Origin: Chamaelirium japonicum
Taxonomy: Eukaryota > Streptophyta > Magnoliopsida > Liliales > Melanthiaceae
Reading direction: 5' to 3'
NCBI GenBank assembly: GCA_947650365.1
Contig: OX393552.1
Location: forward strand, 48,252,999-48,316,998
Length of the DNA stretch: 64,000 nucleotides
Shown here: piece after piece, positions 1-64,000 of the stretch
Numbering within the stretch: the stretch's first letter is position 1
Layout of the letters: every line of letters starts with the position of its first letter
The notes under the pieces: model-generated
What the model was told of the DNA's origin: nothing
What the model saw: the letters and a program-made list of their open reading frames with translations, nothing else
Database searches by the model: none
Translations under genes and position numbers: made by a program

Positions 1-512
1 TATTCCTACGATCTATTCTAATTCATTCGCTCGAATGTATCCATTCTAATTCATTCGTATGATCCATTCTAATTCATTCGTACGATCCATTCTAATTCAT
101 TCGTACGATCCATTCTAATTCATTCGTACAAATGTATCCATTTTAATTCATTCGTACAATGCGTTCTAATCCATCGTACGATCCATTCTAATTCATTCTA
201 ACAAATGTAACCTATCTAATTCATTTGTACGATCCATTCTAATTCTTTCGTACGATCTATTCTAATCCATTCGTACGATCCATTCTAATCCATTCGTACA
301 ATCCTTTCTTATTCATTTGTATGATCCATTCTAATTCATTCGTACGATCCATTCTAATCCAATCATACGATCGATTCTAATCCATTCGTACGATCCATTC
401 TAATCCATTCGTACGATCCATTCTAATTCATTCTAATTCATTCGTACAAATAAATTAGAATGGATACATTCATGCAAATGAATTAGAATGGATTGTACGA
501 ATGAATTAGAAT
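1..512. repeat. Forward block with a short reverse island at its end
   Basis: Forward monomers fill 1-447. The strand switches at a CGTAC dyad near 447 and reverse monomers run about 448-512. The array turns forward again at a GTAACCTTTC 28-mer near 513. A CAATGCGTTC variant lies near 158. Nothing else is seen. Confidence 0.9.
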
Positions 513-1312
513 GTAACCTTTCTAATTCATTTGCATGATCCATTCTAATTCATTCGTACGATCCATTCTAATTCATTCTCACGAATGTAACCTTTCTAAT
601 TCATTCGTACGATCTATTCTAATTCATTCGTACGATCCATTCTAACTCATTCCTACGATCCATTTTAACTCATTCCTATGATCCATTCTAATCCATTCGT
701 ACGATCCAGTCTAATTTATTCGTACGATCCATTCTAATTCATTCGCACGAATGTATCCATTCTAATTCATTCGTACAATCTATTCTAATTCATTCGCACG
801 ATCCATTCTAATTCATTCGTATGATCCATTCTAATTCATTCCTACGATCTATTCTAATTCATTCGCTCGAATGTATCCATTCTAATTCATTCCTATGATC
901 CATTCTAATTCATTCGTACGATCCATTATAATTCATTCGCTTGAATGTATCAATTCTAATTCATTCGTACGATCCATTCTAATTCGTTCATACGTTCCAT
1001 TCTAATTCATTCGTTTGATCCATTCTAATTCATTCGTACGGTCCATTCAAATTCATTCGCATGATCCATTCTAATTCATTCGTACGATCCATTCTAATTC
1101 ATTCTCACGAATATAACCTTTCCAATTCATTTGTATGATCCATTCTAATTCATTCGTACGATCCATTCTAATCCATTCGTACGATCCATTCTAATCCATT
1201 CGTACGATCCATTCTAATTCATTCTCACAAATGTAACCTTTCTAATTCATTTGTACGATCCATTCTAATTCGTTCGTACAATTCATTCGTACGATCCATT
1301 CTATTCATTTGT
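513..1312 (+). repeat. Forward satellite block
   Basis: Unbroken forward monomers with interspersed 28-mers. ACCTTTC-type 28-mers occur near 513, 589, 1117 and 1229, and GCTCGAATGTATCC 28-mers near 870. It ends at a GTAC dyad near 1312. Confidence 0.92.
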
Positions 1313-1944
1313 ACGAATGAATTTGAATGGATCATACAAATGAATTAGAAAGGTTACATTCGTGCGAATGAATTAGAAAGGATACATTTGTGCGAATGAA
1401 TTAGAATAGATCGTACGAATGAATTAGAATGGATCATAGGAATGAATTAGAATGGATCGTGCGAATGAATTAGAATAGATCGTACGAATGAATTAGAATG
1501 GATCATACAAATGAATTAGAAAGGTTACATTTGTGAGAATGAATTAGAATGGATTGTACGAATGAATTAGAATGGATCATACGAATGGATTAGAATGGAT
1601 CGTACGAATGGATTAGTATGGATCGTACGAATGAATTAGAATGGATCATACAAATGAATTAGAATGGATCGAACTAATGAATTAGAATGGATACATTCGA
1701 GCAAATGAATTAGAATAGATCGTAGGAATGAATTAGAATGGATCATACGAATGAATTAGAATGGATCTTGCGAAAGAATTAGAATGAATTAGAATGGATC
1801 GTACGATTCATTCTAATCCATTCGCACGATCCATACAATCCATTCTAATCCATTCGTACGATCCATTCTAATTAGAATAGATCGTAGGAATGAAAAAGAA
1901 TTGATCGTACGAATGAATTAGAATGGATCATGCGAATGAATTAG
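1313..1944. repeat. Reverse block then short alternating blocks
   Basis: Reverse monomers run 1313-1802, with GAAAGGTTACATT 28-mers near 1348 and 1520. A forward piece (about 1803-1871) ends on the dyad ATTCTAATTAGAAT. Reverse units follow to about 1944, where TTAGATCCATTCTA restores forward sense. Confidence 0.88.
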
Positions 1945-2887
1945 ATCCATTCTAATTCATTCGTACGATCCATTCTAATTCATTCATACGATCCATTCTA
2001 ATTCATTTGCACGATCCATTCTAATTCATTCCTATGATCCATTCTAATTCATTCGCTCGAATGTATCCATTCTAATTCATTCGTACGATCCATTCTAATT
2101 CGTTCATACGATCCATTCTAATTCGTTCATACGATCCATTCTAATTCATTCGTCGATCCATTCTAATTCATTCATATGATCCATTCTAATTCATTCGTAC
2201 GATCCATTCTAATGCATTCCTACGATCCATTCTAATTCATTCGCACGAATGTATCCATTCTAATTCATTTGCACGATCCATTCTAATTCATTCGTACGAT
2301 CCATTCTAATTCATTCGTACGATCCATTCTAATTCATTCGCTCGAATGTATCCATTCTAATTCATTCGCACGATCCATACTAATTCATTCGTCCGATCCA
2401 TTCTAATTCATTCGCACGAATGTATCCATTCTTATTCATTCGTATAATCCACTCTAATTCATTCGCACGATCCATTCTAATTCATTCGTATGATCTATTT
2501 TAATTCATTCCTACGATCTATTCTAATTCATTCGCTCGAATGTATCCATTCTAATTCATTCGCATGATTCATTCTAATTCATTCGTACGATCCATTCAAA
2601 TCCATTCTAATTGATTTGTAATTCATTCATACAATCCATTCAGATTCATTCGCACAAATGTACCCATTCAAATTCATTCATATGATCCATTCTAATTAAT
2701 TCGCACGATCCATTCCAATTCAGTCGTATGAATGTATCCATTTTAATTCATTCGTAGGATCCATTCTAATTCATTCGTACGATCTAATTCATTCGTACGA
2801 TCCATTCTAATTCATTCGTACGATCAATTCTAATTCATTCGCACGATCCATTCTAATTCATTCGTACGATCCATTCTAATTGATTCC
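1945..2887 (+). repeat. Forward satellite block
   Basis: Forward monomers throughout. The right part (2,612-2,880) carries rare variants (CAGATTC at 2641, CAGTCGTATG at 2721, GATCTAATTC at 2781) that recur at 18.5 kb and 62.9 kb. Confidence 0.92.
2612..2880 (+). repeat. Segmental duplication family 2, partial copy C
   Basis: Matches copy A at a constant offset of 15,933. Anchors: CAGATTC 2641, GTCGTATG 2723, GATCTAATTC 2781, GATC(A/G)ATTC 2822. It stops where family 1 begins, so two duplication families abut near 2.89 kb. Confidence 0.9.
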
Positions 2888-2902
2888 TATGAATTAGAAT
2901 GG

Positions 2903-5080
2903 ATCGTACGCATGATCCATTCGTACGATCATTTCTTATTCATTCGTACGATCCATTCTAATCCATTCGTACGAATAAATTAGAATGGATACATTCATGC
3001 AAATGAATTAGAATGGATACATTCGTGCGAATGAATTAGAATGGATCGTACGAATGAATTAGAATAGATCGTGCGAATGAATTAGAATGGATAGTGCGAA
3101 TGAATTAGAATGGATCATACGAATGAATTAGAATGGATCATAGGAATGAATTAGAATGGATCGTGCAAATGAATTAGAATGGATACATTTGTGCGAATGA
3201 ATTAGAATAGATTATACGAATGAATTAGAATGGATCGTACGAATGGATTAGAACGCATTGTACGAATGAATTAGAATGGATCATACGAATGGATCATATT
3301 CATTCTAATTTATTCGTACGAATGAATTAGAATGGATCGCACGAATGAATTAGAATGGATCGTACGAATGAATTAGAATGGATCGTACGAATGAATTAGA
3401 ATGGATCGTGCGAATGAATTATAATCGATATATTCGTGCGATTGAATTAGAATGGATCGTGCGAATGAATTAGAATGGATCATACGAATGCGTTCTAATC
3501 CATTCGTACGATCCATTCTAATTCGTTCATATGATCCATTCTAATTCGTTCGTACGATCCATTCTAATTCGTTCGTACGATCCATTCTAATTCATTCGCA
3601 CGATCCATTCTAATTCATTCGCACGATCCATTCTACTTCATTTCTAATTTATTCGTACGATCATACGAATGAATTAGAATGGATCGTACGAACGAATTTA
3701 AATGAATCGTACGATCCATTCTAATTCATTCGTCCGATCCATTCTAATTCATTCGCACGAATGTATCCATTCTATTTCATTTGTACAATCCATTCTAATT
3801 CATTCGCACGATCCATTCTAATTCACTCGTATGATCCATTCTAATTCATTTCTATGATCTATTCTAATTTATTCGCTCGAATGTATCCATTCTAACCTTT
3901 GTAATTCATTCGTACGATCCATTATAATTCATTCTCATTAATGTAACCTTTCTAATTCATTTGTATGATACATTCTAATTCATTCGTACGATCCATTCTA
4001 ATTCATTCGCACGAATGCAACCATTCTAATTCATTCGTACGATCCATTCTAATTCATTCCTACGATCCATTCTAATTCATTCGCACGAATGTATCCATTC
4101 TAATTCATTTGCACGATCCATTCTAATTCATTCCTATGATCCATTCTAATTCGTTCGTACGATCCATTCTAATTCGTTCGTACGATCTATTCTAATTCAT
4201 TCGTACGATCCATTCTAATTCATTCGTACGATCTATTCTAATTCATTCGTATGATCCATTCTAATTCATTCATATGATCTATTCTAATTCATTCGCTCGA
4301 ATGTATCCATTCTAAGTCATTCTAATTCTAATTAGAATAGATCATACGAATGAATTAGAATAGATTGTACGAATGAATTAGAATGGATCGTACGAATGAA
4401 TTAGAATGGACCGTACGAATAAATTAGAATAGATCGTACGAATGAATTATAATTGATACATTCGTACGAATGAATTAGAATGGATCGTGCGAATGAATTA
4501 GAATGGTTACATTCGTGCGAATGAATTAGAATTGATCGTATGAATGAATAAGAATGGATCGTACGAATGAATTAGAATAGATCGTGCGAATGAATTAGAA
4601 TGAATCGTACGAATGCATTAGAATGGATCGTACGAATGAATTAAAATGAATCGTATGAACTAATTCATTCGGATGATTCATTCTAATTCATTCGTACAAT
4701 CCATTCTAATTCATTCGGTGGATCCATTCTCTAATTCATTCGCATGAATATATCCATTCTAATTCATTTGTACGATCCATTCTAATTCATTCGTACAATG
4801 CGTTCTAATCCATTCGTACGATCCATTCTAATTCATTCGCATGATCCATTCTAATTCATTCGTATGATCCATTCTAATTCATTCTCACGAATGTAACCTT
4901 TCTAATTCATTTGTATGATCAATTCTAATTCATTCATACGATCCATTCTAATTCACTCGCCCGAATGTATCCATTCTAATGCATTCGTACGATTCATTCT
5001 AATTCATTCGTACGATCCATTCTAATTCATTCGTACGATCCATTCTAATTCATTCGTTCAATCCATTCTAATTCATTCAT
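2903..5080. repeat. Segmental duplication family 1, copy A
   Basis: Shares rare variants in order with 6365-8515: CATGATCCATTCG (2911 and 6373), GAACGCATTG (3251 and 6713), ATTCTACTTC near 3630 and 7041, ATTGATAC (4452 and 7886), GGTGGATCC (4717 and 8151), AATGCG (4797 and 8231), TTCGTTC (5053 and 8487). The offset starts at 3462, drops to 3388 (74 bp, one 28-mer plus two 23-mers), then becomes 3411 and 3434. All steps are whole monomers. Six or more strand switches are shared. Confidence 0.92.
3689..3795. repeat. Recurrent reverse-to-forward junction, CGAACG type
   Basis: CGAACGAATT at 3689 lies 22 bp (inclusive) before the dyad at 3,710. The same 22 bp is found at 7100-7121, 9544-9565 and 29612-29633. 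The forward arm carries CGTCCGATCC and a 28-mer, as in the GCATTAG type. Confidence 0.9.
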
Positions 5081-5230
5081 ACGATCTAATTCATTCGTAT
5101 GATCCATTCTAATTCATTCGTACGATCGATTCTAATTCATTCGCACGATCCATTCTAATTCATTCGTACGATCCATTCTAATTGATTCGTATGATCCATT
5201 CTAATTCATTCGTACGATCCATTCCAATTT

Positions 5231-6093
5231 AATAGAATGGATCGTGCGAATGAATTAGAATGGATCATAGGAATGAATTAGAATGGATCGTACGAATGAA
5301 TTAGAATGGATCGTGCAAATGAATTAGAATGGATCGTACGAATGAATTAGAATGGATCGTACGAATGAATTAGATCGTACGAATGAATTAGAATGGAGCG
5401 TACGAATGAATTAAAATGGATACATTCATACGACTGAATTAGAATAGATCGTGCGAATTAATTAGAATGGATCGTATGAATGAATTTGAATGGATACATT
5501 TGTGCGAATGAATCTGAATGGATTGTATGAATGAATTACAAATGAATTAGAATGGATTTGAATGGATCGTACGAATGAATTCGAATGGATCATGCGAATG
5601 AATTAGAATAGATACATTCGAGCGAATGAATTAGAATAGATACATTCGAGCGAATGAATTAGAATAGATCGTAGGAATGAATTAGAATGGATCATACGAA
5701 TGAATTAGAATGGATCGTGCGAATGAATTAGAATGGATTGTACGAATGAATTAGAATGGATACATTCGTGCGAATGAATTAGAATTGATCGGACGAATGA
5801 ATTAGTATGGATCGTGCGAATGAATTAGAATGGATACATTCGAGCGAATGAATTAGAATAGATCGTACAAATGAATTAGAATGGATCGTACGAATGAATT
5901 AGAATGGATCGTGCAAATGAATTAGAATGGTTACATTCGTGCGAATGAATTAGAATGGATCGTAGGAAAGCATTAGAATGGATCGTACGAATGAATTAGA
6001 ATGAATTAGAATGGATCATATGAATGAATTAGAATGGTTACATTCGTGCGAATGAATTAGAATGGATCGTACGAATGGATTAGAATGGATCGT
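5231..6093 (-). repeat. Reverse satellite block
   Basis: Reverse monomers. A local copy error repeats GATACATTCGAGCG units around 5586-5650. Rare variants CATACGACTGAATT (near 5429) and GAATCTGAATGG (5510) recur elsewhere (near 11,351; 12,251; 54,185), marking copied stretches. Confidence 0.9.
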
Positions 6094-8090
6094 ATGATCT
6101 ATTCTAATTCATTCGCATGATCCATTCTAATTCATTCGTACGATCCATTCTTATTCATTCATACGATCCATTCGTACGATCCATTCTAATTCATTCACAC
6201 TATCCATTCTAATTCATTCGCACGATCTATTCTAATTCATTCGTACGATCCATTCTAAATCATTCGCACGAATATATCCATTCTAATTCATTTGCATGAA
6301 TGTATCCATTCTAATTTATTCGTACGAATGGATTAGAATGAATCGTACGAATGAATAAGAAATGATCGTACGCATGATCCATTCGTACGATCATTTCTTA
6401 TTCATTCGTACGATCCATTCTAATCCATTCGTACGAATAAATTAGAATGGATACATTCATGCAAATGAATTAGAATGGATACATTCGTGCGAATGAATTA
6501 GAATGGATCGTACGAATGAATTAGAATAGATCGTGCGAATGAATTAGAATGGATAGTGCGAATGAATTAGAATGGATCGTACGAATGAATTAGAATGGAT
6601 CATAGGAATGAATTAGAATGGATCGTGCAAATGAATTAGAATGGATACATTCGTGCGAATGAATTATAATAGATCATACGAATGAATTAGAATGGATCGT
6701 ACGAATGGATTAGAACGCATTGTACGAATGAATTAGAATGGATCGTACGAATGGATCATATTCATTCTAATTTATTCGTATGAATGAATTAGAATGGATT
6801 GTACGAATGAATTAGAATGGATCGTACGAATGAATTAGAATGGATCGTGCGAATGAATTAGAATGGATCATACGAATGCGTTCTAATCCATTCGTACGAT
6901 CCATTCTAATTCGTTCATATGATCCATTCTAATTCGTTCGTACGATCCATTCTAATTCGTTCGTACGATCCATTCTAATTCATTCGCACAATCCATTCTA
7001 ATTCATTCGCACGATCCATTTTAATTCATTCGCACAATCCATTCTACTTCATTTCTAATTTATTCGTACGATCATACGAATGAATTAGAATGGATCGTAC
7101 GAACGAATTAGAATGAATCGTACGATCCATTCTAATTCATTCGTCCGATCCATTCTAATTCATTCGCACGAATGTATCCATTCTAATTCATTCGTACAAT
7201 CCATTCTAATTCATTCGCACGATCCATTCTAATTCATTCGTATGATTCATTCTAATTCATTCCTACAATCTATTCTAATTCATTCGCTCGAATGTATCCA
7301 TTCTAACCTTTCTAATTCATTCGTACGATCCATTCTAATTCATTCTCACGAATGTAACCTTTCTAATTCATTTGTATGATCCATTCTAATTCATTCGTAT
7401 GATCCATTCTAATTCATTCGCACGAATGTAACCATTCTAATTCATTCGTACGATCCATTCTAATTCATTCCTACGATCCATTCTAATTCATTCGCACGAA
7501 TGTATCCATTCTAATTCATTTGCACGATCGATTCTAATTCATTCCTATGATCCATTCTAATTCGTTCGTACGATCCATTCTAATTCGTTCGTACGATTCA
7601 TTCTAATTCATTCGTACGATCCATTCTAATTCATTCGTACGATCTATTCTAATTCATTCGTATGATCCATTCTAATTCATTTCTACGATCTATTCTAATT
7701 CATTCGCTCGAATGTATCCATCATAATTCATTCTAATTCTAATTAGAATAGATCATACGAATGAATTAGAATGGATTGTACGAATGAATTAGAATGGATC
7801 GTACGAATGAATTAGAATGGATCGTATAAATGAATTAGAATTGATCGTACGAATGAATTACAATAGATCGTACGAATGAATTAGAATTGATACATTCGTA
7901 CGAATGAATTAGAATGGATCGTGCGAATGAATTAGAATGGTTACATTCGTGCGAATGAATTAGAATTGATCGTATGAATGAATAAGAATGGATCGTACGA
8001 ATGAATTAGAATAGATTGTGCGAATGAATTAGAATGAATCGTACGAATGCATTAGAATGGATCGTACGAATGAATTAGAATGAATCGTAC
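6094..8090. repeat. Alternating-orientation mosaic, right copy of a large duplication
   Basis: Approximate blocks: forward 6094-6322, reverse 6323-6369, forward 6370-6431, reverse 6432-6876 (20-bp forward island near 6757-6776), forward 6877-7066, reverse 7067-7121, forward 7122-7740, reverse 7741-8090. From 6,365 on this is the same order of blocks as in 2,903-4,659. Confidence 0.88.
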
Positions 8091-8515
8091 GATCTAATTC
8101 ATTCGGATGATTCATTCTAATTCATTCGTACGATCCATTCTAATTCATTCGGTGGATCCATTCTCTAATTCATTCGCATGAATATATCCATTCTAATTCA
8201 TTTGTACGATCCATTCTAATTCATTCGTACAATGCGTTCTAATCCATTCATACGATCCATTCTAATTCATTCACATGATCCATTCTAATTCATTCGTATG
8301 ATCCATTCTAATTTATTCTCACGAATGTAACCTTTCTAATTCATTTGTATGATCCATTCTAATTCATTCGTACGATCCATTCTAATTCATTCGCACGAAT
8401 GTATTCATTCTAATGCATTCATACGATTCATTCTAATTCATTCGTACGATCCATTCTAATTCATTCATACAATCCATTCTAATTCATTCGTTCGATCCAT
8501 TCTAATTCATTCATA
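6365..8515. repeat. Segmental duplication family 1, copy B
   Basis: Partner of 2903-5080. It lacks a 74-bp stretch (in copy A about 3413-3486) and has extra 23-mers, giving the stepped offsets. Differences otherwise are mostly single transitions at CpGs. Confidence 0.92.
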
Positions 8516-8857
8516 CGATCCAGTCTAATTCATTTGTACGATCTATTCTAATTCATTCGCACGATCCATTCTAATTTATTCGTACGATCCATTCTAATTC
8601 ATTCGTACGATCCATTCTTATTCATTCATACGATCAATTCGAATTCATTCGCACAATCTATTCTAATTCATTCGTACGATCCATTCTAATTCATTCGTAT
8701 GATCCATTCTAACTCATTCGGTGGATCCATTCTAATTCATTCGTACGATCCATTCTAATTCAGTCGTACGATCATTCGTACGATCCATTCTAATTCATTC
8801 ATATGATCAATTCTAATTCATTCATACAATCCATTCTAATTCAGTCGTATGAATGTA
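8091..8857 (+). repeat. Forward satellite block
   Basis: Forward monomers. GGTGGATCC units lie at 8151 and 8720. The stretch from TTCGTTCGATCC (8487) to GGTGG (8720) spans exactly 233 bp, as it does in two distant copies near 17.5 and 51.4 kb. Confidence 0.92.
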
Positions 8858-8860
8858 TCG
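8440..8860 (+). repeat. Segmental duplication family 3, partial copy C
   Basis: TTCGTTCGATCC at 8487 and GGTGG at 8720 are 233 bp apart, exactly as in the two other copies. The downstream CGTACGATCATTCGTACGAT deletion unit and CAGTCGTATG are also shared. Confidence 0.9.
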
Positions 8861-9624
8861 TACGAATGAATTAGAATAAATCGTAGGAATGAATTAGAAT
8901 GGATCATACGAATGAATTAGAATGGATCGTGCGAATGAATTAGAATGGATTGTACGAATAAATTAGAATGGATACATTCGTGCGAATGAATTAAAATGGA
9001 TCGTACAAATGAATTAGAATGGATCGTAGGAATGAATTAGAATGGATCGTACGAATGAATTAGAATGGTTACATTCGTGCGAATGAATTAGAATGGATCA
9101 TAGGAATGAATTAGAACGGATCGTGCGAATAAATTAGAAATGATCGTACGAATGAATTAGAATGGATCGTACGAATGAATTAGAATGGATCATACAAATG
9201 AATTAGAAAGGATACATTTGTGCGAATGAATTAGAATGGATCGTACGAATGAATTAGAATGGATACATTTGTGCGAATGAATTAGAATGGATCGTGCGAA
9301 TGAATTAAAATGGATCGTACGAATGAATTATAATGTATAGTACGAATGAATTAGAATGGATCTTGCGATTGAATTAGAATAGATGCGAAAGAATTAGAAT
9401 GGATCGTACGAATAAATTAGAATGGATGCGAATGAATTAGAATGGATAGTGCGAATGAATTAGAATGGATCATACGAATGAATTAGAATGGATCCACCGA
9501 ATGAGTTAGAATGGATCATACGAATGAATTAGAATGGATCGTACGAACGAATTAGAATGAATCGTACGATCCATTCTAATTCATTCGTCCGATCCATTCT
9601 AATTCATTCGCACGAATGTATCCA
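8858..9624. repeat. Reverse block followed by a short forward piece
   Basis: Reverse monomers fill 8858-9565. A copy of the recurrent AGAATGAATCGTAC junction turns the array forward for about 60 bp (9566-9624). That piece ends abruptly in TATCCATTAGAAAGG without a clean dyad. Confidence 0.88.
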
Positions 9625-10692
9625 TTAGAAAGGATCGTACCAATGAATTAGAATGGATATATTCGTGCGAATGAATTAGAATGGATCGTACGAATGAATT
9701 AGACTGAATCGTACGAATAAATTAGAAAGGATACATTCATGCAAATGAATTAGAATGTGCGAATGAATTAGAATGGATCGTAGGAATGAATTAGAATGGA
9801 TCGTACGAATGAATTAGAATGGATAAATTGTGCGAATGAATTAGAATGGATCTTACGAATGAATTAGAATGAATCATACGAATAAATTAGAATGGATCAT
9901 ACGAATAAATTAGAATACATAATGTGAATGAATTAGAATGGATCATACGTTTGAATTAGATTGGATTGTGCAAATGAATTAGAATGGATACATTCGTGAG
10001 AATGAATTAGAATGGATCGTACGAATGGATTAGAATGGATCGTACAAATGAATTTGAATGGATCGTAGGAATGAATTAGAATAGATCATACGAATGAATT
10101 AGAATGGATCGTACGAATGAATTTGAATGGATTGTACGAATGAATTAGAATGGATCGTACGAATGAATTAGAATGGATACATTTGTGCGAATGAATTAGA
10201 ATGGATCGTACGAATGAATTAGAATGGATCGTGCGAATGAATTAGAATGGTTACATTCGTGTGAATGAATTAGAATGGATACATTCGTGCAAATGAACTA
10301 GAATGGATCGTACGAATGAATTAGAATGGATCGTACGAATGAATTAGAATGGATACATTTGTGCGAATGAATTAGAATGGATCGTACGAATGAATTAGAA
10401 TGGATCGTGCACGAATAGATACATTCGTGCGAATGAATTAGAATGGATCATAGGAATGAATTAGAATGGATCGTACGAATGAATTAGAATGGTTACATTT
10501 GAGCGAATGAATTAGAATGGATCGTACGAATGAATTAGAATGGATCGTACGAATGAATTAGAATGGTTACATTTGTGCGAATAAATTAGAATGGATCGTA
10601 CGAATGAATTAGAATGGATACATTCGAGCGAATGAATTAGAATGGATCGTATGAATAAATTAGAATGGATCGTATGAATGAATTTGAATGCA
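9625..10692 (-). repeat. Reverse satellite block
   Basis: Reverse monomers with many GGATACATT and GGTTACATT 28-mers. The open frame read from the minus strand at 10512-10697 is explained by the alternation of 23- and 28-mers and has no gene-like content. Confidence 0.92.
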
Positions 10693-11117
10693 TACATTTT
10701 AATTCATTTGTACGATCCATTCTAATTCATTCGCACGAATGTATCCATTCTAATTCGTTCGTACGATCCATTCTAATTCATTCGCACGATCCATTCTAAT
10801 TCATTCGTACGATCCATTCTTATTCATTCATGCGATCCATTCTAATTCATTCGCACGATCCATTCTAATTCATTCGCACGATCCATTCTAATTCATTCGT
10901 ATGATCCATTCTAATTCATTCGTATGATTCATTTTAATTCATTCGTATGATCCATTCTAACTCATTCGCCCAAATGTATCCTTTCTAATTCATTCGTACG
11001 ATCCATTCAAATTCATTCGTACGATCCATTCAAATTCATTCGCATGATCCCTACTAATTCATTCGTACGATCCATTCTAATTCATTCGCACGAATGTAAC
11101 CATTCTAATTCATTTGT
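10693..11117 (+). repeat. Forward satellite block
   Basis: Forward monomers between two reverse blocks. It contains CAAATTCATTCG substitutions near 11,009-11,040 and a GTAACC 28-mer near 11,097. The right switch is at ATTTGTATGAATGAATT. Confidence 0.9.
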
Positions 11118-12572
11118 ATGAATGAATTAGAATGGATCGTGCGAATGAATTTGAATGGATCGTACGCTTGAATTAGAATGGATATATTTGAATGAATAAA
11201 TTAGAATGGATCATACGAATGAATTAGAATGGATCCTACGAATGAATTAGAATGGATCGTGCGAATGAATTAGAATCGATCGTACGAATGAATTAGAATG
11301 GATCGTACGAATGAATTAGATCGTACGAATGAATTAAAATGGATACATTCATACGACTCAATTAGAATGGATCATAGGAATGAATTAGAATGGATCGTGC
11401 GAATTAATTAGAATGGATCGTACGAATGAATTAGAATGGATCGTACGAATGAATTAGAATGGATCCACCGAATGAGTTAGAATGGATCATACAAATGAAT
11501 TAGAATGGATCATACGAATGAATTAGAATGGACCGTACGAATGAATTAGAATGGATCGTATGAATGAATAAGAATGGATCGTACGAATGAATTAGAATGG
11601 ATCGTGCGAATGAATTAGAATGAATCGTACGAATGCATTAGAATGGATCGTACGAATGAATTAGAATGGATCGTGCGAATGAATTAGAATGGATCGTACG
11701 AATGAATTAGAATGGATCATACGAATGAATTAGAATGGATCGTACGAATGAATTAGAATGGATACATTCGAGCGAATGAATTAGAATGGATCGTACGAAT
11801 GAATTAGAATGGATCATAGGAATGAATTAGAATGGATCGTGCAAATGAATTAGAATGGATACATTCGTGCGAATGAATTAGAATAGATCATACGAATGAA
11901 TTAGAATGGATCGTACGGATGGATTAGAACGTATTGTACGAATGAATTAGAATGGATCGTACGAATGGATCATACGAATGAATTAGAATGGATCGTACGA
12001 ATGAATTAGAATGCATTATGCGAATGAATTAGAATGGATCGTATGAACGAATTAGAATGGATCGTACGAACGAATTAGAATGGATCGTACGAATGAATTA
12101 GAATGGATCATAGGAATGAATTAGAATGGATCGTGCAAATGAATTAGAATCGATCGTACGAATGGATCATGCGAATGAATTAGAATAGATCGTAGGAATG
12201 AATTAGAATGGATCGTGCAAATGAATTTGAATGGATACATTTGTGCGAATGAATCTGAATGGATTGTATGAATAAAATACAAGGGATCGTACGAATGAAT
12301 TAGAATGGATCATACGAATAAATTAGAATAGCTCATACAAATGAATTAGAATGAATCGTACGAATGAATTAGAATGGTTACATTCGTGCGAATGAATTAG
12401 AATAGATCGTACGAATGAATTAGAATGGATCGTACGAATAAATTAGAATGGATCGTGCGAATGAATTAGAATGGAACGTACGAATGAATTAGAATGGATC
12501 ATATGAATGAATAAGAATGGATCGTACGAATACATTAGAATGGATACATTCGTGCGAATTAATTAGAATGGA
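11118..12572 (-). repeat. Reverse satellite block
   Basis: Long reverse run. It carries CATACGACTCAATT (near 11,351), GGATCCACCG (near 11,461) and GAATCTGAATGG (12,251), each of which also marks other reverse blocks. The GGATCCACC variant is the reverse complement of the GGTGGATCC units in forward blocks. Confidence 0.92.
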
Positions 12573-14310
12573 TTCATTCTAATTCATTCGCACGATCCAT
12601 TTTAATTCATTCGTATGATCCATTCTAATTCATTCGCACGAATGTATCCATTCTAATTCATTTGCACGAATGTATCCATTCCAATTCATTTGCACGATCC
12701 ATTCTAATTCATTCGGATGATTCATTCTAATTCATTCGTACGATCCATTCTAATGGATACGTTCGTGCGAATGAATTAGAATGGATCGTAGGAATGAATT
12801 AGAATGGATCGTATGAATGAATTAGAATGGATCATATAAAAGAATTAGAATGGATCGTGCGAATGAATTAGAAAGGATCGTACAAATGAATTAGAATAGA
12901 TCGCGCGAATGAATTAGATCCATTCTAATTCATTCGCACGATCCATTCTATTTCATTCGCATGATCCATTCTAATTCATTCGCACGATCCATTCCAATTC
13001 ATTCGTACGATTCATTCTAATTCATTCGTACGATCCATTCTAATTCATTCGTACGATCCATTCTAATTCATTCGTACGATCCATTCTAATTCATTCGCAC
13101 GATCCATTCTAATTCATTCGTACGATCCATTCTAATTCATTCGTATGAATGTATCTATTCTAATTTATTCGTACGATCCAGTCTAATTCATTCGTACGAT
13201 CCATTCTAATTCATTCGCACGAATGTATCCATTCTAATTCATTCGTACGATCCATTCTAATTCATTCGTATGATCCATTCTAATTCGTTCGTACGATCCA
13301 TTCTAATTCGTTCGTATAATCCATTCTAATTCATTCGTACGATCCATTATAATTCATTCGCAGGATCCATTCTAATTCATTCGTATGATCCATTCTAATT
13401 CATTCCTACGATCTATTCTAATTCATTCGCTCGAATGTATCCATTCTAATTCATTCGTACAATCGATTCTAATTCATTCGCACGACCCATTCGCTCGAAT
13501 GATCCAAATGATTCGTACGAATGAATTTGACTGGATCGGACGAATGGATTAGAATGGATCGTACGAATGAATAAGAAATGATCGTACGAATGGATCATGT
13601 GTACGATCCATTCTAATTCATTCGTACGAATAAATTAGAATGGATACATTCATGCAAATGAATTAGAATGGATACATTCGTGCGAATGAATTAGAATGGA
13701 GTCATTTGTACGAATGAATTAGAATGGATCGTGCGAATGAATTAGAATGGATCGTACGAATGAATTAGAATAGATCGTATGAATGAATTAGAATGGATGG
13801 AACGAATGAATTAGAATGGATCGTACGAATGAATTAGAATGGATTGTGCGAATGAATTAGAATGGATCGTATGAATAAATTAGAATGGATCATACGAATG
13901 AATTAGAATGGATCGTGCGAATGAATTAGAATGAATCATATGAATGCATTAGAATGGATCATACGAATGAATTAGAATGAATCGTACGATCCATTCTAAT
14001 TCATTCGTCCTTCTAACTGTACGAATGGATTAGAATGGATCGTACGAATGGATTAGAACGATCCATTCTAATTGTACGAATGGATTAGAATAGATCATAC
14101 GAATGGATTAGAATGGATCGTACGAATGAATTAGAATGGATCATACAAAATAATTAGAAAGGTTACATTCGTGAGAATGAATTAGAATGGATCGTGCGAA
14201 TGAATTAGAATTGATCATACGAATAAATTAGAATGGATCGTACGAATGAATAAGAATGGATCGTACTAATGAATTAGAATGGATCGTGCGAATGAATTAG
14301 AATGGATACA
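12573..14310. repeat. Short-block mosaic
   Basis: Approximate blocks: forward 12573-12752, reverse 12753-12917, forward 12918-13516, reverse 13517-13599, forward 13600-13625, reverse 13626-13985, forward 13986-14018, reverse 14019-14058, forward 14059-14072, reverse 14073-14310. The stretch 13,985-14,075 flips four times in under 100 bp, and CGTCCTTCTAACTG near 14,006 breaks the monomer register. Confidence 0.85.
13800..14006. repeat. Junction cassette with long left arm, copy 1
   Basis: From GAACGAATG (13800) to the AATCGT/AC dyad at 13,985 is 185 bp. The same 185 bp separates these marks at 47894-48079 and 53634-53819. The forward arm is cut after CGTCC by an unrelated rearrangement (TTCTAACTG). 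Confidence 0.9.
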
Positions 14311-15869
14311 TTCTAATTCATTCGTACGATCCATTCTAATTCATTCGCTCGAATGTATCCATTCTAATTCATTCGTACAATCCATTCTAATTTATTCACA
14401 CGATCCATTCTAATACTTTCTTACAATCCATTCTAATTGATTCGTAGGATCCATTCTATTCATTCGTACAATCCATTCCAATTTTTTCGCATGAATGTTC
14501 CATTCTATTTCATTCGTACGATCCATTCTAATTCATTCGCACGAACGTATCTATTCTAATTCATTCATACGATCCATTCTAATTCATTCGCATGATCCAT
14601 TCTAATTTAATCAGAAGATCCATTCTAATTCATTTGTATGATTCATTCTAATTCATTCGCACGAATGTATCCTTTCTAATTCACTCGTTTGATCCATTCT
14701 AATTCATTCACACGATTCATTCTAATTCATTCGTACGATCCATTCTGATTCATTCATACGATCCATTCTATTTCATTTGCATTAATGTATCCATTCTAAT
14801 TCACTCGTACGATCTATTCAAATTCATTCGCACGATCCATTCTAATTCATTCGTGCGATCCATTCTAATTCTTTCGCACGATCCACTCTAATTCTTTCGC
14901 ACGATCCATTCTAATTCATTCGTACGATCCAATCTAATTCAGTCGTACGATCCATTATAATTAATTTTGACGATCCATTCTAATACATTCGCACGAACGT
15001 ATCTATTCTAATTCATTCGTATGATCCATTCTAATTCATTCGTACGGTCCACTCTAATTCATTCGTACGAATGTATCCATTCTAATTCATTCGTACGATC
15101 CATTCTAATTCATTCGCACGATCCATTCTAATTCATTCGTATGATCAATTCTAATTTATTTGCACGAATATACGATCCATTCTAATTTATTCGCAAGAAT
15201 ATATCCATTCTAATTCATTCGTACAATCCATTTTAATTTATTCGTACAAATGTATCCATTCTAATTCATTCGCACGATCCATTCTAATTCATTCGTACGA
15301 TTCATTCTAATTTATTCGCACGATCCACTCTAATTCATTCGTACGATCCATTCTAATTCATTCGCACGAATGTATCCATTCTAATTCATTCGTACGATCC
15401 ATTCTAATTCGTTCATACGATCCATTCTAATTCGTTCGTACGATCCATTCTAATTCGTTCGTACGATCCATTCTAATTCGTTCGTACGATCCATTCTAAT
15501 TCATTCATATGATCCATTCTAATTCATTCTTATGATCTATTCTAATTCATTCGCTCGAATGTATCCATTCTAATTCATTCGATTCGTTCGATCCATTCTA
15601 ATTCATTCGTACGATCCATTCAAATTCATTCGCATGATCCATTCTAATTCATTCATACGATCCATTCTAATTCATTCTCACGAATGTTACCTTTCTAATT
15701 CATTTGTATGATCCATTCTAATTCATTCGTACGATCCATTCTAATTCATTCGCTCGAATGTAACCATTCTAATTCATTCGTATGATCCATTCTAATTCAT
15801 TCCTACGATCCATTCTAATTCATTCGCACGAATGTATCCATTCTAATTCATTTGCACGATCCACTCTAA
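14311..15869 (+). repeat. Forward satellite block, more diverged than average
   Basis: Forward monomers with more substitutions than most blocks (for example ATTTTTTCGCATG near 14,483, TAATACTTTC near 14,414 and TTAATTTTGACG near 14,960). This fits an older or less homogenised stretch, by inspection only. It ends with TTCGTTCGTAC runs (about 15,400-15,490) and an ACCTTTC 28-mer near 15,690. Confidence 0.9.
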
Positions 15870-16651
15870 TGAATCAGAATGGATTGTACGAATGAATTAG
15901 AATGGTTACATTCGTGCAAATGAATTAGAATGGATCATAGGAATGAATTAGAATGGATCGTACGAATGAATTAGATTGATTACATTCGTGCGAATGAATT
16001 AGAATGGATCGTATGAATGAATTAGAATTAATCATACGAATGAATTAGAATGGATCGTGCGAATGAATTTGAATGGATCGTACGAATGAATTTGAATGGA
16101 TCGTGCGAATGAATTTGAATGGATCGTACGAATGAATTAGAATGGATACATTCGTGCGAATGAATTAGAATGGACCGGACAAATGAATTAGAATGGATCG
16201 TGCGAATGAATTAGAATAGATCATGCGAATAAATTAGAATGGATCATACAAATAAATTAGAAAGGTTACATTCGTGAGAATGAATTTGAATGGATCGTAC
16301 GAATGAATTATAATGTATTATACGAATGAATTTGAATGGATCATACGAATGAATAAGAAATGATCGTACAAATGAATTAGAATGGATTGTATGAATGAAT
16401 TAGAATGGATCGTACAAATGAATTAGAAAGGTTACATTTGTGAGAATGAATTGAATGGATCGTATGAATGAATTAGAATGGATCGAACGAATGAATTAGA
16501 ATGGATACATTCGAGCGAATGAATTAGAACGGATCGAATGAATGAATTAGAATGGATCGTACGAATGAATTAGAATGGATCGTGCAAATGAATTAGAATG
16601 GATCGTACGAACGAATTAGAATGGATCGTACGAACGAATTAGAATGGATCA
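15870..16651 (-). repeat. Reverse satellite block
   Basis: Reverse monomers. Several units carry TTGAATGG for TAGAATGG (about 16,070-16,110). GAACGAATTAG units close the block near 16,600-16,640. The right switch is GGATCATTCATTCG. Confidence 0.9.
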
Positions 16652-17256
16652 TTCATTCGTACGATCCATTCTAATTCATTCCTATGATCCATTCTAATTC
16701 GTTCGTACGATCCATTCTAATTCATTCGTTCGATCCACTCTAATCCATTCGTATGATCCATTCTAATTCATTCGCACGAATGTAACCATTCTAATTCATT
16801 CATATGATCCATTCAAATTCATTTGTACGATCCATTCTAATTCGTTCGTACGATCCATTCTAATTCATTCGTACGATCCATTCTAATTCATTCTCACGAA
16901 TGTAACCTTTCTAATTCATTTATATGATCCATTCTAATTCATTCGTATGAATGAATTTGAATGGATCGTATGAATGAATTAGAATAGATCGTACGAATGA
17001 ATTAGAATGGATCGTGCGAATGAATATGAATGGATCGTACGAATGAATTAGAATGGATCGAACGAATGAATTAGAATGGATACATTCGAGCGAATGAATT
17101 AGAATAGATCGTAGGAATGAATTAGAATGAATCATACGAATGAATTAGAATGGATCGTGCGAATGAATTAGAATGGATTGTTCGAATGAATTAGAATAGA
17201 TACATTCATGCGAATGAATTAGAATGGATCGGACGAATGAATTAGAATGGATTGTA
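16652..17256. repeat. Forward block then reverse block
   Basis: Forward 16652-16947 and reverse 16948-17256. The right switch is the CGTACGATTC-type junction. The minus-strand open frame at 16920-17135 is repeat-derived. Confidence 0.9.
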
Positions 17257-17800
17257 CGATTCATTCTAATTCATTCGTACGATCCATTCTAATGCATTCG
17301 TATGATTCATTCTAATTCATTCGCACGATCCATTCTAATGCATTCGTATGATTCATTCTAATTCATTCGCACGATCCATTGTAATTCATTCGTATGATCC
17401 ATTCTAATTTATTCATACGATCCATTCTAATTCATTCGCACAATCCATTTTAATTCATTCGTACGATCCATTCTAATTCATTCGTTCGATCCATTCTAAT
17501 TCATTCATACGATCCATTCTAATTCATTCGTACGATCCATTCTAATTCATTCGCACGATCCATTCTAATTTATTCGTACGATCCATTCTAATTCATTCGT
17601 ACAATCCATTCTTATTCATTCATACGATCCATTCTAATTCATTCGCACAATCCATTCTAATTCATTCGTATGATCCATTCTAATTCATTCGTATGATCCA
17701 TTCTAACTCATTCGGTGGATCCATTCTAATTCATTCGTACGATCCTTTCTAATTCATTCGTACGATCATTCGTACAATCCATTCTAATTCATTCGTATGA
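17040..17800. repeat. Segmental duplication family 3, copy A
   Basis: Matches 50967-51700. The offset is 33,927 at GAACGAATG (17060 and 50987) and 33,903 from TTCGTTC (17481 and 51384) to GGTGG (17714 and 51617). The 24-bp change is explained by loss of two 23-mers and gain of one 22-bp unit. It includes the CGTACGATTC strand switch. Confidence 0.9.
17231..17320. repeat. Second recurrent junction, CGTACGATTC type
   Basis: GGACG at 17231 lies 23 bp before GTACGATTC at 17254. The same spacing holds at 32357/32380 (GGATG), 39167/39190 and 51180/51203. A further switch with GTACGATTC is at 54,998. The forward arm often has TAATGCATTCG next. Confidence 0.88.
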
Positions 17801-19061
17801 TCCATTCTAATTCATTCCTATGAACTATTCTAATTCATTCGCACGATCCATTCTAATTCATTCGTACGATCCATTTTAATTCATTCGCACGAATGTATCT
17901 ATTCTAATTCATTCGTACAATCCATTCTAATTCATTCGCACGATTCATTCTAATTCATTCGTATGATCCATTCTAATTCATTCCTACGATCTATTCTAAT
18001 TCATTCGCACGAATGTATCCATTTTAATTCATTCCTATGATCCATTCTAATTCATTCGCACGAATGTAACCATTCTAATTCATTCGTACGATCCATTCTA
18101 CTTCATTCCTACGATCCATTCTAATTCATTCGTACGATTCATTCTAATTCATTCGCACGAATGGATCCATTCTAATTCATTCGTACGATCCATTCTTATT
18201 CATTCGTACGACCCATTCTAATTCATTCGCTCGAATGTATCCATTCTAATTCATTCGTACGATCCATTCTAATTCATTCGTACGATCCATTCTAATTCGT
18301 TCATACGATCCATTCTAATTCCTTCGTACGATCCATTTGGTATTCGTTCGTACGATCCATTCTAATTCATTCGTATGATCAATTCTAATTCATTCGCACG
18401 ATCCATTCTAATTCATTCGTACAATCCATTCTAATTCATTCGCACGAATGTAACCATTCTAATTCATTCGTACGATTCATTCTAATTCATTCGTATGAGC
18501 TATTCTAATTTATTCGTATGATCCATTCTAATTCATTCGTACGATCCATTGTATTTCATTCATACAATCCATTCAGATTCATTCGCATAAATGTATCCAT
18601 TCAAATTCATTCGTACGATCCATTCTAATTAATTCGCACGATCCATTCTAATTAAGTCGTATGAATGTATCCATTTTAATTCATTCGTACGATCCATTCT
18701 AATTCATTCGTACGATCTAATTCATTCGTACGATCCATTCTAATTCATTCGTACGATCGATTCTAATTCATTCGCACGATCCATTCTAATTCATTCGTAC
18801 GATCCATTCTAATTCATTCGTATGATTCATTCTAATTTATTCGTTCAAATATATCCATTCTAATTCATTCGTACGATCCATTCTAATTCATTCGCACGAT
18901 CCATTCTAATTCATTCGCACGAATGTATCCATTCTAATTCATTTGCACGATCCATTCTAATTCATTCGTACGATCCATTCTTATTCATTCATACAATCCA
19001 TTCTAATTCATTCACACAATCCTTTCTAATTCATTCGTACGATCCATTCTATTTCATTTGT
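17257..19061 (+). repeat. Forward satellite block
   Basis: Long forward run that contains pieces of three segmental duplications (17.04-17.80, 17.82-18.01 and 18.44-19.55 kb). A small irregularity, CCATTTGGTATTCG, lies near 18,333. Confidence 0.92.
17820..18010 (+). repeat. Segmental duplication family 6, partial copy C
   Basis: GAACTATTC at 17822 and CCATTTTAATTC at 17871 match 49862 and 49911 at a constant offset of 32,040. Confidence 0.85.
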
Positions 19062-19545
19062 ACGAATGAATTAGAATGGATCGTACGAATGGATTAGAAT
19101 GGATCGTACGAATAAATTTGAATGGATCGTACGAACGAATTAGAATGGATCGTATGAACGAATTAGAATGGATCGTACGAATGAATTAGAATGGATACAT
19201 TCGAGCGAATGAATTAGAATGGATCGTACGAATGAATTAGAATGGATTGTACGAACGAATTAGAATGGATCGTACGAATGAATTAGAATGGATAGTGCGA
19301 ATGAATTAGAATGGATTGTACGAATGAATTAGAATGGATTGTACGAATGAATTAGAATAGATCGTGCGAATGAATTAGAATGGATCGTACGAAAGAATTA
19401 GAATGGATCGTACGAATGAATTAGAATGGATCATAAGAATGAATTAGAATCGATCGTGCGAATGAATTAGAATGGATCATACGAATGAATTAGAATGGAT
19501 ACATTTGTGCGATGAATAAGAATGGAGCGTACGAATGAATTAGAA
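18440..19545. repeat. Segmental duplication family 2, copy A
   Basis: Matches 62786-63891 at a constant offset of 44,346. Anchors: GAGCTATTC at 18497 and 62843, CAGATTC at 18574 and 62920, GATGAATAAGAATGGAGCG at 19511 and 63857. There is no net length change over this 1 kb. The strand switch near 19,062 is shared. Confidence 0.93.
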
Positions 19546-20240
19546 TGGCGTGTACGAATGAACTAGAATGGATACATTCGTGGATCCATTCTAATTCATT
19601 CGAACGATCCATTCTAATTCATTCGTATGATCCATTCTATTTCATTTGTACGATCCATTCTAATTCATTCGTATGATCCATTCTAACCCATTCGTAGGAA
19701 GTTCGATCTATTCTAATCCATTCGTACGATCCATTCTAATTCATTCGTACGATCCATTCTAATTCATTCGTACGATCCATTCTAATCCATTCGTATGATC
19801 CATTCTAATTCATTCGTACAAATGAATTAGAATGGATCGTACGAATCAATTAGAATGGATCGTACGAATGGATTAGAACGCATTGTATGAATGAATTAGA
19901 ATGGATCGTACGAATGAATTAGAATGGATCGAACTTCCTACAAATGGGTTAGAATGGATCATACGAATGAATTAGAATGGATCGTACAAATGAAATAGAA
20001 TGGATCATACGAATGAATTAGAATGGATCGTCCGAATGAATTAGAATGGATTGTACGAATGAATTCGAATGGATACATTCGTGCGAATAAATTAGAATGG
20101 ATCGGACTAATGAATTAGAATGGATCGTACGAATGAATTAGAATGGATCGTGCGAATGAATTAGAATGAATCATAGGAATACATTAGAATGGAATACATT
20201 AGAATGGATACATTCGTGCGAATGAATTAGAATGGGTTAT
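19062..20240. repeat. Reverse, forward and reverse blocks around a long palindrome
   Basis: Reverse 19062-19581, forward 19582-19817, reverse 19818-20240. The last two make an inverted repeat centred near 19,817. A 15-bp direct duplication of GAATACATTAGAATG lies near 20,178-20,207. The right switch near 20,241 is AATGGGTTATATCC. Confidence 0.9.
19582..20053. repeat. Long inverted repeat, arms about 236 bp
   Basis: The left arm carries the private variant GGAAGTTCGATC at 19697, after TAACCCATTCGTA. The right arm carries its complement GAACTTCCTACAAATGGGTT from 19931. The two positions are symmetric about 19,817.5, on the GTAC dyad. Other matches in register include CTATTTCATTTGTACG with its complement CGTACAAATGAAATAG. 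The arms differ mostly at CpG sites and by a few substitutions. Because this variant is seen nowhere else, the pair reflects a true inverted duplication rather than chance apposition of opposite blocks. Confidence 0.88.
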
Positions 20241-22471
20241 ATCCATTCTAATCCATTCGTACGATCCATTCTAATTCATTCCTATGATCCATTCTAATTC
20301 ATTCGTACGATCCATTCTAATTCATTCGCTAGAATGTATCCATTCTAATTTATTCGTATGATCCATTCTAATTCATTCGTACGATCCATTCTAATCCATT
20401 CGTACGATCCATTCTAATTCATTCGTACAATGCGTTCTAATCCATTCGTACGATCCATTCTAATCCATTCGTACGATCCATTTTAATTCATTCGCACGAA
20501 TTTAACTATTCTAATTCATTCGTACGATCCATTTTAATTCAATTCGTATGATCCATTTTAATTCAATTCGTATGATCATTTGCACGAATGTATCCATTCT
20601 AATTCATTCGTATGATCCATTTTAATTCAATTCGTGCAATCCATTCAAATTCATTCGCACAAATATATCCATTCTAATTCATTCGTATGATCCATTCTAA
20701 TTCATTCGCTCGAATGTATCCATTCTAATTCATTCGTACGATCCATTCTAATCCATTCGTACGATCCATTCTAATTCATTCGTACGATCCTTTCTAATTC
20801 ATTCTCACAAATGTACGATCCATTCTAATTCATTCACACAAATGTATCCATTCTAATTCATTCGTACGATCCATTCTAATTCATTCGCACGATCCATTCT
20901 AATTCATTCGAACGATCCATTCTAATTTATTCGTACGATCCATTCAAATTCTAATTCATTCGTACGATCCATTCTAATTCATTCGTATGATCCATTCTAA
21001 TTCATTCGTACGATCCATTCTAATCCATTTGTACGATCCATTCTAATCTATTCGTACGATCCATTCTAATCCATTCGTAAGAACCATTCTAATTCATTCT
21101 CACAAATGTAACCTTTCTAATTCATTTGTACGATCCATTCTAATTCATTCGTACGATTCATTCGAATCCATTCGTATGATCCATTCTAATTCATTCGTAC
21201 GATCCATTCTAATTCATTCGCACGATCCATTCTAATTCATTCGTACAAATGTATCCATTCTAATTCATTCGTAAAATCCATTCTAATCCATTCTAATTCA
21301 TTCGTATAATTTATTCGCACGATCCATTCTAATTCATTCGTACGATCGATTCTAATGCATTCGTACGATTTATTCTAATTCATTCGCACGATCCATTCTA
21401 ATTCATTCGTATGATCCATTCTAATTTTTTCATACGATCCATTCTAATTCGTTCGTACGATCCATTCTAATTCATTCGCACAATCCATTCTAATTCATTC
21501 GTACGATCCATTCTAATTCGTTCATACGATCCATTCTAATTCGTTCGTATGATCCATTCTAATTCGTTCGTACGATCCATTCTAATTCATTCGTAGGATC
21601 CATTCTAATGCATTCGTACGATCCATTCTAATTCATTCGTACGATCCATTCTAATTCATTCATACGATCCATTCTAATTCATTCGTACGATCCATTCTAA
21701 TTCATTCGTATGATCCATTCTAATTCAATCGTACAATCCATTCTAATTCATTCGCACGATCCATTCTAATTCATTCGCATGATCCATTCTAATTCATTCG
21801 TATGATCCATTCTAATTCATTCCTACGATCTATTCTAATTCATTCCTACGATCTATTCTAATTCATTTGCTCGAATGTATCCATTCTAATTTATTCGTTT
21901 GATCCATTCTAATCCATTTGTACGATCCATTCTAATTCATTCCTATGATCCATTCTAATTCATTCGTACGATCCATTCTAATTCATTCGCTTGAATGTAT
22001 CCATTCTAATTTATTCGTATGATCCATTCTAATTCATTCGTACGATCCGTTCTAATCCATTCGTACGATCCATTCTAATTCATTCGTACAATGCGTTCTA
22101 ATCCATTCGTACGATCCATTCTAATCCTTTCGTACGATCCATTCTAATTCATTCGCACGAATGTAACCATTCTAATTCATTCGTACGATCCATTCTAATT
22201 CATTCCTACGATCCATTCTAATTCATTTGCACAAATGTATCCATTCTAATTCATTCGTATGATCCATTCTAATTCATTCGCACGATCCATATTAATTCAT
22301 TCGTACGATCCATTCTAATTCATTCGTACGAATGTATCTATTCTAATTCATTCATAGGATCCATTCTGATTTATTCGTACGAATGTATCCATTCTAATTG
22401 ATTCGTACGATCCATTCTAATTCATTTGCACGAATGTATCCATTCTAATTCATTCGCACTATCCATTCTAA
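20241..22471 (+). repeat. Forward satellite block
   Basis: Long forward run. Register slips occur near 20,538-20,640 (AATTCAATTCGTATG), where a few bases are gained in successive units. CAATGCGTTC variants lie at 20428 and 22089 in similar surroundings, 1,661 bp apart. Confidence 0.92.
21510..22080 (+). repeat. Segmental duplication family 8, copy A
   Basis: Matches 55795-56276. The offset is 34,282 at AATGCATTCG (21607 and 55889) and 34,213 at TTTATTCGTT (21890 and 56103) and TTTATTCGTAT (22010 and 56223). The 69-bp change is three 23-mers. The TTTATTCGTT marker also sits at 51890, marking a partial third copy. Confidence 0.88.
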
Positions 22472-22830
22472 TTAGAAAGGTTACATTCGAGCGAATGAAA
22501 TAGAATAGATCGTAGGAATGAATTAGGATGGATCATACGAATGAATTAGAATGGATCGTGCGAATGAATTAGAATGAATCGTACGAATGCATTAGAATGG
22601 ATCGTACGAACGAATCAGAATGGATCGTACGAACGAATAAGAATGGATCGTACGAACGAATTAGAATGGATCGTACGAATGAATAGGAATGGATACATTC
22701 GAGCGAATGAATTAGAATGGATCGTACGAATGAATTAGAATGGATCATAGGAGTGAATTAGAATGGTTCGTGCAAATGTATTAAAATGGATACATTCGTG
22801 CGAATGAATTAGAATAGATCATACGAATGA
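22465..22830. repeat. Segmental duplication family 5, copy A
   Basis: Matches 44324-44645. The offset is 21,859 at ATTAGAAAGG (22471 and 44330) and GCATTAG (22589 and 44448), then 21,813 at GGATACATTCGAG (22691 and 44504). The other copy lacks two GAACG-type 23-mers (46 bp). The TTCTAATTAGAA switch is shared. Confidence 0.91.
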
Positions 22831-23371
22831 ATAAGAATGGAGCGTACGAATGAATTAGAATAGAGCGTACGAATGAACTAGAATGGATACATTCGCGCGA
22901 ATGAATTAGAATAGATCATATGAAAGAATTAGAATGGATCGTGCGAAGGAATTAGAAAGGATCGTACAAATGAATTAGAATGGATATATTCGTGCGAATG
23001 AATTAGAATGGATCGTACGAATGAATTAGACTGGATCATACGAATAAATTAGAATAGATACATTCATGCAAATAAATTAGAATGGATCGTATGAATGAAT
23101 TAGAATGGATCATACGAATGAATTAGAATGGATAGTACGAATGGATTAGAATGGATCGTACGAATGGATTAGAACTCATTGTACGGATGAATTAGAATAG
23201 ATACATTTGTGCGAATGAATTAGATTGCATCGTACGAATGAATTTGAATGGATCGGACGAATGAATTAGAATGGATTGTACGAATGAATTAGAATGGATC
23301 ATGCGTATGAATTAGAATAGATCGTACGAATGAATTAGAATGGATCATACGAATGAATTAGAATGAATCGT
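22472..23371 (-). repeat. Reverse satellite block
   Basis: Starts on the dyad ATTCTAATTAGAA. It holds four GAACGAAT-type units near 22,609-22,670. It ends at a copy of the recurrent AGAATGAATCGTAC junction. Confidence 0.92.
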
Positions 23372-24010
23372 ACGATCCATTCTAATTCATTCATCCGATC
23401 CATTCTAATTCATTCGCACGAATGTATCCATTCTAATTCATTCGTACAATCCACTCTAATTCATTCGTATGATCTATTCTAATTTATTCGCACGATCCAT
23501 TCTAATTCATTCGCACGAATATATCCATTCTAATTCATTCGTACGATCCATTCTAATTCATTCGTACGATCCATTCTAATTCATTCGCACGATCCATTCT
23601 AATTCATTCGTATGATCCATTCTAATTCATTAGTATGATCAATTCTAATTCATTCGTACGATCCATTCTAATTCATTCGTACGATCCATTCTAATTCATT
23701 CGGACAAATGTATCCATTCTAATTCATTCGTACGATCCATTCTAATGCATTCGTACGATTCATTCTAATTCATTCGCACGATCCATTCTAATTTATTCGT
23801 ATGATCCATTCTAATTTATTTGCATGATCCATTCTTATTCATTCGTGCGATGAATAAGAAAGGATCGTGCAAATGAATTAGAATGGATCATAGGAATGAA
23901 TTAGAATGGATCGTGCAAATGAATTAGAATGGATACATTCGTGCGAATGAATTAGAATGGATCGTAGGAATGAATTAGAATGGATCGTACGAATGAATTA
24001 GAATGGTTAC
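23372..24010. repeat. Forward block then reverse block
   Basis: Forward 23372-23847 and reverse 23848-24010. The first switch is TTCTTATTCATTCGTGCGAT, the second TTACATTCTAATTC. Confidence 0.88.
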
Positions 24011-24960
24011 ATTCTAATTCATTCGTACGCTCCTTTCTTATTCATCGCGCAAATGTATCCATTCTAATTCATTTGTACGATCCATTCTAATTCATTCGTA
24101 CGATCCATTCTAATTCATTCCTATGATCCATTCTAATTCATTCGCACGATCCATTCTAATTCATTTGTACGATCCATTCTAATTCATTCGCACGAATGTA
24201 ACCATTCTAATTCATTCGTACGATCCATTCTAATTCATTCGTACGAACCATTCTAATTCATTCGCTCGAATGCATCCATTCTAATTCATTCATACGATCT
24301 ATTCTAATTCATTCCTACAATCCATTCTAATTCATTCGCACGATCCATTCTCATTCATTCGTATGATCCATTCTAATTCATTCCTATGATCTATTCTAAT
24401 TCATTCGCTCGAATATATCCATTCTAATTCATTCGTACGATCCATTCTAATTCATTCGTACGATCCATTCTAATTCATTCGCACGAATGTAACCATTCTA
24501 ATTCATTCGTACGATCCATTCTAATTCATTCGTACGATCCATTCTAATTCATTTGCACGATCCATTCTAATTCATTCATACGATCCATTCTAATTCTTTC
24601 GTATGATCCATTCTAATTCATTCGTACGATACGTTCTAATTCATTCATACGAATGTATCCATTCTAATTCATTCGTATGATCCATTCTAATTCATTCGCA
24701 CGATCCATTCTAATTCATTCGTACGATCCATTCTAATTTATTCGCACGATCCATTCTAATTCATTCGTACGATCCATTCTAATTCATTCGCACGATCCAT
24801 TCTAATTCATTTGTACGAATGAATCTATTCTAATTCATTCGCACGATCCATTCTAATTTATTCGTACGATCCATTCTATTTCATTCGTATGATCCATTCT
24901 AATTCATTCGCACAAATGTATCTATTCTAATTCATTCGTACAATCCATTCTAATCCATTC
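24011..24960 (+). repeat. Forward satellite block
   Basis: Forward monomers ending at CCATTCACCGAATGAATT near 24,961. The same unusual join is found near 45,345. Confidence 0.92.
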
Positions 24961-25160
24961 ACCGAATGAATTAGAATGGATCGTAGGAATGAATTAGAAT
25001 GGATCGTACGAATGAATTAGAATGGTTACATTCATGCGAATGAATTAGAATGGATCGTATGAATGGATTAGAATGGATCGTACGAATGGATTAGAATGGA
25101 TCGTACGAATGAATTAGAATGGATCGTACAAATGAATTAGAAAGGTTACATTTGAGAGAA
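24700..25160. repeat. Segmental duplication family 4, copy A
   Basis: Matches 45084-45545 at a constant offset of 20,384. Anchors: TTGTACGAATGAATC at 24811 and 45195, ACCGAATG at 24961 and 45345, GGTTAC at 25024 and 45408, AAAGGTTAC at 25141 and 45525. The forward-to-reverse switch at CACCGAATG lies in the middle. Confidence 0.92.
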
Positions 25161-26590
25161 TGAATTAGAATGGATCGTACGAATGGATTAGAATGGATCG
25201 TACGAATGGATTAGAATGGGTCGTACGAATGGATTAGAATGGATCGTACGAATGGATTAGAATGGATCATACAAATGAATTAGAAAGGTTACATTCGTGA
25301 GAATGAATTAGAATGGATCGTACGAATGAATTAGAATGGATCATGCGAATGAATTTGAATGGATCGTACGAGTGAATTAGAATGGATCGAACAAATGAAT
25401 TAGAATGGATCGTATGAACGAATTAGAATGGATCGTACGAACGAATTAGAATGGATACATTCGAGCGAATGAATTAGAATGGATCGTACGAATGAATTAG
25501 AATGGGTCATAGGAATGAATTAGAATGGATCGTACGAATGGATTCGAACGCATTGTACGAATGAATTAGAATGGATCGTACGAATGAATTAGAATAGATC
25601 ATGCGATTGAATTAGAATAGATCGTGCGAATGAATTAGAATGGATCATAGGAAAGAATTAGAATGGATCGTACGAATAAATTAGAATGGATCATGCGAAT
25701 GAATTAGAATGGATCGTACGAATGAATTAGAATGGATCGTACGAATGAATTAGAATGGATACATTTGTGAGAATGAAATAGAATGGATCATACGAATGAA
25801 TTAGAATGGATCGTACGAATGGATTAGAATGGATCGTACGAATGGATTAGAATGGATCGTACGAATGAATTAGAATGGATCATACAAATGAATTAGAAAG
25901 GTTACATTCGTGAGAATGAATTAGAATGGATATATTCGAGCGAATGAACTAGAATGGATACATTTGTGCGGAATGAATTAGAATGGATCGTGCGAATGAA
26001 TTAGAATGGATCGTACGAATGGATTAGAATGGATCGTACGAATGGATTAGAATGGATCGTAGGAATTAGAATGGATCGTACGAATGAATTAGAATGGTTA
26101 TATTTGTGCGAATGAATTAGAATGGATCGTACGAATGAATTAGAATGGATCGTACAAATGAATTAGAATGGATCGTGTGAATGAATTAGAATGGATCGTA
26201 CGAACGAATTAGAATGGATCGTACGAACGAATTAGAATGGATCGTATGAACGAATTAGAATGGATCGTACGAATGAATTAGAATGGATACATTCGAGCGA
26301 ATGAATTAGAATGGATCGTATGAATGAATTAGAATGGATCATAGGAATGAATTAGAATGGATCGTGCAAATGAATTAGAATGGATACATTCGTGCGAATG
26401 AATTAGAATAGATCATAGGAAATAATTAGAATGGATCGTACGAATGAACTAGAATGGTTACATCCGTGCTAATGAATTAGAATGGATCATACGAATGAAT
26501 TAGAATGGATTGTGCGAATGAATTAGAATGGATCGAATGAATGAATAAGAATGGATCGTACGAATGGATTTGAATGGATCGTACGATGAA
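24961..26590 (-). repeat. Reverse satellite block
   Basis: Reverse monomers. Among its 28-mers, GGTTACATT starts lie at 25024, 25144 and 25287 (spacings 120 and 143 bp, or 4 x 23 + 28 and 5 x 23 + 28). Runs of GGATTAGAATGG units lie between. The switch at the right end (GTACGATGAAATCTAATTC) is irregular. Confidence 0.92.
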
Positions 26591-27679
26591 ATCTAATTCA
26601 TTCGTACGATTCATTCTAATTCATTCGCACAATCCATTCTAATTCATTCGCACGAATGTATCCATTCTAATTCATTCGCACGATCCATTCTAATTCATTC
26701 GAACAGTCCATTCTATTTTATTCGCAAGAATGTATCCATTCTAATTTATTCGCACGATCCATTCTAATTCATTCATACGATCCATTCTAATTCATTCTTA
26801 CGATTCATTCTAATTCATTCGTACGATCCATTCTAATTCATTCATATGATCCATTCTAATTCATTTGCACGAATGTATCCATTCTAATTCATTCGTGCGA
26901 TCCATTCTAATTCATTCGCACGATCCATTCTAATTCATTCGTATGATCCATTCTAATTCATTCGCACAAATGTATCAATTCTAATTTATTCGCACGATAC
27001 ATTCTAATTCATTCGTACAATCCATTCTAATTCATTCGGACGATCCATTCTAATTCATTCGTACGAATGTATCAATTCTAATTCATTCGTACGATCTATT
27101 CTAATTCATTCGTACGATCAATTCTAATTCATTTGTACGATCCATTCTAATTCATTCGCATGAATGTATCCATTCTAATTCGTTCATACGATCCATTCTA
27201 ATTTGTTCGTAAGATCCATTCTAATTCGTTCGTACGATCCATTCTAATTCATTCGTATGATCCATTCTAATTCATTCCTACGATCTATTCTAATTCATTC
27301 GTATGATCCATTCTAATTCATTCCTACGATCTATTCTAATTCATTCGCTCGAATGTATCCATTCTAATTCATTCGTTCGATCCATTCTAATTCATTCGTA
27401 CGATCCATTCTAATTCATTCGTACGATCCATTCTAATTCATTCGTATGACCCATTCTAATTCATTCGTACGATCCATTCTAATTCATTCGCACGATCCGT
27501 TCTAATTCATTCCTATGATCCATTCTAATTCATTCGCACGAATGTAACCATTCTAATTCATTCGTACGATCTATTCTAATTCATTCGTACGATCCATTCT
27601 AATGCATTCGTACGATCCATTCTAATTCATTCGTACGATCCATTCTAATCCATTCGTATGATCCATTCTAATTCGTTCG
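26591..27679 (+). repeat. Forward satellite block
   Basis: Forward monomers with several 28-mers of the GAATGTATC type. The right switch is on CGTTCGTACAAATGAATT. Confidence 0.92.
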
Positions 27680-28733
27680 TACAAATGAATTAGAATGGAT
27701 CGTACGAATGAATTAGAATGGATCGTACGAATGGATTAGAACGCATTGTACGAATGAATTAGAATGGATCGAACGAATGTATTAAAATGGATCGTACGAA
27801 TGAATTAGAATGGATCGTACGAATGAATTAGAATGGATATATTCGAGCGAATGAATTAGAATGGATCGTATGAATGAATTAGAATGGATCATAGGAATGA
27901 ATTAGATTGGATCATGCAAATGAATTAGAATCGATACATTCGTGCGAATGAATTAGAATGGATCGTAGGAATGAATTAGAATGGATCGTAGAAATGAATT
28001 AGAATAGATCGTACGAATGAATTAGAATGGATCGTATGAATGAATTAGAATGGATACATTCGTGCGAATGAATTAGAATGGATCGTAGGAATGAATTAGA
28101 ATGGATCGTGCGAATGAATTAGAATGGATTGTACGAATGAATTAGAATGGATACATTCGTGCAAATGAATTAGAATGGATCGTATGAATGAATTAGACTG
28201 GGTCGTACGAATAAATTAGAATGGATACATTCATGCGAATGAATTAGAATGGATTGTACGAATGGATTAGAATGGATCGTACGAATGGATTAGAATGGAT
28301 CGTACGAATGGATTAGAATGGATCGTACGAATGAATTAGAATGGATCGTGCGAATGAATTAGAATGGATCGTACAAATGAATTAGAATGGATACATTTGT
28401 GCGAATGAGTTAGAATGGATCGTACGAATGAATTAGAATGGATCGTACGAATGAATTAGAATGGATCGTACAAATGAATTAGAATTGATCATACGAATGA
28501 ATTAGAATAGATCGTACAAATGAATTAGAATTGATACATTCGTACGAATGAATTAGAATGGATCGTGCGAATGAATTAGAATGGTTACATTCGTGCGAAT
28601 GAATTAGAATTGATCGTATCAATGAATAAGAATGTATCGTACGAATGAATTAGAATAGATCGTGCGAATGAATTAGAATGAATCGTACGAATGCATTAGA
28701 ATGGATCGTACGAATGAATTAGAATGAATCGTA
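27680..28733 (-). repeat. Reverse satellite block
   Basis: Reverse monomers. From about 28,430 it is a copy of the segment around 4.35 and 7.79 kb. It ends on an AGAATGAATCGTAC junction. Confidence 0.92.
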
Positions 28734-29100
28734 CGATCTAATTCATTCGGATGATTCATTCTAATTCATTCGTACGATCCATTCTAATTCATTCGGTGGA
28801 TCCATTCTCTAATTCATTCGCATGAATATATCCATTCTAATCCTTTCGTACGATCCATTCTAATTCATTCGTACAATGCGTTCTAATCCTTTCGTACGAT
28901 CCATTCTAATTCATTCGCATGATCCATACTAATTCATTCGTACGATCCATTCTAATTCATTCTCACGAATGTAACCTTTCTAATTCATTTGTATGATCCA
29001 TTCTAATTCATTCATACGATCCATTCTAATTCATTCGCACGAATGTATCCATTCTAATGCATTCGTATGATTCATTCTAATTCATTCGCACGATCCATTC
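28430..29100. repeat. Segmental duplication family 1, partial copy C
   Basis: Matches copy B at a constant offset of 20,644: ATTGATAC at 28530, GGTGGATCC at 28795, AATGCG at 28875, AATGCATTC at 29056. It includes the reverse-to-forward switch at 28,732. It covers only the right third of copies A and B. Confidence 0.9.
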
Positions 29101-30634
29101 TAATTCATTCGTACGATCCATTCTTATTTATTCATACGATCCATTCTAATTCATTTGTACGAATGAATTAGAATGGATCGTACGAATGGATTAGAATGGA
29201 TCGTGCGAATGAATTAGAATGGATACATTCGTACGAACGAATTAGAATGGATCGTATGAACGAATTAGAATGGATCATACGAATGAATTAGAATGGATAC
29301 ATTCGAGCGAATGAATTAGAATGGATCGTACGAATGAATTAGAATGGATCATAAGAATAAATTAGAATGGATCGTACGAATGGATTAGAACGCATTGTAC
29401 GAATGAATTAGAATGGGTCGTACAAATGAATTAGAATGGATATATTCATGCGAATGAATTAGAATGGATCGTACGAATGAATTAGAATAGATCGTGCGAA
29501 TGAATTAGAGTGGATAGTGCGAATGAATTAGAATGGATCGTACGAATGAATTAGAATGGATCCACCGAATGAGTTAGAATGGATCATACGAATGAATTAG
29601 AATGGATCGTACGAACGAATTAGAATGAATCGTATGATCCATTCTAATTCATTCGTCCGATCCATTCTAATTCATTCGCACGAATGTATCCATTCTAATT
29701 CATTGAATGAATTAGAATGGATCATACGAATGAATTAGAATGGATCGTGCGAATGAATTAGAATGGATTGTGCGAATGAATTAGAATGGATACATTCGTG
29801 CGAATGAATTAGAATTGATCGTACGAATGAATTAGAATGGATCGTGCAAATGAATTAGAATGAATCGTACGAATGAATTAGAATTGATCGTACGAATGAA
29901 TTAGAATGGATACATTTGTACGAATAAACTAGAATGGATTGTACGAATGAATTAGAATGGATACATTCTTGTGAATAAATTAGAATGGATCGTATATTCG
30001 TGCAAATAAATTAGAATGGATCATACGAATGAATTTGAATGGATCGTGCGAATGAATTAGAATGAATCGTACGAATGCATTAGAATGGATCGTACGAATG
30101 AATTAGAATGAATCGTACGATCCATTCTAATTCATTCGTCTGATCCATTCTAATTCATTCGCACGAATGTATCCATTCTAATTCATTCGTACAATCCATT
30201 CTGATTCATTCGCACGATCCATTCAAATTCATTCGTATGATCCATTCTAATTCATTCCTACGATCCATTCTAATTCATTCGTACGATCCAATCTAATTCA
30301 TTGGCATGAATGTATCCATTCTAATTTATTCGTACGATCCAGTCTAATTCATTCGTACGATCCATTCTAATTCATTCACACGAATATATCCATTCTAATT
30401 CATTTGTACGATCCTTTCTAATTCATTCGCACGATCCATTCTAATTCTTTCATATGATCCATTCTAATTCATTCGCACGAATGTATCCATTCTAGTTGAT
30501 TCGTACGCTCTATTCTAATTCATTCGTACGCTCCATTCTTATTCATCGCACAAATGTATCCATTCCAATTTATTCGTACGATCTATTAAAATTCAATCGT
30601 ATGATCCATTCTAATTCATTCGCAGAAATGTATC
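28734..30634. repeat. Alternating blocks of about 70-500 bp
   Basis: Approximate blocks: forward 28734-29158, reverse 29159-29633, forward 29634-29704, reverse 29705-30116, forward 30117-30634. Two copies of the recurrent reverse-to-forward junction lie here, at 29,633 and 30,116. Confidence 0.88.
30077..30215. repeat. Recurrent reverse-to-forward junction, GCATTAG type
   Basis: GCATTAG at 30077 lies 40 bp (inclusive) before the dyad at 30,116. The forward arm has CGTCTGATCC, a 28-mer, then CGTACAATCC. Other copies of this type have dyads at 13,985, 38,785, 48,079, 50,580, 53,275 and 53,819. Confidence 0.9.
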
Positions 30635-32381
30635 GTACGAATAAATTAGAATGGATCATACAAATGAATTAGAAAGGTTACATTCGTGAGAATGAATTAG
30701 AATGGATCGTACGAATGAATTAGAATGGATCATGCGAATGAATTTGAATGGATCGTACGAATAAATTAGAATGGATCGAACGAATGAATTAGAATGGATA
30801 CATTCGAGCGAATGAATTAGAATAGATCGTAGGAATGAATTAGAATGGATCATACAAATAAATTAGAATGGATCGTGCGAATGAATTAGAATGGATCGTA
30901 CGAATGAATTAGAATGGATCGTACGAACGAATTAGAATGGATCGTACGAACGAATTAGAATGGATCGTACGAACGAATTAGAATGGATCGTATGAATGAA
31001 TTAGAATGGATCGAACGAATGAATTAGAATGGATACATTTGAGCGAATGAATTAGAATAGATCGTACGAACGGATTAGAATGGATCGTACGAATGGATTA
31101 GAATGGATCGTACGAAAGAATTAGAATGGATCATGCGAATGAATTTGAATGGATCGTACGAATAAATTAGAATGGATTGTACAAATGAATTAGAAAATGT
31201 TACATTTGTGAGAATGAATTAGAATGGATCGTACGAAAGAATTAGAATGGATCGTACGAATGGATTAGAATGGATCGTACGAATGAATTAGAATGGATTG
31301 TGCAAATGAATTAGAATGGATCGTATGAATGAATTAGAATAGATACATTCAAGCGAATGAATTAGAATAGATCGTACGAACGGATTAGAATGGATCGTAC
31401 GAATGGATTAGAATGGATCGTACGAATGAATTAGAATGGATCATGCGAATGAATTTGAATGGATCGTACGAATAAATTAGAATGGATCGTACGAATGAAT
31501 TAGAATGGATCGTACGAATAAATTAGAATGGATCGTGAGAATGAATTAGAATGGATCGTACGAATGAATTAGAATGGATCGTGCGAATGAATTTGAATGG
31601 ATCGTACGAATGAATTCGAATGGATAGAATGAATGAATTAGAATGGATACATTCGTGCGAATGAATTAGAATGGATCGTACGAATGAATTAGAATGGATA
31701 CATTCGTACGAATGAATCAGAATGGATCCTACGAATGAATTAGAATGGATACATTCGTACGAATGAATTAGAATGGATCGTACGAATGAATTAATATGGA
31801 TCATGCGAATGAATTAGAATGGATCATACGAATGAATTAGAATAGATACATTCGTGTAAATGAATTAGAATGGATCGTAGGAATGAATTAGAATGGATCG
31901 TACGAATGAATTAGAATGGTTACATTCGTGCGAATGAATTAGAATGGATCGTACGAAAGGATTAGAATGGATCGTACGAATGGATTAGAACGCATTATAC
32001 GAATGAATTAGAATGGATCGTACGAATGGATTAGAATGGATCGTACGAATGAATTAGAATGGATCATACGAATAAATTAGAATAGATACATTCGAGCGAA
32101 TGAATTAGAATGGATCGTACGAATGAATTAGAATGGATCATAGGAATGAATTGGAATGGATCGTACGAATGGATTAGAATGGATCGAACGAATAAATTAG
32201 AATGGATACATTCGAGCGATTGAATTAGAATAGATCGTAGGAATGAATTAGAATGGATCATACGAATGAATTAGAATGGATCGTGCGAATGAATTAGAAT
32301 GGATTGTACGAATGAATTAGAATGGATACATTCGTGCGAATGAATTAGAATGGATCGGATGAATGAATTAGAATGGATCGT
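30635..32381 (-). repeat. Reverse satellite block with a local 23+28 alternation
   Basis: Long reverse run. Around 31,640-31,770 the 23- and 28-mers alternate regularly, giving a 51-bp period. Because 51 is divisible by three, this creates the longest open frame in the window (minus strand, 31523-31804) with a 17-residue repeat. It is not a gene. Confidence 0.92.
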
Positions 32382-33709
32382 ACGATTCATTCTTATTCGT
32401 TCGTATGATCCATTCTAATTCATTCGTATGATCCATTCTAACTCATTCGGTGGATCCATTCTAATTCATTCGTACGATCCATTCTAATTCATTCGCACTA
32501 TCCATTCTAATTCATTCGCATGATCCATTCTAATTCATTCGTACGATCCATTCTAATTCATTCGCACGAATGTATCCATTCTAATTCATTTGTACGATCC
32601 ATTCTAATTTATTCGTACAATGCGTTCTAATCCATTCGTACGATCCATTCTAATTCATTCCTATGATCCATTCTAATTCATTCGTACGATCCATTCTAAT
32701 TCATTCGCTCGAGTGTATCCATTCTAATTCATTCGTACAATCCATTCTAATTCATTCGCACGATCCATTCTAATTCATTCGTATGATCCATTCTAATTCA
32801 TTCCTATGATCTATTCTAATTCATTCGCTCGAATGTATCCATTCTAATTCATTCGTTCGATCCATTCTAATTCATTCATACGATCCATTCTAATTCATTC
32901 GTACGATCCATTCTAATTCATTCGTACAAATGTATCTATTCTAATTCATTCGTACAATGCGTTCTAATCCATTCTAATCCATTCGTACGATCCATTCTAA
33001 TTCATTCGCATGAATGTAACCATTCTAATTCATTCATATGATCCATTCTAATTTATTCGTACGATCCATTCAAATTCAATCGTACGATCTATTCTAATTC
33101 ATTCGCACGATCAATTCTAATTCATTCGTCCGATCCATTCTAATTCATTCGCACGAATGTATCCATTCAAATTCATTCGTACGATCCATTCTAATTCATT
33201 CGCATGATCCATTCTAACTCATTCGGTGGATCCATTCTAATTCATTCATACGATCCATTCTAATTCATTTGCAGGATCCATTCTAATTTATTCGTACGAT
33301 CCATTCTAATTCATTCGTACGATCTATTCTAATTCATTCGCATGATCCACTCTAAGTCATTTGTACGATCCATTCTAATTCATTCGTACAATCCATTCAA
33401 ATTCATTCATACGATGCAATCTAATTCATTCGAATGAATATATCCATTCTAATTCATTCGTACGATCCTTTCTAATTCATTCGCACGATCCATTTTAATT
33501 CTTTCATATGATCCATTCTAATTCATTCGTACGATCCATTTTAATTCATTCGTATGATAAATTCTAATTCATTCGCACGATCCATTCTAATTCATTTGTA
33601 CGATCCATTCTAATCCATTCGTACGATCCATTCTAATTCGTTCATACGATCTATTCTAATTGATTCGTATGATCCATTCTAATTCATTCGTATGATCAAT
33701 TCTAATTCA
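32382..33709 (+). repeat. Forward satellite block
   Basis: Forward run entered through a CGTACGATTC junction. GGTGGATCC units lie near 32,451 and 33,225. CAATGCGTTC variants lie near 32,618 and 32,948. Confidence 0.92.
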
Positions 33710-34180
33710 TTAGAATGGATCGTACGAATGAATTAGAATGGATCGTACGAACGAATTAGAATGGATCGTACGAATGAATTAGAATGGATCATATGAATGA
33801 ATTAGAATGGTTACATTCATGCGAATGAATTAAAATGGATCGTACGAATGGATTAGAATGGATTGTACGAATGGATTAGAACGCATTGTACGAATGAATT
33901 AGAATAGATTCATTCTAACTCATTCGGTGGATCCATTCTAATTCATTCATACGATCCATTCTAATGCATTCATACGATTCATTCTAATTCATTCGCACGA
34001 TCCATTCTAATTCATTCGTATGATCCATTCTAATTTATTCATACAATCCATTCAAATTCATTCGCACAATGGATCGTACGAATGAATTTGAATGGATCGT
34101 ACGAATGAATTAGAATGGATACATTCGTACGATCCATTCTAATTCGTTCGTACGATCCATTCTAATTCATTCGTACGATC
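33710..34180. repeat. Short-block mosaic
   Basis: Approximate blocks: reverse 33710-33908, forward 33909-34067, reverse 34068-34128, forward 34129-34180. The last two are only two to three monomers long. Confidence 0.85.
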
Positions 34181-36311
34181 ATACGAATGAATTAGAATGG
34201 ATTGTACGAATGAATTAGAATGGATACATTCGTGCGAATGAATTAGAATGGATCGTACGAATGGATTAGAATGGATCGTACGAATGGATCATGCAAATGA
34301 ATTTGAATGAATCGTACGAATGAATTAGAATGGATCGTACGAATGAATTAGAATGGATAAATTCGTGCGAATGAATTAGAATGGATTGTGCGAATGAATT
34401 AGAATGGATTGTACGAATGAATTAGAATGGATTGTACGAATGAATTAGAATAGTTACATTTGTGAGAATGAATTAGAATGGATCGTATGAATGAATTAGA
34501 ATGGATCGTGCGAATGAATTAGAATGGTTACATTCGTGCGAGTGAATTAGAATGGATCGTATGAATGAATTAGAATGGATACATTCGAGCGAATGAATTA
34601 GAATGGATCGTACGAATGAATTAGAATGGATCGAAAGAATAAATTAGAATGAATACATTCGAGCGAATGAATTAGAATAGATCGTAGGAATGAATTAGAA
34701 TGGATCATACGAATGAATTAGAATAGATCGTAGGAATGAATTAGAATGGATCATACGAATGAATTAGAATGGATCGTATGAACGAATTAGAATGGATCGT
34801 ACGAACAAATTAGAATGGATCGTATGAACGAATTAGAATTAATACATTCGTGCGAATGAATTAGAATGGATCGTACAAATGAATTAGAATCGATCGTACG
34901 AATGAATTAGAATAGATCGTACGAATGAATTAGAATTGATACATTCGTACGAATGAATTAGAATGGATCGTGCGAATGAATTAGAATGGATCGTACGAAT
35001 GAATTAGAATGTATCGTACGAATGAATTAGAATGGATTGTGCGAATGAATTAGAATGGATCGTGCGAATGAATTTGAATGGATCGTACGAATGCATTGGA
35101 ATGGATCCTACAAATGAATTAGAATGGATCATACGAATGAATTAGAATGGATACATTCGTGCGAATGAATTAGAATGGATCGTACAAATGAATTAGACTG
35201 GATCGTACGAATAAATTAGAATGGATACATTCAAGCAAATAAATTAGAATGGATCGTACGAATGAATTAGAATGGATCGTATGAATGGATTAGAATGGAT
35301 CGTACGAATGGATTAGAATGGATCGTACGAATGAATTAGAATGGATCGTGCGAATGAATTAAAATGGAGCGCACAAATGAATTAGAATGGATCGGACGAA
35401 TTAATTAGAATGGATCATACGAATGAAGTAGAATGGATACATTCGAGCGAATGAATTAGAATGGATCAGAATGGATACATGCGTGCGAATAAATTGGAAT
35501 GGATCGTACGAATGAATTAGAATGGATCGTACGAATGGATTAGAATGGATCGTACGAATGAATTAGAATGGATCATACAAATGAATTAGAAAGGTTACAT
35601 TCGTGAGAATGAATTAGAATCGATCGTACGAATGAATTAGGATGGATCATGCGAATGAATTTGAATGGATCGTACGAATGAATAAGAATGGATCGTACAA
35701 ATGAATTAGAATGGATACATTCGAGCGAATAAATTAGAATAGATCATAGGAATGAATTAGAATGGATCATACGAATGAATTAGAATGGATCGTACGAATG
35801 AATTAGAATAGATCGTACAAATGAATTAGAATGGATCGTGCGAATGAATTAGAATTGATCATACGAATGAATTAGAATAGATCATACGAATGAATAAGAA
35901 TGGATCGTACGAATGAATTAGAATGGATCGTACGAATGAATTAGAAAGGTTACATTTGTGAGAATGAATTAGAATGGATCGTACGAATGAATTAGAATAG
36001 ATCGTACGAATGAATTAGAAAGGATCGTATGAACGAATTAGAATGGATCGTATGAACGAATTAGAATGGATCGTACGAATGAATTAGAATGGATACATTC
36101 GAGCGAATGAATTAGAATGGATCGTACGAATGAATTAGAATGGATCATAGGAATGAATTAGAATGGATCGTGCAAATGAATTAGTATGTACGAATGAATT
36201 AGAATGGATACATTCGTGCGAATGAGTTAGGATAGATCATACGAATGAATTATAATGGATCGTACGAATGGATTAGAACGCATTGTACGAATGAATAAGA
36301 TTGCATCGTAC
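34181..36311 (-). repeat. Longest reverse satellite block
   Basis: About 2.1 kb of reverse monomers without a forward unit. GAAAGGTTACATT 28-mers lie near 35,590 and 35,943. A GATCAGAATGGATACATGCGTGCG variant region near 35,465-35,488 recurs near 56,680. Confidence 0.93.
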
Positions 36312-36571
36312 GATCCATTCTAATTCATTCGTACGATCCATTCTAATTCATTCGCACAAATATATCCATTCTAATTCATTCGCTCGAATGTATCCATTTT
36401 AATTCATTCGTACGATCCATTCTAATTCATTCGTACGAACTAATTTATTCGTACAATCCATTCTAATTCATTTGTACGATCTATTCTAATTCATTCGCAC
36501 GAATGTATCCATTCTAATTCATTCGTACGATCCATTCTAATTTGTTCGTATGATCCATTCTAATTCATTCG
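36312..36571 (+). repeat. Short forward block
   Basis: About eleven forward monomers between two long reverse blocks. CGTACGAACTAATTTATTCG near 36,432 shows a unit with its core deleted. Confidence 0.88.
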
Positions 36572-37840
36572 TACGAATAAAATAGAATGGATACATTCAA
36601 GCAAATGAATTAGAATGGATACATTCGTGCGAATGAATTAGAATGGATTCATTTGTACGAATGAATTAGAATGGATCGTACGAATGGATTAGAATGGATC
36701 GTACGAATGAATTAGAATGGATCATACAAATGAATTAGAAAGGTTACATTCGTGAGAATGAATTAGAATCGATCATACGAATGAATAAGAATGGATCGTA
36801 CGAATGAATTAGAATGGATACATTCGAGCGAATGAATTCGAATGGATCAAACGAATGAATTAGAATGGATACATTTGTGCGAATGAATTTGAATGGATTG
36901 CACGAATTGAATTAGATAGGATCATACGAATGAATTAGAATGGATCGTGCGAATGAATTAGAATTGATCATATGAATGAATTAGAATGGATCGTTCGAAT
37001 AAATTAGAATGGATCGTACGAATGGATTAGAATGGATCGTACGAATGAATTAGAATGGATCGTGCAAATAAATTAGAATGGATACATTCGTGCGAATGAA
37101 TTAGAACGGATCGTAGGAAAGCATTAGAATGGATCGTACGACTGAGTTAGAATGGTTACATTTGTGCGAATGGATTAGAATGGATCGTACGAATAGATTA
37201 GAATGTATCGTACGAATGGATTAGAATGGATCGTACGAATGAATTAAAATGCATCGTACAAATGAATTAGAAAGGTTACATTTGTAAGAATGAATTAGAA
37301 TGGATCGTACGAATGGATTAGAATGGATCGTACGAATGGATTAGAATAGATCGTATGAATGGATTAGAATGGATCGTACGAATGGATTAGAATTGATCGT
37401 ACGAACGAATTAGAATGGATCGTACGAACGAATTAGAATGGATCATACGAATGAATTAGAATTGATACATTCGAGCGAATGAATTTGAATGGATCGTACA
37501 AATGAATTAGAATGGATCATAGGAATGAATTAGAATGGATCATGCAAATGAATTAGAATGGATACATTCGTGCGAATGAATTAGAATGGATCGTAGGAAT
37601 AAATTAGAATGGATCGTACGAATGAATTAGAATGGTTACATTCGTGCGAATGAAATAGAATGGATCGTACGAATAGATTAGAATGGATCGTACGAATGGA
37701 TTGGAACGCATTGTACAAATGAATTAGAATAGATACATTTGTGCGAATGAATTAGATTGCATCGTACGAATGAATTAGAATAGGTCATACGAATGAATAT
37801 GAATGGATACATTTGTGAGAATGAATTAGAATGGATCGTA
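36572..37840 (-). repeat. Reverse satellite block
   Basis: Reverse monomers with runs of GGATTAGAATGG units (about 37,180-37,250 and 37,310-37,390) on either side of a GAAAGGTTACATTTG 28-mer near 37,262. Confidence 0.92.
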
Positions 37841-40161
37841 CGATCTATTCTAATTCATTCGTATGATCCATTCTAAATCATTTGCACGATCCATTCTAAT
37901 TCATTCCTATGATCCATTCTAATTCATTCGTACGATCCATTCTAATTCATTCGCACGATCCATTCTAATTCATTCGCACAATCCGTTCTAATTCATTCGC
38001 ACAATCCATTCTAATTCATTCGCACGAATGTATCCATTCTAATTTATTCGAACGATCCAGTCTAATTCATTCGTACGATCCATTCTAATTCATTCGCACG
38101 AATGTATCCATTCTAATTCATTCGTACGATCCATTCTAATTCATTCATATGATCCATTCTAATTCGTTCGTACGATCCATTATAATTCGTTCGTATGATC
38201 CATTCTAATTCATTCGTACGAGCCATTCTAATCCATTCGTACGATCCATTCTAATTCATTCGTACAAATGAATTAGAATGGATCGTACAAATGAATTAGA
38301 ATGGATTGTGCGAAAGAATTAGAATGGATCGTGCGAATGAATTAGAATGGATCGTATGAATGAATAAGAATGGATCGTACGAATGAATTAGAATGGTTCG
38401 TACGAATGAATTAGAATGGATAGTACGAATGAATTAGAATGGATAGTATGAATAAATTAGAATGGATCGTGCGAATGAATTAGAATGGATCGTACAAATG
38501 AATTAGAACGAATTAGAATGGATACATTCGAGCGAATGGATTAGAATAGATCGTAGGAATGAATTTGAATAGATCATACAAATGAATAAGAATGGATCCA
38601 TTCTAATTCATTCCTACGATCCATTCTAATTCATTCCTACGATCCATTCTAATTCATTCACACGAATGTATCCATTCTAATTCATTTGCACGATCCATTC
38701 TAATTCATTCGTACGATCCATTCTAATTCATTCGCTCGTACGAATGCATTAGAATGGATCGTACGAATGAATTAGAATGAATCGTACGATCCATTCTAAT
38801 TCATTCACCCTATCCATTCTAATTCATTTGTACGATCCATTCTAATTCATTCGCACGAATGTATCCATTCTAATTCATTCGTACGATCCATTCTAATTCA
38901 TTCGTATGATCAATTCTAATTCATTCGAACGATCCATTCTAATTCATTCGTACGATCCATTCTAATTCATTCGCACGAATGAATTAGAATGGATACATTC
39001 GTGCGAATGAATTAGAATGGATCGTACGAATGAATTAGAATGGATCGTGCGAATGAATTAGAATTGATCATACGAATGAATTAGAATGGATCGTACGAAT
39101 GAATTAGAATGGATACATTCGTGCGAATGAATTAGAATGGATCGTACAAATGAATTAGAATGGATCGGACGAATGAATTAGAATGTATCGTACGATTCAT
39201 TCTAATTCATTCGTACGATCCATTCTAATGCATTCGTACGAGCGAATGAATTAGAATGGATCGTACGAATGAATTAGATTGGATCATAGGAATGAATTAG
39301 AATGGATCGTGCAAATGAATTAGAATGGATACATTCGTGTGAATGAATTAGAATGGATCGTAGGAATGAATTAGAATGGATCGTACGAATGAATTAGAAT
39401 GGATCCATTCGTATTCATTCGTATGATCCATTCTAATTCATTCCTACGATCTATTCTAATTCATTCGCTCGAATGTATCCATTCTAATTCATTCTAATTC
39501 ATTCATACGATCCATTCTAATTCATTCGCACGATCCATTCTAATTTATTCGTACTATCCATTCTAATTCATTCGTACGATCTATTCTAATTCATTCGCAT
39601 GATCCATTCTAATTTATTCGTACGATCCATACTTATTAATTCATACGATCCATTCTAATTCATTCGCACGATCCATTCTAATTCTTTCGCACAATCCATT
39701 CTAATTCATTCGTACGATCCATTGTAATTCATTTGTACGAATGAATTAGAATGGATCGTACGAATGGATTAGAATGGATCGTACGAATGAATTAGAATGG
39801 ATCGTACGAACGAATTAGAATGGATCGTACGAACGAATTAGAATGGATCATATGAATGAATTAGAATGGATCGTACGAATGAATTAGAATGGATACATTC
39901 GTGCGAATGAATTAGAATGGATCGTACGAATGAATTAGACTGGATCGTACGAATAAATTAGAATGGATACATTCGTGCGAATGAAATAAAATGGATTGTG
40001 CGAATGAATTTGAACGGATTGTGCGAATGAATTAGGATGGATCGTGCGAATGAATTAGAATGGATCGTACGAATGAATTAGAATGGATCATAGGAATGAA
40101 TTAGAATGGATCGTGCAAATGAATTAGAATGGATCGTACGAATAAATTAGAATGGATCGTA
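37841..40161. repeat. Dense short-block mosaic
   Basis: Approximate blocks: forward 37841-38262, reverse 38263-38597, forward 38598-38739, reverse 38740-38785, forward 38786-38979, reverse 38980-39192, forward 39193-39239, reverse 39240-39403, forward 39404-39737, reverse 39738-40161. The switch at 38,598 is on GGATCC. Nine switches in 2.3 kb make this one of the most rearranged parts. Confidence 0.86.
38985..39300. repeat. Segmental duplication family 9, copy A
   Basis: Matches about 54840-55077. The offset is 15,854 at GAATTGATCATAC (39061 and 54915) and 15,808 at CGTACGAGCG (39235 and 55043). The other copy is two 23-mers shorter. The 47-bp forward island between two reverse blocks is shared. 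Confidence 0.88.
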
Positions 40162-41181
40162 CGATCCATTCTAATTCATTCTCACAAATGTATCCATTCT
40201 AATTCATTTGCACGATCCATTCTAATTCATTCCTATGATCCATTCTAATTCATTTGTACGATCCATTCTAATTCATTCGCTTGATGTATCCATTCTAATT
40301 CATTCGTACGATCCATTCTAATTCTTTCGTACGAGCCATTCTAATTCGTTCGTACGATCAATTCTAATCATTCGTACGATCCATTCTAATCCATTCATAC
40401 GATCCATTCTAATCCATTCGTACGATCCATTCTAATCCATTCGTACGATCCATTCTAATTCATTCTCACAAATGTAACCTTTCTAATTCATTTGTACGAT
40501 CCATTCTAATTCATTCTTACGATCCATTCTAATCCATTCGTACGATCCATTCTAATCCATTTGTACGATCCATTGTAATCCATTCACACGAATGTAACCT
40601 TTCTAATTCATTCATACGATCCATTCTAATGCATTCCTATGATCCATTCTAATTCATTCGCACGAATGTATCCATTCTAATTCATTTGCATGATCCATTC
40701 TAATTCATTCGTACGATCCATTCTAATCCATTCGTACGATCCATTCTAATTCATTCGAACGATCCATTCTAATTCATTCGTATGATCAATTCTAATTCAT
40801 TCGCACGATCCATTCTAATTCATTCATATGATCCATTCTAATTCAATTCGTGCAATCCATTCAAATTCATTCACACAAAGGTATCCATTCTAATTCATTC
40901 GTATGATCCATTCGAATTCATTCGCTCGAATGTATCCATTCTAATTCATTCGTACGATCCATTCTAATTCATTCGTATGATCGATTCTAAATCATTCTCA
41001 CGAATGTAACCTTTCTAATTCATTTGTATGATCCATTCTAATTCATTCGTACGATCCATTCTAATCCATTCGTACGATCCATTCTAATTCATTCGTACAA
41101 ATGAATCCATTCTAATTCATTCGCACGAATGTATCCATTCTAATTCATTCGCATGAATGTATCCATTCTAATTTATTCGTA
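40162..41181 (+). repeat. Forward satellite block
   Basis: Forward monomers with TAATCCATTCG runs around 40,380-40,460 and 40,520-40,580, and ACCTTTC 28-mers near 40,476, 40,592 and 41,009. Confidence 0.92.
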
Positions 41182-41446
41182 CGAATGAATTAGAATGAAT
41201 CGTATGAACAAATTAGAATGGATTGTACGAATGAATTAGAATGGATACATTCGTGCGAATGAATTAGAATAGATCGTACAAATGAATTAGAATGGATTGT
41301 ACGAATGAATTAGTTCGTACGAATGAATTAGAATGGATCATACGAATGAATTAAAATGGATACATTCGAGCGAATGAATTAGAATGGATACATTTGTGCG
41401 AATGAATTAGAATGGATCGTACGAATGAATTAGAATGGATCGTACA
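41182..41446 (-). repeat. Short reverse block
   Basis: About eleven reverse monomers. GAATTAGTTCGTACG near 41,309 marks a unit with an internal loss. The right switch GTACAATGCAATCTTATTC is irregular. Confidence 0.88.
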
Positions 41447-44215
41447 ATGCAATCTTATTCATTCGTACAATACGTTCTAATCCATTTATACGATCCATTA
41501 TAATTCATTCATATGATCTATTCTGATTCATTCACACGAATGTATCCATTCTAATTCATTCGTACATACTAATTCCTTTGCACGATCAATTCTAATTCAT
41601 TCCTATGATCAATTCTAATTCATTCGTACGATCCATTCTAATTCATTCGCTCGAATGTATCCATTCTAATTTATTCGTACGATCCATTCTAATTCGTTCA
41701 TACGATCCGATCTAATTCGTTCATACGATCCATTCTAATTCATTCGTACGATCTATTCTAATTCATTCGTACGATCCATTCTAATTCTTTCTCACAAATG
41801 TAACCTTTCTAATTCATTCGTACGATCCATTCTAATTCATTCGTACGATCCATTCTAATTCATTCGTATGATCCATTCTAATTCATTCGTATGATCAATT
41901 CTAATTCATTCGCACGATCCATTCTAATTCATTTGTACGATCTATTCTAATTCATTCATACGATCCATTCTAATTCATTCGTATGATCCATTCTAATTCA
42001 TTCCTACGATCTATTCTAATTCATTCGCTCGAATGTATCCATTCTAATTCATTTGTACGATCCATTCTTATTCATTCGTACGATCTATTCAAATTCATTC
42101 GCATGATCCATTCTAATTCATTCGTACGATCGATTCTAATTCATTCTCACGAATGTAACCTTTCTAATTCATTTGTAGGATCCATTCTAATTCATTTGTA
42201 TGATCCATTCTAATCCATTCGTACGATCCATTCTAATCCATTCGTACGATCCATTCTAATTCATTCGTACGATCCATTCTAATTTATTCGCACGCATGTA
42301 TCTATTCTGATCCATTCTAATTCATTCGCTCGAATGTATCCATTCTAATTCATTCGTACGATCCATTCTAATTAATTCGTCCGATCCATTCTAATTCATT
42401 TGTGCGTTCCATTTTAAATCATTCGCACGATCCATTCTAATTTATTCGAACGATCCATTCTAATCCATTCGTACGATCCATTCTAATCCGTTCGTACGAT
42501 CCATTCTAATCCATTCTTACGATCCATTCTAATTCATTCGTACGATCCATTCTAATTTATTTGCTTGAATGTATCCATTCTAATTTATTCGTACGATCCA
42601 GTCTAATTCATTTGTACGATCCATTCTAATTCATTCGCACGAATGTATCCATTCTAATTCATTAGTACGATCCATTCTAATTCATTTGTAAGATCCATTC
42701 CAATGCATTCGCACGATCCATTCAAATTCATTCGCATGATCCATTCTAATTCATTCGCACAATCCATTCTAATTCATTCATACGATACATTCTAATTCAT
42801 TCGTACGATCCATTCTAATTCATTCGCACGATCCATTCTAATTCATTCGTACGAATGTATCAATTCTAATTCATTTGTACGATCTATTCTAATTCATTCG
42901 TACGATCAATTCTAATTCATTTGTACGATCCATTCTAATTCATTCGCACGAATGTATCCATTCTAATTCGTTCATACGATCCATTCTAATTCGTTCATAC
43001 GATCCATTCTAATTCGTTCGTACGATCCATTCTAATTCATTCGTATGATCCATTCTAATTCATTCCTACGATCTATTTTAATTCATTCGCTCGAATGTAT
43101 CCATTCTAATTCATTCGTTCGATCCATTCTAATTCATTCGTACGATCCATTCTAATTCATTCGCTCGAATGTATCCATTCTAATTCATTCGTACGATCCA
43201 TTCTAATTTACTCGCACGAATGTAACCATTCTAATTCATTTGCACGATCCATTCTAATTCATTCGTACGATCCATTCTAATTCATTCTCACAAATCTAAC
43301 CTTTCTAATTCATTTGTACGATCCATTCTAATTCATTCATACAATCCATTCTAATTCTTTCGTACGATCCATTCTAATTCATTCCCATAATTTATTCTAA
43401 TTCATTCGCACGAATGTATCCATTCTAATTCATTCGTACGATCCATTCTAATTCATTCGTACGATCCATTCTAATTCATTTGCATGATCCATTCGTACGA
43501 TCCATTCTAATTCATTCGTACGATCTATTCTAATTTATTCGCAAGAATGTATCCATTCTAATTCATTCGTACAATCCATTCTAATTGATTCGCACGATCC
43601 ATTCTAATTCATTCGTATGATCCATTCTAATTCATTCGTACGATCCATTCTAATTCGTTCGTATGATCCATTCTAATTCGTTCGCATAATCCATTCTAAT
43701 TCATTCGTACGATCCATTCTAATTCATTCGTATGATCCATTCTAACTCATTTGGATCCATTTGTACGATCCATTCTAATTCATTCGTATGATCCATTCGT
43801 ACGATCCATTCTAATTCATTCGTACCATGCGTTCTAATCCATTCGTACGATCCATTCTAATTCATTCGTATGATCTATTCTAATTCATTCGCACGAATGT
43901 ATCCATTCTAATTCATTTGCACGATCCATTCTAATTCATTCCTATGATCCATTCTAATTCATTCGTACGATCCAGTCTAATTCATTCGCTCGAATGTATC
44001 CATTCTAATTCATTCGTACGATCCATTCTAATTCGTTCGTACGATCCATTCTAATTCGTTCGTACGATTCATTCTAATTCATTCGTACGATCCATTCTAA
44101 TGCATTCGTACGATCCATTCTAATGCATTCGTACGATCCATTCTAATTCATTCGTACGATCCATTCTAATTCATTCGCACGATCCATTCTAATTCATTTG
44201 TACGATCTAATTCTA
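41447..44215 (+). repeat. Longest forward satellite block
   Basis: About 2.8 kb of forward monomers, the longest run of one orientation. The left 130 bp is diverged (GTACATACTAATTCCTTTG near 41,563). The plus-strand open frame at 41983-42213 is repeat-derived and belongs to the same 200-bp module as those at 50,003 and 52,675. Confidence 0.93.
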
Positions 44216-44323
44216 ATTAGAATAGATACATTTGTGCGAATGAATTAGATTGCATCGTACGAATGAATTTGAATGCATTCCAATTCATTCGTACGATCTA
44301 ATTCTTATTCATTCGCACGATCC

Positions 44324-44645
44324 ATTCTAATTAGAAAGGTTACATTCGAGCGAATGAAACAGAATAGATCGTAGGAATGAATTAGAATGGATCATACGAA
44401 TGAATTAGAATGGATCGTGCGAACGAATTAGAATGAATTGTACGAATGCATTAGAATGGATCGTACGAACGAATTAGAATGGATCGTACGAACGAATTAG
44501 AATGGATACATTCGAGCGAATGAATTAGAATGGATCATACGAATGAATTAGAATGGATCATAGGAATGAATTAGAATGGATCGTACAAATGAATTAGAAT
44601 GGATACATTCGTGCGAATGAATTAGAATAGATCATACGAATGAAT
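44324..44645. repeat. Segmental duplication family 5, copy B
   Basis: Partner of 22465-22830. It shares the run CGAGCGAATGAAA(T/C)AGAATAG after the switch. Confidence 0.91.
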
Positions 44646-45083
44646 TAGAATGGATCTTACGAATGGATTAGAACGCATTGTACGAATGAATTAGAATGGA
44701 TCGTACGAATGGATCCGAATAAGTTAGAATGAATCATACGAATGAATTAGAATGGATTGTACGAATGAATTAGAATGGATTGTGCGAATGAGTTAGAATG
44801 GATCGTATGAACGAATTAGAATGGATCGTACGAATGAATTAGAATGGATACATTTGTGCGAATGCATTAGAATGGATCATATGAAAGAATTAGAATGAAT
44901 CGTACGAATGAATTAGAATGGATCATATGAACGAATTTGAATGGATCGTACGAATGAATTAGAATGGATTCATTCGTACGATCTATTCTAATTCATTCGT
45001 ACGATCCATTCTAATTCATTCATATGATCCATTCTAATTCATTCGCACGTACGATCCATTCTAATTCATTCGTACGATCCATT

Positions 45084-45545
45084 ACGATCCATTCTAATTC
45101 ATTCGTACGATCCATTCTAATTATTTCGCACGATCCATTCTAATTCATTCGTACGATCCATTCAAATTCATTCGCACGATCTATTCTAATTCATTTGTAC
45201 GAATGAATCCATTCTAATTCATTCGCATGATCCATTCTAATTTATTCGTACGATCCATTCTAATTCATTCGTATGATCCATTCTAATTCATTCGCACAAA
45301 TGTATCTATTCTAATTCATTCGTACAATCCATTCTAATCCATTCACCGAATGAATTAGAATGGATCGTAGGAATGAATTAGAATGGATCGTACGAATGAA
45401 CTAGAATGGTTACATTCGTGCGAATGAATTACAATGGATTGTACGAATGGATTAGAATGGATCGTATGAATGGATTAGAATGGATCGTACGAATGAATTA
45501 GAATGGATCGTACAAATGAATTAGAAAGGTTACATTTGTGAGAAT
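45084..45545. repeat. Segmental duplication family 4, copy B
   Basis: Partner of 24700-25160 with the identical odd join CCATTCACCGAATG. A local stutter (GATCCATTACGATCCATTC near 45,081) sits at its left edge, and TTATTTCGCACG replaces TTTATTCGCACG. Confidence 0.92.
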
Positions 45546-46083
45546 GAATTAGAATGGATCGTACGAATGAATTAGAATGGATCGTACGAATGAATTAGAA
45601 TGAATTCATTCGTACGATTTATTCTAATTCATTCGTATGATCCATTCTAATTCGTTCGTACGATCCATTCTAATTCATTCGCACGATCCATTCTAATTCA
45701 TTCGCACGAATGTATCCATTCTAATTCATTTGCACGATCCATTCTAATTCAATCCTATGATCCATTCTAATTCATTCGTATGATCCATTCTAATTCATTC
45801 GTACGATACATTCTAATCCATTCGTACGATCCATTCTAATTCATTCTAATTCATTCGTACGAATAAATTAGAATGGATACATTCATGCAAATGAATTAGA
45901 ATGGATTGTACGAATGAATTTGAATGGATCATAGGATTGAATTAGAATGGATCGTGCAAATGAATTAGAATGGATACATTCTTGCGAATGAATTAGAATG
46001 GATCGTGCGAATGAATTAGAATGGATCGTATGAACGAATTAGAATGGATCATACGAATGAATTAGAATGGATCGTATGAATGA

Positions 46084-47534
46084 ATTCATTTTAATTCATT
46101 CGTACGATCCATTCTAATTCATTCGTACGATCCATTCTAATTCATTCGCACGATCCATTCAAATTCATTCGTACGATCTATTCTAATGCATTCGTACGAT
46201 TCATTCTAATTCATTCGCACGATCCATTCTAATTCATTCGTACGATCCATTATTATTCATTCATACGATCCATTCTAATTCATTCGTACAATCCATTCTA
46301 ATTCATTCGTATGATCCATTCTAATTCATTCGTATGATCCATTCTAACTCATTCGGTGGATCAATTCTAATTCATTCGTACGATCCATTCTAATTCATTC
46401 GCACGATCCATTCTAATTTATTCGTACGATCCATTCTAATTCATTCCTATGATCCATTCTAATTCATTCGCATGAATGTATCCTTTCTAATTCATTTGCA
46501 TGATCTATTCTAATTCATTCCTATGATCCATTCTAATTCATTCGTACGATCTATTCTAATTCATTCGCCCGAATGTATCCATTCTAATTCATTCGTAAGA
46601 TCCATTCTAATTCGTTCATACGATCCATTCTAATTCGTTCGTACGATCCATTCTAAAGCATTCGTACGATTCATTCTAATTCATTCGCACGATCCATTCT
46701 AATTCATTCGTACGATCCATTCTTATTCATTCATACGATCCATTCTAATTCATTCGCACGATCCATTCTAATTCATTCGTATGATCCATTCTAATTCATT
46801 CGTATGATCCATTTTAATTCATTCGTATGATCCATTCTAACTCATTCGCACAAATGTATCCATTCTAATTCATTCGTACAATCCATTCAAATTCATACGT
46901 ACGATCCATTCATATTCATTCGCATGATCCATACTAATTCATTCGTACGATCCATTCTAATTCATTCGCACGAATGTAACCATTCTAATTTATTCATATG
47001 ATTCATTCAAATTCATTCGTATGAGCTATTCTAATTCATTCGTACGATCCATTCTAATGCATTCGTATGATTCATTCTAATTCATTCGCACGATATCGAT
47101 CCATTCTACTTCATTCGCACGATCCATTCTAATTCATTCGTATGATCCATTCTAATTCATTCCTATGTATCCATTCTAATTCATTCGTACGATCCATTCT
47201 AATTCCATCATACAATCCATTCTAATTCATTCGCATGATCCATTCTAATTTATTCGTATGATCCATTCTAATTCATTCCTATGATCTATTCTAATTCATT
47301 CGCTCGAATGTATCCATTCTAATTCATTCGTACGATCCATTCTAATCCATTCGTACGATCCATTCTAATTCATTCGCACGAATGTAACCATTCTAATTCA
47401 TTCATACGATCCATTCTAATTCATTCCTACGATCCATTCTAATTCATTCGCACGAATGTATCCATTCTAATTTATTTGCACGATCCATTCTAATTCATTC
47501 CTATGATCCATTCTAATTCATTCGTATGATACAT
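46084..47534 (+). repeat. Forward satellite block
   Basis: Forward monomers. GGTGGATC lies near 46,354. GCACGATATCGATCC near 47,088 shows a small insertion, and CCTATGTATCC near 47,162 shows a hybrid 23/28 unit. Confidence 0.92.
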
Positions 47535-48894
47535 TCATACGAATGAAATAGAATGGATTGTATGAATGAATTAGAATTGATCATACGAATAAATTAGAAT
47601 GGATCATACGAATGATCGTACGAATGAATTAGAATGGATCGTACGAATGAATTAGAATGGATCCACCGAATGAGTTAGAATGGATCATACGAATGAATTA
47701 GAATGGATCGTACGAATGAATTAGAATGGATTGTGCGAATGAATTAGAATGGATCGTATGAATGAATAAGAATGGATCGTACGAATGAATTAGAATGGAT
47801 CGTACGAATAAATTAGAATGGATCATGCGAATGAATTAGAATGGATCCTACGAATGAATTTGAATGGATCGTATGAATGAATTAGAATTGATCGAACGAA
47901 TGAATTAGAATGGATCGTACGAATGAATTAGAATGGATTGTGCGAATGAATTAGAATGGATCGTATGAATAAATTAGAATGGATCATACGAATGAATTAG
48001 AATGGATCATGCGAATGAATTAGAATGAATCATACGAATGCATTAGAATGGATCGTACGAATGAATTAGAATGAATCGTACGATCCATTCTAATTCATTC
48101 GCCCGATCCATTCTAATTCATTCGCACGAATGTATCCATTCTAATTCATTCGTACAATCCATTCTAATTCATTCGCACGATCCATTCTAATTCATTCGTA
48201 TGATTCATTCTAATTCATTCCTACGATCTATTCTAATTCATTCGCTCGAATGTATCCATTCTAATTCCTTCGTTCGATCCATTCTAATTCATTCGTACGA
48301 TCCATTCAAATTCATTCGCACGATCCATTCTAATTCATTCGTACGATCTATTCTAATTCATTCGTACGAATGAATTAGAATGGATCATACAAATCAATTA
48401 GAAAGGAGGTTACATTCGTGAGAATGAATTAGAATGGATCGTACGAATGAATTAGAATGGATCGTACGAACGAATTAGAATGGATCGTACGAATGAATTA
48501 GAATGGATCATATGAATGAATTAGAATGGTTACATTCGTGCGAATGAATTAGAATGGATCGTACGAATGGATTAGAATGGATCGTACGAATGGTTTAGAA
48601 CGCATTGTACGAATGAATTAGAATAGATACATTTCTACGAATGAATTAGAATGGATCGTACGAATGAATTAGAATGGATCGTACGAATGAATTAGAATGG
48701 ATCGAACGAATGAATTAGAATGGATACATTCGAGCGAATGAATTAGAATAGATCGTAGGAATGAATTAGAATGGATCATACGAATGAATTAGAATGGATC
48801 GTGCGTATGAATTAGAATGGATTGCACGAATGAATTAGAATGGATACATTCGAGCGAATGAATTAGAATGGATCGTACGAATGAATTAGAATGG
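47535..48894. repeat. Reverse, forward and reverse blocks
   Basis: Reverse 47535-48079, forward 48080-48365, reverse 48366-48894. The switch at 48,079 is a copy of the recurrent junction. GAAAGGAGGTTACATT near 48,401 is a 28-mer with three extra bases. Confidence 0.9.
47894..48170. repeat. Junction cassette with long left arm, copy 2
   Basis: Reverse arm of 185 bp to the dyad at 48,079. The forward arm reads CGCCCGATCC, a CGCACGAATGTATCC 28-mer, then CGTACAATCC. The order is the same as in the copy at 53.8 kb (offset 5,740). Confidence 0.91.
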
Positions 48895-49095
48895 ATTCGT
48901 TCTAATCCATTCGTACGATCCATTCTAATCCATTCGTACGATCCATTCTAATCCATTCGTACGATCCATTCTAATTCATTCGCACGATCCATTATAATTG
49001 ATTCGTAGAAATGTATCCATTCTAATTCATTCGTACAATCCATTCTAATTCATTCGTAAGATCCATTCTAATTCATTCGCACAAATGTATCCATT
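48828..49095. repeat. Segmental duplication family 7, copy A
   Basis: Matches 58469-58736 at offset 9,641. Anchors: GGATTCGTTC at 48893 and 58534, ATTATAATT at 48991 and 58632. The reverse-to-forward switch GGATTCGTTCTAATCC is shared, followed by three TAATCCATTCG units. Confidence 0.9.
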
Positions 49096-50374
49096 CTAAT
49101 TCATTCGTACGATCCATTCTAATTCATTCGCACGATCCATTCTAATTCACTCGTACGATCCATTGTAATTCATTCGTACGATCTATTCTAATTCATTCGC
49201 ATGATCTATTCTAATTCATTCGTACGATCCATTCTAATTCATTCGTACAATCTATTCTAATTCATTTGTACGATCCATTCTAATTCATTCGCACAATCTA
49301 ATCTAATTCATTCCTTTGATCTATTCTAATTCATTCGTACGATCCATTCTAATTCATTCGCTCGAATGTATCCATTCTAATTCAATCGTACGATCCATTC
49401 TAATTCGTTCGTACGATCCATTCTAATTCGTTCGTACGATCCATTCTAATTCATTCGCACGATCTATTCTAATTCATTTGCACAATCCATTCTATTTCAT
49501 TCGCACGATCAATTCTATTTCATTCGCACGATCCATTCTAATTCATTCGTACGATCCATTCTAATTCATTCGTACGATCCCTTCTAATTCATTCACACGA
49601 ACCATTCTAATTCATTCGTACGATCCATTCTAATTCATTCGTATGAATGTATCCATTCTAATTTATTTGTACGATCCAGTCTAATTCATTCGTACGATCC
49701 ATTCTAATTCATTCACACGAATGTATCTATTCTAATTCATTCGTACGATCCATTCTAATTCATTCGTATGATCCATTCTAATTCGTTCATACGATCCATT
49801 CTAATTCGTTCGTACGATCCATTCTAATTCATTTGTATGATCCATTCTAATTCTTTCCTACGAACTATTCTAATTCATTCGCACGATCCATTCTAATTCA
49901 TTCGTACGATCCATTTTAATTCATTCGCACGAATGTATCCATTCTAATTCTTTCGTACAATCCATTCTAATTCATTCGCACGATCCATTCTAATTCATTC
50001 GTATGATCCATTCTAATTCATTCCTACGATCTATTCTAATTCATTCGCTCGAATGTATCCATTCTAATTCATTCGTTCGATCCATTTTAATTCATTCGTA
50101 CGATCCATTCAAATTCATTCGCATGATCCATTCTAATTCATTCGTACGATCCATTCTAATTCATTCTCATGAATGTAACCTTTCTAATTCATTTGTATGA
50201 TCCATTCTAATTCATTCGTACGATCCATTCTAATCCATTCGTACGATCCATTCTAATCCATTCGTACGATCCATTATAATTCATTCACTCGAATGTATCC
50301 ATTCTAATTCATTCGTACAATCCATTCTAATTCGTTCATACGATCCATTCTAATTCATTCGTACGATCCATTCT
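48895..50374 (+). repeat. Forward satellite block
   Basis: Forward run entered through GGATTCGTTCTAATCC at 48893. It ends at CATTCTAAAATGAGTTAG near 50,375, a join also present near 53,070. The plus-strand open frame at 50003-50200 is repeat-derived. Confidence 0.92.
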
Positions 50375-50700
50375 AAAATGAGTTAGAATGGATCATACGA
50401 ATGAATTAGAATAAATCGTACGAATGAATTAGATTGGATTGTGCGAATGAATTAGAATGGATCGTATGAATGAATAAGAATGGATCGTACGAATGAATTA
50501 GAATGGATCGTGCGAAAGAATTAGAATGAATCGTACGAATGCATTAGAATGGATCGTACGAATGAATTAGAATGAATCGTATGATCCATTCTAATTTATT
50601 CGTCCGATCCATTCTAATTCATTCGTGCGAATGAATTAGAATGGATACATTCGAGCGAATGAATTAGAACGCATTGTACAAATGAATTAGAATGGATCGT
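49860..50700. repeat. Segmental duplication family 6, copy A
   Basis: Matches 52532-53395. The offset is 2,672 at GAACTATTC (49862 and 52534) and 2,695 at AAAATGAGTT (50375 and 53070) and TTTATTCGTCC (50595 and 53290), so one 23-mer was gained. Three strand switches are shared. The left 190 bp also match 17820-18010 (offset 32,040). Confidence 0.92.
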
Positions 50701-51207
50701 ACAAATGAATTAGAATGGATCTATTCTAATTCATTCGTACAATGCGTTCTAATCCATTCGTACGATCCATTCTAATCCATTCGTATGATCTATTCTAATT
50801 CATTCGCACGAATGTAACCATTCTAATTCATTCATATGATCCATTCTAATTCATTCGTACGATCCATTCTAATTCGTTCGTACGATCCATTCTAATTCAT
50901 TCGTACGATCCATTCTAATTTATTCTCACGATCCATTCGAATTCATTCTAATTTGAATGGATCGTACGAATAAATTAGAATGGATCGAACGAATGAATTA
51001 GAATGGATACATTCGAGCGAATGAATTAGAATAGATCGTTGGAATGAATTAGAATGAATCATACGAATGAATTAGAATGGATCGTGCGAATGAATTAGAA
51101 TGGATTGTACGAATGAATTAGAATGGATACATTTGTGCGAATGAATTAGAATGGATCGGACGATGAATTAGAATGGATCGGACGAATGAATTAGAATGGA
51201 TCGTACG
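50375..51207. repeat. Alternating short blocks
   Basis: Approximate blocks: reverse 50375-50580, forward 50581-50626, reverse 50627-50719, forward 50720-50948, reverse 50949-51207. The recurrent junction lies at 50,580 and the CGTACGATTC junction at 51,203. Confidence 0.87.
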
Positions 51208-51740
51208 ATTCATTCTAATTCATTCGTACGATCCATTCTAATGCATTCGTATGATTCATTCTAATTCATTCGCACGATCACTTCTAATGCATTCGTATGA
51301 TCCATTCTAATTTATTCATACGATCCATTCTAATTCATTCGCACAATCCATTCTAATTCATTCGTACGATCCATTCTAATTCATTCGTTCGATCCATTCT
51401 AATTCATTCATACGATCCATTCTAATTCATTCGTACGATCCATTCTAATTCATTCGCACGATCCATTCTAATTTATTCGTACGATCCATTCTAATTCATT
51501 CGTACGATCCATTCTTATTCATTCATACGATCCATTCTAATTCATTCGCACAGTCCATTGTAATTCATTCATACGATCCATTCTAATTCATTCATATGAT
51601 TCATTCTAACTCATTCGGTGGATCCATTCTAATTCATTCGTACGATCCATTCTAATTCATTCATACGATCATTCGTACGATCCATTCTAATTTATTCGTA
51701 TGATCAATTCTAATTCATTCATACAATCCATTCTAATTCA
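50967..51740. repeat. Segmental duplication family 3, copy B
   Basis: Partner of 17040-17800. It contains a 22-bp unit (GGATCGGACGATGAATTAG, one A short) near 51,155-51,176. The tail (51,618-51,745) is closer to the 8.7 kb copy, sharing TGATCAATTC and CAGTCGTA. Confidence 0.9.
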
Positions 51741-52258
51741 GTCGTACGAATGAATTAGAATTGATCTAATTCATTCGTACAATCCATTCTAATTCATTTG
51801 CACGATCCATTCTAATTCATTCGTCTGATCCATTCTAATTCATTCCTACGATCTATTCTAATTCATTCGCTCGAATGTATCCATTCTAATTTATTCGTTC
51901 GATCCATTCTAATCCATTCGTACGATCCATTCAAATTCATTCCTATGATCCATTCTAATTCATTCGTACGATCCATTCTAATTCATTCCTACGATCCATT
52001 CTAATTCATTCGCACGAATGTAACCATTCTAATTCATTCGCACGAATGTATCCATTCTAATCCATTCGTACGATCCATTCTAATTTATTCGTACAAATGT
52101 ATCCATTCTAATTCATTCGCTCGAATGTATCCATTCTAATTCATTCCCACGAATGTAACCTTTATAAGTCATTTGTATGATCCATTCTAATTCATTCGTA
52201 CGATCCATTCTAATTCATTCGCACGAATATATTTCGTATTCATTCGCGTGATCCATTC
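51208..52258 (+). repeat. Forward satellite block
   Basis: Forward monomers with one reverse islet of about 17 bp near 51,746-51,762. GGTGG lies at 51,617. Near 52,228-52,256 the sequence is scrambled (ATATATTTCGTATTCATTCGCG) before the switch. Confidence 0.9.
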
Positions 52259-52531
52259 GTGCGAATGAATTAGAATGGATTAGAATGGATCGTACGAATG
52301 AATTAGAATGGATCATTCGTTCGATCCATTCTAATTCATTCACACGTTCCATTCTAATTAGAATGGATACATTCGTGCGAATGAATTAGAATGGATCGTA
52401 GGAATGAATTAGAATGGATCGCATGAATGAATTAGATTAGAATGGATCGTGCGAATGAATTAGAATGGATCGTTTCGAATGGATTAGAATGGATCGTACG
52501 AATGAATTAGAATGAATTAGAATTCATTCCT

Positions 52532-53395
52532 ACGAACTATTCTAATTCATTCGCACGATCCATTCTAATTCATTCGTACGATCCATTTTAATTCATTCGC
52601 ACGAATGTATCCATTCTAATTCATTTGTACAATCCATTCTAATTCATTCGCACGATCCATTCTAATTCATTCGTATGATCCATTCTAATTCATTCCTACG
52701 ATCTATTCTAATTCATTCGCTCGAATGTATCCATTCTAATTCATTCGTTCGATCCATTCTAATTCATTCGTACGATCCATTCAAATTCATTCGCATGATC
52801 CATTCTAATTCATTCGTACGATCCATTCTAATTCATTCTCACGAATGTAACCTTTCTAATTCATTTGTATGATCCATTCTAATTCATTCGTACGATCCAT
52901 TCTAATCCATTCGTATGATCCATTCTGATCCATTCGTACGATCCATTCTAATTCATTCGTACGATCCATTCTAATTCATTCGCACGAATGTATCCATTGT
53001 AATTCATTCGTACGATCCATTCTAATTCGTTCATACGATCCATTCTAATTCATTCGTACGATCCATTCTAAAATGAGTTAGAATGGATCATACGAATGAA
53101 TTAGAATGGATCGTACGAATGAATTAAAATGGATTGTGCGAATGAATTAGAATGGATCGTATGAATGAATAAGAATGGATCGTACGAATGAATTAGAATG
53201 GATCGTGCGAATGAATTAGAATGAATCATACGAATGCATTAGAATGGATCGTACGAATGAATTAGAATGAATCGTACGATCCATTCTAATTTATTCGTCC
53301 GATCCATTCTAATTCATTCGTGTGAAAGAAATAGAATGGATACATTCGAGCGAATGAATTAGAACGTATTGTATGAATGAATTAGAATGGATCAT
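52532..53395. repeat. Segmental duplication family 6, copy B
   Basis: Partner of 49860-50700. Its left edge coincides with a GAATTC strand switch at about 52,521. The two copies carry repeat-derived open frames with identical 65-residue translations, which shows how similar they are over 200 bp. Confidence 0.92.
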
Positions 53396-53633
53396 GTGAA
53401 TGAATTAAAATGGATCATACAAATGAATTAGAATGGATCGTACGAACGAATTAGAATAGATCGTACGAACGAATTAGAATGGATCGTACGAACGAATTAG
53501 AATGGATCGTACGAATGAATTAGATTGAATTAGAATGGATTGTACGAATGAATTAGAATGGATCATGCGAATGAATTAGAATAGATCGTACGAATGAATT
53601 AGAATGGATCATGCGAACGAATTAGAATGGATC

Positions 53634-53910
53634 GAACGAATGAATTAGAATGGATCGTACGAATGAATTAGAATGGATTGTGCGAATGAATTAGAATGGA
53701 TCGTATGAATAAATTAGAATGGATCATACGAATGAATTAGAATGGATCGTGCGAATGAATTAGAATGAATCATACGAATGCATTAGAATGGATCGTACGA
53801 ATGAATTAGAATGAATCGTATGATCCATTCTAATTCATTCGTCCGATCCATTCTAATTCATTCGCACGAATGTATCCATTCTAATTCATTCGTACAATCC
53901 ATTCTAAATC
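53634..53910. repeat. Junction cassette with long left arm, copy 3
   Basis: Reverse arm of 185 bp to the dyad at 53,819, forward arm with CGTCCGATCC and a 28-mer. Here the dyad has decayed to CGTATG by one CpG transition. Confidence 0.91.
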
Positions 53911-54839
53911 ATTCGCATGATCCATTCTAATTCATTCGTATGATTACTTCTAATTCATTCCTACGCTCTATTCTAATTCATTCGCTCGATGGATTAGAAT
54001 GGATCGTACGAATGAATTAGAATGGATCATACGAATAAATTAGAATGGATACATTCGAGCGAATGAATTAGAATGGATCGTACGAATGAATTAGAATGGA
54101 TCATATGAATGAATTAGAATAGATCGTGCGAATTAATTAGAATGGATCGTACGAATGAATTTGAATGGATACATTTGTGCGAATGAATCTGAATGGATTG
54201 TATGAATGAAATACAATGGATCGTACGAATGAATTAGAATGGATCGTACGAATAAATTAGAATGGATCGTGCGAATGAATTAGAATGGATTGTGCGAATG
54301 AATTAGAATGGATCGTATGAATGAATAAGAACCATTCTAATTCATTCGCACGAATTTATCCATTCTACAAATGAATTAGAATGGATCGTACAAATGAATT
54401 AGAATGGATCGTACGAAATGGATCGTACGAATGGACTAGAATGGATGGTACGAATTAGAATGGATCGTACGAATGAATTAGAATGGATCATAGGAATGAA
54501 TTAGAATGGATCGTACGAATGGATTAGAATGCATTGTACGAATGAATTAGAATGGTTACATTCGTGCGAATGAATTAGAATGGATCGTGCGAATGAATTA
54601 GAATGGATAGTGCGAATGAATTAGAATGGATCGTACGAATGAATTAGAATGGATACATTCATGCGAATGAATTAGAATGGATCGTACGAATGAATTAGAA
54701 TGGATCGTACAAATGGATTAGAATGGATCTTACGAATAGATTAGAATGGATCGTACGAATGAATTAGAATGGATACATTCGTGTGAATGAATTAGAATGG
54801 ATCGTACGAATGAATTAGAATGGATCGTACGAATGAATT

Positions 54840-55077
54840 AGAATGGATACATTTGTGCGAATTAATTAGAATGGATCGTACGAATGAATTAGAATGGATC
54901 GTGCGAATGAATTAGAATTGATCATACGAATGAATTAGAATGGATCGTACGAATGAATTAGAATGGATACATTCATGCGAATGAATTAGAATGGATCGTA
55001 CGATTCATTCTAATTCATTCATACGATCCATTCTAATGCATTCGTACGAGCGAATGAATTAGAATGGATCGTACGAA
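54840..55077. repeat. Segmental duplication family 9, copy B
   Basis: Partner of 38985-39300. It is truncated at a further strand switch (GTACGAATGTAACCATTCTACGTGCG near 55,073-55,095). Confidence 0.87.
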
Positions 55078-56276
55078 TGTAACCATTCTACGTGCGATCC
55101 ATTCTAATTCGTTCATACGATCCATTCTAATTCGTTCGTACGATCCATTCTAATTCGTTCGTACGATCCATTCTAATTCATTCGCATGAATATATCCATT
55201 CTAGTTCATTCGTACGCTCCATTCTAATTCATTCGTACGCTCTATTCTTATTCATAGCACAAATGTATCCATTCTAATTCATTCGTACGATCCATTCTAA
55301 TTCATTCGCACGATCGATTCTAATTCATTCGTATGATCCATTCTAATTCATTCATACGATCCATTCTAATTCTTTCGTACGATCCATTCTAATTCATTCG
55401 CACGATCAATTCTAATTCATTCGTACAATCCATTCAAATTCATTCGTACGATCCATTCTAATTCATTCGTACGATCCATTCTAATTCATTCGCACGAATG
55501 TATCCATTCTAATTCATTTGTACAATCCATTCTAATTCATTCGCACGATCCATTCTAATTCATTCGTATGATCCATTCTAATTCATTCCTATGATCTATT
55601 CTAATTCATTCGCTCGAATGTATCCATTCTAATTCATTCGTTCGATCCATTCTAAGAATTAGAATGTATCCATTCTAATTCATTTGCACGATCCATTCTA
55701 ATTCATTCCTATGATCCATTCTAATTCATTCGTACGATCCATTCTAATTCATTCGCTCGAATGTATCCATTCTAATTCATTCGTACGATCCATTCTAATT
55801 CGTTCGTACGATCCATTCTAATTCGTTCGTACGATCCATTCTAATTCGTTCGTACGATCCATTCTAATTCATTCGTACGATGCATTCTAATGCATTCGTA
55901 CGATCCATTCTAATTCATTCGTACGATCCATTCTAATTCATTCGTACGATCCACTCTAATTCATTCGTACAATCCATTCTAATTCATTCGCACGATCCAT
56001 TCTAATTCATTCGCACGATCCATTCTAATTCATTCGTATGATCCATTCTAATTCATTCCTACGATCTATTCTAATTCATTCGCTCGAATGTATCCATTCT
56101 AATTTATTCGTTCGATCCATTCTAATCCATTCGTACGATCCATTCTAATTCACTCCTATGATCCATTCTAATTCATTCGTACGATCCATTCTAATTCATT
56201 AGCTCGAATGTATCCATTCTAATTTATTCGTATGATTCATTCTAATTCATTCGTACGATCCATTCTAATCCATCTA
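55078..56276 (+). repeat. Forward satellite block
   Basis: Forward monomers. A reverse fragment of about 11 bp (AAGAATTAGAATG) lies near 55,654. From about 55,795 it matches the 21.5-22.1 kb region. It ends at CCATCTAGCGAATG near 56,277. Confidence 0.91.
55795..56276 (+). repeat. Segmental duplication family 8, copy B
   Basis: Partner of 21510-22080. It has three fewer 23-mers and ends at the CCATCTAGCGAATG strand switch, which copy A does not share, so it is cut there. Confidence 0.88.
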
Positions 56277-57101
56277 GCGAATGAATTAGAATAGATCGTA
56301 GGAATGAATTAGAATGAATCATACGAATGAATTGGACTGGATAGTGCAAATGAATTAGAATGGATCGTACGAATGAATTAGAATGGATTGTAAGTACGAA
56401 TGAATTAGAATTGATCGAACGAATGGATTAGAATGGATCATACGAATGGATTAGAATGGATCGTACGAATGGATTAGAATGCATTGTACGAATGAATTAG
56501 AATAGATACATTTGTGCGAATGAATTAGATTGCATCGTACGAATATTTGAATGGATCGGACAAATGAATTAGAATGGATCGTCCGAATGAATAAGAATGA
56601 ATCGTACGAATGCATTAGAATGGATACATTCGTGCGAATGAATTAGAATGGATACATTCGAGCGAATGAATTAGAATGGATCAGAATGGATACATGCGTG
56701 CGAATAAATTAGAATGGATCGTACGAACGAATTAGAATGGATCGTACGAATGAATTAGAATGGATACATTCGAGCGAATGAATTAGAATGGATCGTACAA
56801 ATGAATTAGAATGGATCATAGGAATGAATTAGAATGGATCGTACGAATGAATTAGAATGGATCGTATGAACGAATTAGAATGGATACATTCATGCGAATG
56901 AATTAGAATGGATCGTACAAATGAATTAGAATTGATCGTACGAATGAATTAGAATAGATCGTACGAATGAATTAGAATTGATACATTTGTACGAATGAAT
57001 TAGAATGGATCGTGCGAATGGATTAGAATGGATCATACGAATGAATTAGAATGGATCGTACGAATGGATTAGAATGGATCGTAGGAATGGATTAGAACGA
57101 A
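56277..57101 (-). repeat. Reverse satellite block
   Basis: Reverse monomers with a hybrid unit GGATTGTAAGTACG near 56,386. Part of it (about 56,680-56,720) shares the ACATGCGTGCG variant with 35.47 kb. Confidence 0.9.
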
Positions 57102-57510
57102 TCCATTCTAATTCATTCGTACGATCCATTCTAATTCATTCGCTCGAATGTATCCATTCTTGTTCATTCATACAATCCATTCTAATTCATTCACACAATC
57201 CATTCTAATTCATTCGTATGATCAATTCTAATTCATTCCTACGATCTATTCTAATTCATTCGCATGATCCATTCTAGTTCATTCGTACGATCCATTAGAA
57301 TGGATCGTACAAACGAATTAGAATGGATCGTACGAACGAATTAGAATGGATCATTCTAATCCATTCGTGAGAATGAATTAGAATGGATCCATTCTAGTTC
57401 ATTTGTACGAATGTATCCAATCTAATTCATTCACACGATCCATTCTAATTCGTTCATACGATCCATTCTAATTCGTTCGTACGATCCAATCTAATTCATT
57501 CGCACGAAAG
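57102..57510. repeat. Short-block mosaic
   Basis: Forward 57102-57295, reverse 57296-57349, forward 57350-57368, reverse 57369-57388, forward 57389-57510 (approximate). Two blocks are shorter than one monomer. The switch near 57,389 is on GGATCC. Confidence 0.83.
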
Positions 57511-58398
57511 TATCATACGAATGAATTAGAATGGATCATGCGAATGAATTAAAATGGATCGTACAAATGAATTAGAATGGATCGTGCGAATGAATTAGAA
57601 TGTATCGTACGAACGAATTAGAATGGATCGTACGAATGGATTAGAATGAATCGTACGAATGAATTAGAATGGATCATGCGAATGAATTAGAATGGATTGT
57701 ACGAATGAATTAGAATGGATCGAACGAATGAATTAGAATGGATACATTCATGCAAATGAATTATAATGGATCGTACGAATGAATTAGAATGGATCATACG
57801 AATGAATTAGAATGGATCGTGCGAACGAATTAGAATGGATCGTACGAACGAATTAGAATGGATCGTATGAACGAATTAGAATGGATCGTACGAACGAATT
57901 AGAATGGATTATGCGAATGAATTAGAATGGATCGTATGAACGAATTAGAATGGATCGTACGAACGAATTAGAGTAGATACATTCGAGCGAATGAATTAGA
58001 ATGGATCGTACGAATGAATTAGAATGGATCGTGCGAATGAATTAGAATCGATCGTACGAATGAATTAGAATGGATCGTACGAATGGATTAGAATGGATCG
58101 TGTGAATGAATTAGAATGGATCGTATGAATTAATTAGAATGGATCATAGGAATGGATTAGAATGGATCGTGCAAATGAATTAGAATGGATACATTCGTGC
58201 GAATGAATTAGAATTGATACATTTGTGCGAATGAATAAGAATGGATCGTACGAATGAATTAGAATGGATACATTTGTGCGAATGAATTAGAATGGATCGT
58301 ACGAATGAATTAGAATGAATCATACGAATGAATTAGAATGGATCATACGAATGAATTAGAATACATCATGTGAATGAATTAGAATGGATCATACGTTT
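57511..58398 (-). repeat. Reverse satellite block
   Basis: Reverse monomers rich in GAACGAATTAG units (about 57,600-57,970). An ATCATACGTTTGA variant near 58,388 also appears near 9,950 (ATCATACGTTTGAATT), together with ACATCATGTG or ACATAATGTG units just before it. Confidence 0.9.
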
Positions 58399-58537
58399 GA
58401 TCCATTCTAATTCATTCGTACGATCCATTCTAATGAATTAGAATGGATCCATTCTAATTCATTTGCACGAATGAATTAGAATGGATACATTCGAGCGAAT
58501 GAATTAGAATGGATCGTACGAATGAATTAGAATGGAT
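58399..58537. repeat. Short-block mosaic
   Basis: Forward 58399-58433, reverse 58434-58449, forward 58450-58470, reverse 58471-58537 (approximate). The switch near 58,450 is on GGATCC. It leads into a duplication shared with 48.8 kb. Confidence 0.83.
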
Positions 58538-58736
58538 TCGTTCTAATCCATTCGTACGATCCATTCTAATCCATTCGTACGATCCATTCTAATCCATTCG
58601 TACGATCCATTCTAATTCATTCGCACGATCCATTATAATTCATTCGTACAAATGTATCCATTCTAATTCATTCGTACAATCCATTCTAATTCATTCGTAC
58701 GATCCATTCTAATTCATTCGCACAAATGTATCCTTT
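58469..58736. repeat. Segmental duplication family 7, copy B
   Basis: Partner of 48828-49095. It is preceded by a cluster of sub-monomer flips at 58,399-58,470 that copy A lacks. Confidence 0.9.
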
Positions 58737-59324
58737 CTAATTCATTTGTATGATCCATTCTAATTCATTCGTACGATCCATTCTAATTCATTCGTACGAT
58801 CATTTCTAATTTATTCGCACGATCCGTTCTAATTTATTCCTATGATCCATTCTAATTCATTCGCACGAATGTAACAATTCTAATTCATTCGTACGATCCA
58901 TTCTAATTCATTCGCACGATCCATTCTAATTCATTTGTATGATCCATTCTAATTCATTCTCACAAATGTAACCTTTCTAATTCATTTGTACGATCCATTC
59001 TAATTCATTCGTACGATCCATTCTAATCCTTTCGTACGATCCATTCTAATCCATTCGTACGATCCATTCTAATTCATTCGCACGAATGTAACCATTCTTA
59101 TTCATTCGTACGATCCATTCTAATTCATTCCTTTGATCCATTCTAATTCATTCGCACGAATGTATCCATTCTAATTCATTTGCACGATCCATTCTAATTC
59201 ATTCCTATGATCCATTCTAATTCATTCGTACGATGCATTCTAATTCATTCGTACGATCCATTCTAATTCATTCGCACGATCCGTTCTAATTCATTCCTAT
59301 GATCCATTCTAATTCATTTGCACG
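58538..59324 (+). repeat. Forward satellite block
   Basis: Forward monomers. Between about 58,866 and 59,093 it shows the same order of GTAACC and ACCTTTC 28-mers and TAATCC 23-mers as the 171-bp higher-order repeats near 61.3 kb. Confidence 0.91.
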
Positions 59325-60895
59325 AATGAATTAGAATGGATCATAGGATTGAATTAGAATGGATCGTGCAAATGAATTAGAATGGATACATTCGTGCGAA
59401 TGAATTAGAATGGATCATAGAAATGAATTAGAATGGATCGTACGAATGAATTAGAATGGTTACATTCGTGCGAATGAATTAGAATGGATCGTACGAATGG
59501 ATTAGAATGGATCGTACGAATGGATTAGAATGGATCGTACAAATGAATTAGAATGGTTACATTTGTGAGAATGAATTAGAATGGATCGTACGAATGGATT
59601 AGAATGGATCGTACGAATGGATTAGAATGGATTGTACGAATGAATTAGAATGGATCATACAAATGAATTAGAAAGGTTACATTCGTGAGAATGAATTAGA
59701 ATGGATCGTACGAATGAATTAGAATAGAACATATGAATGGATTAGAATGGATCGTACGAATGGATTAGAATGGATCGTACGAATGAATTAGAATGGATCA
59801 TACAAATGAATTAGAAAGGTTACATTCGTGAGAATGAATTAGAATGGATCGTACGAATGAATTAGAATGGATCATGCGAATGAATTTGAATGGATCGTAC
59901 GAATGAATAAGAATGGATCGTACGAATGAATTAGAATGGATCATGTGAATGAATTAGAATGGATACATTTTTGTGAATGAATTTGAATGGATCGTACGAA
60001 TGGATCGTACGAATGAATTAGAATGAATCGTACGAACGAATTAGGATGGATCGTACGAATGTATTAGAATGGATCGTACGAATGATTTAGAATGGATCAT
60101 AGGAATGAATAAGAATAGATCGTGCAAATGAATTAGAATGGATACATTCGTGCGAATGAATTAGAATGGATCGTAGGAATGAATTAGAATGGATCGTACG
60201 AATGAATTAGAATGATTACATTCGTGTGAAAGAATTAGAATCGATCGTACGAATGGATTAGAATGGATCGTACGAATGGATTAGAATGGATCGTACGAAT
60301 GAATTAGAATGGATCGTACAAATGAATTAGAAAGGTTATATTTGTGATAATGAATTAGAATGGATCGTACGAATGAATTAGAATAGATCGTACAAATGAA
60401 TTAGAATGGATCGTACGAATGAATTAGAATGGATACATTCGTGCGAATGAATTAGAATGGATCGTACAAATGAATTAGAATGGATCATATGAATGAATTA
60501 GAATGGATCGTACGAATGGATTAGAATGTATTGTGCGAATGAATTAGAATGGATCGTATGAATGAATAAGAATGGATCGTACGAATGAATTAGAATGGAT
60601 CGTACGAATGAATTAGAATGGATTGTACAAATGAATTATAAAGGTTACATTTGTGAGAATGAATTAGAATGGATCGTACGAATGGATTAGAATGGATCGT
60701 ACGAATGGATTATAATGGATCGTACGAATGAATTAGAATGGATCATACAAATGAATTAGAAACGTTACATTCGTGAGAATGAATTAGAATGGATCGTACG
60801 AATGAATTAGAATGGATCATGCGAATGAATTTGAATGGATCGTACGCATGAATAAGAATAGATCGTAGGAATGAATTACAATGGATCGTACGAAT
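59325..60895 (-). repeat. Reverse satellite block with stepped 28-mer spacing
   Basis: Reverse monomers. GGTTAC 28-mers start at 59458, 59555, 59675 and 59818, with gaps of 97, 120 and 143 bp. These equal 3, 4 and 5 x 23 plus 28, so each successive copy gains one 23-mer. GGATTAGAATGG runs fill the gaps. Confidence 0.92.
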
Positions 60896-61728
60896 GTATC
60901 CATTCTAATTCATTCGTACGATCCATTCTAGTTCATTCGCTCGAATGTATCCTTTGTAATTCATTTGTATGATCCATTCTAATTCATTCGTACGATCCAT
61001 TCTAATCCATTCGTACGATCCATTCTAATCCATTCGTACGATCCATTCTAATTCATTCGTATGAATGTATCCATTCTAATTATTCGTACGATCTAGTCTA
61101 ATTCGTTTGTACGATCCATTCTAATTCATTCGCACAAATGTATCCATTCAAATTCATTCGTACGAACTATTCTAATTCATTTGTATGATCCATTCTAATT
61201 CATTCGTACGATCCATTCTAATCCATTCGTACGATCCATTCTAATCCATTCGTACGATCCATTCTAATTCATTCGCACGAATGTAACCATTCTAATTCAT
61301 TCGTATGATCCATTCTAATTCATTCTCACAAATGTAACCTTTCTATTTTATTTGTACGATCCATTCTAATTCATTCGTACGATCCATTCTAATCCATTCG
61401 TACGATCTATTCTAATCCATTCGTACGATCCATTCTAATTCATTCGCACGAATGTAACCATTCTAATTCATTCGTACGATCCATTCTAATTCATTCTCAC
61501 AAATGTAACCTTTCTAATTCATTTGTATGATCCATTCTAATTTATTCGTACGATCCATTCTAATCCATTCGAACGATCCATTCTAATCCATTCGTACGAT
61601 CCATTCTAATTCATTCGCACGAATGTAACCATTCTAATTCATTCGTACGATCCATTCTAATTCATTCTCATAAATGTAACCTTTCTAATTCATTTGTACG
61701 ATCCATTCTAATTCATTCGTACGTACGA
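60896..61728 (+). repeat. Forward satellite block holding 171-bp higher-order repeats
   Basis: Forward monomers. ACCTTTC 28-mers (GTAACCT) lie at 61334, 61505 and 61676, exactly 171 bp apart. Earlier related spacings are 193 and 194 bp (60947, 61140, 61334). The block ends on a doubled CGTACGTACG near 61,719. Confidence 0.92.
61240..61700 (+). repeat. 171-bp higher-order repeat, about 2.7 copies
   Basis: Each period holds five 23-mers and two 28-mers (5 x 23 + 2 x 28 = 171). The order is GTAACCATTC 28-mer, 23-mer, TCACAAATGTAACCTTTC 28-mer, ATTTGTA 23-mer, then 23-mers of the TAATCCATTCG type. Adjacent periods agree closely, differing mostly at single bases. The match to the alpha-satellite monomer length is coincidence; the sequence is unrelated. 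Confidence 0.88.
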
Positions 61729-62351
61729 ATGAATTAGAATGGATACATTCGAGCGAATGAATTAGAATGGATCGTACAAATGGATTAGAATGGATCGTAC
61801 GAATGGATTAGAATGGATCGTACGAACGAATTAGAATGGATCGTACGAATGAATTAGAATGGATCATAGGAATAAATTAGAATGGATCGTGCAAATGAAT
61901 TAGAATGGATACATTCATGCGAATGAATTAGAATGGATCATACGAATGAATTAGAATAGATCCATTCTAATTCATTCGCACAATCCATTCTAATTCATTC
62001 GCACAATCCATTCTAATTCATTCGCACAATCCATTCTAATTCATTCGTACGATCCATTCTAATTCATTCGTATGATCCATTCTAACTAATTTTAGAATGG
62101 ATCGTACGAACGAATTAGAATGGATCGTATGAACGAATTAGAATGGATCGTACGAATGAATTAGAATAGATACATTCGAGCGAATGAATTAGAATGGATC
62201 ATGCGAATGAATTAGAATGGATAGTACGAATGAATTAGAATGGATCGTACGAATGAATTAGAATGGATACATTCATGCAAATGAATTAGAATGGATCGTA
62301 CGAATGAATTAGAATGGATCATACGAATGAATTAGAATGGATCGTACGAAT
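61729..62351. repeat. Alternating blocks
   Basis: Reverse 61729-61957, forward 61958-62090, reverse 62091-62351 (approximate). Three consecutive CGCACAATCC units lie near 61,976-62,031. The right switch CGAATGCCTTTCTAATTC near 62,350 is irregular. Confidence 0.88.
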
Positions 62352-63410
62352 GCCTTTCTAATTCATTTGTACGATCCATTCTAATTCATTCGTACGATCC
62401 ATTCTAATCCATTCGTACGATCCATTCTAATCCATTTGTACGATCCATTCTAATTCATTCGTACAATCCATTCTTATTCATTCATACGATCCATTCTAAT
62501 TCATTCGCACAATCCATTCTAATTCATTCGTATGATCCATTCTAATTCATTCGTATGATCCATTCTAACTCATTCCTATGATCCATTCTAATCCATTCGT
62601 ACGATCCATTCCAATCCATTCGTACGATCCATTCTAATCCATTCGTACGATCCATTCTAATTCATTAGTACGATCCATTCTAATTCATTCATACGAATGT
62701 AACGTTTCTAATTCATTTGTATGATCCATTATAATTCGTTCGTATGATCCATTATAATTCATTCGTACGATCCATTCTAATTCATTCACACAAATGTAAC
62801 CATTCTAATTCATTCATACGATTCATTCTAATTGATTCGTATGAGCTATTCTAATTCATTCGTATGATCCATTCTAATTCATTCGTACGATCCATTGTAT
62901 TTCATTCATACAATCCATTCAGATTCATTCGCACAAATGTATCAATTCAAATTCATTCGTACGATCCATTCTAATTAATTCGCACGATCCATTCTAATTC
63001 AGTCGTATGAATGTATCCATTTTAATTCATTCGTACGATCCATTCTAATTCATTCGTACGATCTAATTCATTCGTACGATCCATTCTAATTCATTCGTAC
63101 GATCGATTCTAATTCATTCGCACGATCCATTCTAATTCATTCATACGATCCACTCTAATTCATTCGTATGATCCATTCTAATTTATTCGTTCAAATATAT
63201 CCATTCTAATTCATTCGTACGATCCATTCTAATTCATTCGCACGATCCATTCTAATTCATTCGCACGAAAGTATCCATTCTAATTCATTTGCACGATCCA
63301 TTCTAATTCATTCGTACGATTCATTCTTATTCATTCATACAATCCATTCTAATTCATTCGCACAATCCATTCTAATTCATTCGTACGATCCATTCTAATT
63401 CATTTGTATG
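62352..63410 (+). repeat. Forward satellite block
   Basis: Forward monomers. From about 62,786 it is the partner of 18.44 kb onward. The right switch near 63,410 lies inside that duplication. Confidence 0.92.
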
Positions 63411-63891
63411 AATGAATTAGAATGGATCGTACGAATGGATTAGAATGGATCGTACGAATAAATTAGAATGGATCGTACGAACGAATTAGAATGGATCGTA
63501 TGAACGAATTATAATGGATAATATGAATGAATTAGAATGGATACATTCGAGCGAATGAATTAGAATGGATCGTACGAATGAATTAGAATGGATTGTACGA
63601 ATGAATTAGAATGGATCGTACGAATAAATTAGAATGGATAGTGCGAATGAATTAGAATGGATCGTATGAATGAATTAGAATGGATTGTACGAATGAATTA
63701 GAATAGATCGTGCGAATGAATTACAATGGATCGTACGAAAGAATTAGAATGAATCGTACGAATGAATTAGAATGGATCATACGAATGAATTAGAATCGAT
63801 CGTGTGAATGAAATAGAATGGATCGTACGAATAAATTAGAATGGATACATTTGTGCGATGAATAAGAATGGAGCGTACGAATGAACTAGAA
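62786..63891. repeat. Segmental duplication family 2, copy B
   Basis: Partner of 18440-19545. Just beyond the last anchor it lacks one 23-mer relative to copy A (one GAATGAATTAG unit between AATGGAGCG and GAACTAG). Confidence 0.93.
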
Positions 63892-64000
63892 TGGATACAT
63901 TCGTGCGAATGAATTAGAATAGATCATATGAAAGAATTAGAATGGATCGTGTGAATGAATTAGAATGAATCGTGCGAATGAATTAAAATGGACCGTACGA
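63411..64000 (-). repeat. Reverse satellite block running off the window
   Basis: Reverse monomers to the end of the window. The first 480 bp match 19.06-19.55 kb. The last 100 bp also resemble 22.87-22.97 kb (GAACTAGAATGG, then GATCATATGAAAGAATTAG). Confidence 0.92.

Follow-up and report, generated by a model that had tools for sequence, protein, structure and literature searches.

The satellite array and its chromosomal setting

The window, by which we mean the whole stretch of 64,000 bp analysed here, lies on chromosome C4 of the genome assembly of Chamaelirium japonicum and carries a satellite whose 23-bp period persists throughout (Table 1). The 28-bp variants correspond to the 23-bp unit with a 5-bp insertion (the published one-base substitution was recognised by eye only), and the two commonest phase shifts, -1 (436 of 1,014) and -4 (391 of 1,014), sum to 5 bp and fall in the same part of the monomer. 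The monomer consensus includes TTCGTACGA with its 8-bp dyad, matching the published Chio motif. With its 23- and 28-bp units, TTCGTACGA, the 8-bp dyad and its arrays in both orientations, the satellite of the window is the Chio1/Chio2 satellite of holocentric Chionographis (Chamaelirium) japonica. A literal search of the paper texts for five pieces of the monomer returned no match. The non-satellite inserts, as read from their sequence, are putatively of the Ty3 type. The matK protein has a putatively monocot character.

Table 1. Position, strand and basis of the features mapped in the window.
Feature	Position	Strand	Basis or remark
Chio1/Chio2-type satellite array, both orientations mixed	1..64000	.	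Two-strand segmentation and published descriptions
512-bp stretch	2..513	+	Contains switch 449 and ends at switch 513
Direct duplication 3076-5229 / 6464-8668, 91%	3076..8668	+	Switches at matching places
Stretch with collinear copy 60-69 kb downstream	5650..57083	+	Alignment, 10 segments
Reverse-to-forward switch 7115, TCGTACGA register	7075..7160	.	In largest junction family
Large palindrome (9.4 kb)	34184..43592	.	Outer and inner arms
Forward-to-reverse switch 38978, TCGTACGA register, near palindrome centre	38960..39000	.	Segmentation
7.1-kb stretch, 14 switches inside	56873..64000	+	99.7% identical copy 9.3 kb downstream

Chromosomes C1-C12 total 1,090,673,439 bp and C8 measures 81,106,678 bp; the published C. 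japonica assembly has 12 scaffolds, 1090.73 Mb and an N50 of 81.11 Mb (PMC10264360). The whole assembly comprises 1,518.7 Mb here, a small difference from the 1,526.1 Mb published for the primary contigs (PMC10264360). Chio arrays in general are associated with CENH3 and have been described in print as forward and reverse stretches intermixed; their mixed orientation is already known (PMC10264360). From its sampled edges, the centromere unit that contains the window is about 1.7 to 3 Mb long. Extrapolation from the genome-wide number of a 16-mer (6,411,369) and its density in the window (1,198 per 64 kb) gives about 342 Mb of satellite, or 22.5% of the assembly, a value that drops if arrays elsewhere are less diverged than the window; the main repeat cluster has been reported to make up 16.11% of the C. 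japonica genome (PMC10264360).

Orientation switches

The window was segmented with a two-strand Viterbi procedure using the 23-mer GATCCATTCTAATTCATTCGTAC, and orientation was found to alternate along its whole length. The forward strand accounts for 34,041 bp (53.2%) and the reverse strand for 29,959 bp (46.8%), the latter in 66 blocks of 11-2,124 bp; the longest forward block measures 2,769 bp. The number of switches was 131 at a switch penalty of -12, 129 at -14 and 127 at -16, rising to 159 at -9 and to 987, which is noise, at -6. No switch was called when all reverse blocks of the window had been turned over, nor in three simulated head-to-tail arrays with 10, 15 and 20% substitution (one each). 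The segmentation and these controls rule out an ordinary head-to-tail satellite with one orientation over tens of kilobases. The initial annotation had claimed nearly balanced strands with dense flips on the basis of hand counts (about 135 flips, about 68 reverse blocks, 53/47%), and the computed values lie close to these.

Switches are spaced on average about 0.5 kb apart, and 33 of the 128 inter-switch intervals are shorter than 100 bp. Beyond the window, 435 switches were found in 244.6 kb of satellite (1.78 per kb), a non-random sample taken mostly from the window's own centromere unit. Genome-wide, the 16-mer CCATTCTAATTCATTC occurs 3,228,999 times in forward and 3,182,370 times in reverse orientation, and an exact 46-bp dimer 104,647 and 104,273 times, respectively; such genome-wide strand balance does not by itself demonstrate local mixing.

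Inheritance of switches through copying

The downstream copy of 5650..57083 was aligned over 36.8 kb with 97.1% identity (gaps left out). This stretch holds 100 switches; the test covered 73 of them, the other 27 being at the edges of aligned segments or beyond them. All 73 switches tested are conserved, with none gained or lost although 1,084 substitutions separate the copies, in a comparison of one pair of copies that favours shared switches because the segments were chosen for high identity. Conservation was called by script for 70 of them and settled by eye on the printed sequence for the other three, which are displaced by 28, 23 and 46 bp, that is, by about whole units. In this pair of copies switches were thus stable over about 3% divergence.

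Copies at least 95% identical were found in the other loci compared for 100 of the 129 junctions; switch-free probes had close copies more often than switch probes (123 versus 100 of 129 at 95% identity). Most or all of the 512-bp stretch at the start of the window recurs with 91-98% identity at no fewer than 39 other places on at least nine contigs including C4, as judged from the 40 scored among 3,800 first-look candidates. In the direct duplication the switches are paired, for example 3663/7074, 3698/7115 and 4659/8092. The 44-bp haplotype of switch 7115 has 2,478 exact copies genome-wide. Recurrence and inheritance together show that the switches are real, mostly old and copied along with the array.

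Junction structure and the dyad

Switches are concentrated at register 18, where TCGTACGA forms the 8-bp dyad: 45 of the 129 switches fall there, as opposed to 4.2% of 1,800 random joins. Single-linkage grouping of the junctions at a threshold of 90% identity, which 5% of window pairs that are in phase but unrelated also attain, gave 72 families, and 19 of these lie in register 18 (P about 1e-10 against 4.2%; register count at the 90% threshold only). The number of families was 21 at 85% identity, which is near the background level, and 55 to 100 at 88 to 93%; the largest family has 18 members in the window under single linkage, with registers mixed. Over the 23 registers, the length of the run shared by both strands was correlated with the number of junctions (rank correlation 0.67, P 5e-4), and the mean overlap at junctions was 2.18 bp versus 0.67 bp in 1,350 control joins. 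The register preference for TCGTACGA is therefore established, and it fits the suggestion in the initial annotation that strands were switched at palindromes. The dyad accounts for only a part of the junctions, since 52 of 129 have no overlap with the consensus and five lie in register 6, in which nothing is common to the two strands.

Conservation is lower in the dyad than in the remainder of the monomer (consensus match 0.894 at dyad positions versus 0.958 at other positions in 2,043 Chio1-type monomers), which argues against strong selection for hairpins at the level of the single monomer. Intact dyads number 792 of 2,043 (38.8%), where 39.6% would be expected for independently varying sites, and 39 of the 1,251 altered 8-mers remain palindromic. 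Thus no sign of selection for the dyad was found in the 2,043 Chio1-type monomers of the window, a result that bears on the question of hairpin selection left open in the published account (PMC10264360).

Predicted folding of transcripts

It had also been proposed that transcripts of the array could fold on themselves, and computed folding agrees. Pieces of 600 nt that contain a switch had a predicted median of -47.8 kcal/mol per 100 nt (n=16), versus -17.5 for pieces without a switch (n=9); head-to-tail control pieces of the same length gave -16.7 (n=25). Switches are contained in 61% of 500-nt and in 84% of 1,000-nt windows.

Origin of the switches

We consider it reasonably probable that the array arose by rare, palindrome-aided strand switching followed by layered segmental amplification. 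Switches would have arisen rarely, when synthesis or end-joining moved onto a satellite copy in the opposite orientation, usually not a neighbouring one, and this passage would have been easiest where both strands read alike, above all at the dyad TCGTACGA. Pieces bearing switches would then have been multiplied by segmental duplication at scales of about 0.5, 3.4, 9 and 60-69 kb and carried onto other chromosomes, which would explain both the high density of switches and the near balance of strands. We infer that the molecular step was microhomology-aided template switching or end-joining and that events followed in this order; any role of hairpins in the centromere would likewise be presumptive.

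The preference for the dyad would also be expected if fold-back (snap-back) inverted duplication at TCGTACGA hairpins had made every switch, each reverse block being a copy of the adjoining forward block. The 9.4-kb palindrome favours this explanation as well, with its outer arms 34184-37595 / 40160-43592 (92.9% identity over 3.4 kb, 96.2% over 2.1 kb thereof), inner arms 37801-38734 / 39266-40199 (96.3%) and dyad-register switch near the centre, and it may be one case of fold-back. As the general route, fold-back, one of three processes named in the initial annotation, is not supported by the arms themselves, which at 120 bp have a median identity of 0.817 both across their own junction and between different junctions of the same register; the same equality was seen with arms of 60, 120 and 200 bp (92, 75 and 55 junctions, those with blocks shorter than the arm being left out), and at these lengths 0 of 33, 0 of 27 and 1 of 25 register-18 junctions exceeded the 95% point of the controls. 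The joined partners thus appear, from sequence comparison, to be usually non-neighbouring copies. Fold-back is kept as a rival, if a rather improbable one, because old events would have lost the similarity of their arms and would resemble switching to a distant copy. Exit of satellite pieces as extrachromosomal circles and their re-insertion in either orientation, suggested for the spread of Chio arrays (PMC10264360), would yield unrelated arms and near strand balance, but circles alone predict no dyad preference unless insertion uses microhomology, and we regard them as an unlikely source.

Slightly less likely still is inversion of short pieces in place, over and over, as had been claimed in the initial annotation. 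The many short blocks and short intervals would suit it, but a clean event leaves equal registers at both ends, and these were found in 15 of 128 cases against 19.5 expected and in only 1 of 33 blocks shorter than 100 bp; turnover was absent among the 73 tested switches, and the window bears no signature of in-place inversion. The inheritance of switches between copies argues against frequent ongoing inversion and equally against errors of assembly. That the switches are such errors is highly improbable: switch-bearing stretches recur on several contigs in copies that differ by 2-9%, and the published assembly was made from HiFi libraries of 14-26 kb mean length at 58.5x coverage (PMC10264360), so that a single read should span dozens of switches. 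The conservation of junctions in diverged copies largely answers the concern about artefacts.

Implications for centromere spread

A wider reading, which we put forward tentatively, is that TCGTACGA is a strand-switch site whose switching, together with layered duplication, built the strand-balanced Chionographis arrays, and that the junctions are heritable markers of the centromere spread that made the chromosomes holocentric. It would include that the satellite of the sister genus, which is monocentric, also contains TCGTACGA and that switch-bearing pieces moved between units and chromosomes. What is new in this reading is that TCGTACGA would act as a switch site and that junctions would serve as markers; the idea of breaks and ectopic repair comes from PMC12722358. 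Since junctions are easily recognised, stable in the tested pair and present in up to thousands of copies, they could serve as markers to reconstruct how centromere units seeded one another. The dyad preference offers a concrete, testable mechanism for alternating orientation.

Comparison with known systems

Macro-dyad satellites of Tribolium madens, which are abundant and probably (peri)centromeric, have kilobase-sized inverted subarrays with conserved inversion sites (PMC13081366). Inverted subarrays of this size are present in the window as well, with blocks of up to 2.8 kb and the 9.4-kb palindrome. In T. madens three types of inversion site have been described, each in thousands of copies and mostly with two subarrays per array (PMC13081366), whereas in the 64 kb of the window direction and register occur in 26 combinations and the blocks average about 0.5 kb. 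An arrangement with few conserved types of inversion site, as in Tribolium, is ruled out by the 13 registers occupied per direction and by the number of junction families at 88-93% identity.

The 9-bp TTCGTACGA of Chio is also present in Chama, the satellite of Chamaelirium luteum (PMC12722358). The motif has been proposed as a possible hairpin former and source of breaks that would favour ectopic repair and so move repeats (PMC12722358), and the dyad preference in the window fits this suggestion. Chama has a 60-bp monomer and its arrays are reported to be consistently oriented (PMC12722358), unlike the mixed Chio arrays here, so that the dyad is not by itself enough to force switching.

The window and published Chio are alike in their 23/28-bp monomers, 8-bp dyad, higher-order repeats and mixed arrays, the published units likewise being of megabase size and about 10 Mb apart (PMC10264360). 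Switch density, the register of switch points and the comparison of switches between copies do not feature in the parts of that description considered here. The dissection of switch points, their inheritance and the dyad preference are what the present analysis adds to the published account of Chio.

Orientation switches in the array

For segmentation of the window, the 23-bp monomer was modeled as circular and on both strands, with a variable penalty for orientation switches. This gave 131 to 127 switches at penalties of -12 to -16 (129 at -14), and 159 and 987 at the laxer penalties of -9 and -6. At -12 the forward strand held 53.2% and the reverse strand 46.8% of the array; the 66 reverse blocks ranged from 11 to 2,124 bp, and the longest forward block reached 2,769 bp. 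No switches were called once every block of the window was set to one orientation, nor in simulated head-to-tail arrays (one each at 10, 15, and 20% substitution). The mixed orientation is therefore real, and the hand counts of the initial annotation (about 135 flips, about 68 reverse blocks, 53/47%) were close to the segmented values. In outline it has already been published, frequent alternation of orientation being described for Chio arrays (PMC12722358).

Folding was predicted for 600-nt RNA pieces. Median folding energies, in kcal/mol per 100 nt, were -47.8 for pieces with a switch (n = 16), -17.5 for pieces without a switch (n = 9), and -16.7 for the head-to-tail control (n = 25). The predictions thus favor the earlier proposal that transcripts spanning switches could fold on themselves.

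Position of switches within the monomer

Each switch was assigned to one of the 23 monomer phases (registers), which does not depend on how ambiguous bases at the switch are assigned. Register 18, centered on the 8-bp palindrome TCGTACGA (the dyad), contained 45 of the 129 switches versus 4.2% of 1,800 artificial random joins, a control that was itself slightly uneven (register 13 held 8.6% of joins and 8.5% of real switches). When junctions were clustered into families at 90% identity, the threshold scored for register, register 18 accounted for 19 of 72 families (binomial P ~1e-10 versus 4.2%). Registers with a longer maximal run common to both strands contained more switches (rho 0.67, P 5e-4, 23 registers). 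Overlap at the switch had a mean of 2.18 bp, versus 0.67 bp for the 1,350 joins of the control; overlaps of at least 8 bp occurred at 12.4% of switches versus 0.4% of control joins. No overlap with the consensus was present at 52/129 switches, and register 6 has no base common to both strands, yet carried 5 switches. In the 28-bp units found throughout the window the 5-bp insertion directly adjoins the dyad, and its first bases resemble those of the opposite strand (CGAATG), as though a tiny strand switch had given rise to it.

Among the 2,043 Chio1-type monomers of the window there was no sign of monomer-by-monomer hairpin maintenance: the eight dyad positions matched the consensus at 89.4% and the other fifteen at 95.8%, the share of intact dyads was 38.8%, where independence between sites predicts 39.6%, and of the 1,251 altered 8-mers only 39 were still palindromic. 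The most frequent altered 8-mers had C-to-T or G-to-A at a CpG site, or T-to-C at the center.

Origin and inheritance of switches

A clean inversion predicts equal registers at both ends of a block. Neighboring switches had equal registers in 15 of 128 pairs versus 19.5 ± 3.3 expected, which gives no signal of in-place inversion and does not support the initial view that short pieces were inverted again and again. Fold-back, also proposed there, predicts that the arms of one switch are more alike than arms from different switches, and as the general route it is likewise not supported by median own-arm versus cross-switch identities of 0.750 versus 0.767 at 60 bp (92 junctions), 0.817 versus 0.817 at 120 bp (75 junctions), and 0.825 versus 0.825 at 200 bp (55 junctions). 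One large palindrome is a possible exception as a fold-back product (see table). In the copy of this region downstream its right outer arm is mostly absent, 1.9 kb replacing 4.6 kb with the left arm, so the 60-69 kb duplication may be of roughly the same age as the event that formed, or removed, this inverted duplication.

The first 512 bp of the window, including two switches, were matched at 91-98% identity at 39 other places on nine contigs (among 40 scored of 3,800 candidates). In the other fetched loci of the assembly, 200-bp probes centered on the 129 switches had a copy at ≥90% identity in 117 cases and at ≥95% in 100, with none at 90% for 12, compared with 128 and 123 of 129 switch-free control probes. 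The higher rates of the controls indicate that the whole array is duplicated and that junctions are recovered less often than plain array.

Alignment to the collinear downstream copy comprised 36,815 columns with 97.06% identity without gaps and 1,084 substitutions. Of the 100 switches in the copied segment 73 were tested, the other 27 lying outside aligned segments or at their edges. Switch calls were common to both copies in 70 cases, with 3 in the window only and 2 downstream only. Inspected by eye, the three window-only junctions were present downstream, shifted by 28, 23, and 46 bp, the first two of them being the counterparts of the downstream-only calls; with these matched, 73/73 tested switches are common to both copies. 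There were thus 0 switch events against 1,084 substitutions (upper limit ~3 at 95% confidence, Poisson), from which we infer, assuming a steady clock, that ~1 switch per 500 bp would not have accumulated in place at such a rate with the monomers remaining so alike. Copying of switch-bearing pieces would explain the switch density more simply. One 44-bp junction haplotype recurred exactly, genome-wide, 1,304 times in forward and 1,174 times in reverse orientation, located on contigs C1, C2, C3, and C4 among the matches listed; its recurrence on C3 looks like a recent higher-order repeat.

The array structure is best read as rare strand switching, which the palindrome would have helped, followed by layered amplification. 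TTCGTACGA has been suggested as a cause of breaks and ectopic repair (PMC12722358). Neither switch-point anatomy nor switch inheritance was found in the published text covered or among the matches listed, and because this negative is limited to these, neither is claimed as unpublished.

Location of features in the window and at other loci of the assembly
Feature	Location	Description
Switches of the first 512 bp	window 449; 513	inside; at end
Segment with collinear copy	window 5650-57083	copy 60-69 kb downstream; chained matches ≥92%, mean 95.3% counting gaps
Palindrome	window 34184-43592	arms 93-96% identical; register-18 switch at 38978 near center
Junction haplotype recurrence	C3 2.187-2.317 Mb	three copies repeated with equal spacings 6,096 bp onward (among matches listed)
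Ty3-type retroelement	L018 1-9129 (C4 ~47.95 Mb)	putative, by eye
Ty3-like retroelement	L057 9035-10000 + L058 (C4 ~48.38 Mb)	putative, by eye
Non-satellite insert	L023 7776-7961	~186 bp inside array; GAGGT run and repeated GAGAGAAGGAGATCC motif

Genome-wide occurrence

The 16-mer CCATTCTAATTCATTC occurred 6,411,369 times in the assembly (50.4% forward). Extrapolation at the window density (1,198 per 64 kb) gives ~342 Mb of satellite, which may be high given the published genome share of 16.11% (PMC10264360). A 26-bp palindromic junction, forward-to-reverse at the dyad, was found at 4,185 places (~12 per Mb of the ~342-Mb estimate) and 4 times in ~240 kb of local sequence. The matches listed were all on C1, in several separate regions from 1.6 to 30.2 Mb, and dyad switching is therefore not unique to the window.

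Centromere unit and satellite identity

The window spans C4:48,252,999-48,316,998. The extent of the unit was judged from 10-kb samples along C4. Satellite made up ≥98% of samples at 47.20, 47.70, 48.15, 48.21-48.25, 48.32-48.36, and 48.45 Mb, 30% at 46.70 Mb, and 9% at 47.95 Mb; samples at 45.70, 48.70, 49.20, 50.20, and 52.20 Mb were not satellite. These edges bracket the centromere unit around the window at 1.7 to 3 Mb. Satellite was back at 57.83 Mb, and the sampling fits the published unit spacing of about 10 Mb. Outside its satellite portion, the 47.95-Mb sample reads like a Ty3 retroelement, as does a second locus; both lie within or adjoining the satellite unit and have long open reading frames.

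The assembly comprises 1.519 Gb (1,518.7 Mb) in 3,253 contigs, of which C1-C12 (137 to 70 Mb each) sum to 1,090,673,439 bp and C8 has 81,106,678 bp. Many unplaced contigs carry cox1 or matK, so the 428 Mb not placed on chromosomes include organelle sequence. Chamaelirium japonicum is the NCBI name for Chionographis japonica, whose published assembly has 12 scaffolds of 1090.73 Mb with an N50 of 81.11 Mb, primary contigs of 1,526.1 Mb (versus 1,518.7 Mb here), and the centromeric satellite Chio1/Chio2 with monomers of 23 and 28 bp (PMC10264360). TTCGTACGA, which Chio shares with the Chamaelirium luteum repeat Chama (PMC12722358), is present in the window monomer. With this shared motif, and the assembly matching the published one in chromosome total and N50, the identity of the window satellite as Chio1/Chio2 is taken as settled.
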